A DNA stretch of 64,000 nt, taken from IMG/VR virus record IMGVR_UViG_3300032092_000005, positions 88,321 to 152,320 of that record, one strand, 5' to 3'. Origin of the DNA: a virus. The notes under the pieces were generated by a model. It was not told the DNA's origin, searched no databases, and saw only the letters and a program-made list of their open reading frames with translations. Below, one piece after another: positions 1 through 64,000 of the stretch; the stretch's first letter is position 1; each line of letters begins with the position of its first letter. The position numbers and the translations under genes were made by a program.

Positions 1-3000
1 AAGGTTCTGCATTAACTATTGGTGCAGGAATTGTTTATATTGCAGGTCATTTTGTAAATCGTGATTCGCAAACAATCGTATTAGACAAATACACTAATAC
101 ACCATCTTACAAAGTTGGATTAGTTCCTAATGTCGAATTTGTAGATTCGATTGATGATTTTTCATTAGTCGATAATGCGCAAGGAAGTCCTAACTTTCAA
201 GCACCGGGCGCAGATAGACTTAAAATTACAACAACACTCAAAAAGTATGATTTGAATGATGATGTAGTTTTGGATAGTTTTGTGTCTTATGTTGAAATTG
301 ACGAGGGCACAATAAGAAAGCGTAAAACTATTGAAATTGGTGGTCAAATTGAAGATGCTATTGCACAGCGTACATATGAAGAATCTGGTGACTACACATT
401 AAACGATCCAATTATTGCTGCGCGTGAGCATTTAATTAATGGTGATAATCGTGGACGATATACTCTAGGACAAGGAGGCGATAATGAACTTCTAATTATT
501 AACGTTGATCCAATAACAGCATATGTTTCGGGATATAGATATGAAACTGTTGGTAAAGCGGAAGTTAATATTCGCAAAGGAACAGATACTCAATATAATG
601 AACAAGTAAAAACACAATTAGCTTTTGGCGGTGGCATAAATGTTAAAGAAGTTGTCGGCGCCTGGGATATCAATCAAGGCACTAAAGTAGATATATACAA
701 CACTTTTCAGACTGCAATTTCAAATACAACCTTTGCTTCTACTACAGTAGCTGGTACTAAAATTGGTACTGCTAGAATTAAGTCTTTAGAATTCGTAAGT
801 GGTACTCCAGGAATATCTACTGCTGTATATAATTTCTATCTATATGATATAGCTATGTTAGCTTCAGCCGATTTTTCTACTGCGCGTTCATTTTATCTTC
901 CTGGCTCTCCAGCAAAATTTGCAGACATTGTTCTGGACGATTTAGGGCGAGCGGTACTGTCGGACGCAACATTTGATAAACTGATTTTTAAATTGCCATA
1001 CAGCGCAACAAAAACTCTACGTGATACTAACAACAACATTGAATCTGGATTTTATTTTAAATCTGAAAAATCATTTACTTTTACTTCTGGTAGTGCTACC
1101 TTAAATTCTACGGATGCTAGTGAAACTTTTGAGGGTACTGGTGCATTGACTGTCTCACAGAAAAATAATAATTACTATCTTGTGCCAACAACTACATCAA
1201 ACACTGCTGCTTTGACTGGTACTGTAGCAATTGCTGCAAGTAGTAATGTAGTAGTAGGTACAGGAACAACATTCTCATCGCAGTTTAATGTTGGAGATGT
1301 TATTCGTGTAAATAGTCTAGATAGAATTGTGGGTGCTATTAGTAATGCGACACACATGACGTTGACTACAACTCATACTGGTGCGACTGCAAATACATAT
1401 TCTAAATCTTTTCCTGCGGGCAAACCAATTAGTTTATCTGGATTTGGAACATACGGTTCAGGAGTAAGAAGCGCGACAGTCGGCACAGGAGGTGCATCCA
1501 TTACGATTGATATTGCAGAGAATATTGCACCTGATGCTAAACTAATTGCTTCAATGGCTAGAAGTAATGCTAGAGAAAAGTCTAAGCTATTAAGCTACGG
1601 TAATGAAGTTTATATTCAAGCGAACACTCATCCTATCGGAATAACTGGACCATGGAGTTTAGGAAAAGGTGACGTAATTACAGTACGTGCAATTTATCAG
1701 GCAAATAATTTTGCTTCTGTTCCTACGACAGCAAACACTAACGTAACTGCATATTATACTCTTAACAATGGTCAGACTGATAATACATACGAACATGCAA
1801 CACTCTCACCAATTAATGGAACTATTCCTACTGGTAGATTGCTAGTAGTATTTGATTCATATAATCATAACACTACTCAAGGTACTGGATACTTCTCAAT
1901 CGATTCATATCCAATTAATGACTCGATAGATTCAAATACTACGATTACGACTTCAGAAGTTCCTGTATACATTAGTAAAAAAACTGGAGATACATATAAT
2001 CTACGCGACTGTTTAGATTTTAGACCAATTAAGACTGCAAACACTACTGCAATAAATCCTATTGATCCAGAAACGTATCAAATACCTACAACTGGTTCTG
2101 TCGGTCTTCACATTCCTACACCAGATTCTGATTTTGATGCAGACTTGATTTATTATAAGGGTAGAAAATCTAGATTATATCTAGATCAAGATGGAGAATT
2201 CAAAATCAACGATGGTCCTGCTTTAGATCAAGATTCTACATCACCAGCAGCTATTCCAGGTACACTACAGTTAGCAGAATTGACTATTCCTCCATACCCA
2301 TCTTTAATATCTGGAGTCGGCATAACTCCATTTAAAAATAGAAGATATACTATGCGGGACGTTGGCTCTATTGAACAAAGAGTATTCGATTTAGAAGCTT
2401 ATAATTTAATGAATTCTGCTGAAAAGCAAGTTGTAAATACTGTCATTGTCGATTCTGTTACTGGTGTAGACAAATTAAAAAATGGACTTTTAGTAGACGT
2501 ATTTACTGGACACAATACTGCTGACGTAAACTCTCCATTATACAAAGCGTCAATTGATAGACATAATAATTGTGTGACAGCATATTCAAATAATGAAATG
2601 CAGATCGCATTAGCATATAATACGGCTGGTTCTTCTGGTGTAACTAAAACATCTGGTAAGAAATTGATGTTAGCGTACACTCAGATTGTGTCTACAGCAA
2701 ATCAGTATTTTGTTACATCAAATACTATAATATCTGATATTCCAAGTAATTTTGTTGGAGATTTATCTCTATTTCCATCTACAGATAACTGGCTCAATAC
2801 TACAAGAGTTCCTGGAAAAGATTTAGCAAATGATCCTACAGGACAATTAGATAACTGGAAAATTAGAGCAGATGCATGGAACACAGAAATTAATCCAGCA
2901 GTAAGATATTTTATCGGTGATAATCCTACAGTTCGTAGTTTAGAATCTACAGGAGTAGTTTCTTCAAGCGTTTCTTCTTCTACTGTAAGCGCATTGAATA

Positions 3001-5303
3001 GTGCTATTCTTACACAACAACAAACTAACCCTGCTACAGGCAGAGTTTTAGATACTTCTGTTCAACACACTATGCGTAGCCGTGATATTATTGTATCTGC
3101 AAATGGATTAAAAAATTCTACTAGACTGTACTTCTATTTTGATGGTATGGATGTTACTGCTAATACTACTCCGATATCAATAAGTGGAACAATTTCTGAC
3201 ATTTATGAAACATTTGATGCTAATGGATTTCTTCCACAAACATCTGCATTATTCACTAGACAAATTGCAGGAGAAACTGGAATTACTTCAGCTAATGGTA
3301 AATTTACTGGCATTTTTAGAGTTCCGGCAGATAAATTTAATGTTGGTGCAAGAGAATTTAAAATTTCAGATAAATCTACTTACGGCGACACTTCAGAATC
3401 TTCTTATGCTAGATGTGTATTCTATGCACAAGGATCGTCTATAACAAGTACTAGCAGCATTTTAGACACAAGACCTACTAATAGATTATCAAATAAATCT
3501 TTAGTTTCTTCGTTAGAAAAAGACGTTGAAAGTGGCACAGCTACAAGAATTATTGATCCTCTGATTCAAACATTCACTGTAGACCCAAGCACATACACTA
3601 AAGGTATGATGGTAACTTCAGTTGATTTATTTTTTGCAGCAAAACCAACTACATCCTCTACTGATGGCGTGACTTTAGATATTAGAGAATATGATTACGT
3701 TAGCAAAGCACCATCTCGAAATATTATTGGAAATCAAATTGCTAGATTAGAGAATAGTTCAATTAATGTTAATACGAATCCTACGTCAAGCACTCCTAGT
3801 ACGTTTACATTCTCTAATCCTATATATTTACAACCTGGTAAAACATATTGCATTGCTATTAAGCCTGATGGCAATAATCCTGCATATAAATTGTGGATTG
3901 CAGAAGCTAATCAAAGAGACTTATCATCTTCGACAATTACGAATAGATATGTTACATTAACTTCACAGACTGAATTGTGGACACCATCGTCAGGTGGAAA
4001 ATGGACAAAATCAACTACTAAAGACTTAAAGTTTGCAGTAAAAATTGCTCGATTCTTTGATCCTAAATTAGTAACATCTAAAAGAGGTGTTGCAGTATTA
4101 AACAATATGCCAATTTCTAATACAATTAGTGGCATTACTTATACTGGAATATATCCAAATGTTGAAGATTTATCTTTGTCTGCTACTGAAATTGCATATG
4201 AAATAGCACAAGCTAATGCTTCATCTTCATCTGTTTCTACTTTCACTCAGATTAAAAATTTAGAACTTATTAAAAATAGCGTCCTATATCAGATATCTAA
4301 CACTGCAACAGAATTTACTGGTGGATTTAAATCATTAAAAATTCGCGCATCACTTAGAACCGATGATGCATATGTTTCTCCATATATTGATTTGCAAAGA
4401 ATTAATTGTGCGTTGACTAAAAATGAAATTAATGATTCACTATATGCTACTGTAACAGGTACTGCTGAATTGAGTTCATCTAGTAATGTTGTTATTGGAT
4501 ATGGAACAACATTTAGCACAGAGCTTGCTGGTGTGAAATATATTAAAACATCGACAAATGAATACCGTCAAATTATCAGTATCAGTAACAATTCATACTT
4601 AACTGTTGCAAACAATTTTAATACGACTTCTAATGGAGTATCAATATATTACAATACTGAAGATAATCCAGTAGGACCACACACAGCATTAAGTAGATAT
4701 ATCACAAGAGTTGTTACATTGAATGATGGATTTGATTCTTCAGACTTAATTGTGTACTTAGACGTTAATCGCCAGAAGACTACTGATATTAAGGTATACT
4801 ATAAGATATTGAATAGCGCAGATCAGGATGCGTTTAATGATAAATTCTGGACAGAAATGAGTTTAGAAGGTCTTAAAACATTTGCAACATCTCCTAATGA
4901 CTACTCGCTGCAAAAATATGTAGTACCACAGTTTGGTAAAAAGATAGTACTATTAACTGGAACTGCAAATACTAATACTACTACTGCTGCAATAGTTGGA
5001 ACAGGCACATTGTTCACTGAGCAACTGAAAGCTAATGACACTATTGCACTTGGATTAAGTAAGACTCAAGGTATTGTTTCAAGTATTTCAAATAATACCT
5101 ATATGACATTGCAATCTGTTCCTGCTGCTAACACTACAGGACAAGACATATATAGATCAATGGAAAATACTATTACATATACTACACCTAATGGTATAAC
5201 ATACAGTGGATTTAAATCTTTTGCAGTAAAAATAGTATTTTTGTCTAGCAATATTTGCAATATTCCTAAAGTTAAAACTGTTAGGGCAGTCGCTTTAGTA
5301 TAA
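1..5303 (+). CDS. DUF4815-type virion structural protein, 5' end outside the window
   Basis: The frame is open from the first bases of the window (codons begin at base 3), so this is the 3' part of a longer gene. A TTG at 252 is only an internal codon. The first visible residues (GIVYIAGHFVNRDSQTIVL, then a VGLVPNVEF stretch) resemble the DUF4815 domain of baseplate or fibre-associated structural proteins in marine T4-like phages. The protein is Ser/Thr/Asn-rich, apparently all beta, with no enzyme motif. Three copies of a ~70-residue module (LTGTxx...VVGTGTTF...GDxI...) are encoded at about 1204-1410, 4446-4653 and 4950-5160. A carbohydrate-binding-like stretch near 3600-3900 ends in YLQPGKTYCIAI. 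It sits upstream of the large fibre gene, which fits an adsorption role. The family call is from memory of sequence style; the exact virion position is not known. Confidence 0.7.
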   Translation, partial: GSALTIGAGIVYIAGHFVNRDSQTIVLDKYTNTPSYKVGLVPNVEFVDSIDDFSLVDNAQGSPNFQAPGADRLKITTTLKKYDLNDDVVLDSFVSYVEIDEGTIRKRKTIEIGGQIEDAIAQRTYEESGDYTLNDPIIAAREHLINGDNRGRYTLGQGGDNELLIINVDPITAYVSGYRYETVGKAEVNIRKGTDTQYNEQVKTQLAFGGGINVKEVVGAWDINQGTKVDIYNTFQTAISNTTFASTTVAGTKIGTARIKSLEFVSGTPGISTAVYNFYLYDIAMLASADFSTARSFYLPGSPAKFADIVLDDLGRAVLSDATFDKLIFKLPYSATKTLRDTNNNIESGFYFKSEKSFTFTSGSATLNSTDASETFEGTGALTVSQKNNNYYLVPTTTSNTAALTGTVAIAASSNVVVGTGTTFSSQFNVGDVIRVNSLDRIVGAISNATHMTLTTTHTGATANTYSKSFPAGKPISLSGFGTYGSGVRSATVGTGGASITIDIAENIAPDAKLIASMARSNAREKSKLLSYGNEVYIQANTHPIGITGPWSLGKGDVITVRAIYQANNFASVPTTANTNVTAYYTLNNGQTDNTYEHATLSPINGTIPTGRLLVVFDSYNHNTTQGTGYFSIDSYPINDSIDSNTTITTSEVPVYISKKTGDTYNLRDCLDFRPIKTANTTAINPIDPETYQIPTTGSVGLHIPTPDSDFDADLIYYKGRKSRLYLDQDGEFKINDGPALDQDSTSPAAIPGTLQLAELTIPPYPSLISGVGITPFKNRRYTMRDVGSIEQRVFDLEAYNLMNSAEKQVVNTVIVDSVTGVDKLKNGLLVDVFTGHNTADVNSPLYKASIDRHNNCVTAYSNNEMQIALAYNTAGSSGVTKTSGKKLMLAYTQIVSTANQYFVTSNTIISDIPSNFVGDLSLFPSTDNWLNTTRVPGKDLANDPTGQLDNWKIRADAWNTEINPAVRYFIGDNPTVRSLESTGVVSSSVSSSTVSALNSAILTQQQTNPATGRVLDTSVQHTMRSRDIIVSANGLKNSTRLYFYFDGMDVTANTTPISISGTISDIYETFDANGFLPQTSALFTRQIAGETGITSANGKFTGIFRVPADKFNVGAREFKISDKSTYGDTSESSYARCVFYAQGSSITSTSSILDTRPTNRLSNKSLVSSLEKDVESGTATRIIDPLIQTFTVDPSTYTKGMMVTSVDLFFAAKPTTSSTDGVTLDIREYDYVSKAPSRNIIGNQIARLENSSINVNTNPTSSTPSTFTFSNPIYLQPGKTYCIAIKPDGNNPAYKLWIAEANQRDLSSSTITNRYVTLTSQTELWTPSSGGKWTKSTTKDLKFAVKIARFFDPKLVTSKRGVAVLNNMPISNTISGITYTGIYPNVEDLSLSATEIAYEIAQANASSSSVSTFTQIKNLELIKNSVLYQISNTATEFTGGFKSLKIRASLRTDDAYVSPYIDLQRINCALTKNEINDSLYATVTGTAELSSSSNVVIGYGTTFSTELAGVKYIKTSTNEYRQIISISNNSYLTVANNFNTTSNGVSIYYNTEDNPVGPHTALSRYITRVVTLNDGFDSSDLIVYLDVNRQKTTDIKVYYKILNSADQDAFNDKFWTEMSLEGLKTFATSPNDYSLQKYVVPQFGKKIVLLTGTANTNTTTAAIVGTGTLFTEQLKANDTIALGLSKTQGIVSSISNNTYMTLQSVPAANTTGQDIYRSMENTITYTTPNGITYSGFKSFAVKIVFLSSNICNIPKVKTVRAVALV

Positions 5304-5318
5304 AAGCATCATAAATAT

Positions 5319-5561
5319 ATGAACACAATTCAACTCACAGAAAAAGTAGCAGGCTTTAGTGAACGTGATTTACATTCTAAAGCACTACTAAATACTGATA
5401 CAGATGCACTTATGAGATATAAGCTACAGAGACAAAGAGCACTTCGTGATACACAGAGTAGTGAGGACATAGTTTCTATGAAACAAGAACTATCGTGTCT
5501 AAAAAATGATTTAAATTGTATAAAAGAAATGCTTTTAAAAATAACAAAAGAAGGTAAGTAA
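5319..5561 (+). CDS. small coiled-coil protein between fibre genes
   Basis: An 80-residue protein that I do not recognise. Residues ~50-78 (DIVSMKQELSCLKNDLNCI...) have heptad-like spacing of Leu, Ile and Met and probably form a coiled coil. The first half is polar and helical. It starts 15 bp after the DUF4815-type gene ends, and its stop codon directly abuts the ATG of the giant fibre gene, so it is surely co-translated with the fibre. Small coiled-coil proteins in this position can be hinge, attachment or assembly factors for fibres, but nothing in the sequence proves that. A CATAAATA one base off the late-promoter box lies only 2 bp upstream of its ATG. Confidence 0.75.
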   Translation: MNTIQLTEKVAGFSERDLHSKALLNTDTDALMRYKLQRQRALRDTQSSEDIVSMKQELSCLKNDLNCIKEMLLKITKEGK

Positions 5562-8500
5562 ATGCCAATCCTAACCGTTGATCAATCAAACACCTTTAAC
5601 CAGTTTAGAGTAACTACTAACCAGGTTATTGCTAATGTCAATTCACAGTATGATGGAACTGCGAATCTCATTTTAAATAGCGCAAATAGCACGACTATAA
5701 ATGTCGCTTCATTGACGGTTTATGGTGACGCAGCCATTCAAGGCGGCGACATTACTACAAACAATTTAACATTTACTGTAGCGAATGCAACCGCAACAAC
5801 ACTACAACTAGGTGGTGCTGCTAACGTATTGATCGGTTCTACTACAGGCAATACTAATATCCGTTCTGCAAATACAGTACTCTCTGGTGATCTAGTTGTT
5901 CAAGGTGGAGATATTAACACCAATCAAACAACATTTAATGTAGCAAACACTACAGCGACAACTTTAGAACTTGGTGGTGCTGCTAACGTCAACATCGGCT
6001 CTACAGCAGGCAATACTAATATCCGTTCTGCAAATACTGTATTAGTCGGAGATTTGATTGTTCAAGGTGGCGACATTAACACCAATCAAGCATCATTCAC
6101 TGTAGCAAATACTACAGCGACAACCGTGAACGTCGGCGGTGCTGCAACTTCTGTATTGATTGGTGCAACAACAGGTAACACCATAATTCGTTCAGCAAAT
6201 ACAGTATTAGTTGGTGACTTGATTGTTCAAGGTGGCGACATTAACACTGATCAAGCTTCATTTACTGTAGCAAATACTACAGCAACAACACTGAGCGTTG
6301 GTGGCGCAGCAACTTCATTACTATTAGGCGCGACAACTGGTACTGCAACAATTAGAAATGCGACTACAGTTATCACTGGAGACTTGACAGTATCTGGTGG
6401 AGATATTGTAGGTACAGCATCATTAAATCTTGCTAATGTAACAACAACAAATTTAGAATTAGGTGGTGCTGCTAATGTAAACATCGGTTCAGCCACTGGC
6501 AATACAACAATTCGCAGTGCAAATACAGTATTGTCTGGTGATCTATTTGTTAACGGTGGTGATGTTAATACTAATCAAACAACATTCACATTAGCAAATA
6601 CAACATCAACAACATTGGAATTGGGTGGTGCCGCTAATGTAAACATCGGTTCAGCCACTGGCAATACAACAATTCGCAGTGCAAATACAGTATTGTCTGG
6701 TGATCTATTTGTTAACGGTGGTGATGTTAATACCAATCAAACATCATTTAACGTAGCAAATGCAACAGCAACGACACTCAGCGTTGGTGGTGCTGCTACA
6801 GATTTAATGTTAGGTGCTACTACAGGCACAGCAACAATTCGCAATGCAACTACAGTAATTACTGGAGACTTGACGGTATCTGGTGGAGACATTGTAGGTA
6901 CTGCATCATTAAATCTTGCTAACGTAACAACAACGACACTACAAATTGGCGGTGCAGCTAATGTAACTATTGGTTCCGCTACAGGCAATACTAATGTCCG
7001 TTCTGCGAACACAGTATTAACGGGCGACTTGTTTGTTCAAGGTGGTGATATTGTTACAACGACTGCAACAGCAAACTTAGCAAACTCTACGACTACGACA
7101 TTGAACATCGGTGGTGCAGCAACTTCAATTACGATAGGTGCTGCAAATAGTGGAACATTCACTATTAATAACAATAAAGCCGTTATTAACAGCACAGGAG
7201 CATTACGTGTTCCTGTTGGTAATACTGCACAACGTTTAACAGCATCACAAGGTGAAGTTAGATACAACACAGACGTAACTGCATATGAAGGTTATGACGG
7301 CTCAAACTGGTCAAGTCTTGGTGGTGTAAAATCTGTAGACGGCTTGACATTTATTATTGCAGAAACATCTCCAGGCGCTTCTGACGATACTCTCCACTTC
7401 TATACTGCAAACGGCGCAACAAGCTATGAAGTAGCGCAGATGAATGCAACTAAGCTTGCAATTCTTCAGAGTACCGAAGCTTCAAACACAACAACTGGCG
7501 CATTAACTGTAGCTGGTGGTGTGGGTATTGCAGGTAATCTGTATGTAGGTGGAACTCAAACATTTACTGGTAGCACGACCCTTACTGGAGACTTAGCAGT
7601 TAATGGCGGTGATATTACAACAACTTCAAGCGCATTTACTCTTGCTAATACTAATGCATTAACTCTAGAGCTTGGCGGCGCAGCTAATGTAAACATTGGC
7701 TCTTCAGCAGCTAATACTACAACAACAATTCGTTCTGCAAATACAGTTATAAGTGGTAATACGACTATAACTGGCAACTTGACAGTAAACGGCAACACTA
7801 CAACCATCAACTCAACAACATTGAGTATTGATGATAAGAATATTATTCTTGCAGACGGCGCTACAGACAACGCATCAGCAAACGGAGCTGGTATCACTAT
7901 TGCGGGATCAAATGCTAACGTAGTTTATCTATCTGCTTCTGATTCGTTTGATATCAATAAGAGTATTATTACTTCAGGCGACTTAGCAGTTAATGGCGGT
8001 AATATTACAACATCATCATCAACATTTAACGTAGCTAATGCAACAGCGACAACACTTAGCGTTGGCGGTGCAGCAACTTCAGTTCTGATTGGTGCAACAA
8101 CTGGAACCGCCACAATTCGTAATGCATCTACAGTTCTTGTTGGAGACTTAGCAGTTAACGGCGGTGATATTACAACATCATCATCAACATTTAACGTAGC
8201 TAATGCAACAGCGACAACATTACAAATTGGTGGTGCAGCTAATGTAACAATTGGTTCTGCTGCTGGCAATACAAATATTCGTTCTGGAAACACTGTATTG
8301 TCTGGTGATTTAGTTGTTCAAGGTGGTGACATTAACACCGATCAAGCATCATTTAATGTAGCAAACACTACAGCAACATCGTTAAGTCTTGGTGGTGCTG
8401 CTACGACATTGATAATTGGCGCAACAACTGGAACTGCTACAATTAGAAATGCATCTACAGTAATTACAGGAGACTTAACTGTTTCTGGTGGTGACATTGT

Positions 8501-11500
8501 AGGAACAGCATCATTAAATCTTGCTAATGTAACAACAACAAATTTAGAACTTGGTGGTGCAGCTAACGTAAACATTGGCTCTACTGCTGGTAACACTGTA
8601 ATCCGTTCTGCAAATACAGTATTGACTGGTGATCTATTTGTTAACGGTGGAGATATTCTATCGACACAATCAACTCTTAATATTGCAAATACTACTTCTA
8701 CGACACTTAGCGTTGGTGGTGCTGCTACATCATTACTATTAGGTGCAACAACAGGCACAGCTACAATTCGAAATGCGACTACAGTTATCGATGGCGATTT
8801 AACAGTCTCTGGTGGAGATATTGTAGGTACTGCAACACTGAACCTTGCTAATACAACTACTACAACATTAAACTTAGGCGGTGCTGCAACTTCAGTCTTG
8901 ATTGGCGCAACAACTGGTAACACTACAATCCGTTCTGCAAACACTATATTATCTGGCAATACAATTGTTGGAGGTTCAATTAGCAGTACAAATACTACAG
9001 CACTTAGCATAAGATCACTTGCTGGCACTACAGCAGCGCCAATTAACATTACTGCTGGTACTTCATCAGGAAGTGGTAATCCTGGTGGAACAGTCAATAT
9101 TGTCGCAGGTGGTAGCACAAGTGGTGCGTCAGGGCAAGTTAATATTACTAGCGGCGCTGGTTCTGGATCCAGCAGCGGTGGCGCCATAAGTATAACTGTC
9201 GGTTCTGCTTTAGGCACAGGTGGTGGTGCTGCCGTGAATATCGTCGCAGGATATTCACAACTTGCCGGCGCCGGTGAAGTTTATATTACTGGCGGTGGTA
9301 GCGGTGGTACCAATGGCGGTGACGTTAATATTACTGGCGGGCAAGGCGCCAGCACACAAGGCCGTGTGGTAATTAGAGGCGGCGATGGTGATACAAATCT
9401 AGGCGGTGATGTTTATATTGCCGGCGGATACGGCGATCCTGGCGGGAAAATATACCTACAAAGGGGCAATGACACTAAGGTAACTATTGGAAGCGCAAGT
9501 GATGAAGCAACTAGTAACACAACTGGTGCGTTAGTAGTCACTGGCGGAGTTGGCATTAGCGGCAACACACATATTGGTGGCAACTTAGTAGTTAACAGCA
9601 ATAATATCACCACAACAAATGCTATATTTAACGTAGCAAATACGACAGCAACAACACTACAAATTGGTGGTGCAGCTAATGTAAACATTGGTTCTGCTAC
9701 AGGTAACACAAATATTCGTTCTGCGAACACTGTATTAACTGGCGAATTGTTTGTTAATGGCGGTGACATTGTATCAACTTCTGCAACGTTTACTTTTGCA
9801 AACAATACCACAACAACTTTAGAACTTGGTGGTGCAGCTAACGTAAATATTGGTTCTGCAACTGGTAATACTACAATTAGAAGTGCTAATGTTATTGTAA
9901 CTGGTAATACAATTATTGGCACAGATTTAGCAGTTAATGGTGGAGACATTACAACTTCAGCAGCTACATTTACTGTAGCTAATGCAACTGCAACAACATT
10001 AAGTCTTGGCGGTGCTGCAACATCATTACTATTAGGTGCAACAACAGGAACAGCTACAATTAGGAATGCAACTGTCACTCTAAATGGTGACTTGAACGTT
10101 AATGGTGGAGACATTGGCACATCATCGGCTACAGCAACTGTATTCAATACAACTGCAACAACATTAAACGTTGGCGGTGCTGCCACGACAGTATCAATTG
10201 GCGCGGCAACAGGCAATACTACAATTAACTCTGGAAATACAGTAGTTTCAGGTGATCTATTTGTTAATGGTGGTGATATCAACACTAACCAATCTACATT
10301 CAATATTGCAAACACAGGTGTAACTGCACTAAGAATTGGTGGATCGGCAACAGATATTATTATTGGTGGCACTTCAGGCAATACAGTTATACGAAATACC
10401 TTACAGTTTACTGGCGCTAGTGTAACCAGTCTTGAGGGTGTGTTTACTGCAAACGTAGCAGTTAATGGTGGTGGTGTTACTACTACAAATACCATTTTTA
10501 CTCTTGCAAATACTACGGCAACAACACTTAGCGTCGGTGGTGCAGCGACTTCAGTTTTAATTGGCGCATCAACTGGCACAGCAACAATTAGAAATGCTAC
10601 AGTCACTTTAGATGGAGACTTGAACGTTAACGGCGGTGATATTAACACCAATCAAACAACATTTAATGTAGCAAATACAACTGCGACTTCAGTTCGCTTA
10701 GGTGGTGCAGCTACAGATTTAATGTTAGGCGCAACAACTGGCACAGCAACAATTCGTAATGCGACTACAGTAATCACTGGAGATTTGACAGTTTCTGGTG
10801 GAGATATTGTAGGTACTGCGTCATTGAACTTAGCTAACGTAACAACAACGGCACTTGAACTTGGCGGTGCAGCTACAACATTGAATATGGGTGCTGCAAC
10901 AGGTACAGCAACAATTCGCAATACAACAGTTAACTTGCTAGGAAGTGCATTGACTGCTCCAGCAACATTCGCTTTAGCAAACACTACTTCAACAACACTA
11001 CAAATTGGTGGTGCTGCAACTACATTAAACTTAGGTGCAGCTACGGGTACAGCAACAATTAGAAATGCATCTACTATTCTTGTTGGAGACTTGGCAGTTA
11101 ACGGTGGTGACATTACCACAACTTCAACAACATTCACATTAGCAAATACAACTGCAACGACTTTGAATGTTGGCGGCGCAGCAACTTCAGTATTGATCGG
11201 TGCTACTACAGGCAACACTACAATTCGTTCTGCGAATACTATTACAAGCGGTAATGTTATTGCCGGCGGAACAATCACGGAGACTGCTAATGGTCAACAG
11301 TGGGCAGTAGCATCTCAGTACGATATCGGTATTAATCCGAATCAGATTCCTTTGAATCAGTACTTGGGTTCAATGGCATTCCAAAGTGCTGACGGCATTT
11401 CTGTAGGTATTGCAACAGTAACTGACGATCTAGCAGTTAACGGCAGCAACATCACTACAACAAATACGACATTCACTGTAGCAAATACAACTGCAACAAC

Positions 11501-13910
11501 AGTAAGTCTTGGTGGTGCTGCTACATCTCTATTGATCGGCGCAACAACAGGTAACACTACAATTCGTTCTGCTAATACCGTATTGACGGGTGATCTAGTT
11601 GTTCAAGGTGGTGATATTAACACTAACCAAACAACATTTACAGTAGCAAATACGACTGCGACTTCAGTTCGCGTAGGTGGTGCTGCTACAGATTTGATAC
11701 TTGGAGCTACTACAGGTACAGCCACAATTAGAAATGCAACTACAGTAATTACTGGAGACTTAACTGTTTCTGGTGGTGACATTGTAGGTACAGCATCATT
11801 AAATCTTGCGAATACGACAACAACTGCGCTTGAACTTGGTGGCGCTGCAACTACATTGAACATGGGTGCAGCTACAGGTAATACAAATATTCGTTCCGCT
11901 AACACTGTATTGACTGGTGAACTATTTGTTAACGGCGGTGATATCTTTACTACTGCTGCAACATTCACTGTAGCAAACACTACAGCAACAACGCTAGAAC
12001 TTGGCGGTAGTGCTAACGTAAACATTGGTTCTACAACTGGCAACACAACAATTCGTAGTGCGAACACTGTATTGACTGGTGATCTATATGTTAACGGTGG
12101 TGATATTCTATCGACTCAAGCAACTCTTAATATTGCAAATACTACAGCGACAACACTCAGCGTTGGCGGTGCAGCTACTGCACTTCTATTAGGTGCAACA
12201 ACTGGTACAGCTACAATTAGAAATGCATCTACAGTTATCACTGGTGACTTGACAGTCTCTGGTGGTGACATTATAGGAACTGCATCGCTAAACTTAGCTA
12301 ACGTAACCACAACTGCTCTTGAAGTTGGTGGTGCTGCTACGACATTGAATATGGGTGCTGCTACAGGCACTGCGACAATTAGAAATGCTACAGTAACTTT
12401 AGCTGGTAGTGCATTGACTGGTCCTGCAACGTTCTCTGTTGCAAATACAACATCAACAACTTTAGGTATTGGTGGTGCAGCAACATCGTTACTGATCGGT
12501 GCAACTACAGGCACTGCGACAATTAGAAATGCTACAGTAACTTTAGCTGGTAGTGCATTGACTGGTCCTGCAACGTTCTCTGTTGCAAATACAACATCAA
12601 CAACTTTAGGTATTGGTGGTGCTGCAACATCATTATTAATTGGTGCTACTACTGGTAACACTACAATTAGAAGTGCAAACACAATTGTAAACGGCAACTT
12701 AGGAATAGGGACAGCTTCGCCAAGCACAAAACTTCATGTTGCTGGAACATCAGCAATTGCCCGCATTGACAGGACTGCTGACGCTTCTGCGAATCCAGAG
12801 TTACAACTTTCTGCTGTGGGTCGTCAGTTTAATGTTGGTGTTGGCGGAGGTAGTTTTGCAACCGCTGCTATACAAGGTTCTTACTATCTTTATGATGCAA
12901 CTGCCGCAGATTATCGTTTTGTAATTGATAGCAGCGGTCTTGTAGGTATAGGGACAAGTGATCCTACATCAAAACTTCATGTTGTTGGCGGAAGAACTGA
13001 TTTAACAGCGGGTTCAGAAACCTATGCTTTAGGTGTTCGATATGGCACTGGAACTGGCATTTACTACATCGGAGCAACAAACTCATTAACTCCTGATATG
13101 GTGTTTAGTCAAACGGGCGGCTCAGAGCGTATGCGCCTTACAGATGCTGGTGACTTAGGCGTTGGCGGCACCACGCCAGAAAGTAAACCAAAACTTAGTA
13201 TGTATGGCGGCATTCGTTTTATGGCAAATGAAGCCGCAGCAAATACTTATACAGGAATTGGAAGCATTGCGGCAGACACAGTAAGTATTAGTACCAGTGG
13301 TTCGGAACGACTAAGAGTTAGCACTGGCGGTAACTTGCAGTTGGGGGCTACGACAAATGCTGGAGACGCAAAGTTGCTTGTGTCAAATGCAGGAGCAGAA
13401 GGCATTGAGTTTTACCCGGCGGTAACTTCAAATTCTGCACTAACTCAATATTACAATCGTTCGGGCGCTGCTTATGTAACTAACTCACAAAATGCATCAG
13501 ACCATCGCTGGTCAATTACTGGCACAGAACGTATGCGTATCGACTCCAGCGGTAACGTACTTGTCACCAACCCTGCTGGTCTTGGCTACGGTACAGGAGC
13601 TGGCGGCACTGTTACTCAGGCAACAAGCAAAACAACTGCTGTCACGCTGAACAAGCCTACTGGTCAGATTACGATGAACAATGCGGCATTGGCGAGTGGC
13701 GCTACTGTTTCATTTACTGTTAACAATTCATTGGTAGCAAGTACGGATACTATTATTTTGGCATCAGTTACAGGCTCTGCAACTTATACGGCAATTTTAC
13801 AATCTTTGTCGGCAGGACAATTTGTTGTTAGGGTTACCAATATTTCTGTTGGTTCATTATCTGACGCATTACCAATTAACTTCGCAATCATTAAAGGAGC
13901 AACATCATGA
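5562..13910 (+). CDS. giant repeat-built tail fibre protein (2782 residues)
   Basis: This is a very long phage fibre. Residues ~50-2380 are mostly 34 degenerate copies (my count of the GGAA/GGSA core) of a ~54-residue unit: GDLxVxGGDI, then xTFxVANTTATTL, xLGGAANVxIGS, TGNTxIRSANTVL. This pattern suggests a repetitive beta shaft. The repeats are interrupted by a GALRVPxG...RYNTD...YEGYDGSNWSSLG fibre motif (about 540-600), a Gly-rich stretch (about 1150-1305) and a VASQYDIGINPNQIPLNQYLG stretch (about 1900). After ~2380 come GIGTxxPSxKLHV-type modules and a unique C-terminal domain ending INFAIIKGATS, the likely receptor-binding tip. No intramolecular chaperone or S74 peptidase motif is visible. 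A start directly after the preceding stop and an ATGA overlap with the next gene indicate one operon. Confidence 0.88.
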   Translation: MPILTVDQSNTFNQFRVTTNQVIANVNSQYDGTANLILNSANSTTINVASLTVYGDAAIQGGDITTNNLTFTVANATATTLQLGGAANVLIGSTTGNTNIRSANTVLSGDLVVQGGDINTNQTTFNVANTTATTLELGGAANVNIGSTAGNTNIRSANTVLVGDLIVQGGDINTNQASFTVANTTATTVNVGGAATSVLIGATTGNTIIRSANTVLVGDLIVQGGDINTDQASFTVANTTATTLSVGGAATSLLLGATTGTATIRNATTVITGDLTVSGGDIVGTASLNLANVTTTNLELGGAANVNIGSATGNTTIRSANTVLSGDLFVNGGDVNTNQTTFTLANTTSTTLELGGAANVNIGSATGNTTIRSANTVLSGDLFVNGGDVNTNQTSFNVANATATTLSVGGAATDLMLGATTGTATIRNATTVITGDLTVSGGDIVGTASLNLANVTTTTLQIGGAANVTIGSATGNTNVRSANTVLTGDLFVQGGDIVTTTATANLANSTTTTLNIGGAATSITIGAANSGTFTINNNKAVINSTGALRVPVGNTAQRLTASQGEVRYNTDVTAYEGYDGSNWSSLGGVKSVDGLTFIIAETSPGASDDTLHFYTANGATSYEVAQMNATKLAILQSTEASNTTTGALTVAGGVGIAGNLYVGGTQTFTGSTTLTGDLAVNGGDITTTSSAFTLANTNALTLELGGAANVNIGSSAANTTTTIRSANTVISGNTTITGNLTVNGNTTTINSTTLSIDDKNIILADGATDNASANGAGITIAGSNANVVYLSASDSFDINKSIITSGDLAVNGGNITTSSSTFNVANATATTLSVGGAATSVLIGATTGTATIRNASTVLVGDLAVNGGDITTSSSTFNVANATATTLQIGGAANVTIGSAAGNTNIRSGNTVLSGDLVVQGGDINTDQASFNVANTTATSLSLGGAATTLIIGATTGTATIRNASTVITGDLTVSGGDIVGTASLNLANVTTTNLELGGAANVNIGSTAGNTVIRSANTVLTGDLFVNGGDILSTQSTLNIANTTSTTLSVGGAATSLLLGATTGTATIRNATTVIDGDLTVSGGDIVGTATLNLANTTTTTLNLGGAATSVLIGATTGNTTIRSANTILSGNTIVGGSISSTNTTALSIRSLAGTTAAPINITAGTSSGSGNPGGTVNIVAGGSTSGASGQVNITSGAGSGSSSGGAISITVGSALGTGGGAAVNIVAGYSQLAGAGEVYITGGGSGGTNGGDVNITGGQGASTQGRVVIRGGDGDTNLGGDVYIAGGYGDPGGKIYLQRGNDTKVTIGSASDEATSNTTGALVVTGGVGISGNTHIGGNLVVNSNNITTTNAIFNVANTTATTLQIGGAANVNIGSATGNTNIRSANTVLTGELFVNGGDIVSTSATFTFANNTTTTLELGGAANVNIGSATGNTTIRSANVIVTGNTIIGTDLAVNGGDITTSAATFTVANATATTLSLGGAATSLLLGATTGTATIRNATVTLNGDLNVNGGDIGTSSATATVFNTTATTLNVGGAATTVSIGAATGNTTINSGNTVVSGDLFVNGGDINTNQSTFNIANTGVTALRIGGSATDIIIGGTSGNTVIRNTLQFTGASVTSLEGVFTANVAVNGGGVTTTNTIFTLANTTATTLSVGGAATSVLIGASTGTATIRNATVTLDGDLNVNGGDINTNQTTFNVANTTATSVRLGGAATDLMLGATTGTATIRNATTVITGDLTVSGGDIVGTASLNLANVTTTALELGGAATTLNMGAATGTATIRNTTVNLLGSALTAPATFALANTTSTTLQIGGAATTLNLGAATGTATIRNASTILVGDLAVNGGDITTTSTTFTLANTTATTLNVGGAATSVLIGATTGNTTIRSANTITSGNVIAGGTITETANGQQWAVASQYDIGINPNQIPLNQYLGSMAFQSADGISVGIATVTDDLAVNGSNITTTNTTFTVANTTATTVSLGGAATSLLIGATTGNTTIRSANTVLTGDLVVQGGDINTNQTTFTVANTTATSVRVGGAATDLILGATTGTATIRNATTVITGDLTVSGGDIVGTASLNLANTTTTALELGGAATTLNMGAATGNTNIRSANTVLTGELFVNGGDIFTTAATFTVANTTATTLELGGSANVNIGSTTGNTTIRSANTVLTGDLYVNGGDILSTQATLNIANTTATTLSVGGAATALLLGATTGTATIRNASTVITGDLTVSGGDIIGTASLNLANVTTTALEVGGAATTLNMGAATGTATIRNATVTLAGSALTGPATFSVANTTSTTLGIGGAATSLLIGATTGTATIRNATVTLAGSALTGPATFSVANTTSTTLGIGGAATSLLIGATTGNTTIRSANTIVNGNLGIGTASPSTKLHVAGTSAIARIDRTADASANPELQLSAVGRQFNVGVGGGSFATAAIQGSYYLYDATAADYRFVIDSSGLVGIGTSDPTSKLHVVGGRTDLTAGSETYALGVRYGTGTGIYYIGATNSLTPDMVFSQTGGSERMRLTDAGDLGVGGTTPESKPKLSMYGGIRFMANEAAANTYTGIGSIAADTVSISTSGSERLRVSTGGNLQLGATTNAGDAKLLVSNAGAEGIEFYPAVTSNSALTQYYNRSGAAYVTNSQNASDHRWSITGTERMRIDSSGNVLVTNPAGLGYGTGAGGTVTQATSKTTAVTLNKPTGQITMNNAALASGATVSFTVNNSLVASTDTIILASVTGSATYTAILQSLSAGQFVVRVTNISVGSLSDALPINFAIIKGATS
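6471..6733 (+). repeat. 101-bp perfect tandem duplication (copies 6471-6571 and 6633-6733)
   Basis: The two copies are 162 bp apart and appear identical by eye from the GCTAATGTAAACATCGG start through GATGTTAATAC. This is a recent one-unit duplication inside the fibre repeat array. Confidence 0.85.
12361..12622 (+). repeat. 118-bp perfect tandem duplication (copies 12361-12478 and 12505-12622)
   Basis: The copies are 144 bp apart (48 codons) and identical by eye over CTACAGGCACTGCG through GGTATTGGTGGTGC. They encode the last two repeat units before the fibre's C-terminal region, so this is a very recent length change at the distal end of the shaft. Confidence 0.85.
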
Positions 13911-14092
13911 TTTATTTAGCAGCAGTTTGTCACAACATCAAATCAAACACACTTGAAGCCACATGGCTTGAAGAAACAGAAACTGAACTCAAGCGCACCA
14001 AGTGCCGCAACTACAGCATTGAGCAAAAAGATGAGTTTCTTGCTGACTGTGGTGACGAAGGTCAGAAGTATGTTGATATGGCAGGTTGGTAA
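13907..14092 (+). CDS. small conserved-looking protein after the fibre
   Basis: A 61-residue acidic protein (MIYLAAVCHNIKSN..., ending YVDMAGW) with no domain that I can name. Its ATG overlaps the fibre stop codon (ATGA), so it is translationally coupled to the fibre gene. It has two Cys in the middle (KCR-type spacing around residue 31 and DCGDEGQ near 50), but no clear metal motif. Phages often carry such small genes directly after fibre genes as fibre assembly factors or accessory subunits. Here that role is only positional. The 63 bp to the next gene hold nothing I can assign. Confidence 0.65.
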   Translation: MIYLAAVCHNIKSNTLEATWLEETETELKRTKCRNYSIEQKDEFLADCGDEGQKYVDMAGW

Positions 14093-14155
14093 AAATGCTT
14101 GAAGCTGCGAACTAAGAGAAAAGTAATTGAAGTCGCAAAAGAAACTTAACATTAT

Positions 14156-16198
14156 ATGAGTTTATCAAATAATTTTCCAAATACGTCACCGACATTGATG
14201 CTAGACTTTATCAATAATGATAGACTAGATCCAAGAATCACATACACTCGGAACTCTCCTGCTACTTACGTAGGTTCTAGCGGTACGATTAAACTTGTCT
14301 CAAACAATACTCCTAGATTCGAATACGATCCTGTTACGCTAGATTCTAAAGGTCTTCTTATTGAAGAAGACAGAATTAATTTATTCGCATACACAAGAGA
14401 TATATGGAACAACAATTGGGCAAAACGTAATGTTTCTAATACGGTAACCCATATGAATTCTATCACTGCGCCCGATGGCACACTGACAGGAACATTGATG
14501 TATGATGGCGCTGCTGCTACAGGACAGTATATTAGATTGGACACTGATAACGTTATGGCTAACGGAATAATCTATACGTCTTCAGCATTCGTAAAGAAAA
14601 AAAATTCGAGTGTTGTAGTTAATAATATATACACAAAAGATCCTACTGTGGCCAATAATGTTTATGCTGAGTTAAATTTTGATACGGGAGTAGTTACATT
14701 GGAAGTGAATGGAACTGTTACTGACGCCAGTGCAGGCGCAACTCAACACGCGGACGGATGGTGGCGTTTTTTTGTAACAGCAAACTCAGGCATAGGTACT
14801 GGCGCTGGCATTTCTACTAATATAGCACCAGACGGCTTTACCTCTGGTTCTGGAAATAATAGTATGTATCTTTGGGGTATGCAGTTTGAAGCTGGAGCAT
14901 TTCCAACTTCATACATGCCTAGCGTAGAAACATTCACTTCTAGAAGTTCAAGCGGCACATACTATGGTTCTGATAGACTAATTAAAACTGCTGCTGCTGG
15001 TGAAGCAAGATACCAATACAATCCACAAAACTTAACTGCGCCTTCAGCTTTACTGACAGAACCATCAAGAACAAATTTATTCCTCTACAGTAATTCTTTT
15101 GGCACTGCACCTTGGACATTAGAGAATGCGACATTATCTGCAAATAATATTCAAACTGATTCTCCTGATGGAACTACTAATTCTACTGTATTAATTGAAG
15201 CTGGAACAACAGGCTTTCATTCATTAAAACAAGATATAACTACAACTGTAGATTCGACTTATGTATTTTCTGTATATGTAAAAGCAAAAGAACGCGGTAA
15301 TATAAGAATGCAACTAGCAGCAGCTGGATTTGGAACTACTCAGTATGTAAATTTTAACGTGACAACTGGAGTAGTTGGCAACACAAGCGGTAGCCCTAAA
15401 GGACATATGTTATATGTTGGTAATGATTGGTATAGATGCCACTTAACTACTCCAAAAGCAACAGCAGCGGTAGCAACAACTGCAACTATATACTTAGCCG
15501 ACGCATCAAATCAGGCATCATATACGGGTGACGGAGTTTCTGGATTATTTCTTTGGGGTTCTCAGATAGAATCAGCTAGTAGTGGCGCTCAAGGTGGCAA
15601 CGTTGGATACACTGTAACAAGTTATATTGATACTGGTGCTGCACAAGTAACTCGCAGCGCAGATACATTTACTTCAGTAGCACAAAGTCGTGCGCAGGAT
15701 GTTGTTGCGATGACAGGTAATAATTTTACTTCTTGGTACAATAAAGAACAGGGCACATTTGTTTGGTCGGGTGATATTTCACAGCAGACTAGATCAGCGG
15801 GATTTAGAGTTTTTGATACTGCAAATAGTTCGCTCAGAGGTATCGGCGCACAACTTGATACTAGATCAAGTGGTCCTGCATATTTTGTTTCAAGAAGCAC
15901 TTCTGGCACTACAACAATAACAAGCCCAGGATTTGTAACTAACAATCAGATCATTACAATGGCAGGATCATACAGCAATACAAGTAATGTAGTCGCAGCA
16001 TCATTCTTTGGATCAACTGCAACAGATACTGCTGGTTACTATGCATTTGGAACAGAAAACAAATTGGATATTGGCGGCCGTAATCTTATCAGTGGCACAT
16101 CTATTTCAAACTATAATGGACACCAACGCAAGCTTGTATTCTATCCAGTCAAAGTATCTAATGATCAGCTTTCAAATTTAACTAAGACATTATTATGA
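14156..16198 (+). CDS. adhesin-like virion protein A (two N-terminal domain copies)
   Basis: 680 residues, the first of three tandem paralogues. It starts MSLSNNFPNTSP..LDF and LDPRITYTRNSPATYVG, the hallmark opening of this family. Two copies of the module (R-S-ATYVGSSGxIK, PRFEYDP, LLIEExRxNL, then a beta-sandwich ending WGMQFEAGxFPTSYMPS) are present at about 1-260 and 262-505. The GNDWYRC and YTGDGVSGLFLWG motifs mark each sandwich. The C-terminal region (GNNFTSWYNKEQGTFVWSGD ... LVFYPVKVSNDQLSNL) looks like a concanavalin/LamG-type domain. These domains are typical of phage spike or fibre proteins that bind polysaccharide. It overlaps the next paralogue by ATGA. Virion location (tail versus head) cannot be told from the sequence. 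Confidence 0.75.
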   Translation: MSLSNNFPNTSPTLMLDFINNDRLDPRITYTRNSPATYVGSSGTIKLVSNNTPRFEYDPVTLDSKGLLIEEDRINLFAYTRDIWNNNWAKRNVSNTVTHMNSITAPDGTLTGTLMYDGAAATGQYIRLDTDNVMANGIIYTSSAFVKKKNSSVVVNNIYTKDPTVANNVYAELNFDTGVVTLEVNGTVTDASAGATQHADGWWRFFVTANSGIGTGAGISTNIAPDGFTSGSGNNSMYLWGMQFEAGAFPTSYMPSVETFTSRSSSGTYYGSDRLIKTAAAGEARYQYNPQNLTAPSALLTEPSRTNLFLYSNSFGTAPWTLENATLSANNIQTDSPDGTTNSTVLIEAGTTGFHSLKQDITTTVDSTYVFSVYVKAKERGNIRMQLAAAGFGTTQYVNFNVTTGVVGNTSGSPKGHMLYVGNDWYRCHLTTPKATAAVATTATIYLADASNQASYTGDGVSGLFLWGSQIESASSGAQGGNVGYTVTSYIDTGAAQVTRSADTFTSVAQSRAQDVVAMTGNNFTSWYNKEQGTFVWSGDISQQTRSAGFRVFDTANSSLRGIGAQLDTRSSGPAYFVSRSTSGTTTITSPGFVTNNQIITMAGSYSNTSNVVAASFFGSTATDTAGYYAFGTENKLDIGGRNLISGTSISNYNGHQRKLVFYPVKVSNDQLSNLTKTLL

Positions 16199-17505
16199 GT
16201 TTATCTAATGCATTTCCTAGTGTGACTCCATCACTAAATTTAAATTTCATAAGAAACAATAGACTTGATCCTAGAATCACGTATAGCCGCTCGACAACAG
16301 CAACCTATGTAGGCTCTGACGGATACATTAAGACTGCCGTAACCGATGAACCGAGATTTGAATATGATTCTGTCTCATTAGCTCCTCGCGGTTTATTACT
16401 TGAAGGTCCAAGAACTAATTTGGTGTTATATAGTGAAGATTTTAGCAATGCAGATTGGACAAAAGTGGACACTAACGTAACCACAAATATAACTGCCGCA
16501 CCTTCTAATAGTTTAACTGCTGATATGATAGTTGCTGCCGCAACTTCCGCGCAGCATCAAGTTCGCAAAGCTATTACATTGGGCACTAGTAAAACATATA
16601 CGTTTAGTGTTTTTGCAAAACAAGCTAGTGGAGTTTACGATTTGGTTCTTGCATTTGGCGCTAACGTAAGTGGAAGCTGGGACGCAAATGCCCGAGCCAG
16701 TGTACGTTTTAATTTACTTACTGGAGTTGTTGCAGCTACTACACAAAATGGAAATTCAAGTCATATATCGTCATCAATTACACCGGCAGGTAATGGTTGG
16801 TATAGATGCGTATGGACTTTTATTCCTGACACGACTGGAGCAACAGCAGTATTTGGACCAGGAATGATGGCTATACCTTCAGGAGAATTTGCTGCCATTC
16901 CATGGACCGGTGATGGAACTTCTGGAGTATATGTTTGGGGTGCACAGCTAGAAGAAGCATACTTTTCTTCTAGTTATATTCAGACAACTTCTGCTGAAGT
17001 TACTCGCGCAGCAGATGATATGGAAATTACAGGCAGCAATTTTACTCCATGGTACAATCAATCGGGTGGTGCATTTGTAATTTCTTCAGATACATTCAAA
17101 GCAGACAATACTGCAAACACTACAAACAGTAGAATATTCAATTTGAGTGATGGCACAAATGATAGCAGATATACACTACTCTACAATACAGATGGTGGTG
17201 TTAGTATGTCGGCTGCCGCGGCTGCCTTTTCTGCTTCAGACAGTGATTCTGGAGTAGCATCAAAGACAGTTCAAAAAGTTGGTGTAAACATTGAAGCTGG
17301 CAATTCATTCTTAACTCACAATGGAGTTCAAGTCGGTTCTACTGACACTGGCGCAATCGTTTTGAATTATATGAATCGATTTGATATTTTTAGACTTCAA
17401 ACATCATCTGATCCAGAAACATCTTACGGTTGGGGACACATTCAGTATTTACTCTACTATCCAGAACCATTGACTGTAGCACAATTACGAACATTAACAA
17501 AGTAA
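16195..17505 (+). CDS. adhesin-like virion protein B (single N-terminal domain copy)
   Basis: 436 residues, paralogous to both neighbours but with only one N-terminal module (LDPRITYSRSTTATYVGSDG, PRFEYDSVS, LLLEGPRTNLVLYSEDFSNADWT) and one sandwich domain (NGWYRC, WTGDGTSGVYVWGAQLEEAYFSSSYI). The concanavalin-like C-terminal domain starts at about residue 280 (GSNFTPWYNQSGGAFVIS) and ends YYPEPLTVAQLRTLTK. The shorter length is explained by loss, or non-acquisition, of the second module present in proteins A and C. It overlaps A by 4 bp and lies 4 bp before C, so the three are one translational unit. Likely role: glycan-binding virion decoration or spike subunit (inference). Confidence 0.75.
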   Translation: MSLSNAFPSVTPSLNLNFIRNNRLDPRITYSRSTTATYVGSDGYIKTAVTDEPRFEYDSVSLAPRGLLLEGPRTNLVLYSEDFSNADWTKVDTNVTTNITAAPSNSLTADMIVAAATSAQHQVRKAITLGTSKTYTFSVFAKQASGVYDLVLAFGANVSGSWDANARASVRFNLLTGVVAATTQNGNSSHISSSITPAGNGWYRCVWTFIPDTTGATAVFGPGMMAIPSGEFAAIPWTGDGTSGVYVWGAQLEEAYFSSSYIQTTSAEVTRAADDMEITGSNFTPWYNQSGGAFVISSDTFKADNTANTTNSRIFNLSDGTNDSRYTLLYNTDGGVSMSAAAAAFSASDSDSGVASKTVQKVGVNIEAGNSFLTHNGVQVGSTDTGAIVLNYMNRFDIFRLQTSSDPETSYGWGHIQYLLYYPEPLTVAQLRTLTK

Positions 17506-17509
17506 TAAC

Positions 17510-19552
17510 ATGAGTTTATCAAATAATTTTTCTACAACTAAACCATCGCTTCAATTAAATTTTGCAAGCGGCGCTAATAGTCTTGATCCTAGAATTACGT
17601 TCACAAGAAGCACAGCAGCATCTTATGTAAATAAAAAAGGCTACATTGCGTATGCGGGTGTCAATCAACCAAGATTAGAATATGATCCAGTCACAGGACA
17701 ACCTCTAGGACTTCTTATTGAAGACATTAAAAAAAATTATGTAGTATCTGCAACAGATTTCACTTCAGACTTTAGTAAATGGTCACTAACTCAAACAAAT
17801 TCAAATTTAGTATTACCAAATAGAACATATGCTCCTGACGGAACTCTGAGTGCAGACTTAGTTTTAAATACTACAACATCGGGTAGACATACTATACAAA
17901 GTTTAGGAATATCTGTAGACACTACGCTAGATTATACAGCATCCGTCTTTGTAAAAGCATATGAGAACACTACAGTACCTGTTGCACTGTCATTATATGT
18001 TGGAGGGTCATATCAAGCTCCTGATAGATTTTCTTCAGGATTTAATGTTGCAGCGGGCACACTCAATGGTGGATTAGGCTCCAATGCTGGAACTGGATTA
18101 GTGTACAAGCAAACAGCCGAATATTACGGCAATGGTTGGTACAGAATAAGTGTTTCTGGAACTACTGGAGTAGTTGGAACTACAAGTTTAAGTATGTTTA
18201 TTGGAGTAGATACGAATACGGCTGGTACTGGAGTTGTTACTACATACACAGGTGACGGCGGTGCTGGATTCTATGTGTGGGGCGCACAGTTAGAAGACTC
18301 TAAACAACAGACTTCATTTATTCCTTCATCAGAATCTTTTACTAGCCGTGCATCTACTGCAAGTTATATTGGTTCTGACGGATTTATTAAAACTGCTGCA
18401 ATAAATGAAGCGAGATACACATACTCAGTTTTAGATTTGTCAATTCCTCCAAGATTATTGTATGAGCCTGCTGCAACTAATCTTTATAACTTCAGCGAAC
18501 AAATCAATACATATTCTTTAACTGGTGCTACTGTTACTGCAAATAATACAACAGCGCCTGACGGAACTGCAAGCGCAGATAAATTAGTAGAGAATACTTC
18601 AAATTCTCACCATGACGCGCACCAAACTTTGGCAAGTGTAACTGGTGGTGTTGCAATAACAGTGTCAGCATTTTTTAAAGCAGAAGAAAGATCAATGGTT
18701 GCAATGGAATTTGAACCAGGATCATCATTTACAGGCTCAATTGCACCGACAGCATTCTTTTCATTGACTACAGGCACAACAGCAAACGTAATTAATATGA
18801 TGACAAAAGATACTTCCATTATATATTATGGTAATGATTGGTATAGATGCTCTGCAACAGTTACTCCATTGAGTAATGGTACACTAACATGTAATCTCGG
18901 TATGACTGCTGGGCTTTCTAATACTGCGACATACACCGGTGACGGTGCTTCAGGACTTTATATTTGGGGTGCGCAAGCAGAAACTGGTAATGTTGCAACA
19001 AGCTATATTGCAACGGGTGCAACTACAGTTACTCGCTCTGCGGATGCAATATCGTTTCCAACAAGCCAGACAACTCGCCAAGTCGAAAAGGCTGTTATGG
19101 AGGGCGCCAATTTTAATTCTTGGTTCAATACTAATCAAGGCACACTAGTGACTGAAGGTATGGTAAGATATAACCTAGATAGTAATCAAACTACTGCGTC
19201 AATTGATGGAGCATATCAACAAGGATTACATATAGCGGGCGGCACTTCAATTCGTTTAGTTAAATATGGTTCCAATTTATTAAGTGCTTCCTACGTTACT
19301 GGAGAATATAATAAAATAGCATCATCATATAATATATCCACTGGAAGTATTTCTGCAAGATTAAATGGATCACTTGGTACTAGTGTAACCGCTTCAAACT
19401 TTTTCGCTAATACAAACAGTTCTGCTCCAGATAGACTTCGAATTGGAAGCACAAGCAGTACTTGGCATATGAATGGATACATTAAGAGTATCACATACTA
19501 TCCTGAAGAATTCACTTCATCACAATTAATAGCAGTAACAAATAGGACATAA
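17510..19552 (+). CDS. adhesin-like virion protein C (two N-terminal domain copies)
   Basis: 680 residues, the same architecture and length as protein A but clearly diverged. It starts MSLSNNFSTTKPSLQLNF and LDPRITFTRSTAASYVNKKG. The second module starts near residue 281 (SRASTASYIGSDGFIK, EARYTYSV, LLYEPAATNLYNFSE). Both sandwich modules keep NGWYR or NDWYRCS followed by YTGDG...WGAQ. The C-terminal domain (GANFNSWFNTNQGTLVTEG ... ITYYPEEFTSSQLIAV) matches those of A and B. Three diverged paralogues in a row suggest either co-assembly or alternative receptor specificities. The pattern is seen in the sequence; the function is inferred from family style. Confidence 0.75.
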   Translation: MSLSNNFSTTKPSLQLNFASGANSLDPRITFTRSTAASYVNKKGYIAYAGVNQPRLEYDPVTGQPLGLLIEDIKKNYVVSATDFTSDFSKWSLTQTNSNLVLPNRTYAPDGTLSADLVLNTTTSGRHTIQSLGISVDTTLDYTASVFVKAYENTTVPVALSLYVGGSYQAPDRFSSGFNVAAGTLNGGLGSNAGTGLVYKQTAEYYGNGWYRISVSGTTGVVGTTSLSMFIGVDTNTAGTGVVTTYTGDGGAGFYVWGAQLEDSKQQTSFIPSSESFTSRASTASYIGSDGFIKTAAINEARYTYSVLDLSIPPRLLYEPAATNLYNFSEQINTYSLTGATVTANNTTAPDGTASADKLVENTSNSHHDAHQTLASVTGGVAITVSAFFKAEERSMVAMEFEPGSSFTGSIAPTAFFSLTTGTTANVINMMTKDTSIIYYGNDWYRCSATVTPLSNGTLTCNLGMTAGLSNTATYTGDGASGLYIWGAQAETGNVATSYIATGATTVTRSADAISFPTSQTTRQVEKAVMEGANFNSWFNTNQGTLVTEGMVRYNLDSNQTTASIDGAYQQGLHIAGGTSIRLVKYGSNLLSASYVTGEYNKIASSYNISTGSISARLNGSLGTSVTASNFFANTNSSAPDRLRIGSTSSTWHMNGYIKSITYYPEEFTSSQLIAVTNRT

Positions 19553-19557
19553 CACAT

Positions 19558-19839
19558 ATGGATTACTATCTAAAATTTAAAGACAAAGCCGAAGCTGATG
19601 AAGTTCTAAAAGACTACACAGGCGACATTGATGTGATTGGCATTATGTATCAACCATCTACTGTAGACACAGAAATATATTATAATGAGCCTGGACGCAC
19701 AGAGCCAACGCCTATAATAATTGATGCGCCTGAACCAATACCAATTGAAGGCTGGCATGTAAACGTTCGTGGAGAAGTTTGCCCAGAATTAGAACCTTAC
19801 GCACTTAATTTGGATACACCTAAAAGAGTTTGGTATTAA
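19558..19839 (+). CDS. conserved small protein closing the adhesin operon
   Basis: 93 residues beginning MDYYLKFKDKAEADEVL, with a Pro-rich, acidic middle and a C-terminus of GWHVNVRGEVCPELEPYALN, then TPKRVWY. I recall proteins of this style next to fibre genes in other phages but know no function. It starts 5 bp after adhesin C, so it is co-transcribed with the adhesins. The alpha-beta start and lack of low complexity suggest a small folded domain. It is followed by the late promoter of the neck genes. Confidence 0.7.
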   Translation: MDYYLKFKDKAEADEVLKDYTGDIDVIGIMYQPSTVDTEIYYNEPGRTEPTPIIIDAPEPIPIEGWHVNVRGEVCPELEPYALNLDTPKRVWY

Positions 19840-19853
19840 TAAATTTTCTTTGT

Positions 19854-19861
19854 TATAAATA
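19854..19861 (+). promoter_or_regulatory. T4-type late promoter upstream of gp13
   Basis: Exact TATAAATA, the T4 late -10 element recognised by the gp55 sigma. It lies 29 bp before the gp13 ATG in the gap after the adhesin operon. No -35 element is needed for this class. Confidence 0.75.
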
Positions 19862-19889
19862 GATCAACAAGATAACAGAGGACACTAAA

Positions 19890-20639
19890 ATGAGTACAAG
19901 CAAACCAGCAAGTAGAGATGAATTTAAGCAATATTGTCTTAGAAGACTTGGCGCGCCTCTTTTAGAAATAAACGTAGCAGAAGAGCAGATTGAAGATTGT
20001 GTTGAAATGGCGCTCCAATACTACCGCGACTATCATTTTGATGGTAGTGAAAAAGTGTATCTTGCGCATCAAGTAACTCAAGAAGATATCGACAATAAAT
20101 ATCTGTCAATTCCTGACGAAATTATTGGTGTCATTAACATCTTTGATATCGGCAGCAGCTTCTCTACAAACAATTTATTTAATCTAAGATATCAAATCGC
20201 ATTAAACGATTTATTCGCATTCAACTATGGACCTTTTGCTCCATACTATATGGCTCTGCAAAATATTGCACTTGCACAAGAGTTATTCGTAGGTAAACAA
20301 TCTTTAAGATTTAATAGACACACAAATAAACTAAAAATCGACATGGCTTGGTCAGAAAAAGTTCTTGTCGGAGAATATATTGTTGTTGAAGGCTATCAAG
20401 TTCTTGATCCAGACACATATACTGACGTATGGAACGACTTGTTTCTAAAAAAATATGCAACAGCATTGATCAAACGTCAATGGGGTGAAAACTTAAAAAA
20501 GTTTGAGGGTATGGCAATGCCTGGTGGCATCACATTCAATGGTCAGAAAATCTGGGATGAAGCTGGTGATGATATTGAAAAGCTTGAAAGTGAAATGATG
20601 AGTTCGTATAGTCTTCCTGTAAGCGATATGCTAGGATAA
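19890..20639 (+). CDS. gp13: neck protein gp13
   Basis: 249 residues, a T4 gp13-like head-completion and neck protein. The early part (EFKQYCLRRLGAPLLEINV, then EEQIEDCVEMALQYYRDYHFDG) is the characteristic helical start of the family. The later RQWGENLKKFEGMAMPGG and FNGQKIWDEA stretch is also typical. gp13 and gp14 join the DNA-filled head to the tail by capping the portal. The next gene is gp14, starting 2 bp after this stop, which supports the call. The ATG is preceded by an AGAGGA-type ribosome site and by the late promoter at 19854. Confidence 0.88.
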   Translation: MSTSKPASRDEFKQYCLRRLGAPLLEINVAEEQIEDCVEMALQYYRDYHFDGSEKVYLAHQVTQEDIDNKYLSIPDEIIGVINIFDIGSSFSTNNLFNLRYQIALNDLFAFNYGPFAPYYMALQNIALAQELFVGKQSLRFNRHTNKLKIDMAWSEKVLVGEYIVVEGYQVLDPDTYTDVWNDLFLKKYATALIKRQWGENLKKFEGMAMPGGITFNGQKIWDEAGDDIEKLESEMMSSYSLPVSDMLG

Positions 20640-20640
20640 T

Positions 20641-21459
20641 ATGGCGCGCAATAGGCATTTCAATCAGTACTCTCCTGTTAAGTCGGAGCAGTCTCTCATT
20701 AGAGATTTAGTCATAGAATCAATTAAAATCTATGGCATAGATGGATACTATCTTCCTAGAACACATGTTAATTTAGATATGATTTATGGTGAAGATGGCT
20801 CTATGATATTTGATGATGCTATTGAGATGGAATTATATGTCAAGAGTTATGACGGCTTTATGGGTCAGCAAGACTTCCTATCTAAGTTCGGACTTCAGAT
20901 TGACGAATCAATCACATTTGTAGTATCTCAAAAGCGTTTCATAGATTCTATGAAGCCCATCGTGCTGAACGAATACTCATACAATATTCTCACAGATGAT
21001 CCAGAAGACGGCAGTGGTAATTTATTGACAGAAGAGTTATACGATTACTCTAGCATATTAAGACCTAGAGAAGGTGACTTGATCTGGATTCCTATGTTAG
21101 GATACATGTATGAAATTTCATTTACAGAAAACATTGAAAACTTCTATCAACTAGGTGACGTATACACATACGAAATTCGTTGCAATAGATTCGAATACTC
21201 TAGCGAGAAAATTGATACAGGCGTTGATTTTATTGATATTGTTGAAGATCAAAACAGTTTGTCTACAGCGTTCATTGAAAAATTATTGAATGAAGACGAT
21301 ACACTATTGCTTCATGAAGACGAAACATATATTGTTAATGAGGGTGACAGTTTATCGGGCGCTGAAGTTGCTTCTAATAATGAATTGTTAGCAAGCAAAC
21401 TCCGAGAAGGAGATGTTATAGACTTCTCTGAAACAAACCCATTTGCTAAGGGATTCTAA
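20641..21459 (+). CDS. gp14: neck protein gp14
   Basis: 272 residues, a T4 gp14-like neck protein that partners gp13 in the head-tail connector. Family features seen: the start FNQYSPVKSEQSLIRDLV, the YYLPRTHVNLDMIYGED segment, FVVSQKRF, and the DLIWIPMLGYMYEI beta stretch. The C-terminal ~60 residues are acidic and end ETNPFAKGF. It is packed tightly between gp13 and gp15 (gaps of 1-2 bp). Length is close to T4 gp14 (256). Confidence 0.88.
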   Translation: MARNRHFNQYSPVKSEQSLIRDLVIESIKIYGIDGYYLPRTHVNLDMIYGEDGSMIFDDAIEMELYVKSYDGFMGQQDFLSKFGLQIDESITFVVSQKRFIDSMKPIVLNEYSYNILTDDPEDGSGNLLTEELYDYSSILRPREGDLIWIPMLGYMYEISFTENIENFYQLGDVYTYEIRCNRFEYSSEKIDTGVDFIDIVEDQNSLSTAFIEKLLNEDDTLLLHEDETYIVNEGDSLSGAEVASNNELLASKLREGDVIDFSETNPFAKGF

Positions 21460-21461
21460 TT

Positions 21462-22235
21462 ATGATGTTCGGACACGATTTCTATCATGCGATATTGCGT
21501 AAGTACGTAATAATGTTTGGCAATATATTCAATGAAATTCAAGTTGACAGATTTGACAGTTCAGGAAATAAGATTCAGACACTTAATGTGCCTTTAGAGT
21601 ATTCGCCTAAACAAAAATCTATTCAGCGCGTAACTGCTGACCCAACTTTAAATAGAGATATTGCAGCTACACTTCCTAGACTTGGCTTTGAAATGACGGG
21701 GCTAACATATGCAGGCGTAAGAAAATTAAACAGTTCTACTAAAATGGTGCGAGGTGTAGACACTGGCGGTAATGACTTTGGCTATGTTTACACACCTGTT
21801 CCATATGATATGAGTTTTTCGTTGTATGTTTTTGTTAAAAACGCAGAAGACGGAACACAAATTATTGAACAGATACTTCCGTTCTTTACTCCAGATTACA
21901 CAGTCACAATTAAAGCATTACCAGAATTAAATATCAATTTAGATATTCCTATCGAATTGAATTCTGTTACTACCGATGATGCATATGAAGGCGACTTTGA
22001 TGCAAGCAGAAGAGTATTAACATGGCAGTTAGATTTTACTGTCAAGGGATATCTATTTGGACCAATCAATAAGCAGAAGTTTATTATCAATGCAAGTATA
22101 CCTCAGTACGGAGACACAGAAGCAACTCAAGCTGAAGCTTCAAGTGAATTCACAGGCAACACAGCAGATTTTAGCACTTCCGATACTGTCATTGAACTAC
22201 CAGGACCAGTGGTTGATCCATTTATTGCACCATAA
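21462..22235 (+). CDS. gp15: tail sheath stabiliser and completion protein gp15
   Basis: 257 residues. The opening FGHDFYHAILRKYVIMFGNIFNEI is diagnostic of T4-like gp15, the hexameric terminator that closes the sheath and joins tail to neck. A QRVTADPTLNRDIAATLPRL segment follows. The beta-rich body includes YDMSFSLYVFVKNAEDGTQI, EQILPFFTPDYTVTI and RVLTWQLDFTVKGYLFGP. It overlaps the terminase small subunit gene by one base (TAATG). Order 13-14-15-16 is as in other marine T4-like phages. Confidence 0.9.
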   Translation: MMFGHDFYHAILRKYVIMFGNIFNEIQVDRFDSSGNKIQTLNVPLEYSPKQKSIQRVTADPTLNRDIAATLPRLGFEMTGLTYAGVRKLNSSTKMVRGVDTGGNDFGYVYTPVPYDMSFSLYVFVKNAEDGTQIIEQILPFFTPDYTVTIKALPELNINLDIPIELNSVTTDDAYEGDFDASRRVLTWQLDFTVKGYLFGPINKQKFIINASIPQYGDTEATQAEASSEFTGNTADFSTSDTVIELPGPVVDPFIAP

Positions 22236-22660
22236 TGAAACAAACTATAGATGATAAATTGAATACGTTTCTAAATATTTTTCCTAGCAGCAATAGCGAA
22301 ACAGTAATTGACGTTGTTGCTACTGAACCAGTAAAAGAAAAATCTAAAGAAGAATCTGATATTGATGATGATTATGAGTACGCACGGAATAATCTAAAAG
22401 GACTTATCGAAAGCGGCAAGTCTGCAATGGAGAACATTGTCTTCCTTGCAAAAGAAGGTGAATCTCCTAGAGCATATGAAGTTGTTGGTCAATTGATTAA
22501 AACGTTAGCAGATACTAACAAAGACTTATTAGACTTAAGTAAAAAGGCAAGAGAAGCTAAAGGTAAAGACAACACACAGCAATCTCAAAATATCGTAACA
22601 AACAATTCACTATTTGTAGGAAGTACTGCGGAACTCCAAAAGCTGATAAAGGGAAAGTGA
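22235..22660 (+). CDS. gp16: terminase small subunit gp16
   Basis: 141 residues with an acidic N-terminal half (DIDDDYEYARNNLKGLIESG) and a long helix (AYEVVGQLIKTLADTNKDLLDLSKKAREA), ending in TNNSLFVGSTAELQKLIKGK. This helical layout and the conserved tail fit T4-like gp16, which assembles into a ring and regulates the gp17 packaging motor. Shorter than T4 gp16 (164), similar to marine relatives. The large subunit starts 6 bp downstream. Confidence 0.85.
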   Translation: MKQTIDDKLNTFLNIFPSSNSETVIDVVATEPVKEKSKEESDIDDDYEYARNNLKGLIESGKSAMENIVFLAKEGESPRAYEVVGQLIKTLADTNKDLLDLSKKAREAKGKDNTQQSQNIVTNNSLFVGSTAELQKLIKGK

Positions 22661-22666
22661 TACATT

Positions 22667-24289
22667 ATGATTAAGACCTATCTAGGTAATAAAAATCTGA
22701 AAGCAGCTGGAGTAGTTCTAAACTATACAAAAGAACAGATTGAAGAGTATTTAAAATGCGCAGAAGACCCAGTATATTTTATTGAGACTTACTGTAAGAT
22801 TGTCTCACTTGATCACGGTATCATACCATTCAAACTCTATCCATGTCAAGTAAATAAAGTAAATATCATTCACAATAACCGCAAAGTTATTTTGATGGAA
22901 GGGCGACAGCAAGGCAAGACTACAACATCCGCAGCGTACATACTTTGGTACACACTATTTCAAGAAAGCAAAATAGTTGCTATTCTTGCGAACAAAGCCG
23001 CAGCCGCGCGTGGAGTATTACATCGGTATCAATTGATGTATGAGAATCTTCCGATTTGGCTACAGCAAGGTGTGACTACATGGAACAAGGGTGATATTGA
23101 ATTAGAAAATCGATCAAAAGTATTTACAGCAGCAACATCCATTTCAGGTATTCGTGGTGAATCTGTCAACCTGTTGTATGTTGACGAAACTGCAATTATT
23201 CCTAATAACGTAGCCGAGCAGTTCTTTGCATCCGTTTATCCTACAATTTCTGCTGGTGAAACTACAAAGATTCTATTGAGTTCGACTCCTCTCGGATACA
23301 ACCATTTCTGGAAGTTCTGGAATGACGCACAAAACAATAGAAACGGATTCGTGCCGTTGTTCATTCCATATTGGGAAATTCCTGGTCGTGATGAAGCATG
23401 GGCTACAGAGCAAAGAAAACTCTTAGGAGAATTGAAGTTTACTCAAGAAGTGTTATGTAACTTCTTAGGATCAAGCTTAACTCTAATTGCTTCTGATACT
23501 ATTGCACAAATGTCGGCCGATGCTCCAATCTATTCTAAAGACGGACTCGATATCTACGAAAAAGCCGAAAAAGACTGCGCATATATCATTATTGCAGATA
23601 CTGCAAAGGGTGTCGGAGGAGATTACTCAGCATTCCAGATTTTGAACATATCTAAGATGCCGTATGTAATGGTAGGCAAATATAAGAACAATACGATTAG
23701 TCCGTTGCTATATCCTTCAGTAATCTACAAAGTCGGCAAAGATTATAATGACGCATATGTGCTGATTGAAGTTAATACTTCGGAACAAGTAGCAGAAATT
23801 CTCTATAGTGACTATGAATATGAGAACATTATCTCAGTCAATAGAACACCTAACGGGCAAGTTGTAAATGGTGGTTTTGGTGGTGGTAAAACACAGCTTG
23901 GAGTTATTACTGACAAGAAAGTGAAACGTATTGGATGCTCTAACTTTAAATCTATGGTAGAAGAAAAGAAAATGATCATCCGAGATGCAGATACTATCTC
24001 AGAAATTTCTACTTTCATTCAAAGAAAGAACAGCTACTCAGCCGATGAGGGCTACCATGACGATTTGGTTATGCCTCTAGTTTTATTTTCATGGTTGACT
24101 ACAAATACGTACTTTAAAGAATTAACTAATATAAATATTAGAAAAGAATTGTATGAAGCAAGAATTAAGATGATTGAAGATGAGGTTACACCCTTCGGAT
24201 TTATAAATACTGGAGAAGAAGAAACTCAGTTCGTTGATGCTTCTGGACAAACATGGACTACCGATGAGCGCAAATTCGATTTTTTATAA
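22667..24289 (+). CDS. gp17: terminase large subunit gp17 (packaging ATPase-nuclease)
   Basis: 540 residues. ATPase domain: Walker A GRQQGKTT at 79-86, Walker B LLYVDE at 169-174, coupling motif SSTPLG at 205-210. The nuclease domain shows the expected acidic residues: D311 (IIADTAKGVGGDYS), E368 (VLIEVN) and D465/D466 (GYHDDLVMPL). It drives ATP-dependent DNA translocation into proheads at the portal and cuts the concatemer. Shorter than T4 gp17 (610) because the N- and C-terminal extensions are reduced. The sheath gene's late promoter overlaps its stop codon. Confidence 0.95.
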   Translation: MIKTYLGNKNLKAAGVVLNYTKEQIEEYLKCAEDPVYFIETYCKIVSLDHGIIPFKLYPCQVNKVNIIHNNRKVILMEGRQQGKTTTSAAYILWYTLFQESKIVAILANKAAAARGVLHRYQLMYENLPIWLQQGVTTWNKGDIELENRSKVFTAATSISGIRGESVNLLYVDETAIIPNNVAEQFFASVYPTISAGETTKILLSSTPLGYNHFWKFWNDAQNNRNGFVPLFIPYWEIPGRDEAWATEQRKLLGELKFTQEVLCNFLGSSLTLIASDTIAQMSADAPIYSKDGLDIYEKAEKDCAYIIIADTAKGVGGDYSAFQILNISKMPYVMVGKYKNNTISPLLYPSVIYKVGKDYNDAYVLIEVNTSEQVAEILYSDYEYENIISVNRTPNGQVVNGGFGGGKTQLGVITDKKVKRIGCSNFKSMVEEKKMIIRDADTISEISTFIQRKNSYSADEGYHDDLVMPLVLFSWLTTNTYFKELTNINIRKELYEARIKMIEDEVTPFGFINTGEEETQFVDASGQTWTTDERKFDFL

Positions 24290-24292
24290 ATA
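24285..24292 (+). promoter_or_regulatory. late promoter upstream of the tail sheath gene
   Basis: Exact TATAAATA overlapping the gp17 stop codon. The 60-bp leader to the sheath ATG ends in a strong AAGGAGA ribosome site, consistent with high sheath expression. Confidence 0.75.
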
Positions 24293-24351
24293 AACAAGAG
24301 AATATGAATGTGAATCATCGTGAACAAAAATCTTAAATCAAGGAGAAAAAA

Positions 24352-26220
24352 ATGGCAATTAATTTAATCTCACCAGGTATCAAAATTACAGAATCTGACA
24401 GAGTATCGTCAATTCAAGCAGCTGGAACTACTATTGGTGGAACAGCGGGACAATTTAGATGGGGTCCTATCGACACGCCTACTTTAGTTTCTAGCGAAAC
24501 ACAGTTAGCTACAGACTTCGGCACGCCTAATGCAACAAATATCATTGACTTCTTATCAGCAGCCAATTTCCTATCTTACACTCCAGCATTGTATGTTGTA
24601 AGAACAAACGCAACAAGCGCAAATAATGCTACATCAAATGGATCTAGCGTTCTTGTTAAAAATGATGACGATTATGAAAAGAATTTTGCTTCTGGAAGCG
24701 AAACTGCAAAGTCTTGGATCGCTAAACACGCAGGCGCACTAGGAAATTCGTTAGAAGTTTCTACATGCCCAAGCAGTGCTGCATGGGAAAGCACATTGAC
24801 AGGCACATTTACTGTCGCAGCAGGTTCTAAAATTGTTGTTGGCACAGGCGCAACAGCAAACACAGAATTGACTGTTGGTGACATTGTTGTTATTGGTGGA
24901 CGCTCTATTAAAGTTGCAGCTACAACTAACACTGCATACTTCACACTAGAAGAAAATCATATTACTGGCGCTACCTCAGCTACTGTAAAGCGCCGTTGGG
25001 AATTCTTTGATGCATTTGACGGTGCACCAGGAACTTCAGCGTATGCTACTGCAAGAAGTGGTGTTAACGATGAAATGCACATTGTTGTTGTCGATGAAGA
25101 TGGCGATATTACAGGAACAAAAGGCACTATTCTTGAAAAATACTCAAAAGTATCAAAAGGTTCAGATGCTAAGACTTCTCAAGGCGCAACTAACTTCTAT
25201 AGAACAATTATCAACAGCACATCTAAATGGATTCGTTGGGGATTTATAGATGAACAAGGAACAAACTGGAACACTACAGTAGTGAATAAAACATACACTG
25301 CGGTTAATAAACCTATTACATATAGTTTAGCTGGCGGTGCAGACGGAACTGTTACAGATGCATTTAGAATTACAGCATTTGCTAAATTAGCAAATAAATT
25401 GACTGTACCAGCAGGTGTAGTATTCGTTGGAAGCGCAACAGCAGCAGTTATTAACACTGTTATTGCAGACGTTGCTGAAGCTAGAAAAGACGTAGTTGTT
25501 TGCTTCTCTCCAACTTTAGCTAACTGCCAGGCTACAGATGGCGAAGTAGCTGCTATTACAGCTTTTGCAGATACAGTAACACGTTCTACATACGCAGTTA
25601 TGGATGCAAACTGGAAATACCAATACGACAAATATAACGACACATATGCATATGTTCCATGTAACGCTGACGTTGCTGGTACAATGGCAAGAGTTGATTC
25701 AGTTAAAGCACCATGGTTCTCTCCAGCTGGATATCAAGCAGGTAGAATTTTGAATGCAGTTCGTCTAGCATGGAATCCTGATCAATTAGCCCGTGATGGA
25801 TTGTATAGATATGGTGTTAACCCAATCATTACTGAGCCAGGTCGTGGAACAATCTTGTTTGGTGACAAGACATTCACTGTTCAACCAGGATCGTTTAGCA
25901 GAATTAACGTTCGTAGACTATTCATTACAATACAAAATGCAATCAGCGGATTGGCACAAAACTTATTGTTTGAAGCTAATGATGATGCTACAAGAGCAAG
26001 TTTCTTGAATACGGTTGAGCCATATATGAGAACAGTTCAAGGTGGAAGAGGTGTTACCGACTTCAAAGTTATCTGTGATGGTACTAACAATACTGAAGCT
26101 TCTATTAATGCTAATGAGTTTACGGCTGACATTTTTGTTCGTCCAGTATCTTCAATCAACTTCATTCAATTGAACTTTGTATCTGTAAGAGGTGCCTCAG
26201 CATTCGCCGAACTTGGTTAA
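24352..26220 (+). CDS. gp18: contractile tail sheath protein gp18
   Basis: 622 residues. The N-terminus (NLISPGIKITESDRV, then GGTAGQFRWGP) is the classic start of T4-like sheath proteins. The C-terminal region (PWFSPAGYQAGRI, DQLARDGLYRYGVNPIITEPG, TFTVQPGSFSRINVRRLF, RTVQGGRGVTDFKVICD) is the conserved sheath core that forms the handshake mesh. An insertion at about 147-215 (LTGTFTVAAGSKIVVGTGAT...GDIVVIGG) matches the module found three times in the DUF4815-type protein, so this sheath carries an extra surface domain. It wraps the tail tube and contracts during injection. It is followed by two tail-tube genes. Confidence 0.93.
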   Translation: MAINLISPGIKITESDRVSSIQAAGTTIGGTAGQFRWGPIDTPTLVSSETQLATDFGTPNATNIIDFLSAANFLSYTPALYVVRTNATSANNATSNGSSVLVKNDDDYEKNFASGSETAKSWIAKHAGALGNSLEVSTCPSSAAWESTLTGTFTVAAGSKIVVGTGATANTELTVGDIVVIGGRSIKVAATTNTAYFTLEENHITGATSATVKRRWEFFDAFDGAPGTSAYATARSGVNDEMHIVVVDEDGDITGTKGTILEKYSKVSKGSDAKTSQGATNFYRTIINSTSKWIRWGFIDEQGTNWNTTVVNKTYTAVNKPITYSLAGGADGTVTDAFRITAFAKLANKLTVPAGVVFVGSATAAVINTVIADVAEARKDVVVCFSPTLANCQATDGEVAAITAFADTVTRSTYAVMDANWKYQYDKYNDTYAYVPCNADVAGTMARVDSVKAPWFSPAGYQAGRILNAVRLAWNPDQLARDGLYRYGVNPIITEPGRGTILFGDKTFTVQPGSFSRINVRRLFITIQNAISGLAQNLLFEANDDATRASFLNTVEPYMRTVQGGRGVTDFKVICDGTNNTEASINANEFTADIFVRPVSSINFIQLNFVSVRGASAFAELG

Positions 26221-26251
26221 TTTTAAAGAAACAAAGTAAAGGAGAATAATA

Positions 26252-26797
26252 ATGGCAACACAAATTACATCAATATCGGATCTCGTAAAGGGAATTGGTT
26301 TGGGCGCTCGTCCAAATCTATTCCGAATCAGTTTCACAAGCGCAGATTTAACTGCCGCAAACTTTAACTCGGATTCCAATTTTTCTTTTCTATGTAAAGC
26401 GGGTCAAGTGCCAGCATCATCAATAGGCATCATCGATGTTCCTCTATTAGGTGGCCGTAGATACAAAATTGGTGGCGACAGAAGTTTCGCTGATTGGACA
26501 GTAACAGTTATGGTCGACGGAGCGATGAATGTTAGAAAAAATATAGAAGATTATCAAGCATTATTTGTTTCTAATGATTATAGCGGTACATTAGTTGGCG
26601 ATAGATCCGGTACTGAACTTACTACAGTAACTGTAGAACATTTAGGCGCTGATGATACTACTGCTACTAGAACATACTCGTTAATAAACTGCTGGCCTTC
26701 TGACATTTCAACAATCGATTTATCGTACGACACAACGGATTCTCTAGAAGAGTTTACTGTTACTTGGTCATATGACTATTTCACAGTAACATCATAA
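26252..26797 (+). CDS. gp19: tail tube protein gp19, copy 1
   Basis: 181 residues, a T4 gp19-like tube subunit. Motifs: ISDLVKGIGLGARPNLFRI, then IIDVPLLGGRRYKIGGDRSF, ADWTVTVMVD, and the C-terminal IDLSYDTTDSLEEFTVTWSYDYF. gp19 hexamers stack to form the inner tube through which DNA passes. An AAGGAGAA ribosome site precedes the start. It lies directly after the sheath gene, as in T4. A second, diverged copy follows after 15 bp. Confidence 0.92.
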   Translation: MATQITSISDLVKGIGLGARPNLFRISFTSADLTAANFNSDSNFSFLCKAGQVPASSIGIIDVPLLGGRRYKIGGDRSFADWTVTVMVDGAMNVRKNIEDYQALFVSNDYSGTLVGDRSGTELTTVTVEHLGADDTTATRTYSLINCWPSDISTIDLSYDTTDSLEEFTVTWSYDYFTVTS

Positions 26798-26812
26798 TAA
26801 TAGGAGGCTAAT

Positions 26813-27364
26813 ATGGCAGCATTTTCAATTAGTAGTTTTAGATCCGCCCTAGCGGGTGGCGTACACGCAAATTTGTTTAAATTTTCACTTACATTCGAAG
26901 ACACAATTAGTGCAGTAACAGATGCAGATGCTAATTTTGTAACAAACTTCAGTGCTTTAGGTAAGTCTGGCGCAATTCCTGCTATGACCTTGGGAATTAT
27001 TGAAGTTCCGTTTAGAGGGCGTAGAGCTAAGATTCCCGGAGATAGATCATTTGGAGAGTGGACAGCAACATTTATCAATACTGCTGATCAAAAGTTTAGA
27101 GCTGGTTTTGAAGCATGGGCAACTTACATTGCTAGTAATAATTATGACGAAACCGACGGCGTGATTAGCGAGAAATCTGATACAGACTATAAGTGTACTA
27201 TTCAAATAGATCAATTAGGTGACGATGGGGAAGCACTAAGAACTTATAAACTGATAAGTGCATTTCCTACAGAAATCTCTGCAATCGACCTTTCATACGA
27301 TACAGTCGATGCTATTGAAGAGTTTTCTGTCACTTTTCAGTATAGTTATTTCGAGCTTGAATAA
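26813..27364 (+). CDS. tail tube protein gp19, copy 2 (paralogue)
   Basis: 183 residues, aligned along its whole length with copy 1: SFRSALAGGVHANLFKF, IIEVPFRGRRAKIPGDRSF, GEWTATFINT, and IDLSYDTVDAIEEFSVTFQYSYF. It carries a ~10-residue longer middle (ASNNYDETDGVISEKSD). Identity looks moderate, so the duplication is not recent and both copies appear intact. Possible roles: a second tube subunit type, a tube initiator or terminator ring, or a specialised segment near the baseplate or neck. It has its own AGGAGG ribosome site. Confidence 0.88.
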   Translation: MAAFSISSFRSALAGGVHANLFKFSLTFEDTISAVTDADANFVTNFSALGKSGAIPAMTLGIIEVPFRGRRAKIPGDRSFGEWTATFINTADQKFRAGFEAWATYIASNNYDETDGVISEKSDTDYKCTIQIDQLGDDGEALRTYKLISAFPTEISAIDLSYDTVDAIEEFSVTFQYSYFELE

Positions 27365-27377
27365 TCTTTTCGTGGCG

Positions 27378-27385
27378 TATAAATA
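27378..27385 (+). promoter_or_regulatory. late promoter box upstream of a terminator and gp20
   Basis: Exact TATAAATA inside a short dyad (CGTATAAATACG). Unusually, it lies 21 bp before the hairpin terminator at 27407, not after it. It may drive gp20 by partial readthrough or be fortuitous. Confidence 0.5.
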
Positions 27386-27406
27386 CGTTGCGTAATAGTT
27401 TTTGTA

Positions 27407-27432
27407 GGGGGACTATTAACGTCCCCCTTTTT
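27407..27432 (+). terminator. rho-independent terminator between tail tube and portal genes
   Basis: Stem GGGGGAC (27407-27413) and GTCCCCC (27421-27427), 7-nt loop TATTAAC, followed by five T. The 7-bp GC-rich stem with a T run is convincing. It ends transcription from the sheath and tube operon. Confidence 0.8.
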
Positions 27433-27449
27433 AATGGAAGAGACTCAAA

Positions 27450-28991
27450 ATGGCAATAAAATTATTTGGATTTAAGATAGGTAAAGACGAACCTCAGCAA
27501 GATGCGGTTAAATCATTCGTTCCTCCGAACGATCAAGAAGATTCGACTTCAGTTGTTGGCGGTGGTATTTACGGAACTTATGTCGATCTTGAAGGTCAAG
27601 TTAGAAATGATGCAGACTTAATCAAGAAATACCGTGAAATGGCATTGCAGCCAGAATGTGACACAGCTATTGACGATATCGTCAATGAAGCTATTGTATT
27701 TGATAAAAATAATTATCCGGTACAGATTGTTTTAGATAGACTAGAACAGCCAGAATCTGTAAAGAAAAAGATTAAAGAAGAATATGAACATATCGTAAAG
27801 CTTTTGGATTTTAACAATCAAGCTTATGATATATTCCGTAGATGGTATATTGATGGTAAGTTGTACTATCATATGCTAATCGATGAAAAGAATCCTAGAC
27901 TAGGTATCCAAGAAGTGCGATACATTGATCCTAGAAAGATTCGAAAAATTAAAGAAGTGCCTAGATCAAAAGAGAACATTGCTACAGGACAACCTCAAGC
28001 AGTCAAGTATGTTGATTACTATGTGTTTTCTGAAAAGGGTTTTGTCAGAGATAATAGTCAGGGCTTAAGAATCTCTCCAGATTCTATTTGCTATACGCAT
28101 TCGGGACTTACAGATAAAGACGGCAAAGTCATTATCTCATATCTACACAAAGCAATTAAGCCTTTGAATCAGCTCCGAATGCTTGAAGATGCTACAGTCA
28201 TCTACCGCATTTCAAGAGCACCTGAACGTAGAATTTTCTATATTGACGTTGGTAATCTGCCTAAAATGAAAGCAGAACAATACTTGCGCGAGATTATGCA
28301 GAAGTACAAGAACAAACTAGTATATGACGCAAGCACTGGTGAAATTCGTGACGATAGAAGATATCAGACAATGCTTGAAGACTTCTGGCTACCAAGACGC
28401 GAAGGCGGTAAAGGCACAGAGATTACTACACTTCCTGGTGGACAAAACTTAGGCGAAATTGAAGACGTACTATACTTCCAAAAGAAGATGTATAAGTCAT
28501 TGAACGTTCCTATTTCAAGACTAGAATCTAATGACGGATTCTCACTAGGTAGAGCTTCTGAAATTACAAGAGATGAATTGAAATTCAACAAATTCATTCA
28601 AAGATTGCGCCTAAGATTCTCGCATCTATTCGATAAGCTACTAGAAACACAGCTATTGCTTAAGGGCATTTGCACAAAGCAAGAATGGCAACAATTAAAA
28701 GAAGATATTTCTTATGATTACGTTTCTGATGTATATTTCACTGAGCTAAAAGAAGTTGAAATTATGAAAGAGCGTCTAGCGATTCTTACAGACCTCGATC
28801 CGTTCGTTGGCAAATATTTCTCTCTTAACTATATCCGTACTAATATCTTACGTCAATCTGAAGATGATATTGAAAAGATGGATAAAGAAATGCTAGAAGA
28901 CGCAGAGAAAACAGCAGCAGTAGCAGAGGATGAGCCACCTCCACCTGAACCAAAACCTATTCCAGTTACACTAGCTAAGCCAGCAGAATAA
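27450..28991 (+). CDS. gp20: portal protein gp20
   Basis: 513 residues, T4 gp20-like. Conserved blocks: DLIKKYREMALQPECDTAID, DIVNEAIV, FDIFRRWYIDGKLYYH-type wing region, RYIDPRKIRKI, ISRAPERRIFYIDVGNLPK, YDASTGEIRDDRR and LPRREGGKGTEITTLPGG. The dodecameric portal sits at one capsid vertex. It is the DNA gate and docks gp17 and later gp13/14. The C-terminal ~30 residues are acidic then Pro-rich (EDEPPPPEPKPIPV), probably disordered. A terminator and late box precede it. Confidence 0.94.
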   Translation: MAIKLFGFKIGKDEPQQDAVKSFVPPNDQEDSTSVVGGGIYGTYVDLEGQVRNDADLIKKYREMALQPECDTAIDDIVNEAIVFDKNNYPVQIVLDRLEQPESVKKKIKEEYEHIVKLLDFNNQAYDIFRRWYIDGKLYYHMLIDEKNPRLGIQEVRYIDPRKIRKIKEVPRSKENIATGQPQAVKYVDYYVFSEKGFVRDNSQGLRISPDSICYTHSGLTDKDGKVIISYLHKAIKPLNQLRMLEDATVIYRISRAPERRIFYIDVGNLPKMKAEQYLREIMQKYKNKLVYDASTGEIRDDRRYQTMLEDFWLPRREGGKGTEITTLPGGQNLGEIEDVLYFQKKMYKSLNVPISRLESNDGFSLGRASEITRDELKFNKFIQRLRLRFSHLFDKLLETQLLLKGICTKQEWQQLKEDISYDYVSDVYFTELKEVEIMKERLAILTDLDPFVGKYFSLNYIRTNILRQSEDDIEKMDKEMLEDAEKTAAVAEDEPPPPEPKPIPVTLAKPAE

Positions 28992-29007
28992 CTGAATATT
29001 AAGTTTT

Positions 29008-29015
29008 TATAAATA
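29008..29015 (+). promoter_or_regulatory. late promoter upstream of prohead core genes
   Basis: Exact TATAAATA, 26 bp before the gp67-like ATG. An AAGGAG ribosome site lies at 29029-29034. Confidence 0.75.
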
Positions 29016-29041
29016 TATAAAGCAAATTAAGGAGCTATATC

Positions 29042-29263
29042 ATGGAACATATTCAGACAGCATTACAACACGCTTATCAAGCTAAGCCTTTAGAATTTAA
29101 AAATTCTATCATTGCAGCATTAGAAGATAAACTAAGCGATGCATTAGAGATGAAAAAAATGTCAGTTGCCAGTACAGTTTTAAAACAAGATGAATCGTCT
29201 TCGGAAGAAGAAGAAGATGAGTCACCAGAAATTTCAGAGGTTAATTCAGATGAAGAGCTTTAA
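29042..29263 (+). CDS. gp67: prohead core protein, gp67-like
   Basis: 73 residues. The N-terminal ~50 residues are helical (IQTALQHAYQAKPLEFKNSI, then EMKKMSVASTVL). The C-terminal tail is a run of Ser and Glu/Asp (SSSEEEEDESPE). T4 gp67 (80 residues) has the same layout of helical head plus poly-acidic tail, and sits in the same place between 20 and 21. It is a scaffold-core component that is degraded by the gp21 protease during head maturation. The identification rests on architecture and gene order rather than strong sequence identity. Confidence 0.75.
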   Translation: MEHIQTALQHAYQAKPLEFKNSIIAALEDKLSDALEMKKMSVASTVLKQDESSSEEEEDESPEISEVNSDEEL

Positions 29264-29483
29264 GGATTTTATTCAAATAAACGAGCTTAAACTGCCGAAG
29301 TATTCGCATGGCGGCGCATACGACATAATCAAAGCTAAGATGAAAGAAGATGTTGACGCAACAGAAGTTCTTTTTAGCCTTTATGAAAATTTAAGCGCAG
29401 AAAATCAAGAGATGTTTTTAACTAGATTAGAATCTGATGCAGATGCGTTATTAGATTTTGCTACAATTTCAAAGGTAGAATAA
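29250..29483 (+). CDS. gp68: prohead core protein, gp68 position
   Basis: I take the ATG at 29250 (77 residues, start MKSFKDFIQINE) because AGAGG lies 9 bp upstream. An earlier in-frame ATG at 29190 lacks a ribosome site and lies deep inside gp67. The gene overlaps gp67 by 14 bp. The M-K-x-F-x-x-F-I start resembles the prohead-targeting N-termini of T4 core and internal proteins. The rest is helical and acidic. It occupies the place of T4 gene 68, a minor scaffold-core protein; sequence similarity beyond the N-terminus is not obvious to me. Confidence 0.65.
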   Translation: MKSFKDFIQINELKLPKYSHGGAYDIIKAKMKEDVDATEVLFSLYENLSAENQEMFLTRLESDADALLDFATISKVE

Positions 29484-29484
29484 A

Positions 29485-29949
29485 ATGGCTGATGCAGTAA
29501 CAACACAAGTATTAAAAGACCATGCTTCAGCATGGGCAGTAAAGCTAACAAATATTTCTGACGGAACGGGTGAAACAAACGTTAGAAAAGTTACAGCCAA
29601 TTCTTTGATCGCAACTAACGGCGACAATTCAACACAGAGATTAACTATCACAAAACTCTTTTGGTCAGTAGCATCTGGAACAAGTTCATTAATGTCTCCT
29701 AGAGTTACTATTCTATGGAATGGAACTTCAGCAAACACAGTAGCAGCTACATTGACTGGTTCAGGATATTGGGATTTAGTAGCAAGTGGTCAATGTCCAA
29801 TTACAAACAATGCAAGCAATCCAACAGGTGACATTCTATTGTCCACAGTAGGATTTACAGCTAATGCTGCATACACAGTTATTCTAGAAGGTAAGAAGAC
29901 TTCTGGTTACGTAAGTCGTGAATCAACTGATGACGGCATCTCGCCATAA
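29485..29949 (+). CDS. beta-rich small structural protein between core genes and gp21
   Basis: 154 residues, not recognised. The composition (Thr, Ser, Asn, Ala, Gly) and alternating hydrophobic pattern (LTITKLFWSVASGTSSLMS, RVTILWNGTSANTVAATL, GYWDLVASGQCPI) suggest a single beta-sandwich domain, as in capsid-decoration or head-fibre proteins. It starts 1 bp after the gp68-position gene and precedes the prohead protease gene, so it is expressed late with head genes. A head-decoration role is an inference from position and composition. Confidence 0.7.
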   Translation: MADAVTTQVLKDHASAWAVKLTNISDGTGETNVRKVTANSLIATNGDNSTQRLTITKLFWSVASGTSSLMSPRVTILWNGTSANTVAATLTGSGYWDLVASGQCPITNNASNPTGDILLSTVGFTANAAYTVILEGKKTSGYVSRESTDDGISP

Positions 29950-29964
29950 TAAGGAGATAATCAC

Positions 29965-30615
29965 ATGAAACTAATCACAGAAATTAATGAAGAAGTAAAG
30001 ATTATTACCGAGCAAAATGAATCGGGTGGTAAGAACTTTTACATTGAAGGCATTTTTATGCAAGCTGAATTGCCTAATAGAAATAACCGTATGTACTCTC
30101 TTCCAATTCTACAAAAAGAAACGAATAGATATGTAACAGAATTCGTAAATAAGAATCGTGCATATGGAGAGCTAGGTCATCCAGATGGTCCTAATATTAA
30201 TTTGGAAAGAGTGTCACACTTGATCAAGAGCTTAAGACAAGAAGGTAATAACTTCATTGGCAAAGCAAAGATCATGGATACTCCTTACGGCAATATCGTA
30301 AAGAATTTATTATCTGAAGGCGCAACTATTGGCGTATCTACAAGAGGCATGGGTTCTCTAATAGAAGGCAAAAATGGTATTAAAATTGTTAAGGACGACT
30401 TTCACTTAGCAACAGCAGCAGATATCGTAGCCGATCCTTCTGCACCTGATGCATACGTGCGTGGCATTATGGAAGGCAAAGAGTGGGTTTGGGATAACGG
30501 AGTAATTAGAGAAGCAGATGTTGTAAAACAAAAAGAAGTCATTCAAGGTTCTTCTAAGAAAAACTTAGAAGAAAATATGATTAAAGTTTTCCAAGATTTC
30601 ATTTCCAAATTATAA
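29965..30615 (+). CDS. gp21: prohead core protease gp21
   Basis: 216 residues, a T4 gp21-type serine protease of the herpesvirus-assemblin-like fold. The catalytic His is at 72 in YGELGHPDG and the nucleophile Ser at 125 in IGVSTRGMGS. A further acidic partner is likely in the DIVADPSAPDAYV segment. It processes scaffold, core and capsid proteins after (I/L)xE. Its own N-terminus contains ITE at 4-6 and 14-16, possible self-cleavage sites. A strong AAGGAG ribosome site precedes the start. Confidence 0.93.
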   Translation: MKLITEINEEVKIITEQNESGGKNFYIEGIFMQAELPNRNNRMYSLPILQKETNRYVTEFVNKNRAYGELGHPDGPNINLERVSHLIKSLRQEGNNFIGKAKIMDTPYGNIVKNLLSEGATIGVSTRGMGSLIEGKNGIKIVKDDFHLATAADIVADPSAPDAYVRGIMEGKEWVWDNGVIREADVVKQKEVIQGSSKKNLEENMIKVFQDFISKL

Positions 30616-30619
30616 CTTG

Positions 30620-30627
30620 TATAAATA
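30620..30627 (+). promoter_or_regulatory. late promoter upstream of the scaffold gene
   Basis: Exact TATAAATA just after the gp21 stop codon, 34 bp before the gp22 ATG, with AAGGAG in the leader. Confidence 0.75.
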
Positions 30628-30661
30628 GATATAGTTAAATATCATAAAAAGGAGACCTATT

Positions 30662-31555
30662 ATGACTGATATAAACAGCAAGGATAACGAATTGTTGGAA
30701 GGAGAACTTCCACCTGCTTTAAAAGCAGCCATCGAAAAGAAAAAAGCTAAAGCAATGAAAAATGGCGATAGCGAAGAATCTGATGATGATGAGAAAGAAA
30801 AAACGATGAAAGAGAAAAACCATTCAAAAATGAAAGAAGATATTGATGCTATTTTCTCAGGCGAATCTCTTTCTGAAGAATTCAAAAACAATGCAAAGGC
30901 TATCTTTGAAGCTGCTATTCTAGCAAAAGTTTCTGAAGAAAGAGCAAAGCTTGATGAAGAATACGAAACTAAACTAGAAGAAGAAATTGATTCTATCAAT
31001 GAAAGCATGATTACAAAGGTTGACGAATACTTAGAGTATGTCGTTAGCGAATGGATGGAAGAAAATAAACTCGCAGTTGAATCTGGTATCAAAGCAGAAT
31101 TGGCTGAAGACTTTATGGTAGGATTGAAAAATCTATTCACAGAACACTATGTTGATATTCCAGAAGAAAAGTTAGATGTAATTGAAGAAATCACAGAAAA
31201 ACTTCAAGAACTTGAAATTGAGTTGGATAAAGTTGTTACTGAAAATGTACAAATGACTTCCGAAATCAATGAGTACAGAAAAGAGAATATTGTTAATAAA
31301 ATCTCTGAAGGTCTTACAGATGTGCAATCAGCAAAATTGAAAAGTCTAGCTGAAGGTATTGAGTATGTTTCGGACGAAGACTATGAACAAAAACTTTCTT
31401 TAACTAAGAAGAAATATTTTGATAGCAAAATCGAAGAAGAAGTTGCTCCAAAAAGCAATAGCTTAGATGGTGATGGCGCAGTAAACTTAGATGAATCTTT
31501 TGCTCCAGCAATGAATCACTACGTTCAAAGTATATCAAAAATTGTGAAAAGATAA
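30662..31555 (+). CDS. gp22: prohead scaffold protein gp22
   Basis: 297 residues, highly charged and almost all helical, with long coiled-coil stretches (KVSEERAKLDEEYETKLEEE, KLDVIEEITEKLQELEIELD). The C-terminus is short and basic (HYVQSISKIVKR). This is the usual build of T4 gp22, the main core scaffold around which gp23 assembles and which gp21 then digests. Several LxE tripeptides, for example LLE near residue 13, are possible cleavage points. It lies between protease and capsid genes under its own late promoter. Confidence 0.88.
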   Translation: MTDINSKDNELLEGELPPALKAAIEKKKAKAMKNGDSEESDDDEKEKTMKEKNHSKMKEDIDAIFSGESLSEEFKNNAKAIFEAAILAKVSEERAKLDEEYETKLEEEIDSINESMITKVDEYLEYVVSEWMEENKLAVESGIKAELAEDFMVGLKNLFTEHYVDIPEEKLDVIEEITEKLQELEIELDKVVTENVQMTSEINEYRKENIVNKISEGLTDVQSAKLKSLAEGIEYVSDEDYEQKLSLTKKKYFDSKIEEEVAPKSNSLDGDGAVNLDESFAPAMNHYVQSISKIVKR

Positions 31556-31560
31556 CTTTT

Positions 31561-31568
31561 TATAAATA
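31561..31568 (+). promoter_or_regulatory. late promoter upstream of the major capsid gene
   Basis: Exact TATAAATA directly after the scaffold stop codon. The leader ends with AAGGAGAAAA 7 bp before the gp23 ATG, a strong start for a very abundant protein. Confidence 0.8.
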
Positions 31569-31609
31569 ATAACAGACAGAGTTCCAATTAATACTCAAGG
31601 AGAAAATAT

Positions 31610-32926
31610 ATGTCAATCGAATCATTAGTAAAAAAATGGGGTCCAGTTCTAGATCATCCTGACCTAGCATCCATTAAAGACAGTCACAAAAGAGCAGTTG
31701 TTTCCCAATTGCTAGAAAACCAAGAAGCTTCATGCCGTGAAAATTCTTCAGGCGGATATCGTTCACCAGGTTCTCTACTATCAGAAACAGCACCAACAAA
31801 CAGCATGGGCGCATCGTCATCTACAGCTGGTGATGGTAACATCGACATTTACGATCCAGTTCTAATCAGCTTGGTTCGCCGTGCGATGCCTAACCTAATC
31901 GCATATGATATTTGCGGTGTTCAGCCAATGACAGGTCCAACAGGCTTGATCTTTGCTATGCGTTCAAGATACGCAGCGCAAGACGGCACAGAAGCTTTGT
32001 TCAACGAAGCTAACACAGGTTTCTCTGGTGTTTTCACTGGTGTACAAACAGGCCAATCTCCTGCACTAGCTAACGCAACAAACTACACAGTACAAACAGG
32101 TATGACTACAGCTACTGCTGAAGACTTGGGTGCTGGTACAACAATGCGCGAAATGGCTTTCTCTATCGAAAAAGTTGCCGTTACAGCAAAAAGCCGTGCG
32201 CTAAAAGCTGAATACACAATGGAATTAGCACAAGACTTGAAAGCAGTTCATGGTTTAGACGCTGAACAAGAATTGGCTAACATCCTTTCTACAGAAATCT
32301 TAGCTGAAATTAACCGTGAAGTTGTTCGTCAGATCAACATTACTGCTACTATCGGTGCGCAAGAAAACGTAACTACTGCTGGTACATTCGACTTAGACGT
32401 TGATGCTAACGGTCGTTGGTCAGTTGAAAAATTCAAGGGTCTAATGTTCCAATTAGAACGTGAATCTAACGCAATTGCTAAAGCAACTCGCCGTGGTAAA
32501 GGTAACATCCTAATTTGTTCTTCAGACGTAGCTTCTGCATTGCAAATGGCTGGTGTTCTTGACTACACACCTGCATTGTCTAATGCACTACAAGTTGACG
32601 ATACAGGCAATACATTTGCTGGTGTTTTAAACGGTCGTATCAAAGTTTACATCGATCCATATTTCGCTGCAACTTCTGGTGTACACTACGCGACAATGGG
32701 TTACAAAGGCACTTCAGCATTTGATGCTGGTCTATTCTACTGCCCATACGTACCTCTACAAATGGTTCGTGCAGTTGGACAAGATTCTTTCCAACCAAAG
32801 ATTGCGTTCAAAACACGTTATGGCATGGTAGCTAACCCATTCGCAACATCTGCTGCTGATGGCGCTCTATCGTTCTCTAACAAGAACATCTACTACCGTA
32901 GATTCGCAATTGCTAACTTGATGTAA
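31610..32926 (+). CDS. gp23: major capsid protein gp23
   Basis: 438 residues, an HK97-fold T4-like capsid subunit. Typical blocks: WGPVLDHPDLASIKD at the N-terminus, LISLVRRAMPNLIAYDICGVQPM, TGLIFAMRSRY, AEYTMELAQDLKAVHGLDAE and FQPKIAFKTRYGMVANPF. The pro-sequence should be removed by gp21 after LSE at residues 57-59, a match to the (I/L)xE rule and close to T4 (after residue 65). Codons are more optimised than in the surrounding genes, as expected for high expression. A terminator follows after 40 bp. Confidence 0.96.
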   Translation: MSIESLVKKWGPVLDHPDLASIKDSHKRAVVSQLLENQEASCRENSSGGYRSPGSLLSETAPTNSMGASSSTAGDGNIDIYDPVLISLVRRAMPNLIAYDICGVQPMTGPTGLIFAMRSRYAAQDGTEALFNEANTGFSGVFTGVQTGQSPALANATNYTVQTGMTTATAEDLGAGTTMREMAFSIEKVAVTAKSRALKAEYTMELAQDLKAVHGLDAEQELANILSTEILAEINREVVRQINITATIGAQENVTTAGTFDLDVDANGRWSVEKFKGLMFQLERESNAIAKATRRGKGNILICSSDVASALQMAGVLDYTPALSNALQVDDTGNTFAGVLNGRIKVYIDPYFAATSGVHYATMGYKGTSAFDAGLFYCPYVPLQMVRAVGQDSFQPKIAFKTRYGMVANPFATSAADGALSFSNKNIYYRRFAIANLM

Positions 32927-32966
32927 TATCAAAAGCACTGATTGAGCCGAGACACATCGGACACTT

Positions 32967-32995
32967 AAAAGGGGACTTAAAGGTTCCCTTTTTTT
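32967..32995 (+). terminator. rho-independent terminator after the major capsid gene
   Basis: Stem GGGGAC (32971-32976) with GTTCCC (32983-32988), extended by A4/T4 pairs on the outside, and followed by a run of seven T. It lies ~40 bp after the gp23 stop and just before the next late promoter. Confidence 0.8.
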
Positions 32996-32999
32996 GGTT

Positions 33000-33007
33000 T
33001 ATAAATA
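33000..33007 (+). promoter_or_regulatory. late promoter downstream of gp23
   Basis: Exact TATAAATA immediately after the gp23 terminator and 27 bp before the next ATG. Confidence 0.75.
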
Positions 33008-33034
33008 GACAACAATAACTTATGGAGCATCATC

Positions 33035-33553
33035 ATGGCAGAAACATTTATCAGTCCAGTAAACAAGAGCTTTCTTTCCAACAACAAGTATCAGTTCATT
33101 CTAAGTAGAATGCCAAACATTGAGTTTTTCATTCAGAACATTACTCTTCCTGCAATGACATTGCTTTCAACAGATACGCAAACTCCATTCACTAGAATTT
33201 CAATACCATCTAATCAATTAGTATTTGATCCATTGGATATCACTATTGCACTTGATGAAGATATGAATGCGTGGTTTGAAGTTTATAACTGGATATATCA
33301 GCTAGGCAATCCTACAGGATACGATAAACTCGGTAATCTTACTCGCACTGCTGGACAAAATAATAGCATTACTTCTGATGCTACGCTAACTATCAAAACT
33401 AATTCAAACAATCCGAATGTACGCATTACGTTCAAAGACTTGTATCCATCTTCAATATCAAACATCCAATTCACATCTACTGAAGGTCAAGAATTCCTAA
33501 CAGCAAATATCAACTTCAATTACACAACATATTACGCAGAAAGAGTTGTTTAA
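33035..33553 (+). CDS. tail-tube-like protein in the gene 3 position
   Basis: 172 residues. The pattern NKYQFILSRMPNIEFFIQNI, LPAMTL, then DPLDITIALDEDMNAWFEVY, and a C-terminal beta stretch resembles the phage tail-tube (gp19/gp54-type) fold. In T4-like cyanophages the gene between 23 and uvsY is gene 3 (tail tube terminator, ~176 residues), so a tail completion role is likely. I cannot tell from sequence alone whether it is a true gp3 homologue or another tube-fold protein such as a gp54-like initiator. It has its own late promoter and an AUGGAG-type ribosome site. Confidence 0.65.
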   Translation: MAETFISPVNKSFLSNNKYQFILSRMPNIEFFIQNITLPAMTLLSTDTQTPFTRISIPSNQLVFDPLDITIALDEDMNAWFEVYNWIYQLGNPTGYDKLGNLTRTAGQNNSITSDATLTIKTNSNNPNVRITFKDLYPSSISNIQFTSTEGQEFLTANINFNYTTYYAERVV

Positions 33554-33556
33554 TAT

Positions 33557-33585
33557 TTGACTTGAAACTAGTATTATGATATAAT
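33557..33585 (+). promoter_or_regulatory. sigma70-type promoter upstream of uvsY
   Basis: TTGACT (33557-33562), 17-bp spacer, perfect TATAAT (33580-33585). It lies right after the late tail gene and 28 bp before the uvsY ATG, so it marks the switch from late to early or middle genes. Confidence 0.8.
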
Positions 33586-33612
33586 GAAGAAATTTTATGA
33601 GGACAATATATC

Positions 33613-34050
33613 ATGACACTAGACGATATCGCAGCAGAGTGGGCAAAAGATTCTAAAATTGACAAAACAGAATTAGGTGTTGAGTCAATTAGAATTCCAG
33701 AACTCCACAGCAAGTATCTGAAAATATTTTTCGATGAACGGAGAAGACTTAAAGGATACCAATTCCAATCTAGAGAAACGTATTTGAAAAAGTATGAATA
33801 CTACAATGGAAAAATGTCAGAAGAAGAGATGAAAGAGTTAGGATGGGAACCTTTCATGAAGCGGCTGATGAAGGGTGAAGTAGATTACTACCTTGACGCA
33901 GACAGAGATATGATTCAAGAAAAAGCTAAGATTGTCAATCAAGAAGAAAAGATTGATATGGTAGCAGAGATAATTAAGAATCTGAATCAAAGAAACTTTC
34001 AGATCAAAAATGCAATAGACTACCTCAAATTTACTAATGGTGTTCAATAA
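33613..34050 (+). CDS. uvsY: recombination mediator UvsY
   Basis: 145 residues, close to T4 UvsY (137). Family pattern: EWAKDSKIDKTELGVESIRI, then PELHSKYLKIFFDERRRL, a Tyr- and Lys-rich central segment (YLKKYEYYNGKM), and a C-terminal helix (LNQRNFQIKNAIDYLKFTNG). UvsY loads UvsX recombinase onto gp32-coated ssDNA. A GAGG ribosome site and a near-consensus sigma70 promoter precede it; uvsW follows after 5 bp, as in marine T4-like phages. Confidence 0.9.
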   Translation: MTLDDIAAEWAKDSKIDKTELGVESIRIPELHSKYLKIFFDERRRLKGYQFQSRETYLKKYEYYNGKMSEEEMKELGWEPFMKRLMKGEVDYYLDADRDMIQEKAKIVNQEEKIDMVAEIIKNLNQRNFQIKNAIDYLKFTNGVQ

Positions 34051-34055
34051 TTATA

Positions 34056-35513
34056 ATGAGTGATCAAATTTTCGTAAAGAAGAAGAATGATGCATATGCG
34101 CTATGCATTGCAGAACCTTCTGTTGAACGAGAGATGCATGATTATTTCACGTTCTATGTTCCAGGATACAAATTCATGCCAGCGTTTAGAAACAAACTCT
34201 GGGATGGTAAACTCCGTCTGTATAACATGCAGACAAAAGAAATCTATTACGGACTGATTCCATATATAGCAGCATTTGCAAAAGAACGTGACTATCCATT
34301 TGTCGTAGATGATTCTATTGAACCTGCGGATGACTTTCCTGCTTCTGATGCATTAGAATTTATTGATACTCTAGCAGTTCCATTTGAAGTGCGCGACTAT
34401 CAAATCAAAGCATTCACTTACGCTATAAGAAACCGTAGAGCATTGTTGCTATCTCCTACTGCATCGGGCAAGTCGTTAATCATCTATTTGATCACTAGAT
34501 ACTTAAACAAAAAAACACTTATCATTGTACCCACAATCTCATTAGTAGCACAGCTATATAAAGATTTCAAAGACTACGGATTCGATAGTGATTCTAATAT
34601 TCACCAAATCATGGGTGGAGCAAGTAAAGACACGGACATGCCAATTGTCATCTCAACATGGCAATCAATCTATAAAATGCCTCAAGAATGGTTTGAAGAA
34701 TATGATCTAGTCATAGGAGATGAAGCGCATCTATTCAAAGCAAAATCGCTAGTTTCTATTCTGACTAATCTACCAGACTGCAAGTATAGATTTGGACTAA
34801 CAGGCACACTTGATGGTGCGCAGACGCACAAGTTAGTGCTAGAAGGTTTGTTCGGTAGTGTAAAGAAAGTTACTAGCACAAAAGACTTGATTGACGATGG
34901 CAGACTTGCAAGATTTAAAATCAAAGCATTGGTACTTAAATATTCTGAACAGTCATCTAAGGCTTGTAAAGGATTTACATATCAAGAAGAGATAGATTAT
35001 ATTGTCACTAAGCATTCTAGAAATCAATTCATTAAAAACTTAGCAGTAAGCTTAAACGGTAATACTCTATTGTTATATCAATTCGTTGACAAACATGGAA
35101 AAATACTGTATAATATGATTAAAGATGCTATAGCTGAAGATAGACCAATATTCTTTGTTCACGGAGATGTTGGTGTAGATGAACGTGAAGAAGTCAGAAG
35201 AATTACTGAGAATGAATCGAATGCAATTATTGTTGCATCATATGGCACATTCTCTACTGGTATCAACATTAAGAATCTACATAATATCATATTTTCTTCA
35301 CCAAGTAAAAGTAAAATTCGCACTCTTCAATCGATTGGTCGAGTATTGCGTCTTGGTGATAATAAAGAAGAAGCTATTCTGTTTGATATATCTGACGATA
35401 TGACATACAAGAGTACTAAGAATTATACTCTGGATCATTTTATGGAAAGAATGAAGATATATAATGATGAAAAATTTGATTATAAGATTTACACAATCAA
35501 TTTAAAGGACTGA
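34056..35513 (+). CDS. uvsW: UvsW RNA-DNA and DNA helicase
   Basis: 485 residues, an SF2 helicase. N-terminal UvsW-specific domain ~1-100 (FVPGYKFMPAFRNKLWDGKLRL-like), Q-region RDYQIKAF at 113-120, Walker A SPTASGKS at 133-140, DEAH at 222-225, motif III LTGT, and C-terminal motifs SYGTFSTGINIKNL and QSIGRVLRLGD. UvsW unwinds R-loops and branched DNA, and in T4 shuts down origin-dependent initiation. Length is close to T4 UvsW (503). Part of the uvsY operon. Confidence 0.93.
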   Translation: MSDQIFVKKKNDAYALCIAEPSVEREMHDYFTFYVPGYKFMPAFRNKLWDGKLRLYNMQTKEIYYGLIPYIAAFAKERDYPFVVDDSIEPADDFPASDALEFIDTLAVPFEVRDYQIKAFTYAIRNRRALLLSPTASGKSLIIYLITRYLNKKTLIIVPTISLVAQLYKDFKDYGFDSDSNIHQIMGGASKDTDMPIVISTWQSIYKMPQEWFEEYDLVIGDEAHLFKAKSLVSILTNLPDCKYRFGLTGTLDGAQTHKLVLEGLFGSVKKVTSTKDLIDDGRLARFKIKALVLKYSEQSSKACKGFTYQEEIDYIVTKHSRNQFIKNLAVSLNGNTLLLYQFVDKHGKILYNMIKDAIAEDRPIFFVHGDVGVDEREEVRRITENESNAIIVASYGTFSTGINIKNLHNIIFSSPSKSKIRTLQSIGRVLRLGDNKEEAILFDISDDMTYKSTKNYTLDHFMERMKIYNDEKFDYKIYTINLKD

Positions 35514-35516
35514 TGA

Positions 35517-35900
35517 ATGCACCAAGAAGAAAAAGAGCAACCATCTTTTGAAATATGTAAAGTATTGAAGTTGACTAATGGCGAAACTATCGTAGGAATT
35601 GTTTCTAAAGAAACGTTTTCCTATGTAGAAGTAACTATGCCATATAAATTAACTACTGTTAGTTTGGGTAATGGAAGATCACATTTAGTAGCACAAGAAT
35701 GGGACAACTCAATCAATGTAGATATTCCTGTGAGAGTATTTAAGACTGCGATTGTTGCAGTTGCGGAACCAAATGAAATAATTATGAAAAGCTTTGCTAA
35801 TTTAACTGATGATACTCCGATTGAAGATTTCAGTGAAGATGCTAAAGAAGAATTCTATGAAGCAATGCTTAAGAACTTTAACTCAGATAAGATACAATAA
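35517..35900 (+). CDS. small Sm-like beta-barrel protein
   Basis: 127 residues. The core ICKVLKLTNGETIVGIVSKE, VEVTMPYKLTTVS and VFKTAIVAVAEPNEII follows the Sm1/Sm2 layout of LSm/Hfq-type folds (strand, NGxxIxGxV turn, paired strands). The C-terminus is acidic and helical. It starts 3 bp after uvsW and precedes the late sigma gene 55. A similar, shorter protein lies at 54140. RNA binding or ring formation is an inference from the fold pattern, not a known property of this protein. Confidence 0.65.
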   Translation: MHQEEKEQPSFEICKVLKLTNGETIVGIVSKETFSYVEVTMPYKLTTVSLGNGRSHLVAQEWDNSINVDIPVRVFKTAIVAVAEPNEIIMKSFANLTDDTPIEDFSEDAKEEFYEAMLKNFNSDKIQ

Positions 35901-35973
35901 GACTTAATCAAAACTGACACCGTAGTATAACACTACCAACCACCACTTGTCAATAGACAAAGAAAGAAATACC

Positions 35974-36573
35974 ATGGCTAGTACACATTATGTAAACAAT
36001 GCAGACTTCTTGCAGGAAATGATCATCTATAAGAAGATGGTAAAAGATGCAGAAGCGGAAAACAAAGATCGCCCGAGGGTTCCAGAGTATATTGGCACCT
36101 GCATGTTTAAGATTGCAACACACTTAGCACGTAAGCCAAACTTTGCCAATTACACATTCAAAGAGGACATGATATCTGATGGTATTGAAAACTGCCTGTT
36201 GTACATTGACAATTTTGATCCTGAGAAGTATAGTAATCCATTTGCATACTTTACTCAGATAATTTACTATGCGTTTCTTAGAAGAATCCAAAAGGAAAAG
36301 AAGCATATGTACATTAGATACAAGAGTATGCAGAATGAAATCATTAATGTATTAGTAGACAATGCGGGTGAAGAATTCGTATCGTCACATATGAACGGAA
36401 TGATCAATGATGCATACAGCGATAATTTCATTAAGGAATTTATCGAAGCATTTGAGACAAACAAAAAGAACAAGGCTCCTGCACCAAAAAAGAAAGCTGT
36501 AAAGGGAGTTATTAAATTTATGGAGAATGAAGAAAATGAGCAACAATCACACACCATTGCCAGTGCAGCTTGA
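35974..36573 (+). CDS. gp55: late-transcription sigma factor gp55
   Basis: I start at the ATG at 35974 (199 residues), not at the TTG at 35947, because the extra nine codons add no family sequence. Recognisable region-2-like segment: GTCMFKIATHLARKPNFANY, then FKEDMISDGIENCLLYIDNF, FDPEKYSNPFAYFTQIIYYA, FLRRIQKEKKHMY. gp55 replaces sigma70 on host RNA polymerase and reads TATAAATA promoters, of which this window has many. In T4 it requires the gp45 clamp. T4 gp55 is 185 residues. Confidence 0.9.
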   Translation: MASTHYVNNADFLQEMIIYKKMVKDAEAENKDRPRVPEYIGTCMFKIATHLARKPNFANYTFKEDMISDGIENCLLYIDNFDPEKYSNPFAYFTQIIYYAFLRRIQKEKKHMYIRYKSMQNEIINVLVDNAGEEFVSSHMNGMINDAYSDNFIKEFIEAFETNKKNKAPAPKKKAVKGVIKFMENEENEQQSHTIASAA

Positions 36574-36721
36574 GTATTGGATTAAAATCGTAGAGAACAA
36601 AAGAAGTCCTATGGATTTAAAAGCAAATGCAGTCTTGCATTTACGTTCAGTTCGTGATACAATAAACAATGTCCTTGACGCACCCACTCCTAACCGCTGG
36701 AATACTCCCTATAAAAAATGA
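36536..36721 (+). CDS. small protein overlapping gp55 and gp47
   Basis: 61 residues from the ATG at 36536, chosen because GGAG lies 10 bp upstream (an in-frame ATG at 36527 is too close to it). Sequence: LPVQLEYWIKIVENK, then LKANAVLHLRSVRDTIN, mostly helical with a Pro-rich C-terminus. It overlaps the end of gp55 by 38 bp and gp47 by ATGA, so it is translationally coupled to the 46/47 complex genes. Function unknown. Confidence 0.65.
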   Translation: MSNNHTPLPVQLEYWIKIVENKRSPMDLKANAVLHLRSVRDTINNVLDAPTPNRWNTPYKK

Positions 36722-37782
36722 AAATTTGTTTACTTGGCGATACGCACTTTGGAATCAGAAACGATTCCAAAGTCTTTCATGAATACTATGAGAAATTTTA
36801 TGATGAAATTTTCTTTCCATACTTAAAGCAGAATGGCATTGATACCGTCATTCAGCTTGGAGATTTATTCGACAGACGGAAGTACATCAACTTCCTGTCG
36901 CTGACTGAGAGTAGACGTTACTTTTTTGATAAGCTTCGGAATGAAGGCATTCATCTTCATGCATTGATCGGCAACCATGATATCTTCTACAAGCATACGT
37001 TAGAAGTGAATTCGCCCGAGCTATTGCTTAAGGGCTACGACAACATCACGCTATGGAATAAAGAAGGCACATTAGAACTTGATGGACTTGCTATCGATAT
37101 GATTCCGTGGATGTGTAATGACAATGAAAAGCAGATCATGGACTTTATCAATAGCAGCGTGTCGCCTATCTGTCTTGGTCACTTTGAACTATTAGGCTTT
37201 GAAATGTCTAAGGGCGTAGAAAGTCATGAGGGTGTCAAATCGACATTCCTATCACGGTATGATCACGTATACAGTGGACACTATCATACAAAGTCTACAA
37301 GTAAAAACGTTAGCTATCTTGGCACACCTTACGAACTATTCTGGAGTGACTACAAAGACATAAAGGGATTCTATGTGCTGGACACTAAAGATAATTCGGT
37401 AGAGTTTGTAGAGAATCCATTGCGCATGTTCTACAAGATTAATTACAATGACGCAGACGGACAAGAACTCAATATCGATTACTCAGAATATACAAACACA
37501 TACGTCAAAGTCGTTGTTATAAACAAGCAGAACCCATTCAAGTTTGACACTATGATGGATGAACTATATAAAGCATTACCGACTGACATTACTATTGTAG
37601 AAGACTTCACAGAGGCTTCATTGAACGGTGATGATGACGAAATTAATCAAGCAGAGGATACTGTCACTATCCTATCAAACTTTATTGACCAACAGAATTT
37701 GACTAATGTTGATGGAACTAAATTGAAGACACTAATGCGAGAACTCTATGTTGAAGCATTGTCTTCGGAGACAATTGAATAA
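36718..37782 (+). CDS. gp47: recombination nuclease subunit gp47 (Mre11/SbcD type)
   Basis: 354 residues. Calcineurin-like phosphoesterase motifs in order: GDTHFG at 7-12, GDLFDRR at ~48, GNHD at ~82, GHFE at ~154, GHYHT at ~182. It forms the nuclease of the gp46/47 complex that resects DNA ends for recombination-dependent replication and helps degrade host DNA. T4 gp47 is 339 residues. It overlaps gp46 by one base. Confidence 0.95.
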   Translation: MKICLLGDTHFGIRNDSKVFHEYYEKFYDEIFFPYLKQNGIDTVIQLGDLFDRRKYINFLSLTESRRYFFDKLRNEGIHLHALIGNHDIFYKHTLEVNSPELLLKGYDNITLWNKEGTLELDGLAIDMIPWMCNDNEKQIMDFINSSVSPICLGHFELLGFEMSKGVESHEGVKSTFLSRYDHVYSGHYHTKSTSKNVSYLGTPYELFWSDYKDIKGFYVLDTKDNSVEFVENPLRMFYKINYNDADGQELNIDYSEYTNTYVKVVVINKQNPFKFDTMMDELYKALPTDITIVEDFTEASLNGDDDEINQAEDTVTILSNFIDQQNLTNVDGTKLKTLMRELYVEALSSETIE

Positions 37783-39494
37783 TGATTATATTTAATAAAT
37801 TACGTTGGAAAAACTTCATAAGCACAGGCAATGTGTTCACAGAGATTAAACTAGATGATGAAGCATCTACGCTAGTCGTTGGTGGTAATGGTTCTGGCAA
37901 GTCTACCTTTCTAGATGCAATTTGTTTTGCGTTGTTTGGTAAGCCATTCCGCAACATCAACAAAGCACAGCTTATCAACACCATCAACCAAAAAGATGCA
38001 ATCGTTGAAGTTGAGTTTACTACTAGCGGCAAGTCTTATAAGATCGTCCGCGGCATCAAGCCAAATATATTTGAAATCTATTGTGACGGCAAGCTAATCA
38101 CACAAAGCGCAGCAGTAAAAGACTATCAAGAACACTTAGAGAAATTCATCCTCAAATTGAACTACAAGTCGTTTACTCAGATTGTGATTTTGGGTAGTGC
38201 ATCATTTACTCCATTCATGCAGTTAGCAGCAGCCGAACGCAGATCAATCATTGAAGACTTGTTGGACATTCAGATTTTCTCACGTATGAATTCCGTATTG
38301 AAAGATAAAGTTGCAACACTAAAAGATGACTTGAATACTGGTAAGTATAGCATGGACTTGATTAAAGAAAAGATCACTATGCAGACAAAGTACATCAACA
38401 ACATCAAGCAAGACAAGCAGAATCAAATTGATGTTTATAATGAAAACATTAGCGTAGAAGTTGAGAACATAAAAACATATGCAGTAGCCGCTACCGCAGT
38501 AGCATTGGAGATTAGCGCACTTGAAGAATCTATTGAAGATAAAGAAGCTAATGCCAAGATGATTACAAAGTACAGTGGATTAAAAGACAATCTAAACAAA
38601 ACGGCACTGAAGGTAGATAAAGATATCAAATTCTATACCGAAAACAATGACTGTCCTACATGCAAACAGACATTGACAGAAACGTTCAAGTCTGATATGA
38701 TAGATGAACGCAAAGTAAAACTTGCGCAAGTCGTTGAAGGAATGAAAACGTTGTCTGTAAAGAATTCAGAAGTCAATGCGAGACAAGAAGAAATTATTCA
38801 AGTACTGAAAAACATTGCTGCGCAACAAAAATCATTTAACTCAATTCAAAGTCAGATCATTGCTGGTCAAAGATACATCGAAAAGACAAGAAAAGAAATT
38901 GCAGCATTGTCAGCAGAAACTGGCAATATTGAAGTAGAGCAATCAAAATTGACTGGATTAGAAAAGTCTTGCCAAGATCATGAAGATGTTATTCGTGACC
39001 TGACAGACAAGCGTTCTTATTTTGATGTTGCAGCTACTCTATTGAAAGACACTGGCATCAAGACTAAGATCATTAGACAATACATTCCAGTTATCAATAA
39101 GCTAGTCAACAAGTACCTTGCGACAATGGACTTTTTTGTGAACTTCAATTTGGACGAATCATTCAAAGAAACAATCAAGTCGCGCCACCGTGACGAATTT
39201 TCTTACGCATCATTCTCTGAAGGTGAAAAGCAACGGATCGACATGGCGCTTATGCTTACATGGCGCGCAGTTGCAAAGATGAAGAATTCAGCAAACACAA
39301 ACATCCTGATTCTGGATGAAGTGTTTGATTCTTCACTAGACACTAATGGTACAGAAGACTTGATGAAAATCTTAGGTATGTTGGACGATACTAACCTGTT
39401 CGTGATATCACACAAGGGCGATATCTTACAAGACAAGTTTAGGAACGTGATTAAGTTTGAGAAGGTGAATAATTTTTCAAGGATGATAAAATGA
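37782..39494 (+). CDS. gp46: recombination nuclease subunit gp46 (Rad50/SbcC type)
   Basis: 570 residues. Walker A GGNGSGKST at 34-42, Q-loop region with FTQIVILGSASF, coiled-coil arms, zinc hook CPTC at 291-294, ABC signature SFSEGEKQRID near 480, and Walker B LILDEVFD near 520. It is the SMC-like ATPase partner of gp47. The arms are short, as in T4 gp46 (560). It overlaps the peptide deformylase gene by 4 bp. Confidence 0.95.
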   Translation: MIIFNKLRWKNFISTGNVFTEIKLDDEASTLVVGGNGSGKSTFLDAICFALFGKPFRNINKAQLINTINQKDAIVEVEFTTSGKSYKIVRGIKPNIFEIYCDGKLITQSAAVKDYQEHLEKFILKLNYKSFTQIVILGSASFTPFMQLAAAERRSIIEDLLDIQIFSRMNSVLKDKVATLKDDLNTGKYSMDLIKEKITMQTKYINNIKQDKQNQIDVYNENISVEVENIKTYAVAATAVALEISALEESIEDKEANAKMITKYSGLKDNLNKTALKVDKDIKFYTENNDCPTCKQTLTETFKSDMIDERKVKLAQVVEGMKTLSVKNSEVNARQEEIIQVLKNIAAQQKSFNSIQSQIIAGQRYIEKTRKEIAALSAETGNIEVEQSKLTGLEKSCQDHEDVIRDLTDKRSYFDVAATLLKDTGIKTKIIRQYIPVINKLVNKYLATMDFFVNFNLDESFKETIKSRHRDEFSYASFSEGEKQRIDMALMLTWRAVAKMKNSANTNILILDEVFDSSLDTNGTEDLMKILGMLDDTNLFVISHKGDILQDKFRNVIKFEKVNNFSRMIK

Positions 39495-40012
39495 TTGATA
39501 TCAATGATGTAGGACTAAAGTTAGTTGAAGAGACTAGCAGCATATTAACACAGGTCAGTGGTGATTTTGATTTCCAGAATCCACTGATGGATCCTAAAGA
39601 ACTTGCACAGAAGTTGCATTTTCATATGGTCAAGAATGATGGTCTTGGTATTTCAGCATGTCAGATTGGCATACCGCTAAGAGCATTTGCTATGCGTATT
39701 GAACAGAATACTCCATTCGTTCTATTCAATCCTAGAATCGTAAACGTATCCGAAAAAGAAATCTCTATGAAAGAAGGATGCTTAAGCTTTCCTCTATTGT
39801 TCCTGAACGTAAAGCGTCCAGACGCAGTTAGACTTAGATATCAGACAGAGACTGGTGAAACTGTTACTAATCAATTCATTGGCATGAGTGCGCGAATTGC
39901 GTTGCATGAAATGGACCACATGGACGGCAAAGTGTTCACTTCTAGAGCTTCACCGTTCGAGGCTCAAAGAGCATTGCGTAAGCGTATGATTCTAAAAAGA
40001 AAAGTGAAATAA
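39491..40012 (+). CDS. def: peptide deformylase
   Basis: 173 residues with all three deformylase motifs: GLGISACQ at 51-58 (motif I GxGxAAxQ with Ile-Ser replacing Ala-Ala-type residues), EGCLS at 95-99 with the metal ligand Cys97, and HEMDH at 139-143. It removes the formyl group from N-terminal Met of nascent proteins. Phage-encoded deformylases are known in marine myoviruses, where they may favour maturation of fast-turnover proteins. It is embedded in the replication and recombination operon (ATGA overlap with gp46), so it is phage-regulated rather than a stray host fragment. Confidence 0.93.
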   Translation: MIDINDVGLKLVEETSSILTQVSGDFDFQNPLMDPKELAQKLHFHMVKNDGLGISACQIGIPLRAFAMRIEQNTPFVLFNPRIVNVSEKEISMKEGCLSFPLLFLNVKRPDAVRLRYQTETGETVTNQFIGMSARIALHEMDHMDGKVFTSRASPFEAQRALRKRMILKRKVK

Positions 40013-40015
40013 AAT

Positions 40016-40276
40016 ATGAGCACCGAGGAAGACAAATTCAAACACAGCAAGCGTCTCCTAAAAGACGAAAACGCAGTGAAGAAACAAGTTAGAATTGCAA
40101 AAGAGTTTGGTGTGCCAGTTAAAGAACCTCATAAGTTTGCTAAACACCACGCAATGAATTGTGGTAATCCAAAATGTGTTATGTGCATGAACCCACGCAA
40201 GTCGTTTGGTGAACTCACAATGCAAGAAAAGAAATTTAATCAACGTGAACGTATCGTGGAGACTTCAAATGATTAA
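40016..40276 (+). CDS. small protein with a possible zinc site
   Basis: 86 basic residues. The C-terminal half contains HKFAKHHAMNCGNPKCVMC followed by MNPRKSFGELT, with H..HH..C..CxxC spacing suggesting a small zinc-binding knuckle. I recall this HHAMNCGNPKC motif in other phage proteins without known role. It lies 3 bp after deformylase and overlaps the deaminase by 8 bp. Nucleic-acid or protein contact via the zinc knuckle is a guess. Confidence 0.7.
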   Translation: MSTEEDKFKHSKRLLKDENAVKKQVRIAKEFGVPVKEPHKFAKHHAMNCGNPKCVMCMNPRKSFGELTMQEKKFNQRERIVETSND

Positions 40277-40706
40277 AGAGAAATATCTTGGCGCATACAT
40301 GAAGACTGCAAAAATATTTGCAGCATTAAGTAGCGCCACGCGCAGGCATGTTGGCGCTATCATTGTCAAAGATGATAGAATTATTTCTATTGGATACAAT
40401 GGCATGCCAAGTGGATGGGATAATAATTGTGAATACTTGGAATACCAAAGGTTTGATGAACCAATTCTAGTTACCAGACCTGAAGTCCTCCATGCCGAAT
40501 CAAATGCAATTGCTAAGTTAGCTAAGTCTACCGAAAGTGGTGACGGAGCTTCTATGTTTATCACTTGCAGTCCATGCATAGAATGTGCTAAAATGATCTA
40601 TCAAAGCGGGATCAAAGAGGTATTCTATGAAGAGGACTATAAGAGCACCCAAGGTTTAGATTTCCTAAATAAATGTGGAATCAAAGTCGTAAAACTAAAG
40701 GAATGA
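40269..40706 (+). CDS. cd: dCMP deaminase
   Basis: 145 residues from the ATG at 40269; an upstream in-frame start at 40206 would overlap the previous gene far more. Zinc cytidine-deaminase fold: HAESNAI with His75 as ligand and Glu77 as proton shuttle, and CSPCIEC with Cys103 and Cys106 as ligands. RRHVGAIIVKDDRIISIGYNG is the dCMP-deaminase style N-terminus. It makes dUMP for thymidylate synthesis. T4 dCMP deaminase is longer (193), so this is the compact form. Confidence 0.92.
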   Translation: MIKEKYLGAYMKTAKIFAALSSATRRHVGAIIVKDDRIISIGYNGMPSGWDNNCEYLEYQRFDEPILVTRPEVLHAESNAIAKLAKSTESGDGASMFITCSPCIECAKMIYQSGIKEVFYEEDYKSTQGLDFLNKCGIKVVKLKE

Positions 40707-40707
40707 T

Positions 40708-41058
40708 ATGACAGTAAAAGAAACAACAGCATACGAAAGTTGCATCGGAGAAAAAGTTGAGTTGCCTAAACCAAATTCACTAGTTGAATTTATGGAATTG
40801 AATGAAGAAGAAAAGCTTCAGCTAGAACAAGACACAGACAAAGAATGGCAGAAACATTGGATAGGTATGCCTGAGTATTCGCAGCAAGACAATCCTCCAT
40901 ACAAAAAACTTATCGTAAGCTTTAGAACCAAAGAAGACTATGAAGAATTTTCTAAGTTGATTGGCCAAGGTCTTAGCGAAAAGACTAAGAGTATTTGGCA
41001 TCCAAAACTAGACAGAGATGCTAATGCGCTCCGTCGTTGGATTCAGGAAGAAGCATGA
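40708..41058 (+). CDS. conserved hypothetical protein preceding the TAGT-like gene
   Basis: 116 acidic residues. The first ~60 are helical and charged (NEEEKLQLEQDTDKEWQKHW). The last ~50 read YKKLIVSFRTKEDYEEFSKL, then IWHPKLDRDANALRRWI, a compact alpha-beta pattern that I have seen attached to phage proteins of unknown role. It overlaps the glycosyltransferase start by ATGA, so the two proteins may act together. No catalytic motif is evident. Confidence 0.65.
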   Translation: MTVKETTAYESCIGEKVELPKPNSLVEFMELNEEEKLQLEQDTDKEWQKHWIGMPEYSQQDNPPYKKLIVSFRTKEDYEEFSKLIGQGLSEKTKSIWHPKLDRDANALRRWIQEEA

Positions 41059-41957
41059 TGAACCCGAACTATCCTGTATACATCATATCAAAGGGTAGAG
41101 CCGATTCTATGTTTACTTCTCGCTCACTTGCGAGAATGAAAGTCCCTCATTATATTGCAATCGAACCTCAAGATGAAGAGCCGTATGAAAAAGCTCTAGA
41201 TACTTTCGGTATTAGAAAGTATGTAACATTACTTGTCGCACCATTCAGCAATCATGGTGACGGACCAGGTCGTGCTAGAAACTGGTGCTGGGATCACGCT
41301 ATCACAATAGGTGCAGAAAAGCATTGGGTTCTTGATGATAACATCAATGACTTCTATCGCCTTCAACACAATCAACGAATTCGTGTAGAGTCTGGTGCTA
41401 TCTTTAAAGCAGCAGAAGATTTTGTTGATCGATATGAAAACGTTCCTATTGCAGGCTTTCAATACCGATTCTTTATTGCACCCAACTCAAAGTATCCTGC
41501 TTACTCAAAGAACACACGGATTTATTCTTGCTTGTTGATTGACAATAATTGCAAGCACCGCTGGCGTGGTCGATACAATGAAGACACTGATATTTGCCTC
41601 CGTGTACTGAAAGATGGTGACTGCACAATTCAGTTTAATGTATTCTTGCAAGGTAAAGCAGCAACACAAACTGTTAAGGGTGGCAACACCGAAGAGTTCT
41701 ATCATAAAGAAGGCACACAAGACAAAACACAATGGCGCGATGGTACATTGAATCCTGAAGGCACAATTAAGAAGTCTCAGATGCTTGTCGATTTGCATCC
41801 TGATGTGTCTAAGATTGTATGGAGATACGGCAGATGGCATCACTATGTTGACTATCTTCCATTCAAAAAGAATGCACTCAGATACAAGCCAGGTATTGAG
41901 ATTGATCCTAAACCAAATAACTATGGAATGAAGTTGACTACAAACTTTAAGGGATAA
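41055..41957 (+). CDS. TET-associated-type glycosyltransferase (GT-A fold)
   Basis: 300 residues from the ATG at 41055 (ATGA overlap with the upstream stop; upstream in-frame codons from 41037 lie inside that gene). It starts PVYIISKGRADSMFTSRSLA, with a nucleotide-sugar metal motif DDN at 94-96 (HWVLDDNINDFY), GPGRARNWCWDHA at 70-81, and the acceptor-side motif NEDTD at 175-179 followed by TVKGGNTEEF. This matches the TET-associated glycosyltransferase family, proposed to add sugars to 5-hydroxymethylcytosine in phage DNA. No TET dioxygenase or C5-cytosine methylase is visible in this window, so its substrate here is open. Confidence 0.75.
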   Translation: MMNPNYPVYIISKGRADSMFTSRSLARMKVPHYIAIEPQDEEPYEKALDTFGIRKYVTLLVAPFSNHGDGPGRARNWCWDHAITIGAEKHWVLDDNINDFYRLQHNQRIRVESGAIFKAAEDFVDRYENVPIAGFQYRFFIAPNSKYPAYSKNTRIYSCLLIDNNCKHRWRGRYNEDTDICLRVLKDGDCTIQFNVFLQGKAATQTVKGGNTEEFYHKEGTQDKTQWRDGTLNPEGTIKKSQMLVDLHPDVSKIVWRYGRWHHYVDYLPFKKNALRYKPGIEIDPKPNNYGMKLTTNFKG

Positions 41958-41960
41958 AGT

Positions 41961-42815
41961 ATGAGTATAGTCAATGAGATTGGTAAAGAAGGATTAAAAA
42001 GATATCTTGAAAACTGCGCTAAGGTTGCAGATATTGATATTGAAGATGCATTTAAAGTTACAGTGAATTGTATCAAAGCGCATGATGGCGCAAGTATTAA
42101 TGATGACGATATGCGCCAAATGAAAGTCCTTGAGAATAGGTGGTATGCGTCATTGAATAGTGAGACACCAGATTATTCTGTCTATTCTGATCCCTATTAT
42201 TTTTGTGAAGTATGGATGTGCTGGGTAAAATACTCAAGAAGATATCTCAAAGAAATTAATTCTTTCAAGTCAATGTCTGGTAGAAGTATAGTCGATTATA
42301 TAGGTAATATAGATAATGTTATTGATTTAGGATGTGGCTTTGGTTATACTACTGTCGGTATGAAAGAGTTGTTCCCTAACTCTGATATATATGGAACAAA
42401 CGTCAAAGATAACTATCAATATAAAATGGCAACAGAGTTAGGCGAGAAACATAATTTTAAAATTGTCGAAAATATTACTCAAATTGAAAATACAAAGTCT
42501 AGTTTAATCTTTGCATCTGAATACTTTGAACATTTTGATAGACCTATCGAACATTTAATTGAGGTATTAGAGTATAATTCTCCAAAGTTTATGTTAATAG
42601 CTAATACATTTAATGGAAAAGCAATAGGACATTTCAATGAATATAAACACAGTACTAATCGATATAATGGAAAAGAAATTGGAAGATTATTTGGCAAAAC
42701 ATTGAGAGAATACGGATACGAAACTGTTGATACGAATTGCTGGAACAATAGACCCGCATTTTGGGAAAAGAAAAGTAGTTCTAAGTCGCCGCTTGCTAAG
42801 TTTTTAATGGATTAA
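41961..42815 (+). CDS. SAM-dependent methyltransferase (class I)
   Basis: 284 residues. Rossmann motif I is VIDLGCGFGYTTVG at 120-133; post-I acidic region NSDIYGTNV; motif IV-like FASEYFEHFD. The first ~110 residues are helical and unlike known DNA methylases, and no NPPY or PCQ motif is present, so this is not an obvious N6-adenine or C5-cytosine DNA methylase. It resembles small-molecule or sugar O-methyltransferases. It follows the glycosyltransferase by 3 bp, so it may modify the transferred sugar or a DNA base adduct (inference). Confidence 0.7.
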   Translation: MSIVNEIGKEGLKRYLENCAKVADIDIEDAFKVTVNCIKAHDGASINDDDMRQMKVLENRWYASLNSETPDYSVYSDPYYFCEVWMCWVKYSRRYLKEINSFKSMSGRSIVDYIGNIDNVIDLGCGFGYTTVGMKELFPNSDIYGTNVKDNYQYKMATELGEKHNFKIVENITQIENTKSSLIFASEYFEHFDRPIEHLIEVLEYNSPKFMLIANTFNGKAIGHFNEYKHSTNRYNGKEIGRLFGKTLREYGYETVDTNCWNNRPAFWEKKSSSKSPLAKFLMD

Positions 42816-42834
42816 TATTTAAAGGATGATAATT

Positions 42835-42993
42835 ATGAAAACTATGTTGATATACTTAGGATGTATCTTCTATACACTGTACATCTATACAGTACTTTTT
42901 ATGCCTAGAGGTGTTATGGCGATGATTCCAGCTAAGGTACTAGCATTCCCAATGGACAATTGGCTATCCAGAAGGTTTTTCAAGATAAATTGA
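42835..42993 (+). CDS. small single-pass membrane protein (52 residues)
   Basis: ATG at 42835 with AAAGGA 10 bp upstream; 52 codons to TGA at 42991. Residues 4-23 (MLIYLGCIFYTLYIYTVLF) form one hydrophobic segment, followed by PRGVMAMIPAKVLAF and a basic C-terminus. It sits after the methyltransferase and ends 8 bp before the dyad at 43002. Role unknown. Confidence 0.6.
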   Translation: MKTMLIYLGCIFYTLYIYTVLFMPRGVMAMIPAKVLAFPMDNWLSRRFFKIN

Positions 42994-43001
42994 GGGAATT
43001 C

Positions 43002-43017
43002 GTTGCTTTTTTGCAAC
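43002..43017 (+). promoter_or_regulatory. GTTGC dyad 1 (upstream of the 43097 gene promoter)
   Basis: GTTGCTTTTTTGCAAC, a perfect dyad (GTTGC-N6-GCAAC). It starts 32 bp before the GTTG that contains the start of the -35 box. It is not followed by T residues on either strand, so it is an operator-like site and not a terminator. Confidence 0.65.
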
Positions 43018-43034
43018 AAAACCAAAAATAGTTG

Positions 43035-43062
43035 TTGACGGGACTGGCAAACCTGTTATTAT
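43035..43062 (+). promoter_or_regulatory. sigma70-type promoter of the OB-like protein gene
   Basis: TTGACG (43035-43040), 16-bp spacer, TATTAT (43057-43062). The leader (ATAGAGTCTTAGTGATTGAG) closely resembles that of the MoxR gene promoter at 45966. Confidence 0.75.
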
Positions 43063-43096
43063 AGAGTCTTAGTGATTGAGATTTAAGGATAACAGT

Positions 43097-43669
43097 ATGA
43101 ACCACATAGAACATCCAGACGCATATGCTGCCGCTACCAAGCGCAACATCATCATGAATGCCCGCACGACATTCTTCCGCACAGTTGCCGATGCACCTCA
43201 GATTATTGAGTACTTGGATCGTCAACCCGACCGTAACCAATTTGCGCAAAGCCTGCGTATGGCTCTTGACAACTATGGCAAGTTGACAGAAAAACAATGC
43301 CAAGCGGTTCGTAACTCTATGGAGCGTGAGGTACAGTGGAAGGCTGAGTACTTAGCTAAAGCCACCGCTGCTGCTGCAAGCCAAAAATTCGTTGGCGAAG
43401 TCGGCAAAAAGGTAACCCTTACTGTTACAGTTAAAAAAGAAATTATGGTTGACCGCCCGAAGTTTCATTACTACGATAGCGGTACATCCAACATTCGCCT
43501 TTGCCAGGATCAAGATGGCAATGTCATTGTATTCTCGGGCAATGCAGCCTTCCCACTTGAAGGCGAGACGGCTACCATCACTGCCACAGTAAAGTCTCAC
43601 CGCGTATACAGCCGCAACGGTGTAGACACTCCTCAAACTACGATAATTCGTCCCAAAATTGTTGCTTAA
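43097..43669 (+). CDS. OB-like protein of the MoxR-vWA block
   Basis: 190 residues from the ATG at 43097, which has AAGGA 8 bp upstream (the earlier TTG at 43076 lies in the leader). N-terminal half is helical (APQIIEYLDRQPDRNQFAQS, GKLTEKQCQAVRNSM). C-terminal half is a beta barrel pattern: FVGEVGKKVTLTVTVKKEI, QDQDGNVIVFSG, GETATITATVKSHRVYSRNG, then QTTIIRPKIVA. I know this C-terminal module from many phage and bacterial proteins but not its function; the strand order suggests an OB fold, so nucleic-acid binding is possible. Arg codons are mostly CGN and GC is higher than in flanking genes. It has its own promoter and dyad. Confidence 0.75.
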   Translation: MNHIEHPDAYAAATKRNIIMNARTTFFRTVADAPQIIEYLDRQPDRNQFAQSLRMALDNYGKLTEKQCQAVRNSMEREVQWKAEYLAKATAAAASQKFVGEVGKKVTLTVTVKKEIMVDRPKFHYYDSGTSNIRLCQDQDGNVIVFSGNAAFPLEGETATITATVKSHRVYSRNGVDTPQTTIIRPKIVA

Positions 43670-43676
43670 AAACAAC
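43661..43676 (+). promoter_or_regulatory. GTTGC dyad 2 (upstream of the vWA gene promoter)
   Basis: GTTGCTTAAAAACAAC, extended to a perfect 8-bp inverted repeat AATTGTTG-N8-CAACAATT at 43657-43680. It overlaps the stop of the OB-like gene and starts 22 bp before the GTTG of the -35, one helical turn closer than at the other three sites. Confidence 0.6.
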
Positions 43677-43683
43677 AATTCGG

Positions 43684-43712
43684 TTGCTTTTTTCTGGATG
43701 CTGGTGTATAAT
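43684..43712 (+). promoter_or_regulatory. sigma70-type promoter of the metallopeptidase-vWA gene
   Basis: TTGCTT (43684-43689), 17-bp spacer, TATAAT (43707-43712). The -35 lies inside GTTGCTTTTTT, a half-site of the shared dyad. Confidence 0.75.
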
Positions 43713-43740
43713 AAATACATAAATTCGAAAGACTGCCCTA

Positions 43741-45930
43741 ATGCTTGATACCAATATCTCCCGTTCCAATCTAGCTAAACTGTTAGCTACTGAGGACATT
43801 ACCGTATCTTATAAGAAGGTTGAAACGGCTTCGTTCAACCTTGTTACCCGCGAACTCATTCTCCCAATTTGGAATGACGTTACTCCTGAGATTTATGACC
43901 TGCTAGTTGGTCATGAAGTTGGTCACGCACTGGATACTCCTAGAGCATATCTGGATGCTGCTAATGCTGGTGGACGTAATTTTGCTACATTCCTGAACGT
44001 GATTGAGGATGCACGGATCGAACGTAAAATCAAAGTGCGCTACCCTGGACTGCGCAAGCCTATGGCTATTGCGTACCGTCAATTCATTGACCGCGATTTC
44101 TTCCAGATCAAAGGCAAGGACGTTTCTAAGCTCCTGCTAATTGACAGAATCAACCTACACTTCAAAGTCGGCGCATTTTCTGGCGTTAACTTCTCAGACA
44201 CCGAATTACCTTTTGTTAAGGAAATTGAAGCCGCTGAACGATTTGAACAGGTTAAAGATATCGCTACTCGCCTCTATTCATATTGCGAGGAAGAGTTAAA
44301 GCAAAAGCAGGAAGAGGCTGAGGATCGCCGTGCTAAACAACAGGAAGCTGGTGACGATTCTAATGGCGATTTTGGTTCCGACGATCAAATGGATGATCAA
44401 GATGATGACCAAGAAGAATCTCCTGTAGAAGATGGTGATTATTCCAATGAAGATGGTGACGATGGTGATTTTGATGAGGAAGATGCACCTGCTCCTTCTG
44501 GATGGTCGGCTGGCAAAATGGATGAAACCGATGAAACCATTGAAGACTACAAGGACGAGGTCAAGTCTCTGACTTCCGAAGCTTTGGAAAACAATCTGAA
44601 AGGCCTTGCTGAAACAAAAAACATTCAAGTCGGCAAATTGCCTTCTACAACAGACTTTGACCTGAAAGAAATTATCATTCCGTTCAAGGAACTTTCGTTT
44701 TTTGATCCAACATTTTACACTTCCGAATCGTATATGGCTGGTGCATTGAACGAATTCGAAACCAAAAACAAAAATGCTATTTCGTATTTGGTTAAAGAAT
44801 TTGAAATGAAAAAGAAGGCAGCCGAGTTGCGCCGTGTTACTGTAGCAGATTCTGGTACACTGAACACCAACAAGTTGCATTCTTACAAATTCAATGACGA
44901 TATCTTCCGTAAGATTGGTTCTATTGCTGCTGGTAAGAATCACGGCATTGTTCTGTTTGTTGACTGGTCTGGCTCTATGCAAGACAACATGCAAGGTACC
45001 ATTGAGCAATTGCTTACATTGACTACCTTCTGCCGTAAAGTTAATATTCCGTTTGATGTATATGCATTCACTACCGGCTTTGTTAAGAAATCTCTGATTG
45101 ATCGCCTGAAGAATGATGGTGATGAAAATACGTTGGAACTTAATGCTTTTGGGTTGATGAACATTCTTTCTAGCAACATGAAAAACCAAACTTACAAAAA
45201 GTTTGCTAATGACTTGTTGAATTTTGCCTCTGCTATGGCGAACCTATATTTAAAAGATGGTCGCCGTAATTACGCTAGAAACTACATTACGGATGATCAT
45301 GGTCTTGGCGGCACTCCTTTGAATGCAACTATCATGGTTGCAAGCGAGGTTGTTAATGCTTTCCGTGTTAAAAATAAGTGCGAGATTGTGAATGTAGTTT
45401 TTCTGACTGACGGTGAGGACAACTCTAACATCTGGACTAATGGTGATAGAAATTCTCCATACGGATACGCTACTAGAAAGATGATCGGTGCGGGCGACAA
45501 AGGCAATGTAAGCTATGTTGAGGATAAAGTTTCTCGCAAAACATATCGTGTTGGCTATAGAGGCATTACACCAACTTTGCTTAATGTATTGAAGGACAAT
45601 ACACAATGCAATTTGATTGGCTTCTACATTATCGCTAAGAAAAAAACTCATTTCGATAATGCTGGTGTGCGCCTCGGTGTAAAAAACTTGGTCGATGGAT
45701 ACACATCATTCAAGGCTGACAAATTTTTCAGCATTACTGATTATGGATATGATGAATACTTTTTGATTCCTGGCGGTTCTGACTTGTCGACCGATGATGA
45801 TTCTCTGGAAGATATCGTTGGCAAGGAAGCAGTAACTACCCGTAAACTGCGTGGTGCATTCCTCCAGATGAACCAAAACCGCTTGCTGAACCGGGTTTTA
45901 CTGTCAAAAGTGATCAAAAAGCTTGCTTAA
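43741..45930 (+). CDS. zinc metallopeptidase-like plus vWA domain protein
   Basis: 729 residues. N-terminal gluzincin-like motif HEVGH at 58-62 with a likely third ligand in NVIEDARIE (Glu89). A long acidic linker (about 187-270) follows. A C-terminal von Willebrand A domain starts near 400, with MIDAS DWSGSM at 408-413, GGTPLNAT later, and FLTDGED. This layout resembles the CobT-like partners of MoxR or CobS AAA+ ATPases, and the next gene encodes such an ATPase. Together they probably form a metal-dependent chaperone or remodelling machine, perhaps with proteolysis. CGN arginine codons and GC differ from neighbouring phage genes. Alternative: the HExxH site may be structural. Confidence 0.85.
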   Translation: MLDTNISRSNLAKLLATEDITVSYKKVETASFNLVTRELILPIWNDVTPEIYDLLVGHEVGHALDTPRAYLDAANAGGRNFATFLNVIEDARIERKIKVRYPGLRKPMAIAYRQFIDRDFFQIKGKDVSKLLLIDRINLHFKVGAFSGVNFSDTELPFVKEIEAAERFEQVKDIATRLYSYCEEELKQKQEEAEDRRAKQQEAGDDSNGDFGSDDQMDDQDDDQEESPVEDGDYSNEDGDDGDFDEEDAPAPSGWSAGKMDETDETIEDYKDEVKSLTSEALENNLKGLAETKNIQVGKLPSTTDFDLKEIIIPFKELSFFDPTFYTSESYMAGALNEFETKNKNAISYLVKEFEMKKKAAELRRVTVADSGTLNTNKLHSYKFNDDIFRKIGSIAAGKNHGIVLFVDWSGSMQDNMQGTIEQLLTLTTFCRKVNIPFDVYAFTTGFVKKSLIDRLKNDGDENTLELNAFGLMNILSSNMKNQTYKKFANDLLNFASAMANLYLKDGRRNYARNYITDDHGLGGTPLNATIMVASEVVNAFRVKNKCEIVNVVFLTDGEDNSNIWTNGDRNSPYGYATRKMIGAGDKGNVSYVEDKVSRKTYRVGYRGITPTLLNVLKDNTQCNLIGFYIIAKKKTHFDNAGVRLGVKNLVDGYTSFKADKFFSITDYGYDEYFLIPGGSDLSTDDDSLEDIVGKEAVTTRKLRGAFLQMNQNRLLNRVLLSKVIKKLA

Positions 45931-45932
45931 AT

Positions 45933-45948
45933 GTTGTAAAAAAGCAAC
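45933..45948 (+). promoter_or_regulatory. GTTGC dyad 3 (upstream of the MoxR gene promoter)
   Basis: GTTGTAAAAAAGCAAC, the reverse complement of GTTGCTTTTTTACAAC. It differs from dyad 1 by one base and starts 32 bp before the GTTG of the -35. Confidence 0.65.
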
Positions 45949-45968
45949 GGTTTGCAAAATAACCGTTG
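45945..45968 (+). promoter_or_regulatory. palindrome overlapping the MoxR promoter -35
   Basis: Perfect inverted repeat CAACGGTT (45945-45952), 8-bp spacer, AACCGTTG (45961-45968). Its left arm shares CAAC with dyad 3 and its right arm contains the TTG of the -35 box. It is not followed by a T tract, so an operator is more likely than a terminator. Confidence 0.6.
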
Positions 45969-45994
45969 ACTCTCCGCAAGAACCATGGTATAAT
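45966..45994 (+). promoter_or_regulatory. sigma70-type promoter of the MoxR gene
   Basis: TTGACT (45966-45971), 17-bp spacer, perfect TATAAT (45989-45994), 33 bp before the ATG. Confidence 0.8.
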
Positions 45995-46027
45995 AGAGTT
46001 TAGATTGATTGATTTACAAGGTTTATT

Positions 46028-47248
46028 ATGATTACCACTCAAGAAAAAATTGCGTTTATTACCGAAGCTTCCAAACGCTACGGCGCTACAGTTACCCGCC
46101 AACAATTGCGGGACATGATGGCAGAAGGCATCATCAAGCGCCAAATCTGGTTTGAATGCAATAAATACAGGTGTGGTCGTGCCGAGTATGCACTACCCTT
46201 TGAGGAATTCTCCCTCACCCCTCCTTCTGGTATCGTTTCCAATGCGCCCATTGAAACGGTAGAAAATGTAGTACCTATGGCTAAAAAAACAGAATCGGCT
46301 CCAGTAGTAGCCAAAGCGCCAACCCGCATTTCGTCCGTTCAACGGATGCAAGAGGGAGCTATCATTCCTAAAGTGAATGACTTGTATGTGCCGTTCGGCT
46401 TTTTCGATAACATGAAACGGATCGTAGGCTCACGCCGTTTCTATCCTGTGTTTGTTTCTGGTCTGTCTGGTAACGGCAAGACTTTCATGGTAGAACAAGC
46501 CTGTGCGCAACTCAAGGTAGAATGCCTCCGTGTGAATATCTCTCCTGAAACGGATGAGGATGACTTGATCGGCGGCTTCCGTTTGATTGACGGTGAGACA
46601 AAATGGTTTGACGGTCCTGTCGTGCAAGCTATGAAGTCTGGTGCAGTCCTGATTCTGGACGAAATTGACCGCGGCTCTAATAAGCTTATGTGTCTGCAAG
46701 GCGTTCTGGAAGGTAAAGGTCTTTTCGTTAAGAAGACTGGCGAATTCGTAGAGCCTGTGACTGGCTTCAACGTTATCGCTACTGCTAACACAAAGGGCAA
46801 GGGCGATGACAGCGGTCGGTACATGGCAGCTACAATCCTTGATGATGCGTTCCTAGAGCGTTTCCCTATCACGGTTGAGCAGGAATATCCTGACGTTAAA
46901 GTAGAGACTAAAATTCTCACCAAACTGTTCACTAGCCTCGGCATCAAGGATAAAGTATTCGCCGAAAATCTGGTGAAGTGGGCTGATATCATCCGTAAGA
47001 CTTTCGAGGAAGGTGCTATTGATGAATTGATTTCTACTCGCCGTTTGTCTCACATTGCCGAAGCTTACACTATCTTCAACAATAAGATGGAAGCCATTCG
47101 CTACTGTATCAACCGCTTTGATGCCGAGACTAAGACTTCATTCTTGGACTTGTACACCAAGATCGATGCTGAGACTAACATGCCAGCGCAGTCGGCACCT
47201 TCGACAGTGCCAACGCAGGCAGTAGAAGATGAAGAAATTCCTTTTTAA
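46028..47248 (+). CDS. MoxR/CobS-type AAA+ ATPase
   Basis: 406 residues. The N-terminal ~55 residues look like a small helical DNA-binding-type domain (ATVTRQQLRDMMAEGIIKRQ, CNKYRCGRAEYAL), then a flexible linker to ~115. The AAA+ core has Walker A GLSGNGKT at 145-152, Walker B LILDEIDRG near 208-216, sensor 1 IATANTKGKGD at 250-260 and the arginine-finger region LDDAFLERFPI. The MoxR/CobS style and the vWA gene just upstream form the classic ATPase-vWA pair. High GC and CGN codons match the upstream two genes. The C-terminus is acidic (VEDEEIPF). A terminator follows. Confidence 0.9.
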   Translation: MITTQEKIAFITEASKRYGATVTRQQLRDMMAEGIIKRQIWFECNKYRCGRAEYALPFEEFSLTPPSGIVSNAPIETVENVVPMAKKTESAPVVAKAPTRISSVQRMQEGAIIPKVNDLYVPFGFFDNMKRIVGSRRFYPVFVSGLSGNGKTFMVEQACAQLKVECLRVNISPETDEDDLIGGFRLIDGETKWFDGPVVQAMKSGAVLILDEIDRGSNKLMCLQGVLEGKGLFVKKTGEFVEPVTGFNVIATANTKGKGDDSGRYMAATILDDAFLERFPITVEQEYPDVKVETKILTKLFTSLGIKDKVFAENLVKWADIIRKTFEEGAIDELISTRRLSHIAEAYTIFNNKMEAIRYCINRFDAETKTSFLDLYTKIDAETNMPAQSAPSTVPTQAVEDEEIPF

Positions 47249-47266
47249 TTAGCTGAATTATCTCAG

Positions 47267-47293
47267 AGGACCACTTGTAAGTGGTCCTTTTTT
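47267..47293 (+). terminator. rho-independent terminator after the MoxR gene
   Basis: Stem AGGACCACT (47267-47275) and AGTGGTCCT (47280-47288), 4-nt loop, then a run of T to 47293. It closes the MoxR-vWA block. Confidence 0.85.
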
Positions 47294-47303
47294 CATATAT
47301 AAT
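47275..47303 (+). promoter_or_regulatory. sigma70-type promoter embedded in the terminator
   Basis: TTGTAA (47275-47280), 17-bp spacer, TATAAT (47298-47303). The -35 lies in the loop of the preceding terminator. It would drive the glycosyltransferase and sliding-clamp genes. Confidence 0.6.
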
Positions 47304-47336
47304 AGTGTATGATATTTTTTAACATGTGGAGAAATA

Positions 47337-48176
47337 ATGGAAATTGAACTGAATCTTGAACAACTAAGAGGTAAGAAAATCTTTTTGGCTACACCTATGT
47401 ACGGTGGACAATGTCATGGATCATATACCAAATCTATTGCAGACTTAATGGTAATCTGCACCCAACATGGAATTCAACTTAAGTTGTTTTACTTGTTTAA
47501 CGAATCCCTAATTACTCGCGCACGAAACTATCTTGCCGATGAATTTTTGCGGAGTGATTTTGATCATTTGGTTTTTGTTGATAGCGATATCCAATTTGAA
47601 CCTTATGACATTCTTGTTATGCATCACTACGCAATTAACAATCCTAATATGGGCGTTGTTTGCGGTCCATATCCAAAGAAAGCAATTTCTTGGGAGAAGA
47701 TCAAGATGGCAGTCGATAAAGGATATGCTGACAGAGACCCACAAGTCCTAGAAGACTTTGTTGGTGACTTTGTATTCAATGCAATTGACGGTATTGAAAA
47801 ATTCAGCGTAGAAGAACCAGTACAAGTAAAAGAAGGCGGCACTGGATTCATGCTTATCAAGCGTGAAGTATTCACAAACTTTGATGCAATGTGGCCTGAA
47901 CGTTCGTACAAACCAGACCACGCACGTACTGTTAACTTTGATGGCAGTCGTGAGATTATGGCATACTTTGATTGTGTCATTGATCCAGAATCTAAGCGTT
48001 ACCTGTCTGAGGACTATATGTTCTGCCAGTATGCTAGAAAATCTGGCTCAGAAGTATGGATGCTACCGTGGCTCAAACTGAAACACGCAGGCACATTTAT
48101 CTTTGGCGGTTCACTTGCAGCTATGGCAGCAATCGGTGCGTCAGCAACAGCAGATAGAAACTCACCAAAACGATAA
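47337..48176 (+). CDS. GT-A-type glycosyltransferase-like protein
   Basis: 279 residues. It starts KKIFLATPMYGGQCHGSYTK, then NESLITRARNYLADEFLRSD and the metal motif DSD at 82-84 (HLVFVDSDIQFEP). A second acidic motif is in RYLSEDYMFCQYARK, followed by LPWLKLKHAGT. These features match phage family-2-like glycosyltransferases. The substrate is unknown: DNA base, virion or host-surface glycan. It is a second glycosyltransferase besides the TAGT-like one at 41055. It opens the operon that includes the clamp gene. Confidence 0.8.
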   Translation: MEIELNLEQLRGKKIFLATPMYGGQCHGSYTKSIADLMVICTQHGIQLKLFYLFNESLITRARNYLADEFLRSDFDHLVFVDSDIQFEPYDILVMHHYAINNPNMGVVCGPYPKKAISWEKIKMAVDKGYADRDPQVLEDFVGDFVFNAIDGIEKFSVEEPVQVKEGGTGFMLIKREVFTNFDAMWPERSYKPDHARTVNFDGSREIMAYFDCVIDPESKRYLSEDYMFCQYARKSGSEVWMLPWLKLKHAGTFIFGGSLAAMAAIGASATADRNSPKR

Positions 48177-48181
48177 TCAAA

Positions 48182-48463
48182 ATGGCACCAGATTATAAAT
48201 TTGGTGAAGATGTGATCCTTCAAGAACTGAAGGATTACATTGATGCTACCTACAATCTACACTATGCAAGAACCAAATTTCAAGCTACAGAGTTTATTAT
48301 CGACTCTGGACATGGAGAAGGCTTTGCGCTAGGCAATATTATGAAGTACACACAGAGGTATGGTAAGAAGAATGGCAAGAACAAAGCAGACTTGCTAAAG
48401 ATTCTCCACTATGCTATAATGGCTATGCATGTACACAAAACAAATGAAGAAGGAAAATTATGA
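48182..48463 (+). CDS. DUF3310-type protein
   Basis: 93 residues with the DUF3310 signature: GFALGNIMKYTQRYGKKNGK, then ADLLKILHYAIMAMHVH. Members are widespread in phages and are sometimes labelled nucleotide kinases, without good evidence and without a P-loop here. The structure is likely all helical. It overlaps the sliding clamp gene by ATGA, so it is expressed with replication proteins. Confidence 0.8.
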   Translation: MAPDYKFGEDVILQELKDYIDATYNLHYARTKFQATEFIIDSGHGEGFALGNIMKYTQRYGKKNGKNKADLLKILHYAIMAMHVHKTNEEGKL

Positions 48464-49131
48464 AACTCAGTGAAGCTACAATAAATGTTCTAAAGAACTT
48501 TTCAACAATCAATACAGGACTTGTATTCAAACAAGGCAATGTATTGCGCACAATCTCTAAAGGACAAACTGTTCTCGCTAAGGCAACTATTCCAGACAGC
48601 TTTGATCATGAATTCACTATCTATGACTTGAATCGGTTCTTGTCTTTGATCGGTACTCTTGACTTACCTGAACTAGCTTTCAAAGAAGGCGAAAAGACTA
48701 TCAAGGTTGTATCTGGTAAATCTAAGACTACTTATGGGTTGTCTGACGAATCTATGGTTGTTGCACCTCCAGCTAAAGATATCAAGATTGAAAATCCAGA
48801 AGTGAGTTTCATTTTGACTAAAGATGACCTTGCTCAGGTATTACAAATGGCTGGTATATTGGGCCTTCCTAATATTGCATTGCGAGGTGATCGAAACAAA
48901 ATGACCCTTGTTGCATTAGATGTAAAGAATGTCGATTCAGACGTTTTCTCGGTTGAAGTCGGCACTACTACAGCAGAATTCGAGGCATTGTTTGTTACTG
49001 AAAATTTAAAGATGGTTCCCGCGGACTATAATGTCACAATCTCTTTTAAGGGAATTTCACACCTCAAGCACACTACTGAACCAATAGAATACTGGTTAGT
49101 CCTTGAGCCAAAATCCAACCACGCAGAGTAA
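48460..49131 (+). CDS. gp45: sliding clamp gp45
   Basis: 223 residues, T4 gp45-like (T4: 228). Typical start MKLSEATINVLKNFSTINTG and LVFKQGNVLRTIS; then PDSFDHEFTIYDLNRFLSLI, LPNIALRG, and a C-terminal half with KMVPADYNVTISFKGIS. The trimeric ring gives gp43 its processivity and, in T4, activates late transcription through gp55 and gp33. Clamp-loader genes 44 and 62 lie downstream. Confidence 0.93.
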   Translation: MKLSEATINVLKNFSTINTGLVFKQGNVLRTISKGQTVLAKATIPDSFDHEFTIYDLNRFLSLIGTLDLPELAFKEGEKTIKVVSGKSKTTYGLSDESMVVAPPAKDIKIENPEVSFILTKDDLAQVLQMAGILGLPNIALRGDRNKMTLVALDVKNVDSDVFSVEVGTTTAEFEALFVTENLKMVPADYNVTISFKGISHLKHTTEPIEYWLVLEPKSNHAE

Positions 49132-49134
49132 CTC

Positions 49135-49524
49135 ATGGAGAAACTGTTAATTAAAGTACCAGTCTCTCTTGGAGAACTTGTCGATAAGATTACTATTCTT
49201 AGGATCAAACAGGCATGTATGACAGATGAAGAAAAACTGTCTAACGTAACGCATGAATATAATATGCTTGTTGCTATTCCAGAATACGTTGCAGTTAAAG
49301 ATACCATTGCATCACAAGAAGCGGAATTACATAAAGTTAATCAGCGCCTCTGGTATTATGAAGAAGATATCCGCGACTTTGATAAACTGGAAAGTCCAAA
49401 TATATTTGCACTCATGAGAGTTGCAAAGGGCATTCACACCACAAATGATGAACGTAGCCAAATCAAAAAAGAAATCAATATTATGTGTAACTCTGAACTA
49501 GTAGAGGAAAAATCCTATGAGTAA
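49135..49524 (+). CDS. DUF6165-type protein
   Basis: 129 residues. The pattern VSLGELVDKITILRIKQ, EEKLSNVTHEYNML, ELHKVNQRLWYYEEDIRDFD and ERSQIKKEINIM...EEKSY matches DUF6165, helical proteins common in phages and often near sugar or surface-glycan genes in bacteria. Function unknown. It starts 3 bp after the clamp gene and overlaps dsbA by 8 bp. Confidence 0.75.
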   Translation: MEKLLIKVPVSLGELVDKITILRIKQACMTDEEKLSNVTHEYNMLVAIPEYVAVKDTIASQEAELHKVNQRLWYYEEDIRDFDKLESPNIFALMRVAKGIHTTNDERSQIKKEINIMCNSELVEEKSYE

Positions 49525-49786
49525 TGTTATCGTCCCATCTTCACCTGAAGACAGAAAGAAAATCAAAGATGCATTGATTGAAATTTCATCATCACTCACT
49601 CGCATGGAAGCAGAACGTGATTTGATCAAGGACATTCTTGCTGAAGTAGAAGATAAATTTGAGTTGCCTAAGAAGTATATTCGCAAGCTTGCTAAGATTT
49701 ATCATAAGCAAAACTACGCTGAGATTCGCCAAGAGCAAGATGACGTAGAGACTCTATACGAAACTGTGACTGGACCAGCAGCATGA
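49517..49786 (+). CDS. dsbA: dsDNA-binding late transcription protein DsbA
   Basis: 89 residues, the same length as T4 DsbA. The C-terminal half aligns by eye with T4 DsbA: ERDLIKDILAEVEDKFELP, then IRKLAKIYHKQN and DDVETLYETV. In T4 it binds double-stranded DNA at late promoters. It lies next to the clamp gene, which fits a link to late transcription. ATGA-type overlaps on both sides. Confidence 0.82.
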   Translation: MSNVIVPSSPEDRKKIKDALIEISSSLTRMEAERDLIKDILAEVEDKFELPKKYIRKLAKIYHKQNYAEIRQEQDDVETLYETVTGPAA

Positions 49787-50130
49787 CAGTAAATACTAAG
49801 CGAAGTTTTCTAAGAGGCGCAGGATTATTTGGACTCATTGCTGGTATTGGCAGTGCAGCAGCAGCGGAATCTTTGACTGCTTCATTACCAGAAGTAAAAG
49901 AAGATATTAGTCATCTAGCGCCGCCACAGAATGCTACTACTATTCAATTTACAGGCGCATATGGCAAACAGCCAGAGCCTCAACCCGTGAGTGCCACATG
50001 TGGCAATTCTTTTTACATTAACGGATTCAATCAAGAAACGACACACAAAGTATGTATGTCTGTTGGACTTGACAATCGCCTTTGGCTAAAAGTTGGTGAT
50101 GAATGGCGCCGTGTCGCATTGGAATCTTAA
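49783..50130 (+). CDS. exported protein with a Tat-like signal
   Basis: 115 residues. The N-terminus TKRSFLRGAGLFGLIAGIGS followed by AAAAES looks like a twin-arginine-type signal peptide with a KR pair in place of RR, a hydrophobic core and an Ala-rich cleavage region. The mature part (~85 residues) is beta-like: TTIQFTGAYGKQP, ATCGNSFYINGFNQETTHKV, CMSVGLDNRLWLKVGDEWRR. Two Cys could form a disulfide in the periplasm. It overlaps dsbA by ATGA. A secreted product inside a replication operon is unusual. Function unknown. Confidence 0.7.
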   Translation: MTVNTKRSFLRGAGLFGLIAGIGSAAAAESLTASLPEVKEDISHLAPPQNATTIQFTGAYGKQPEPQPVSATCGNSFYINGFNQETTHKVCMSVGLDNRLWLKVGDEWRRVALES

Positions 50131-50138
50131 CATTGTGT

Positions 50139-50167
50139 TTGCATTCTAACATCGCCTGTGTTACAAT
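50139..50167 (+). promoter_or_regulatory. sigma70-type promoter upstream of gp44
   Basis: TTGCAT (50139-50144), 17-bp spacer, TACAAT (50162-50167). An inverted repeat ACATCGCCT (50149-50157) and AGGTGATGT (50172-50180) brackets the -10 box, a possible operator. Confidence 0.65.
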
Positions 50168-50205
50168 ACGTAGGTGATGTTACACTATTATTATGAGGTA
50201 TATTG

Positions 50206-51144
50206 ATGATTGAAGATTTCTTGTGGGTCGAGAAGTATCGCCCTAAGACTGTAGAAGAGACTATTCTTCCTGCTGATCTTAAAACTACATTCGCAAAATT
50301 CGTGTCAAATGGGAATATTCCTAATTTGATTCTGACTGGTGGTGCTGGCGTTGGTAAGACTACTATAGCTAGAGCAATGCTTGAAGAACTTGGGTGTTCT
50401 TATATCGTAATCAACGGATCGATGAACGGTAACATCGATACTCTGCGGAATGAAATTAAAAATTTCGCATCTACTATGTCATTTAAAGGCGGTCGTAAAT
50501 ATGTTATCCTGGATGAAGCAGACTATCTCAACCCTACTAGCACACAGCCAGCTTTGCGCAACTTCATGGAAGAGTTTTCTGCTAATTGTGGCTTTATCCT
50601 TACTTGCAACTTTCTTAATCGTATCATCCAGCCTCTACATTCCAGATGCTCAGTCATTCAATTTAAGATAAGCAATACAGATAAGCCAAAGCTTGCTGCA
50701 CAATTCTTTAAGCGTGTTAGTGGCATTCTACAAAAAGAAGGTATTGAGTTTGAGCCTCCTGTTGTTGCAGAAGTAATCAAGAAGCACTTCCCAGATTGGC
50801 GTAGGGTGTTGAATGAACTTCAACGCTATTCTGCTACAGGTAAGATTGACACTGGCATTCTATCTAATGTCATTGAGGTGTCTATCAAGAATCTTCTTGA
50901 TACTCTTAGGTCGAAAGACTTCTCTACAATGCGCAAGTGGGTTAATGAAAACAATGACAATGATTCATCGGTGATCTTCCGTAACCTGTTTGATAACATC
51001 CTAGAGTACATTGAGCCAGCATCCGTGCCTGTGTTCATTATGCTCCTGTCTGAGTATCAATACAAAGCTGCATTTGTTGCTAATCCTGAAATCAATATGG
51101 CTGCATTCTTGACAGAGGTCATGGCATCGTGTGAAATCAAATGA
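50206..51144 (+). CDS. gp44: clamp loader large subunit gp44
   Basis: 312 residues from the ATG at 50206 (GAGG 8 bp upstream; the TTG at 50203 is less likely). AAA+ clamp loader: FLWVEKYRPKTVEE at the start, Walker A GGAGVGKT at 45-52, Walker B ILDEAD at 101-106, SRC at 146-148. Four gp44 and one gp62 open gp45 rings and place them on primed DNA. T4 gp44 is 319 residues. Confidence 0.95.
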   Translation: MIEDFLWVEKYRPKTVEETILPADLKTTFAKFVSNGNIPNLILTGGAGVGKTTIARAMLEELGCSYIVINGSMNGNIDTLRNEIKNFASTMSFKGGRKYVILDEADYLNPTSTQPALRNFMEEFSANCGFILTCNFLNRIIQPLHSRCSVIQFKISNTDKPKLAAQFFKRVSGILQKEGIEFEPPVVAEVIKKHFPDWRRVLNELQRYSATGKIDTGILSNVIEVSIKNLLDTLRSKDFSTMRKWVNENNDNDSSVIFRNLFDNILEYIEPASVPVFIMLLSEYQYKAAFVANPEINMAAFLTEVMASCEIK

Positions 51145-51617
51145 CACAAACAAAAGAAGTTAAAATGCAGATGCTTGGCAACTACGGTGAACGAATCGTA
51201 GGTGAAGTACTGCGTTCTATTGGATATGATGTAGTCTATTCAGATGATCCCTATGACAGAACTAAAGATATGACTGTCAATGGATCGACTGTTGAGATTA
51301 AGACTCAAGTTCCATTCTATTCAGAAAAAGCATTCTCTATTAGTGCTAAACAATTGAGAAAATGTAATAGTGTTGACTATGTTGTATTTGTTGCAGTTCC
51401 TTCAATGAGCATGACTAGTATTGGTCGTGGTAACTCTATTGATGGCAACATCTATACAGTAGACCCACAGATAGCTAAATGGCGCAGTCGGACTACAAAC
51501 GATGGCCGTTCAATGTATTTGATGGATATCAATCAGCCTGGAGTAACACTATGTCACAAAATAACAAATCAAAAAATTCTGAACAGTCTAACAAAGCTAA
51601 CAACAAGCAAAGCATAG
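51141..51617 (+). CDS. PD-(D/E)XK-type nuclease-like protein
   Basis: 158 residues. The segment GNYGERIVGEVLRSIGYDVV, then DRTKDMTVNGSTVEIKTQ fits a PD-(D/E)XK core: a helix with Glu (GERIVGEVL), Asp in KDM and the E-x-K motif EIK. It could cut host or recombining DNA, or act as a phage-specific endonuclease. It overlaps gp44 by 4 bp and its C-terminal 67 bp overlap the gp62 gene. Activity is inferred from motif pattern only. Confidence 0.65.
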   Translation: MTQTKEVKMQMLGNYGERIVGEVLRSIGYDVVYSDDPYDRTKDMTVNGSTVEIKTQVPFYSEKAFSISAKQLRKCNSVDYVVFVAVPSMSMTSIGRGNSIDGNIYTVDPQIAKWRSRTTNDGRSMYLMDINQPGVTLCHKITNQKILNSLTKLTTSKA

Positions 51618-52027
51618 TCTTAGATGGAGTTGAGTACGATCCGTTTTCTCTCCTGAAGATTGTTTCACACACTAAAAAAGATCCATTCAAAGACTTGGAG
51701 AACCCAGAACTCCTAGACAAATACTACAAAGAAAAGTGTGCATGGATCATTAACACTGGACTATCCCTGTTTCCTGATTCGATTCTGGCTGCTAATGAAA
51801 TGAACCGAAGTTCCCATCTAGACGGAAGACTTCAATTCACGTATTTACTAAATACTCTTAGACCTAGGAATAGGTACGAGAAGTGGTTGAAAAATCGTGT
51901 GTCGCAAGAAGTTAAAGACGTTTCGGAATATTATGGTTACAACATTACCAAAGCCAAAGAAGCACTTAAGATTCTCTCCGATGAAGATTTAAAGATCATT
52001 CATACTAAATTAGAAAAAGGTGGATAG
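51551..52027 (+). CDS. gp62: clamp loader small subunit gp62
   Basis: 158 residues from the ATG at 51551, chosen because the open frame upstream to 51479 lies inside the nuclease gene and carries no family sequence. Features: EYDPFSLLKIVSHTKKDPF, then CAWIINTGLSLFPDSILAAN, EMNRSSHLDGRLQFTYLLNT, RNRYEKWLKN. These match T4-like gp62, which bridges the gp44 ring. The first ~25 residues are polar and may be disordered. T4 gp62 is 187 residues. Confidence 0.85.
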   Translation: MSQNNKSKNSEQSNKANNKQSIVLDGVEYDPFSLLKIVSHTKKDPFKDLENPELLDKYYKEKCAWIINTGLSLFPDSILAANEMNRSSHLDGRLQFTYLLNTLRPRNRYEKWLKNRVSQEVKDVSEYYGYNITKAKEALKILSDEDLKIIHTKLEKGG

Positions 52028-52044
52028 AACACCGGGGAGATGTT

Positions 52045-52449
52045 ATGGACATTGAAAGATTATTGGAGATCACTCTTGCTGAAAAAGATGATTTCCTAAA
52101 GGTAAGAGAAACTCTTACTAGAATTGGAGTGGCTTCAAGAAAAGAAAACAAATTGTTCCAGTCGTGCCACATTCTCCACAAGCGTGGTAAATATTACATT
52201 GTACATTTTAAAGAGTTGTTTGCACTAGATGGTAAAGACACAGACTTTGATGAAGATGACTTGGGTAGACGGAACACTATTGCGAACTTGTTGGCTGAAT
52301 GGGGATTGCTTAAGATTGTTGATCCTGAAAAATCAAAAGACCCTATCGCACCTCTGTCACACATCAAAGTAATTTCATATTCCGAAAGAACAAAATGGGA
52401 GCTTGTTACTAAATATAGTATCGGTAGCAACACTAGAAGGATAAATTAA
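52045..52449 (+). CDS. regA: translational repressor RegA
   Basis: 134 residues, T4 RegA-like (T4: 122). Pattern: LAEKDDFLKVRETLTRIGVA, FQSCHILHKRGKYYIVHFKE, LGRRNTIANLLAEWGL, PLSHIKVISYSERTKWEL. RegA binds ribosome sites of early phage mRNAs and represses them. Its place directly after 44 and 62 is as in T4. Confidence 0.92.
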   Translation: MDIERLLEITLAEKDDFLKVRETLTRIGVASRKENKLFQSCHILHKRGKYYIVHFKELFALDGKDTDFDEDDLGRRNTIANLLAEWGLLKIVDPEKSKDPIAPLSHIKVISYSERTKWELVTKYSIGSNTRRIN

Positions 52450-52450
52450 A

Positions 52451-52885
52451 ATGGAAGAACTAATTCAAGCACTCAAAGTAAATTTGGCAACACACTTTTC
52501 ATTTTACTTAAAGACGCAATACTACCACTGGAATGTCACTGGTCCAAATTTCTTTCAATATCACACAATGCTACAAGGCATCTATGAAGAAGTTTATGGT
52601 GTAGTGGACCAACTTGCAGAAGAGATTCGCGCATTAGATGCATATGCTCCAGGTAGCTTCAAAAGATATGGCGAATTATCTCTGATTAAAGATGATGAAA
52701 CAGTTCCTCCAGCTGAGGCAATGTTCAGTAATTTGCTTTACGATATTGTGTTAGTCCAAAACAATATCAAAGCCGTTTATGATCTAGCAGAGCAAAACGG
52801 ACTGCACAATCTTTCCAATCTTATGGCAGAACGCCAAGATGCGTTTCGAAAACACGCATGGTTTCTAAAAGCAACGTTGAAGTGA
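52451..52885 (+). CDS. dps: Dps-like ferritin-fold protein
   Basis: 144 residues, four-helix bundle pattern. Dps ferroxidase residues by comparison with E. coli Dps: His26 (H51, in YYHWNV), His38 (H63), Asp53 (D78) and Glu57 (E82) are kept, but the position of D67 is Gln42. Dps dodecamers oxidise iron and protect DNA. Loss of one ligand may lower ferroxidase activity. It has no basic N-terminal tail, so DNA binding by the E. coli mode is unlikely. It starts 1 bp after regA, so it is expressed with replication genes. Possible roles: protection from iron or peroxide damage, or a structural role (inference). Confidence 0.85.
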   Translation: MEELIQALKVNLATHFSFYLKTQYYHWNVTGPNFFQYHTMLQGIYEEVYGVVDQLAEEIRALDAYAPGSFKRYGELSLIKDDETVPPAEAMFSNLLYDIVLVQNNIKAVYDLAEQNGLHNLSNLMAERQDAFRKHAWFLKATLK

Positions 52886-52886
52886 C

Positions 52887-52915
52887 TTGACAAACGTTGA
52901 AAAATATGAGATAAT
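52887..52915 (+). promoter_or_regulatory. sigma70-type promoter of the HTH gene
   Basis: TTGACA (52887-52892), 17-bp spacer, GATAAT (52910-52915). Direct repeats AACGTTGA at 52873-52880 and 52893-52900 flank the -35, possible operator half-sites. Confidence 0.75.
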
Positions 52916-52979
52916 GTTATCTCACTATCGCTAAGGAAACTTAGTTTTTTATTATTAAATACTCGAAAGGTATATTATT

Positions 52980-53207
52980 ATGGCATTTGTAAAATCAAAC
53001 AAAACTCAGGCAGAACTCTTGATATCGTATTTGCGCGGCAAGGGCCGTGGCATTACTGCACCTCAAGCTAACGCATTGTTCGGCGTAAAGAATCTACGCG
53101 CACGTATGAGCGACCTCCGCATGGAAGGCTTCAAGGTTCGCACTTCTCTAAACACAGAAGGACGTACAAAATATTACGTATCACGCCGTAAAATCGGTCA
53201 AGCCTGA
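52980..53207 (+). CDS. small winged-helix/HTH protein
   Basis: 75 basic residues: NKTQAELLISYLRGKGRGIT, then APQANALFGVKNLRARMSDL and RMEGFKVRTSLNTEGRTKYYV. This matches the HTH_39-type helix-turn-helix (helices, then a wing). Likely a DNA-binding regulator or recombination accessory. It has a near-consensus sigma70 promoter of its own and is followed at once by a late promoter and a structured RNA. A GAAAGG ribosome site precedes it. Confidence 0.8.
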   Translation: MAFVKSNKTQAELLISYLRGKGRGITAPQANALFGVKNLRARMSDLRMEGFKVRTSLNTEGRTKYYVSRRKIGQA

Positions 53208-53215
53208 TATAAATA
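53208..53215 (+). promoter_or_regulatory. late promoter upstream of the structured RNA and hsp20
   Basis: Exact TATAAATA immediately after the HTH stop codon. Transcription from it would start at or near the first hairpins of the leader RNA at 53216-53400. Confidence 0.75.
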
Positions 53216-53400
53216 ATAATTCTCAGGGATGGGAAGATAGGCTGGTACCCTATTCAATCACTACCAAAGAACCCACCTTAGGGCTGTTGTCGCCAACGGT
53301 AATTGGCGTCCGAGCAATTGAACTGCACCGCGTTAGTGTGCCCTGTATAAAGTAAGCAGGACAATCCGCATTGCCTTCGGGGGTGCATACAAAACTTAAC
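53216..53400 (+). ncRNA. structured 5' leader RNA upstream of hsp20 (manA-motif candidate)
   Basis: About 190 non-coding bases hold several strong helices: GG(a)TGGG (53226-53232) with CCCACC (53272-53277) enclosing ATAGG/CCTAT (53237-53253); CGCCAA/TTGGCG (53291-53296 with 53303-53308); GCAC/GTGC (53325-53341); CCTG/CAGG (53342-53360); and GCATTGCC with GGGGTGC closed by a TTCG tetraloop (53368-53386). Local GC is high for this genome and no good ORF exists. manA-type RNA motifs from marine phages and bacteria are known to precede ibpA/Hsp20 genes, so that is my best guess. Not verified against a covariance model. Confidence 0.6.
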
Positions 53401-53420
53401 TCGCTTAATAGGAGAAAACT

Positions 53421-53915
53421 ATGACAGACTTTAAAATCGGTAAAATCTCATTTGGTCCAGCATTCAAAGACTTTGATAAATATTTCGTAGGCTTTGAAGA
53501 TCAACTGAACCACATGCAAAAGCTTCACGCTGATGTAACAAAACACATTCCCGGATATCCTCCATACAACATCAAGAAGACTGGTGATAATACATACAGT
53601 ATTGAACTTGCGGTTGCTGGATTCGCACAAAGCGAAATTGATATCGAAATTGATGATGGTAAACTTATCGTCAAAGGCAATGTAGCTTCAAAAGAAAATG
53701 AAAAAGAAGAAGACTTCTTATTCAAAGGTATTGCTAATCGTGGGTTCACTCGCGCATTCGCTATCGCTGATCAATTTGAAGTTAAAGACGCAGAGCTATT
53801 CAATGGTATGCTAAAGATCGTTTTAGATCGTTTGGTGCCAGAAGAAAAGAAGCCAAAAAAAGTGCCAGTAAAGACTAAAGGCAGCAAGCAATATTTGACG
53901 GAAGAAGATTTATGA
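53421..53915 (+). CDS. small heat shock protein Hsp20 (IbpA-like)
   Basis: 164 residues. Alpha-crystallin domain at ~50-140: YPPYNIKKTGDNTYSIELAV, AGFAQSEIDIEIDDGKLIVK, EEDFLFKGIANRGFTRAFAI, FEVKDAELFNGMLKIVL. The N-terminal ~45 residues are aromatic-rich and the tail is Lys/Pro-rich. It is an ATP-independent chaperone that holds unfolding proteins. Phage Hsp20s are common in cyanophages and may aid virion protein folding. It is preceded by a late promoter, the structured leader and AGGAGA. It overlaps the next small gene by ATGA. Confidence 0.92.
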   Translation: MTDFKIGKISFGPAFKDFDKYFVGFEDQLNHMQKLHADVTKHIPGYPPYNIKKTGDNTYSIELAVAGFAQSEIDIEIDDGKLIVKGNVASKENEKEEDFLFKGIANRGFTRAFAIADQFEVKDAELFNGMLKIVLDRLVPEEKKPKKVPVKTKGSKQYLTEEDL

Positions 53916-54082
53916 TAACTACTATCTTAAATTCACTTTCAAATGTCGTATCATTTATTTTACGTGACAGAACTCAGACATTAGAGCAATACATCATTGC
54001 AAATAATCCTCAGGACGCCGCAGAAGTAGAATATTTAGAACGCCAATACAGTATGCGTAATTCACTAGGAAGACTTATCTAA
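53912..54082 (+). CDS. DUF3563-like small protein
   Basis: 56 residues, ATGA overlap with hsp20, ending TAA at 54080-54082. Sequence: ITTILNSLSNVVSFILRD, then LEQYIIANNPQDAAEVEYLE and RQYSMRNSLGRLI. The D-AAEVE-LERQY pattern resembles DUF3563, small helical proteins found in proteobacteria and phages. Function unknown. Confidence 0.65.
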   Translation: MITTILNSLSNVVSFILRDRTQTLEQYIIANNPQDAAEVEYLERQYSMRNSLGRLI

Positions 54083-54099
54083 TAGTGAACAACACACAA

Positions 54100-54123
54100 G
54101 GGTGCCACTCGGCACCCATTTTT
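54100..54123 (+). terminator. rho-independent terminator after the hsp20 operon
   Basis: Stem GGGTGCC (54100-54106) and GGCACCC (54111-54117), loop ACTC, then ATTTTT. Perfect 7-bp GC-rich stem. Confidence 0.85.
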
Positions 54124-54139
54124 ATTATAGGATTATAAA

Positions 54140-54439
54140 ATGAGCGAACTTAGAATTTTAAAATTGATTTCTGGTGAAGAAATTGTCGGTGATATTTTAT
54201 CAGACACCGCAGATGGTGTACTAATTCAAGACCCATGCAGTTTAGGACTTATGCAAAGTCCAACAGGCCCAAGACTAAACATGATGCCGATGTTAATTTT
54301 CTCTGAACAGAAAAAGGTACAACTTCAAAAATCACACATCATCTACATAGTTACGGTTGCACAAGAGATACAAAACAAGTATAATGAGATATACGGTTCA
54401 GGAATCATCCTGCCAAAACCATCGGCAATTATTAAATAA
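54140..54439 (+). CDS. small Sm-like protein upstream of the polymerase gene
   Basis: 99 residues: LRILKLISGEEIVGDILSD, then DGVLIQDPCSLGLMQSPTG, RLNMMPMLIFSEQKKVQLQ and SHIIYIVTVAQEIQNKYNEI. The opening K-L-x-x-G-E-x-I-V-G parallels the 35517 protein and fits an Sm-like fold. Its stop overlaps the gp43 start by one base, so it is co-translated with DNA polymerase. In T4 the polymerase gene is translationally autoregulated, so an RNA-binding neighbour would be interesting, but that is inference. Confidence 0.65.
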   Translation: MSELRILKLISGEEIVGDILSDTADGVLIQDPCSLGLMQSPTGPRLNMMPMLIFSEQKKVQLQKSHIIYIVTVAQEIQNKYNEIYGSGIILPKPSAIIK

Positions 54440-56937
54440 TGAAATTTTATACAAACTTTAGCAAGTACGGCAACACAATCCTCGTCCGAGGTTACGACAA
54501 CGGACGTAGGTTTGCAGAAAGATTGAACTACAATCCTACGCTATACTTGCCATCGCGTGAAGCAACCAAATTCACTACACTAGATGGCTCATATGTTGCT
54601 CCTGTAAAGCAGGGTACAATGAGTGACGCAATGGAGTTTGTTAAAAAATATGATAGTGTCGATAACTTTTCTATCTATGGATCAACTAACTTTCAATACG
54701 TATGCATTGATGAAGAATATCCAGGTAAGCTTGACTATGATCGGTCGTTGATCAGAGTTGCAAACATTGACATTGAGGTTGGCTCAGAGAATGGATTTCC
54801 TGAGCCTGCTAGTGCTAGTGAAGTAATCACTGCAATTACTTTCAAGATTGATGACCACTATCATGTGTTCGGTTGTGAATTCTTTATGCATGAACGCAAA
54901 GATGTTACTTACTACGAATGTAACAATGAAGTTGCATTGATCATGAAGTTTCTTGAGCTATGGGAAATCACTTCACCTGATATTGTGACTGGTTGGAATG
55001 TCCAGTTCTTTGATATTCCATATCTTATCAATCGGATCAATCGACTTCTTGGTGAAGAAACTGCAAAGCGCCTGTCTCCTTGGAAGCGTATCAGTACTCG
55101 CAACGCAATAATCATGAACCGTGAGGAGATTGAGTATGAACTTGTTGGAATTACGGTGCTTGACTACCTTAAGCTATACAAGAAGTTTACTTACTCACAA
55201 CAAGAAAGCTTTAGACTAGATCACATCGCATTCATTGAACTCGGTGAACGCAAGCTCGACTATTCTGAGGTAGAGAATCTACACCAACTGTACAAGACAA
55301 ACTTTCAAAAGTTTATTGAGTACAACATTCATGACGTTGAACTTGTTGACAGAATTGACAATAAGATGCAATTGATTGACATGGCACTTGCACTTGCATA
55401 TGACGCTAAGGTGAACTACGGTGACGTATTCACGCAGGTGCGCATGTGGGACACATTGATTCACAATGAACTGCTAGAGCGTGGCATTGTTGTGCCGCAG
55501 AACGTTAGCACTCCAAAGAATGCGCAGTATGCTGGTGGTTATGTTAAAGATCCAATTGTTGGCAAGCATGAATGGGTTGTGTCATTTGACTTGAACAGTC
55601 TGTACCCGCACTTGATCATGCAGTATAATATTTCTCCTGAGACACTGGTGCAAGGCAAGCATGTTTCTATTACAGTTGATAATTTACTGAACAGCAAATA
55701 TGACATTGAAGATGAATATTGCATGGCAGCAAACGGACACTTCTTTAAGCGTGACAAGCAAGGCTTCTTGCCTGCAATGATGGAACGCATGTACAATGAC
55801 CGATCAATGTACAAAAAGAAAATGATTCAATCTCAGAAAGACTATGAAGCAGCAACTACTCCTGAAGCAAAGCGCAAAGAGAGCTATCAGATTTCGAAAT
55901 ACAAGAATCTCCAGTTAGCTAAGAAGGTTCAATTGAACTCAGCTTACGGTGCATTAGGCAATGAGTACTTTCGATTCTTTGACATTCGCCAAGCAGAAGC
56001 TATTACTCTATCTGGTCAGTTAGCTATTCGTTGGATTGAAAATGAAATGAATGGATACCTGAACAAACTTCTAAGCACAGAAAACGTTGACTATGTTATT
56101 GCATCCGATACTGATTCGATCTATGTACACCTTGGTCCTCTTGTGCAAAAGGTGTACGGTGCTGATGGCAAAGTTTCTATTCCAAAAGAAAAGATTGTAG
56201 AGTTTATCGACAAGGTGTGTGAGCAAAAGCTTCAACCGTTTATTGATAAGTCATACCAAAAGCTTGCTGATAACATGAATGCATTTGATCAAAAGATGCA
56301 GATGAAACGTGAATCGATTGCAGACACTGGAATCTGGACTGCAAAGAAGCGATACATCCTGAACGTATGGGATAATGAAGGTGTTCGCTATGCAAAGCCT
56401 AAGCTTAAGATGATGGGTATCGAAGCAGTGAAGTCTTCTACACCAGCATCATGCCGTGATAAGATTAAAGAAGCACTTGAGTTGATCATAACTGGTACCG
56501 AAAAAGAGTTTCAAGCATTCAATGCAAAATTCAAAGAAGAGTTTAAGACACTGCCATTTGAATCGGTTGCGTTTCCTAGAGGCGTAAGTGAGTTGACTAA
56601 ATATAGTGATAACGTGTCGCTATACGGCAAAGGTACTCCTATTCATGTTCGTGGTTCTCTAGTGTATAACAACCTATTGAAGAAGCATAAGCTTGAGAAG
56701 AGATATCAGCCTATCAAAGATGGCGACAAAGTTAAATTTTGCTATATGAAAGTTCCAAACCCAACACAAGAAAATGTCCTGTCCGTAGTGAACATGTTGC
56801 CAAAAGAAATGCAGCTTGAGAAGTATATTGATTATGATCTGCAATTCGATAAAGCTTACATTGATCCTATGAAAAGCATTGTGACTACGTTCGGATGGAA
56901 TACGGAACATAAATCAAACTTACTAGGATTTTTCTAA
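54439..56937 (+). CDS. gp43: DNA polymerase gp43 (family B)
   Basis: 832 residues (T4: 898). Exonuclease motifs: D111-I-E113 (exo I), WNVQFFD to D192 (exo II), YNIHD with Asp299 (exo III). Polymerase motifs: A DLNSLYP at 384-390, B KKVQLNSAYG at 495-504, C SDTDS with Asp557 and Asp559. C-terminal NLLGFF is a clamp-binding peptide candidate for gp45. It replicates the genome with proofreading. No intein or split is present. Confidence 0.97.
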   Translation: MKFYTNFSKYGNTILVRGYDNGRRFAERLNYNPTLYLPSREATKFTTLDGSYVAPVKQGTMSDAMEFVKKYDSVDNFSIYGSTNFQYVCIDEEYPGKLDYDRSLIRVANIDIEVGSENGFPEPASASEVITAITFKIDDHYHVFGCEFFMHERKDVTYYECNNEVALIMKFLELWEITSPDIVTGWNVQFFDIPYLINRINRLLGEETAKRLSPWKRISTRNAIIMNREEIEYELVGITVLDYLKLYKKFTYSQQESFRLDHIAFIELGERKLDYSEVENLHQLYKTNFQKFIEYNIHDVELVDRIDNKMQLIDMALALAYDAKVNYGDVFTQVRMWDTLIHNELLERGIVVPQNVSTPKNAQYAGGYVKDPIVGKHEWVVSFDLNSLYPHLIMQYNISPETLVQGKHVSITVDNLLNSKYDIEDEYCMAANGHFFKRDKQGFLPAMMERMYNDRSMYKKKMIQSQKDYEAATTPEAKRKESYQISKYKNLQLAKKVQLNSAYGALGNEYFRFFDIRQAEAITLSGQLAIRWIENEMNGYLNKLLSTENVDYVIASDTDSIYVHLGPLVQKVYGADGKVSIPKEKIVEFIDKVCEQKLQPFIDKSYQKLADNMNAFDQKMQMKRESIADTGIWTAKKRYILNVWDNEGVRYAKPKLKMMGIEAVKSSTPASCRDKIKEALELIITGTEKEFQAFNAKFKEEFKTLPFESVAFPRGVSELTKYSDNVSLYGKGTPIHVRGSLVYNNLLKKHKLEKRYQPIKDGDKVKFCYMKVPNPTQENVLSVVNMLPKEMQLEKYIDYDLQFDKAYIDPMKSIVTTFGWNTEHKSNLLGFF

Positions 56938-57338
56938 TGTCAAACATACCACAAGAGTATCTAACAATTCGCCATGAAGAAGATTTTGGATTTAGCGCAG
57001 TAGATGAAATTGAACTCAAGCAGGTCACCGACACAAACACGCTAGAGACAAAGGTCATTCGTGAAACTGTATCGTCATCAAGCGAAGCAGTCACTCGCCT
57101 TGAAGAGAAGGTCGATTCTATTCTACAGCTATACAAAGATGGCAAGCTAGGGCTAGAAGCCGAACGCACAGAGTTATTAGCTACAACTTCAGGCAAGCTA
57201 AAAGAGCTAGAGCAAATTATTATGCCTTTGCTTATCAATCTAATGAAGACGCCAGACAAAGAATACATTTACTGGCCCAATCGTAAAGATAAAATTCAAG
57301 AGCAGATCGACAAGATTCTAGCTATCACTAGGGCGTAA
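56937..57338 (+). CDS. hypothetical helical protein between gp43 and a membrane protein gene
   Basis: 133 residues, not recognised. Mostly helical with a probable coiled coil (SSSSEAVTRLEEKVDSILQL, LEAERTELLATTSGKLKELE) and a C-terminus DKIQEQIDKILAITRA. The opening IPQEYLTIRHEEDFGFSAVD is conserved-looking. One-base overlap with the gp43 stop and 1 bp before the membrane protein gene, so it may work with one of them. Confidence 0.65.
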   Translation: MSNIPQEYLTIRHEEDFGFSAVDEIELKQVTDTNTLETKVIRETVSSSSEAVTRLEEKVDSILQLYKDGKLGLEAERTELLATTSGKLKELEQIIMPLLINLMKTPDKEYIYWPNRKDKIQEQIDKILAITRA

Positions 57339-57339
57339 T

Positions 57340-58206
57340 ATGGGATTCGTTCTTCTATTATTTTTCAATGCATTGCTATTGTCTAGTATCGCAGCGTACT
57401 ATTCAATCGCAGGCTTGATTGCTATATTCTCAGCAGCACCTCTATCCATCGCAATGATGGGCGGTTCACTAGAGCTTGCTAAACTTGTAACAGTTAGTTG
57501 GCTCTATAGAAACTGGAATGATGCGCCTAGAATAATGAAATACTACTTCACCGTAGCAGTAGTCGTTTTGATGTTCATCACTTCATTAGGTATCTTTGGA
57601 TTCTTATCTAAAGCACACACTGAACAAGGAAGCGCAAACTCAAATATTACTGCACAGATTGAAATGATTGATGATAAGATAAGAGTTGAAAAGGAAATTA
57701 TTGATGATAATCGCAAAGCACTCAAACAACTTGATGAATCTGTGGACCAAACTATGGGTCGCACAAAAGATGAAAAGGGTGCCACTCAAGCATCTCAATT
57801 ACGCAAAGCCCAACAAAAAGAGCGTACTAGAATATCTTCGGATATTTCAGAAGCACGAAAGAAAATTGCAGAGTATAATGTGGAGAGATTTCCACTGGAA
57901 ACCGAAACCCGAAAGCTTGACGCCGAAGTTGGTCCAATCAAGTACATTGCAGCCTTGGTGTATAGCGAAAGCGAAAGCGAAGATGATAAAGCATCAATCG
58001 AAAGGGCTGTTCGATTTATAATCATACTGCTAGTTTCCGTTTTTGATCCGATGGCAGTCTTGCTAATCATTGCAGCTAACTACAATCTGAATCTTTTGGC
58101 ACGTAAGAGGGAGTATTTACAAACGGCAACTATCGATCCTATTCCAATGGAAAAGAAAGAAGTTGATGCACATAGGATGTACCATAGGGATCAAGACTCT
58201 ATGTAA
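57340..58206 (+). CDS. multi-span membrane protein with a long coiled coil
   Basis: 288 residues. Hydrophobic segments at about 2-20, 22-42, 66-90 and 226-250 suggest four membrane spans. Residues ~95-215 form a long charged coiled coil (IEMIDDKIRVEKEIIDDNRK, LRKAQQKERTRISSDISEAR), which by simple topology lies on one side of the inner membrane between spans 3 and 4. GSLELAKLVTVSWLYRNW is a striking conserved-type motif in span 2-3. I know similar proteins from marine phages but no function. It could act in lysis control, exclusion of other phages or replication anchoring (speculative). Confidence 0.75.
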   Translation: MGFVLLLFFNALLLSSIAAYYSIAGLIAIFSAAPLSIAMMGGSLELAKLVTVSWLYRNWNDAPRIMKYYFTVAVVVLMFITSLGIFGFLSKAHTEQGSANSNITAQIEMIDDKIRVEKEIIDDNRKALKQLDESVDQTMGRTKDEKGATQASQLRKAQQKERTRISSDISEARKKIAEYNVERFPLETETRKLDAEVGPIKYIAALVYSESESEDDKASIERAVRFIIILLVSVFDPMAVLLIIAANYNLNLLARKREYLQTATIDPIPMEKKEVDAHRMYHRDQDSM

Positions 58207-58208
58207 AT

Positions 58209-58237
58209 TTGACAGGATAGGTTATTAATGATATAAT
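58209..58237 (+). promoter_or_regulatory. consensus sigma70 promoter of uvsX
   Basis: Perfect TTGACA (58209-58214), 17-bp spacer, perfect TATAAT (58232-58237), 34 bp before the uvsX ATG. The strongest host-type promoter in the window. Confidence 0.88.
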
Positions 58238-58271
58238 GTGTTTAGCGCATTTTTTATAAAGGTGAATAATA

Positions 58272-59345
58272 ATGGGTAATTTTTTTACAGACTTAGTTGA
58301 TCAGTTGAAAGATGAAGATACGAAAATTCTTGCTGATGGTGATGCGTCAGCAGAATTTAGTGGAAGCATTGACACTGGATCATACGCATTGAACGCACTG
58401 CTATCTGGCAGTATCTATGGTGGCGTTCCCAACAACAAAGTGACAGCATTCGCAGGTGAATCTTCAACAGGTAAAACGTTTTTTGTCTTGGGTGTTGTTA
58501 AGCAATTCTTAGATGACAATCCAGATGCTGGCGTAATTTACTTTGATTCCGAAGCAGCAGTCACAAAACACATGATGGAATCTAGAGGCGTAGATACGAA
58601 GCGGGTTGTTATCTCTGAGCCAGATACAATTCAGAAGTTCCGTCATACTGCACTCCAGATCATTGAGAAGTACGCAGCACAAAAAGAATCAGCACGTAAG
58701 CCTATGATGATGGTTCTAGATTCTCTTGGTCAGCTATCATCTACAAAAGAGATGGAAGACACCTCAGAAGGTAAAGAGACTAGGGACATGACAAAGAGCC
58801 AAACTCTTAAAGCTACATTCCGCGTATTGAATTTAAAGCTTGCTAAGATTGGTGTTCCTTTGCTTGTAACGAACCACGTTTATGATGTTGTCGGTGCATA
58901 CTTCCCAACTAAAGAAATGTCTGGTGGTTCTGGCTTGAAGTACACAGCATCCACAATCGTGTATCTGTCTAAGAAGAAAGACAAAGATGGCACAGATATT
59001 GTTGGTAACATTGTAAAAGCAAAGCTACAGAAAAGCAGACTAACAAAAGAAAATTCGTTTGTTGAAATTAAGATCACCTACAGCAAGGGCTTAGATCGCT
59101 ACTACGGACTGCTAGAAATTGCAGAGAAGTATGGCATCATTAAAAAAGTCTCTACTCGCTATGAGCTATCTAATGGCGTAAAGGTCTTCGGAAAGAATAT
59201 CAATGAAGAACCTGAAAAGTATTACACTAAAGAAATTCTAGACCAAATCGATGAAGCTTGCAAGAAAGAGTTCTTGTACGGACAAGATGTTATTGGCGGC
59301 GCAAGAGTTGATGAGGACGAAGCGGAGTTAGAACATGCTAATTGA
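58272..59345 (+). CDS. uvsX: UvsX RecA-like recombinase
   Basis: 357 residues. RecA-fold core: Walker A GESSTGKT at 62-69 ([15 protein letters not shown]), Walker [14 protein letters not shown], then [19 protein letters not shown], a DNA-binding loop region. It forms filaments on ssDNA and catalyses strand exchange for recombination-dependent replication. T4 UvsX is 391 residues. Overlaps the next gene by 11 bp. Confidence 0.94.
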
Positions 59346-59676
59346 TATCGACTATGCAGTTACTCAAGAGGATATCAAGTACAAAGACAAAGATGTTGTT
59401 GCAGCTATCGAAATTCTAAAAGGCGATTTTGCAAGTGTTAAGTTTTACTTCGGTGAGTTAAACTTTGCCGAAGAAGAGAATCCAGATGGTACCTTTTCAA
59501 TCAGCTTCAACTATGATATAATAGGTGAAGAGAACGAATGGCTTAGAGGAAAAGAAGAGTTCGAAGTGGTACTTGGTCGCATTTTAAACGACCTGCTAAG
59601 ACATTCCTTAGACATGGCACAACAGAGGTATGATAATGAGTCTGGAAAAGAAAATACTGAAACACATCCTGAATGA
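59335..59676 (+). CDS. hypothetical acidic protein between uvsX and gp41
   Basis: 113 residues, acidic alpha-beta: [40 protein letters not shown], then [20 protein letters not shown]. Overlaps uvsX by 11 bp and gp41 by 41 bp. It occupies the slot where some T4-like phages carry a small uvsX-linked gene of unknown role. No catalytic motif. Confidence 0.7.
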
Positions 59677-61054
59677 TGATGGATATGTACGTAAAACATT
59701 ACCTTTTATAAAGTCAGAATATTTCACAGAAGCTTCCGAAAAGATTGTATTCAATCACGCATTTGACTACTACACAAAGTATAACGCACTGCCTACAGTT
59801 GAAGCACTTATCATTGAGATAGATGCTAAGAAGAACATTTCGGAAGATCAATACAAAAAAGTCCTTTCGCTAATTACAGAGATAAATTCTGAGGAGTATT
59901 CTCCTCAGGATACTGATTGGTTAGTTGACCAGACAGAGAAGTTTTGCCAAGACAAAGCTATCTACAATGCTATCATGCAAAGCATTACGATTCTGGATGA
60001 GCATGAAACTTCTAAGCTAGACAAAGGCGCTATCCCAGGCATTCTATCGGATGCTTTGGGTGTGTCGTTTGACAATCACGTTGGTCACGATTTCATTGAA
60101 GACGCAGAATCTCGCTATGAGTTCTATCATAGAGTTGAAGAGCGTATTCCATTTGACCTCGACTATCTAAATCGAATCACAAAGAACGGTCTTCCTAAAA
60201 AGACGCTGAACATTATTCTTGCAGGCACTGGTGTCGGTAAGAGTTTGTTTATGTGCCATTGTGCAGCAGCTAATCTTACACTTGGTAAGAACGTCCTATA
60301 CATTACACTTGAAATGGCAGAGGAACGAATTGCTGAACGTATTGACGCTAACCTATTGAACGTTGACCTAGATAAACTTGTTGCGTTGCCTAAAGATAGT
60401 TATCTGAAAAAGATTGCAAGGATGAAAGAGAAGGCACTTGGTCGATTGATCATCAAAGAATATCCTACAGCATCGGCTAGTGCAACACACTTCAAACACT
60501 TACTCAGTGAATTGAAACTCAAGCGCAAGTTTATACCTGATATTATCTATATTGATTATCTAAATATATGTTCTTCTTCTAGAGTTAAATCTGGTAATAA
60601 TGTAAACTCATATACTCTTGTTAAATCTATTGCAGAAGAATTACGTGGACTTGCAGTTGAATTTAATGTGCCTATTATGTCAGCTACACAAACTACTCGC
60701 GGTGGTTATGATAACTCTGACGTAGGTATTACTGATACGTCAGAATCATTTGGTCTGCCAGCTACAGCAGACTTTATGGTTGCATTAATATCTACAGAAG
60801 AGTTGGCAGAAATGAATCAGATTATGGTAAAGCAATTAAAGAATAGATATTCTAATCCTGATACTAATAAGAGATTCGTTATTGGCGTAGATAAAGCTAA
60901 GATGAAACTATATGATTCCGAAGATAATGCGCAGAATAATATCTCAGATAGTGGACAAATTCACGACAATAAAGATACTGAACCAGTATTCGATAAAAGC
61001 GCATTTGGTAAACGAATGACTGCACAAAGAGATTTCAGCAGAGTTAAAGTTTAA
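59636..61054 (+). CDS. gp41: replicative helicase gp41 (DnaB-like)
   Basis: 472 residues from the ATG at 59636, chosen because AGAGG (59624-59628) gives 7-bp spacing (the ATG at 59630 is too close). RecA-like core: Walker A GTGVGKS at 197-203 (LAGTGVGKSLF), LEMAEERIAERIDANLL, Walker B IIYIDYLNI, and SATQTTRGGYDNSD. The N-terminal ~150 residues are the helical collar. The hexamer unwinds the fork 5' to 3' and recruits primase gp61. T4 gp41 is 475 residues. Confidence 0.95.
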   Translation: MSLEKKILKHILNDDGYVRKTLPFIKSEYFTEASEKIVFNHAFDYYTKYNALPTVEALIIEIDAKKNISEDQYKKVLSLITEINSEEYSPQDTDWLVDQTEKFCQDKAIYNAIMQSITILDEHETSKLDKGAIPGILSDALGVSFDNHVGHDFIEDAESRYEFYHRVEERIPFDLDYLNRITKNGLPKKTLNIILAGTGVGKSLFMCHCAAANLTLGKNVLYITLEMAEERIAERIDANLLNVDLDKLVALPKDSYLKKIARMKEKALGRLIIKEYPTASASATHFKHLLSELKLKRKFIPDIIYIDYLNICSSSRVKSGNNVNSYTLVKSIAEELRGLAVEFNVPIMSATQTTRGGYDNSDVGITDTSESFGLPATADFMVALISTEELAEMNQIMVKQLKNRYSNPDTNKRFVIGVDKAKMKLYDSEDNAQNNISDSGQIHDNKDTEPVFDKSAFGKRMTAQRDFSRVKV

Positions 61055-61058
61055 TTTT

Positions 61059-61074
61059 GTTGTTTTTTCGCAAC
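61059..61074 (+). promoter_or_regulatory. GTTGC dyad 4 (upstream of the 61150 operon promoter)
   Basis: GTTGTTTTTTCGCAAC, 4 bp after the gp41 stop codon. It starts 32 bp before the GTTG of the -35 box, exactly as for dyads 1 and 3. Confidence 0.62.
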
Positions 61075-61091
61075 AGCTATGAAAATACCTG

Positions 61092-61120
61092 TTGCTTTTT
61101 TTGGTGAAGCATGTTATAAT
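61092..61120 (+). promoter_or_regulatory. sigma70-type promoter of the 61150 operon
   Basis: TTGCTT (61092-61097) inside GTTGCTTTTTTT, 17-bp spacer, perfect TATAAT (61115-61120). Confidence 0.78.
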
Positions 61121-61149
61121 TAAACATTAAGAACGAAAGGTATTTCAAT

Positions 61150-61452
61150 ATGAACGCATTTACTAAAGAATATTTCATGAACGCATACACATGGATCGTA
61201 ACCAAATTTGGTGAAACATGCGGTTGGTTCGGTTTGATTCTGATTCACGGCTCTACATTGCCATCAACTTACTTAGCTATCAAGGGTGAGGCTACAGTTC
61301 TTCCTCCTTTGAGTATGGTGATCCTAGTCTGGTCTGGTTTACTCTTGTTCTTTATTCGGTCAGCTATCACTAAAGACAAGCTTTACATGATTAGCAACGG
61401 TGTCGGCTTCTTCCTGCAAAGCATTATGCTTGCACTTCTAGTTCTTAAATAA
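61150..61452 (+). CDS. membrane protein with three predicted spans
   Basis: 100 residues. After an amphipathic start (MNAFTKEYFMNAYTWIVTKF) come hydrophobic segments at about 24-42 (GWFGLILIHGSTLPSTYLAI), 51-70 (LPPLSMVILVWSGLLLFFI) and 80-99 (NGVGFFLQSIMLALLVL). CTG and CGN codons and its promoter dyad tie it to the 43097-47248 genes. A GAAAGG ribosome site precedes it. One-base overlap with the next small membrane gene. Function unknown. Confidence 0.72.
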   Translation: MNAFTKEYFMNAYTWIVTKFGETCGWFGLILIHGSTLPSTYLAIKGEATVLPPLSMVILVWSGLLLFFIRSAITKDKLYMISNGVGFFLQSIMLALLVLK

Positions 61453-61598
61453 TGCAATACGTGATACAGTTTCTTCTATTTTTAGGTTGGATATTTGGAA
61501 TCGTATTAGCTAAAGGATTCTGGAGCACATTCTTTGCTTTGATTTTTCCTCTTTGGGCTTGGTACCTAACGGCTGAGTTCTTAATTAGTAAGTTATAA
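61452..61598 (+). CDS. 48-residue membrane peptide
   Basis: ATG at 61452 overlaps the previous stop (TAATG); ends TAA at 61598. Two hydrophobic stretches (VIQFLLFLGWIFGIVLA, then FWSTFFALIFPLWAWYLTA) separated by KG make a hairpin membrane protein likely. Rich in Trp and Phe. Probably a partner of the upstream membrane protein. Confidence 0.6.
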   Translation: MQYVIQFLLFLGWIFGIVLAKGFWSTFFALIFPLWAWYLTAEFLISKL

Positions 61599-61600
61599 TT

Positions 61601-62155
61601 ATGCATTTTATTACAAGCGACATTCATTTTGGACACAAGAACATTATGAATTTTTGTCCTGTGTCTCGCGCATTTGGTGAAGGTGACGTTGTTAAGATGG
61701 ACGAAGAAATTATCAAGCGTTGGAATAGCCTGATTACTCCTCAAGACCATACATACATTCTCGGTGATGTTGCATTCTGTAATGCAGAAAAAGCAGTCAA
61801 CCATCTTCAAAGGCTGAATGGTACTAAGACACTGATTGTCGGTAATCATGACGCAAAGCTTGTCAAAGACGAAAAGTTTTGTAAACAGTTTGTTGAAGTT
61901 CGTGATTATATGTCAATTCGAATGAATGAGACTAAGGTCATTATGTTCCACTATCCAATTGCAGAGTGGGATCAAATGCATCATGGCGCAGTTCATTTTC
62001 ATGGCCATCTTCATGGCAGCATAAGTGGTATGGAAGCATATCGTGCAGTTGATGTTGGTATGGACAATAATGAATGCACACCGTGGAAGCTGGAAGCCGC
62101 TATTGCATATGCAATGAAGGGTAGAATTAAAAGTCATCATCAGAAAGGTAACTAA
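61601..62155 (+). CDS. metallophosphoesterase
   Basis: 184 residues. Calcineurin-like motifs in order: SDIHFGH at 6-12, GDVAF at 55-59, GNHD at 81-84, FHYP at 116-119, HGHLHG at 134-139. Compact single-domain enzyme without a visible specificity domain. Family members hydrolyse phosphomono- or diesters, including 2',3'-cyclic phosphates. Close proximity to the kinase-like gene at 62268 suggests a polynucleotide end-processing role (inference). Confidence 0.85.
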   Translation: MHFITSDIHFGHKNIMNFCPVSRAFGEGDVVKMDEEIIKRWNSLITPQDHTYILGDVAFCNAEKAVNHLQRLNGTKTLIVGNHDAKLVKDEKFCKQFVEVRDYMSIRMNETKVIMFHYPIAEWDQMHHGAVHFHGHLHGSISGMEAYRAVDVGMDNNECTPWKLEAAIAYAMKGRIKSHHQKGN

Positions 62156-62157
62156 TC

Positions 62158-62289
62158 ATGGACATTGTAACAACTATATGGGGAACATGCATCGGCTCGA
62201 CTTGTTTTATGCCGTTTGAAGTTTGGTATCTAGCAGCACAAGCTATTGCTACTGACATTTTAACAACATGCCAAAAGCTTATATATTAA
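62158..62289 (+). CDS. 43-residue hydrophobic protein
   Basis: ATG at 62158, TAA at 62287-62289. Sequence MDIVTTIWGTCIGSTCFMPF, then EVWYLAAQAIATDILTTCQK. Contains three Cys and a hydrophobic segment. It bridges the phosphoesterase and kinase genes, overlapping the latter by 22 bp, which supports translation coupling. Real gene status is probable, not certain. Confidence 0.45.
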   Translation: MDIVTTIWGTCIGSTCFMPFEVWYLAAQAIATDILTTCQKLIY

Positions 62290-62732
62290 TTGGTGTGCCA
62301 GGTTCTGGCAAGTCTACTTGGGTTAATAATCAAACCCTTGTAGAGGACTACACATACGTATCTACCGACTATTGGGTAGAGCAATTTGCTAAAGCAGCTA
62401 ATACATCATACACAGAAATTTTTGAGTCTGTAATGCCAGCGGCTATTGAACAAATGCTAGAGCAAGTTCGATTGTCGCGCAAGTATAACGCTAATATTGT
62501 GTGGGACCAAACTTCTACGACTGTTGCAAGCCGTAAAAAGAAATTCAAAATGCTGCCAGACTATGAGCATATCGCAGTAGTGTTTCCTACTCCAGATCGT
62601 GCAGAGTTGAATAGACGCCTTGCTAATCGTCCAGGCAAAGTTGTTCCTGTTGAAATTGTTGATAGTATGATTGCAGGCTTTCAGTTGCCAAGATTGGCTG
62701 AAGGCTACAAAGAAATTATAATCGTAGAGTAA
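62268..62732 (+). CDS. polynucleotide-kinase-like P-loop protein
   Basis: 154 residues. Walker A GVPGSGKST at 9-17 in YILIGVPGSGKSTWVNN; VSTDYWVEQFAK carries a conserved Asp as in T4 PseT (NRDDYR); VWDQTSTTVASRKKKF parallels the PseT SDTNLNPERR lid region; ANRPGKVVPVEIVDSM matches RGTKAVPIDVLRSM. This is the kinase domain of the T4 PseT family without the C-terminal phosphatase. It probably phosphorylates 5' ends of RNA or DNA. A separate metallophosphoesterase two genes upstream could supply the missing phosphatase. Confidence 0.8.
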   Translation: MPKAYILIGVPGSGKSTWVNNQTLVEDYTYVSTDYWVEQFAKAANTSYTEIFESVMPAAIEQMLEQVRLSRKYNANIVWDQTSTTVASRKKKFKMLPDYEHIAVVFPTPDRAELNRRLANRPGKVVPVEIVDSMIAGFQLPRLAEGYKEIIIVE

Positions 62733-62755
62733 TAACGTACATATATCTGTTTAAG

Positions 62756-63094
62756 ATGATAATTTACACACACCAAAAATCCAAGAAGAAAAAGCCCAAT
62801 GCAAAGCAGCGAGAGTTGCAAGCATCATGGGAAAAAATACTTCTTAGCTATAAAACGACAAAACCGTTGGTTACTAAGCAAATTTGCGACATTAAGACAC
62901 CTGAGCCGTACATTAGAACCAATAATAGAGACATTCCTAGTCGATCTACTCCTGGTGGTTCAGCGACAAAGCCAGTCCACGGCAAAGTATACACTGGCAC
63001 TAAAATGCTAGGCATCGGAACACTTCACAAGTCTAATGCAGTACCAATCTTTTCTTCCGATGATGCAAAGGATCAAGCAAACATGAGGAGATAG
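62756..63094 (+). CDS. conserved basic protein of unknown function
   Basis: 112 residues, Lys/Thr/Pro-rich. N-terminus MIIYTHQKSKKKKPNAKQREL, then a disordered-looking middle and IPSRSTPGGSATKPVHGKVY TGTKMLGIGTLHKSNAVPI near the C-terminus. I recall this opening and the GTKMLGIGTLHKSN segment from many phage proteins without assigned role. It ends just before the late promoter at 63099. Confidence 0.7.
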   Translation: MIIYTHQKSKKKKPNAKQRELQASWEKILLSYKTTKPLVTKQICDIKTPEPYIRTNNRDIPSRSTPGGSATKPVHGKVYTGTKMLGIGTLHKSNAVPIFSSDDAKDQANMRR

Positions 63095-63098
63095 TTAT

Positions 63099-63106
63099 TA
63101 TAAATA
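63099..63106 (+). promoter_or_regulatory. late promoter of the terminal KxDG gene
   Basis: Exact TATAAATA, 29 bp before the ATG at 63135. It separates this late gene from the early-type operon upstream. Confidence 0.78.
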
Positions 63107-63134
63107 GCTCATACACTAACTTTATGGGCTTAAG

Positions 63135-64000
63135 ATGTTAAAATTTAAGGAATACCTTACAGAAGATAAAAATACGCATATGGAACATGCGGAAGATGAT
63201 GTTCTGAACAAGGGCGTTGCTGGTGCTAGAGACAGTATCAATGCACTTAGAGCCGTGCGTGATATGCTTGCTGGTCACTCAGAGAAAAAGGTAGACGTTA
63301 CAGTCAAATGGGACGGAGCACCTGCTATTTTCGCTGGTCAGGATCCAACTGACGGCAAGTTTTTTGTCGCAAAGAAGGGCGTATTCAATAAAAACCCAAA
63401 AGTATACAAGACATTCGCAGATATAGATGCCGACACCTCTGGTGACCTCTCAGATAAGCTAAAAGCTTGTTTGATGTGGCTACCAAAGATCGGCATTTCT
63501 GGCGTTATCCAGGGCGACTTGTTGTTTACAGCATCCGATCTAAAGACAGAGACAATCGATGGTGAATCATACATCACATTTCATCCAAATACGATTGTCT
63601 ATGCAGTACCTACAGACAGTGACCTTGCTAAAAAGATAAAAAGAGCAAAAATCGGCATTGTATGGCATACAATTTACGAAGGCGATTCGTTTGAGACACT
63701 TAAAGCAGTCTTCGGCAAAGACGTTGTTGCTACGCTAACACAAAATTCAAATGTATGGATGACTGGTGTAGACTATCATGACGTTTCAGGTAAAGCTACA
63801 ATGACGAAAGAAGAGACAGCAGACGTTACATCCGTTCTTTCTCAAGCAGGTAAAGTGTTTCAAAAGCTAGATGCAGCTACACTAAACGCAATCAAAGATG
63901 ACGAGGAACTATTGATGAAGATCAAGACGTTCAACAATTCAAAAGTCCGCCAGCAAAAACAAATCACAAATGTCAGCAAGCACGTTTCGGAATTGATGCA
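63135..64000 (+). CDS. DUF6267-like protein with KxDG motif, possible packaged nucleotidyltransferase; 3' end outside the window
   Basis: 288 residues visible, open to the window end. The N-terminus MLKFKEYLTE resembles T4 capsid-targeting sequences (MKTYQEFIAE), and LTE at 8-10 fits the gp21 cleavage rule. KWDG at 58-61 (VTVKWDGAPAIFAG) resembles the nucleotide-accepting KxDG of DNA/RNA ligases; FFVAKKGVFNK (77-86) and GVIQGDLLF (123-131) could be later nucleotidyltransferase motifs. I associate this pattern with DUF6267 proteins of marine phages. Ligase or capping-type chemistry is inference from motifs. A late promoter, unlike the genes before it, fits virion packaging. Confidence 0.7.
   Translation, partial: MLKFKEYLTEDKNTHMEHAEDDVLNKGVAGARDSINALRAVRDMLAGHSEKKVDVTVKWDGAPAIFAGQDPTDGKFFVAKKGVFNKNPKVYKTFADIDADTSGDLSDKLKACLMWLPKIGISGVIQGDLLFTASDLKTETIDGESYITFHPNTIVYAVPTDSDLAKKIKRAKIGIVWHTIYEGDSFETLKAVFGKDVVATLTQNSNVWMTGVDYHDVSGKATMTKEETADVTSVLSQAGKVFQKLDAATLNAIKDDEELLMKIKTFNNSKVRQQKQITNVSKHVSELM

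Follow-up and report, generated by a model that had tools for sequence, protein, structure and literature searches.

The window analysed here is a stretch of 64,000 nucleotides that forms positions 88,321 to 152,320 of a virus record of 152,320 bp. Head, packaging and replication proteins identify the phage as T4-like, and the closest isolates found were cyanophages and Pelagibacter phages. Four dyads, the promoters and genes that follow them, and a gene for a small winged HTH protein are laid out along the plus strand of the window as follows.

43002–43017, + strand: dyad GTTGCTTTTTTGCAAC, 5' of the promoter of ORF 43097–43669
43035–43062, + strand: promoter, TTGACG (43035–43040), 16 bp, TATTAT (43057–43062), 33 bp from the dyad start
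43097–43669, + strand: 190-aa gene, termed OB-like in the initial annotation, PHROG 27218 (function not assigned)
43661–43676, + strand: dyad GTTGCTTAAAAACAAC, overlapping the gene 43097–43669 stop codon
43684–43712, + strand: promoter, TTGCTT (43684–43689), 17 bp, TATAAT (43707–43712), 23 bp from the dyad start
43741–45930, + strand: 729-aa vWA-type gene, PHROG 459 'peptidase'
45933–45948, + strand: dyad GTTGTAAAAAAGCAAC, immediately 3' of the vWA gene stop
45966–45994, + strand: promoter, TTGACT (45966–45971), 17 bp, TATAAT (45989–45994), 33 bp from the dyad start
46028–47248, + strand: 406-aa MoxR/CobS-like AAA ATPase gene
52980–53207, + strand: 75-aa winged HTH protein, Pfam HTH_39 (PF14090, E 6e-9), candidate dyad-binding protein
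61059–61074, + strand: dyad GTTGTTTTTTCGCAAC, immediately 3' of the stop of a DnaB-like helicase gene
61092–61120, + strand: promoter, TTGCTT (61092–61097), 17 bp, TATAAT (61115–61120), 33 bp from the dyad start
61150–61452, + strand: 100-aa gene that opens the 61150 unit, no family above curated cut-off

The initial annotation had described the four dyads as copies of GTTG-N8-CAAC; their positions are exact and the window holds no other copy (4 observed, 1.29 expected). The boxes and the 16–17 bp spacers of the four promoters are also as it gave them, and its distances of 32, 22, 32 and 32 bp, counted from the dyad to a G, equal 33, 23, 33 and 33 bp when the end point is the initial T of the −35 hexamer. 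At the five other promoters that it named as lacking the dyad, the best match carries 3–5 mismatches. Each dyad in the window either overlaps the stop codon of the upstream gene or begins within about 10 nt of it.

When the whole parent record was scanned, 14 copies of GTTG-N8-CAAC were found against 2.6 ± 1.5 expected (Markov-1), and all 14 fit the tighter form GTTGY-N6-RCAAC, for which the same model predicts 0.9. Every site is followed 23–59 bp further 3' by a sigma70-like promoter, compared with 4.4% of random positions (p~1e-19), so that the motif is tied to promoters rather than being frequent in coding sequence, and the aligned −35 and −10 boxes of these 14 promoters are close to consensus. 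The 10 dyads outside the window, at 24,920–45,923 of the record, stand chiefly 5' of small genes with functions not assigned; in the record scan none was found at the terminase, portal, major-head, polymerase or clamp-loader genes. A single DNA-binding regulator acting on separate transcription units, as suggested in the initial annotation, is still the best explanation of a shared promoter-linked dyad, although the putative regulon would exceed the four units originally named by these 10 further sites.

The nature of the element can be judged from a scan of IMG/VR for the dyad followed by a strict promoter, in which at least 187 non-redundant promoter-linked sites were found among the matches listed. 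Their consensus is TGTTGY-N6-RCAACA, with an N6 that is 86% AT and centred on AA or TT (133 of 187 sites); the A-tract occurs in both orientations (126 and 61 sites). The Y and R positions vary independently of each other (T..A 76, C..A 55, T..G 37 and C..G 12), and pairing outside TGTTG/CAACA and inside Y/R is at the level of chance when compared with shuffled partners (z −1.5 to 1.9 over the 187 sites). The two central bases pair even less than chance would give (0.12 vs 0.35, z −7.3), because they are AA or TT. Independent half-sites and chance complementarity of the flanks argue for a DNA operator that would be read by a dimer, and not for an RNA hairpin or terminator. Such half-sites, together with the AA/TT preference, are as expected if a dimer reads the DNA by direct plus indirect readout, and all features of the site would be explained by half-sites that vary independently around an A-tract core and are bound by a dimeric protein. 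A second dyad formed with the −35 box was rejected, since the pairing of this third half-site, which the initial annotation had noted at two of the −35 boxes, is at chance level across phages.

It could be proposed instead that the dyad acts as RNA, as a stem-loop that ends or processes the upstream transcript in the manner of PeSL cassettes. This reading draws on the closeness of the window dyads to upstream stop codons, and on extended stems followed by T runs in Achromobacter phage Motura and in a few contigs (L139, L181, L208). However, it is very improbable as an account of the element, and largely refuted by the lack of covariation over 187 sites, where pairing does not extend beyond TGTTG/CAACA and C..A mismatches occur in 55; on this point the initial annotation was right to hold that the dyads are not terminators. 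Moreover, every dyad of this phage is linked to a promoter, and in two long relatives (G001 and G002) some dyads lie 3' of a separate terminator-like stem with its own T run. Given the extended stems, some phages may have a terminator that overlaps the dyad, but this is not the rule.

The dyad is conserved well beyond this phage. The upstream regions of orthologous MoxR genes keep it in 47 of 72 sequences (the window included), and the half-sites of GTTGTAAAAAAGCAAC show no variation among the relatives that keep it; the 25 sequences that lack it belong for the most part to more divergent relatives, and G002 has a MoxR promoter without the dyad and dyads elsewhere. Sites of the tight form are promoter-linked in the long relatives (8 of 9 in G001, 8 of 8 in G002) and similarly in more distant phages (8 of 12 in the 345 kb G017, 8 of 10 in G020 and 11 of 12 in G024), with p values of 1e-8 to 1e-12 in these five. 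The dyad is thus common to T4-like, jumbo and other phages. A BLAST search of promoter sequences against isolate phages returned weak pieces only and pointed to Motura, where a palindrome with the same core is found in intergenic regions. The kind of element is a known one, while the dyad family is apparently undescribed and its distribution is broad.

This breadth could also arise if a transcription factor or a nucleoid protein of the host bound the dyad and had been recruited by unrelated phages, for which the shared dyad in T4-like, jumbo and other phages and the same-core palindrome in Motura could be cited. No host-like regulon was seen in Gammaproteobacteria, however: the bare dyad occurs at most 3 times per genome in 274 genomes, and its combination with a strict promoter in none of 185. 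GTTGY-N6-RCAACA fits 116 of 128 viral-contig sites among the IMG/VR matches listed, compared with 22 of 120 in bacterial genomes, and the matches from the bacterial scan for dyad and promoter were set aside as mostly chance-like. A host factor is accordingly rather unlikely, within a sample outside which the hosts of these phages may lie.

The position of the dyad relative to the promoter bears on what its binding would do. In this phage the distance from the dyad to the −35 box is 32–34 bp in 11 promoters, and 23, 42 and 59 bp in the others. Elsewhere the distance is specific to the lineage (29 bp in G002, 26–27 in G017, 23 in G020, 24 in G024), with some outliers about one helical turn apart (24/33 in G024; 27/37/47 in G017) and one at 54 bp that is not. 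Over the 187 sites it ranges from 16 to 47 bp, and at the MoxR promoters it takes values of 18, 20, 30, 31, 32 and 33 bp among 29 distinct versions. The fixed helical phase claimed in the initial annotation thus describes most promoters of this phage and fails in its relatives, where the dyad is kept and the spacing is not; a pooled phase test across lineages (p=0.09) does not support it as a general rule. Phasing is a local fact of this phage and no demonstrated rule.

Measured from its centre, the dyad lies at a median of −57.5, with 80% of sites within −65 to −50 and those of this phage at about −60. At class I activator sites, a protein bound at about −61 touches the alpha-CTD of RNA polymerase and is active on one helical face only. 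The centre falls in this contact zone, and so co-activation would be the most likely action. By comparison with class I sites the centre position fits, and the phase holds for most promoters of this phage (23/33/42 bp, with one at 59) but not across lineages (p=0.09); a distance without helical phase is unusual for class I and counts against this form of activation. Activation is also what the core boxes of orthologous MoxR promoters point to, as these are slightly weaker where the dyad is present (1.96 mismatches, against 1.22 where it is absent; p=0.008, uncorrected for kinship). The near-consensus boxes mean that strict dependence on an activator is not needed.

The same geometry could serve a repressor, in which an early phage protein bound at −50 to −65 or beside the −35 box would later shut strong promoters off. 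The near-consensus core promoters and −35 boxes, the dyads that abut the −35 in some phages (distances of 16–20 bp), and a position without general helical phase, as for occlusion or alpha-CTD blocking, together leave repression an appreciable share of the probability. Nevertheless, most sites are too far upstream for a direct block of sigma contact, and among orthologous promoters it is the weaker ones that have the dyad, so that we consider repression possible though unlikely. An insulator or roadblock, at which a bound protein halts read-through from the upstream gene and spares the downstream promoter, would agree with the recurring order of stop codon, dyad and promoter and with the variable distance to the −35. 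In compact intergenic regions any element upstream of a promoter would fall into this order, and this function seems improbable.

Activation through a promoter-proximal dyad would have a close parallel in phages P2 and P4, in which the activator site is centred near −55, compared with the median of −57.5 here. The late promoters on which Ogr acts in P2 have a TGT-N12-ACA layout, which the present consensus contains exactly, and there too one dyad is common to several separate phage promoters (PMC3931495). This likeness in layout and centre favours class I activation. Unlike in P2 and P4, the dyads here precede promoters that possess −35 boxes and are found chiefly at small non-structural genes instead of structural operons; no dyad occurs at the terminase, portal and head genes (22–33 kb of the window), where late structural control of the P2 kind would place it. 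The T4-like phages studied here are not related to P2. Since no Ogr_Delta zinc-finger protein (PF04606) exceeded the cut-off in any of 13 dyad phage records, the dyad system is not a member of the Ogr/Delta system.

Among T4-type phages, the early promoters share with those described here strong sigma70 boxes, an A-rich element 5' of the −35 (AAAATAGT in our 14-promoter alignment) and many small genes without assigned function; the passages on the T4-type promoters describe an A-rich UP-like sequence and no dyad at −60 (PMC2988021, PMC1524935). RB49 contains no GTTGY-N6-RCAAC site. PeSL cassettes (Arbiol 2010, Comeau 2014), as summarised in PMC4503421, resemble the present arrangement in combining an intergenic early promoter with an inverted repeat and in recurring within the plastic part of T4-like genomes. 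They contain a stem-loop or terminator, whereas the dyad has fixed half-site letters and no stem covariation over 187 sites. Similarly, the middle promoters of T4 join a phage-specific DNA box, that of MotA, to a host −10 promoter. According to PMC2988021, the MotA box takes the place of the −35 at −30, in contrast to the dyad promoters, which keep the −35 and carry their box at about −60.

By co-occurrence, the best protein candidate for the dyad is the HTH_39 protein encoded at 52980–53207, which matches its family with 36.1 bits against a curated cut-off of 21.3. It is predicted to fold as a small winged helix (H-H-H-E-E, pLDDT 77); a fold search returned weak, generic winged-helix matches (MarR/ArsR-type regulators, DriD), and a PDB profile search with HTH_39 gave no match. 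Of 16 virus records with dyads, 12 have HTH_39 once each; among the 11 that reach at least 100 kb it is present in 10, the exception (G021) having a single site. Furthermore, 7 of 9 MoxR-relative fragments tested encode it; it is missing from G005, which has no dyad, and from G009, a fragment with dyads. It is also missing from three records with chance-like sites, and no match exceeded the cut-off in 12 isolate phages (ten controls, Motura and one Pseudomonas phage). Pelagibacter phages that have no promoter-linked dyad give weak HTH_39-like matches, and as the phages are also kin, the link remains a correlation. The recognition helix differs between phages with identical dyads. Other small proteins shared by several lineages (RNaseH-like, MazG-like, dCMP deaminase and 86-aa CxxxxCxxC proteins) yielded no other sequence-specific DNA-binding candidate.

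Taken together, these observations are best explained, at a probability that we place near even, by a dyad that is the operator of one DNA-binding protein, dimeric and probably encoded by the phage, which co-activates promoters at one stage of infection. The putative operator, TGTTGY-N6-RCAACA with an A-tract core, would be built into a subset of the phage sigma70-type promoters, mostly 5' of small non-structural genes. A dimeric phage protein, perhaps the winged-helix HTH_39 protein, would bind it, and the effect of binding would be activation rather than repression.

Almost nothing is known of how transcription is controlled in uncultured large phages. A defined putative operator in many environmental phages would allow a co-regulated gene set to be predicted from sequence alone, and offers a handle for finding its regulator and for calling such promoters in metagenomic phages. 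It also gives a concrete candidate function to HTH_39/PHROG 4973, an entry of unknown function in PHROGs. More speculatively, large environmental phages of several lineages might share one operator and HTH_39 as a common regulatory currency; if this doubtful idea were true, cassettes with a dyad promoter would fall under the same control in any phage that they entered.

Variants of the dyad (GTTG-N8-CAAC, a candidate operator) occur at two more promoters of the whole 152,320-bp phage record, where TGTGAC-N6-ACAACA combines a perfect right half with a variant left half, and the dyad core also lies within longer stems, for example CCCAGTGTTG...CAACACTGGGTTTTT, in Achromobacter phage Motura.

Phage record beyond the window: promoters with TGTGAC-N6-ACAACA, their -35 boxes beginning at 29236 and 35561
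NC_049849.1 (Motura), 34083, 55731, 86663 and 95237: dyad core within longer stems
Window, 40016-40276: CxxxxCxxC-motif protein of 86 aa, PHROG 4499 (function unknown)

In Motura a -10-like element that lacks a clear -35 comes after the stems, and the two together are possibly terminator-promoter cassettes. A terminator-like stem that overlaps the promoter was seen 3' of the dyad in six contigs (L135, L140, L157, L198, L207 and L242), as an inverted repeat of the type GCCCTGT...ACAGGGC whose right arm includes the end of the -35 TTGACA; the spacer is T-rich in some of them. The 86-aa protein of the window has counterparts in three distant phages (79%, 68% and 45% identity).

Dyad promoters were also found in bacterial bins. 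In four Planctomycetes/Phycisphaerae MAGs (L311, L324, L346 and L353), GTTGYTTTTTTGCAACAT is placed 24 bp upstream of TTGACA-18-TATAAT, followed by a similar gene of ~364 aa whose product has an N-terminus judged by eye to be PAS-like. Its start codon lies just 7-8 nt past the -10, which resembles a leaderless mRNA. A contig in Bacteroidetes bin LaPlata_bin-2831 (L269) carries four dyad promoters within 7.4 kb and is probably a phage contig wrongly binned into a bacterial MAG.

The dyad is separable from the A-rich element, the stretch just upstream of the -35 in the promoters of the 152,320-bp record, because the AAAATAGTTGTTGACA promoter segment stands without a dyad, between tRNA genes, in Pseudomonas phage Amme-3 (PP496413.1, 91431-91486).
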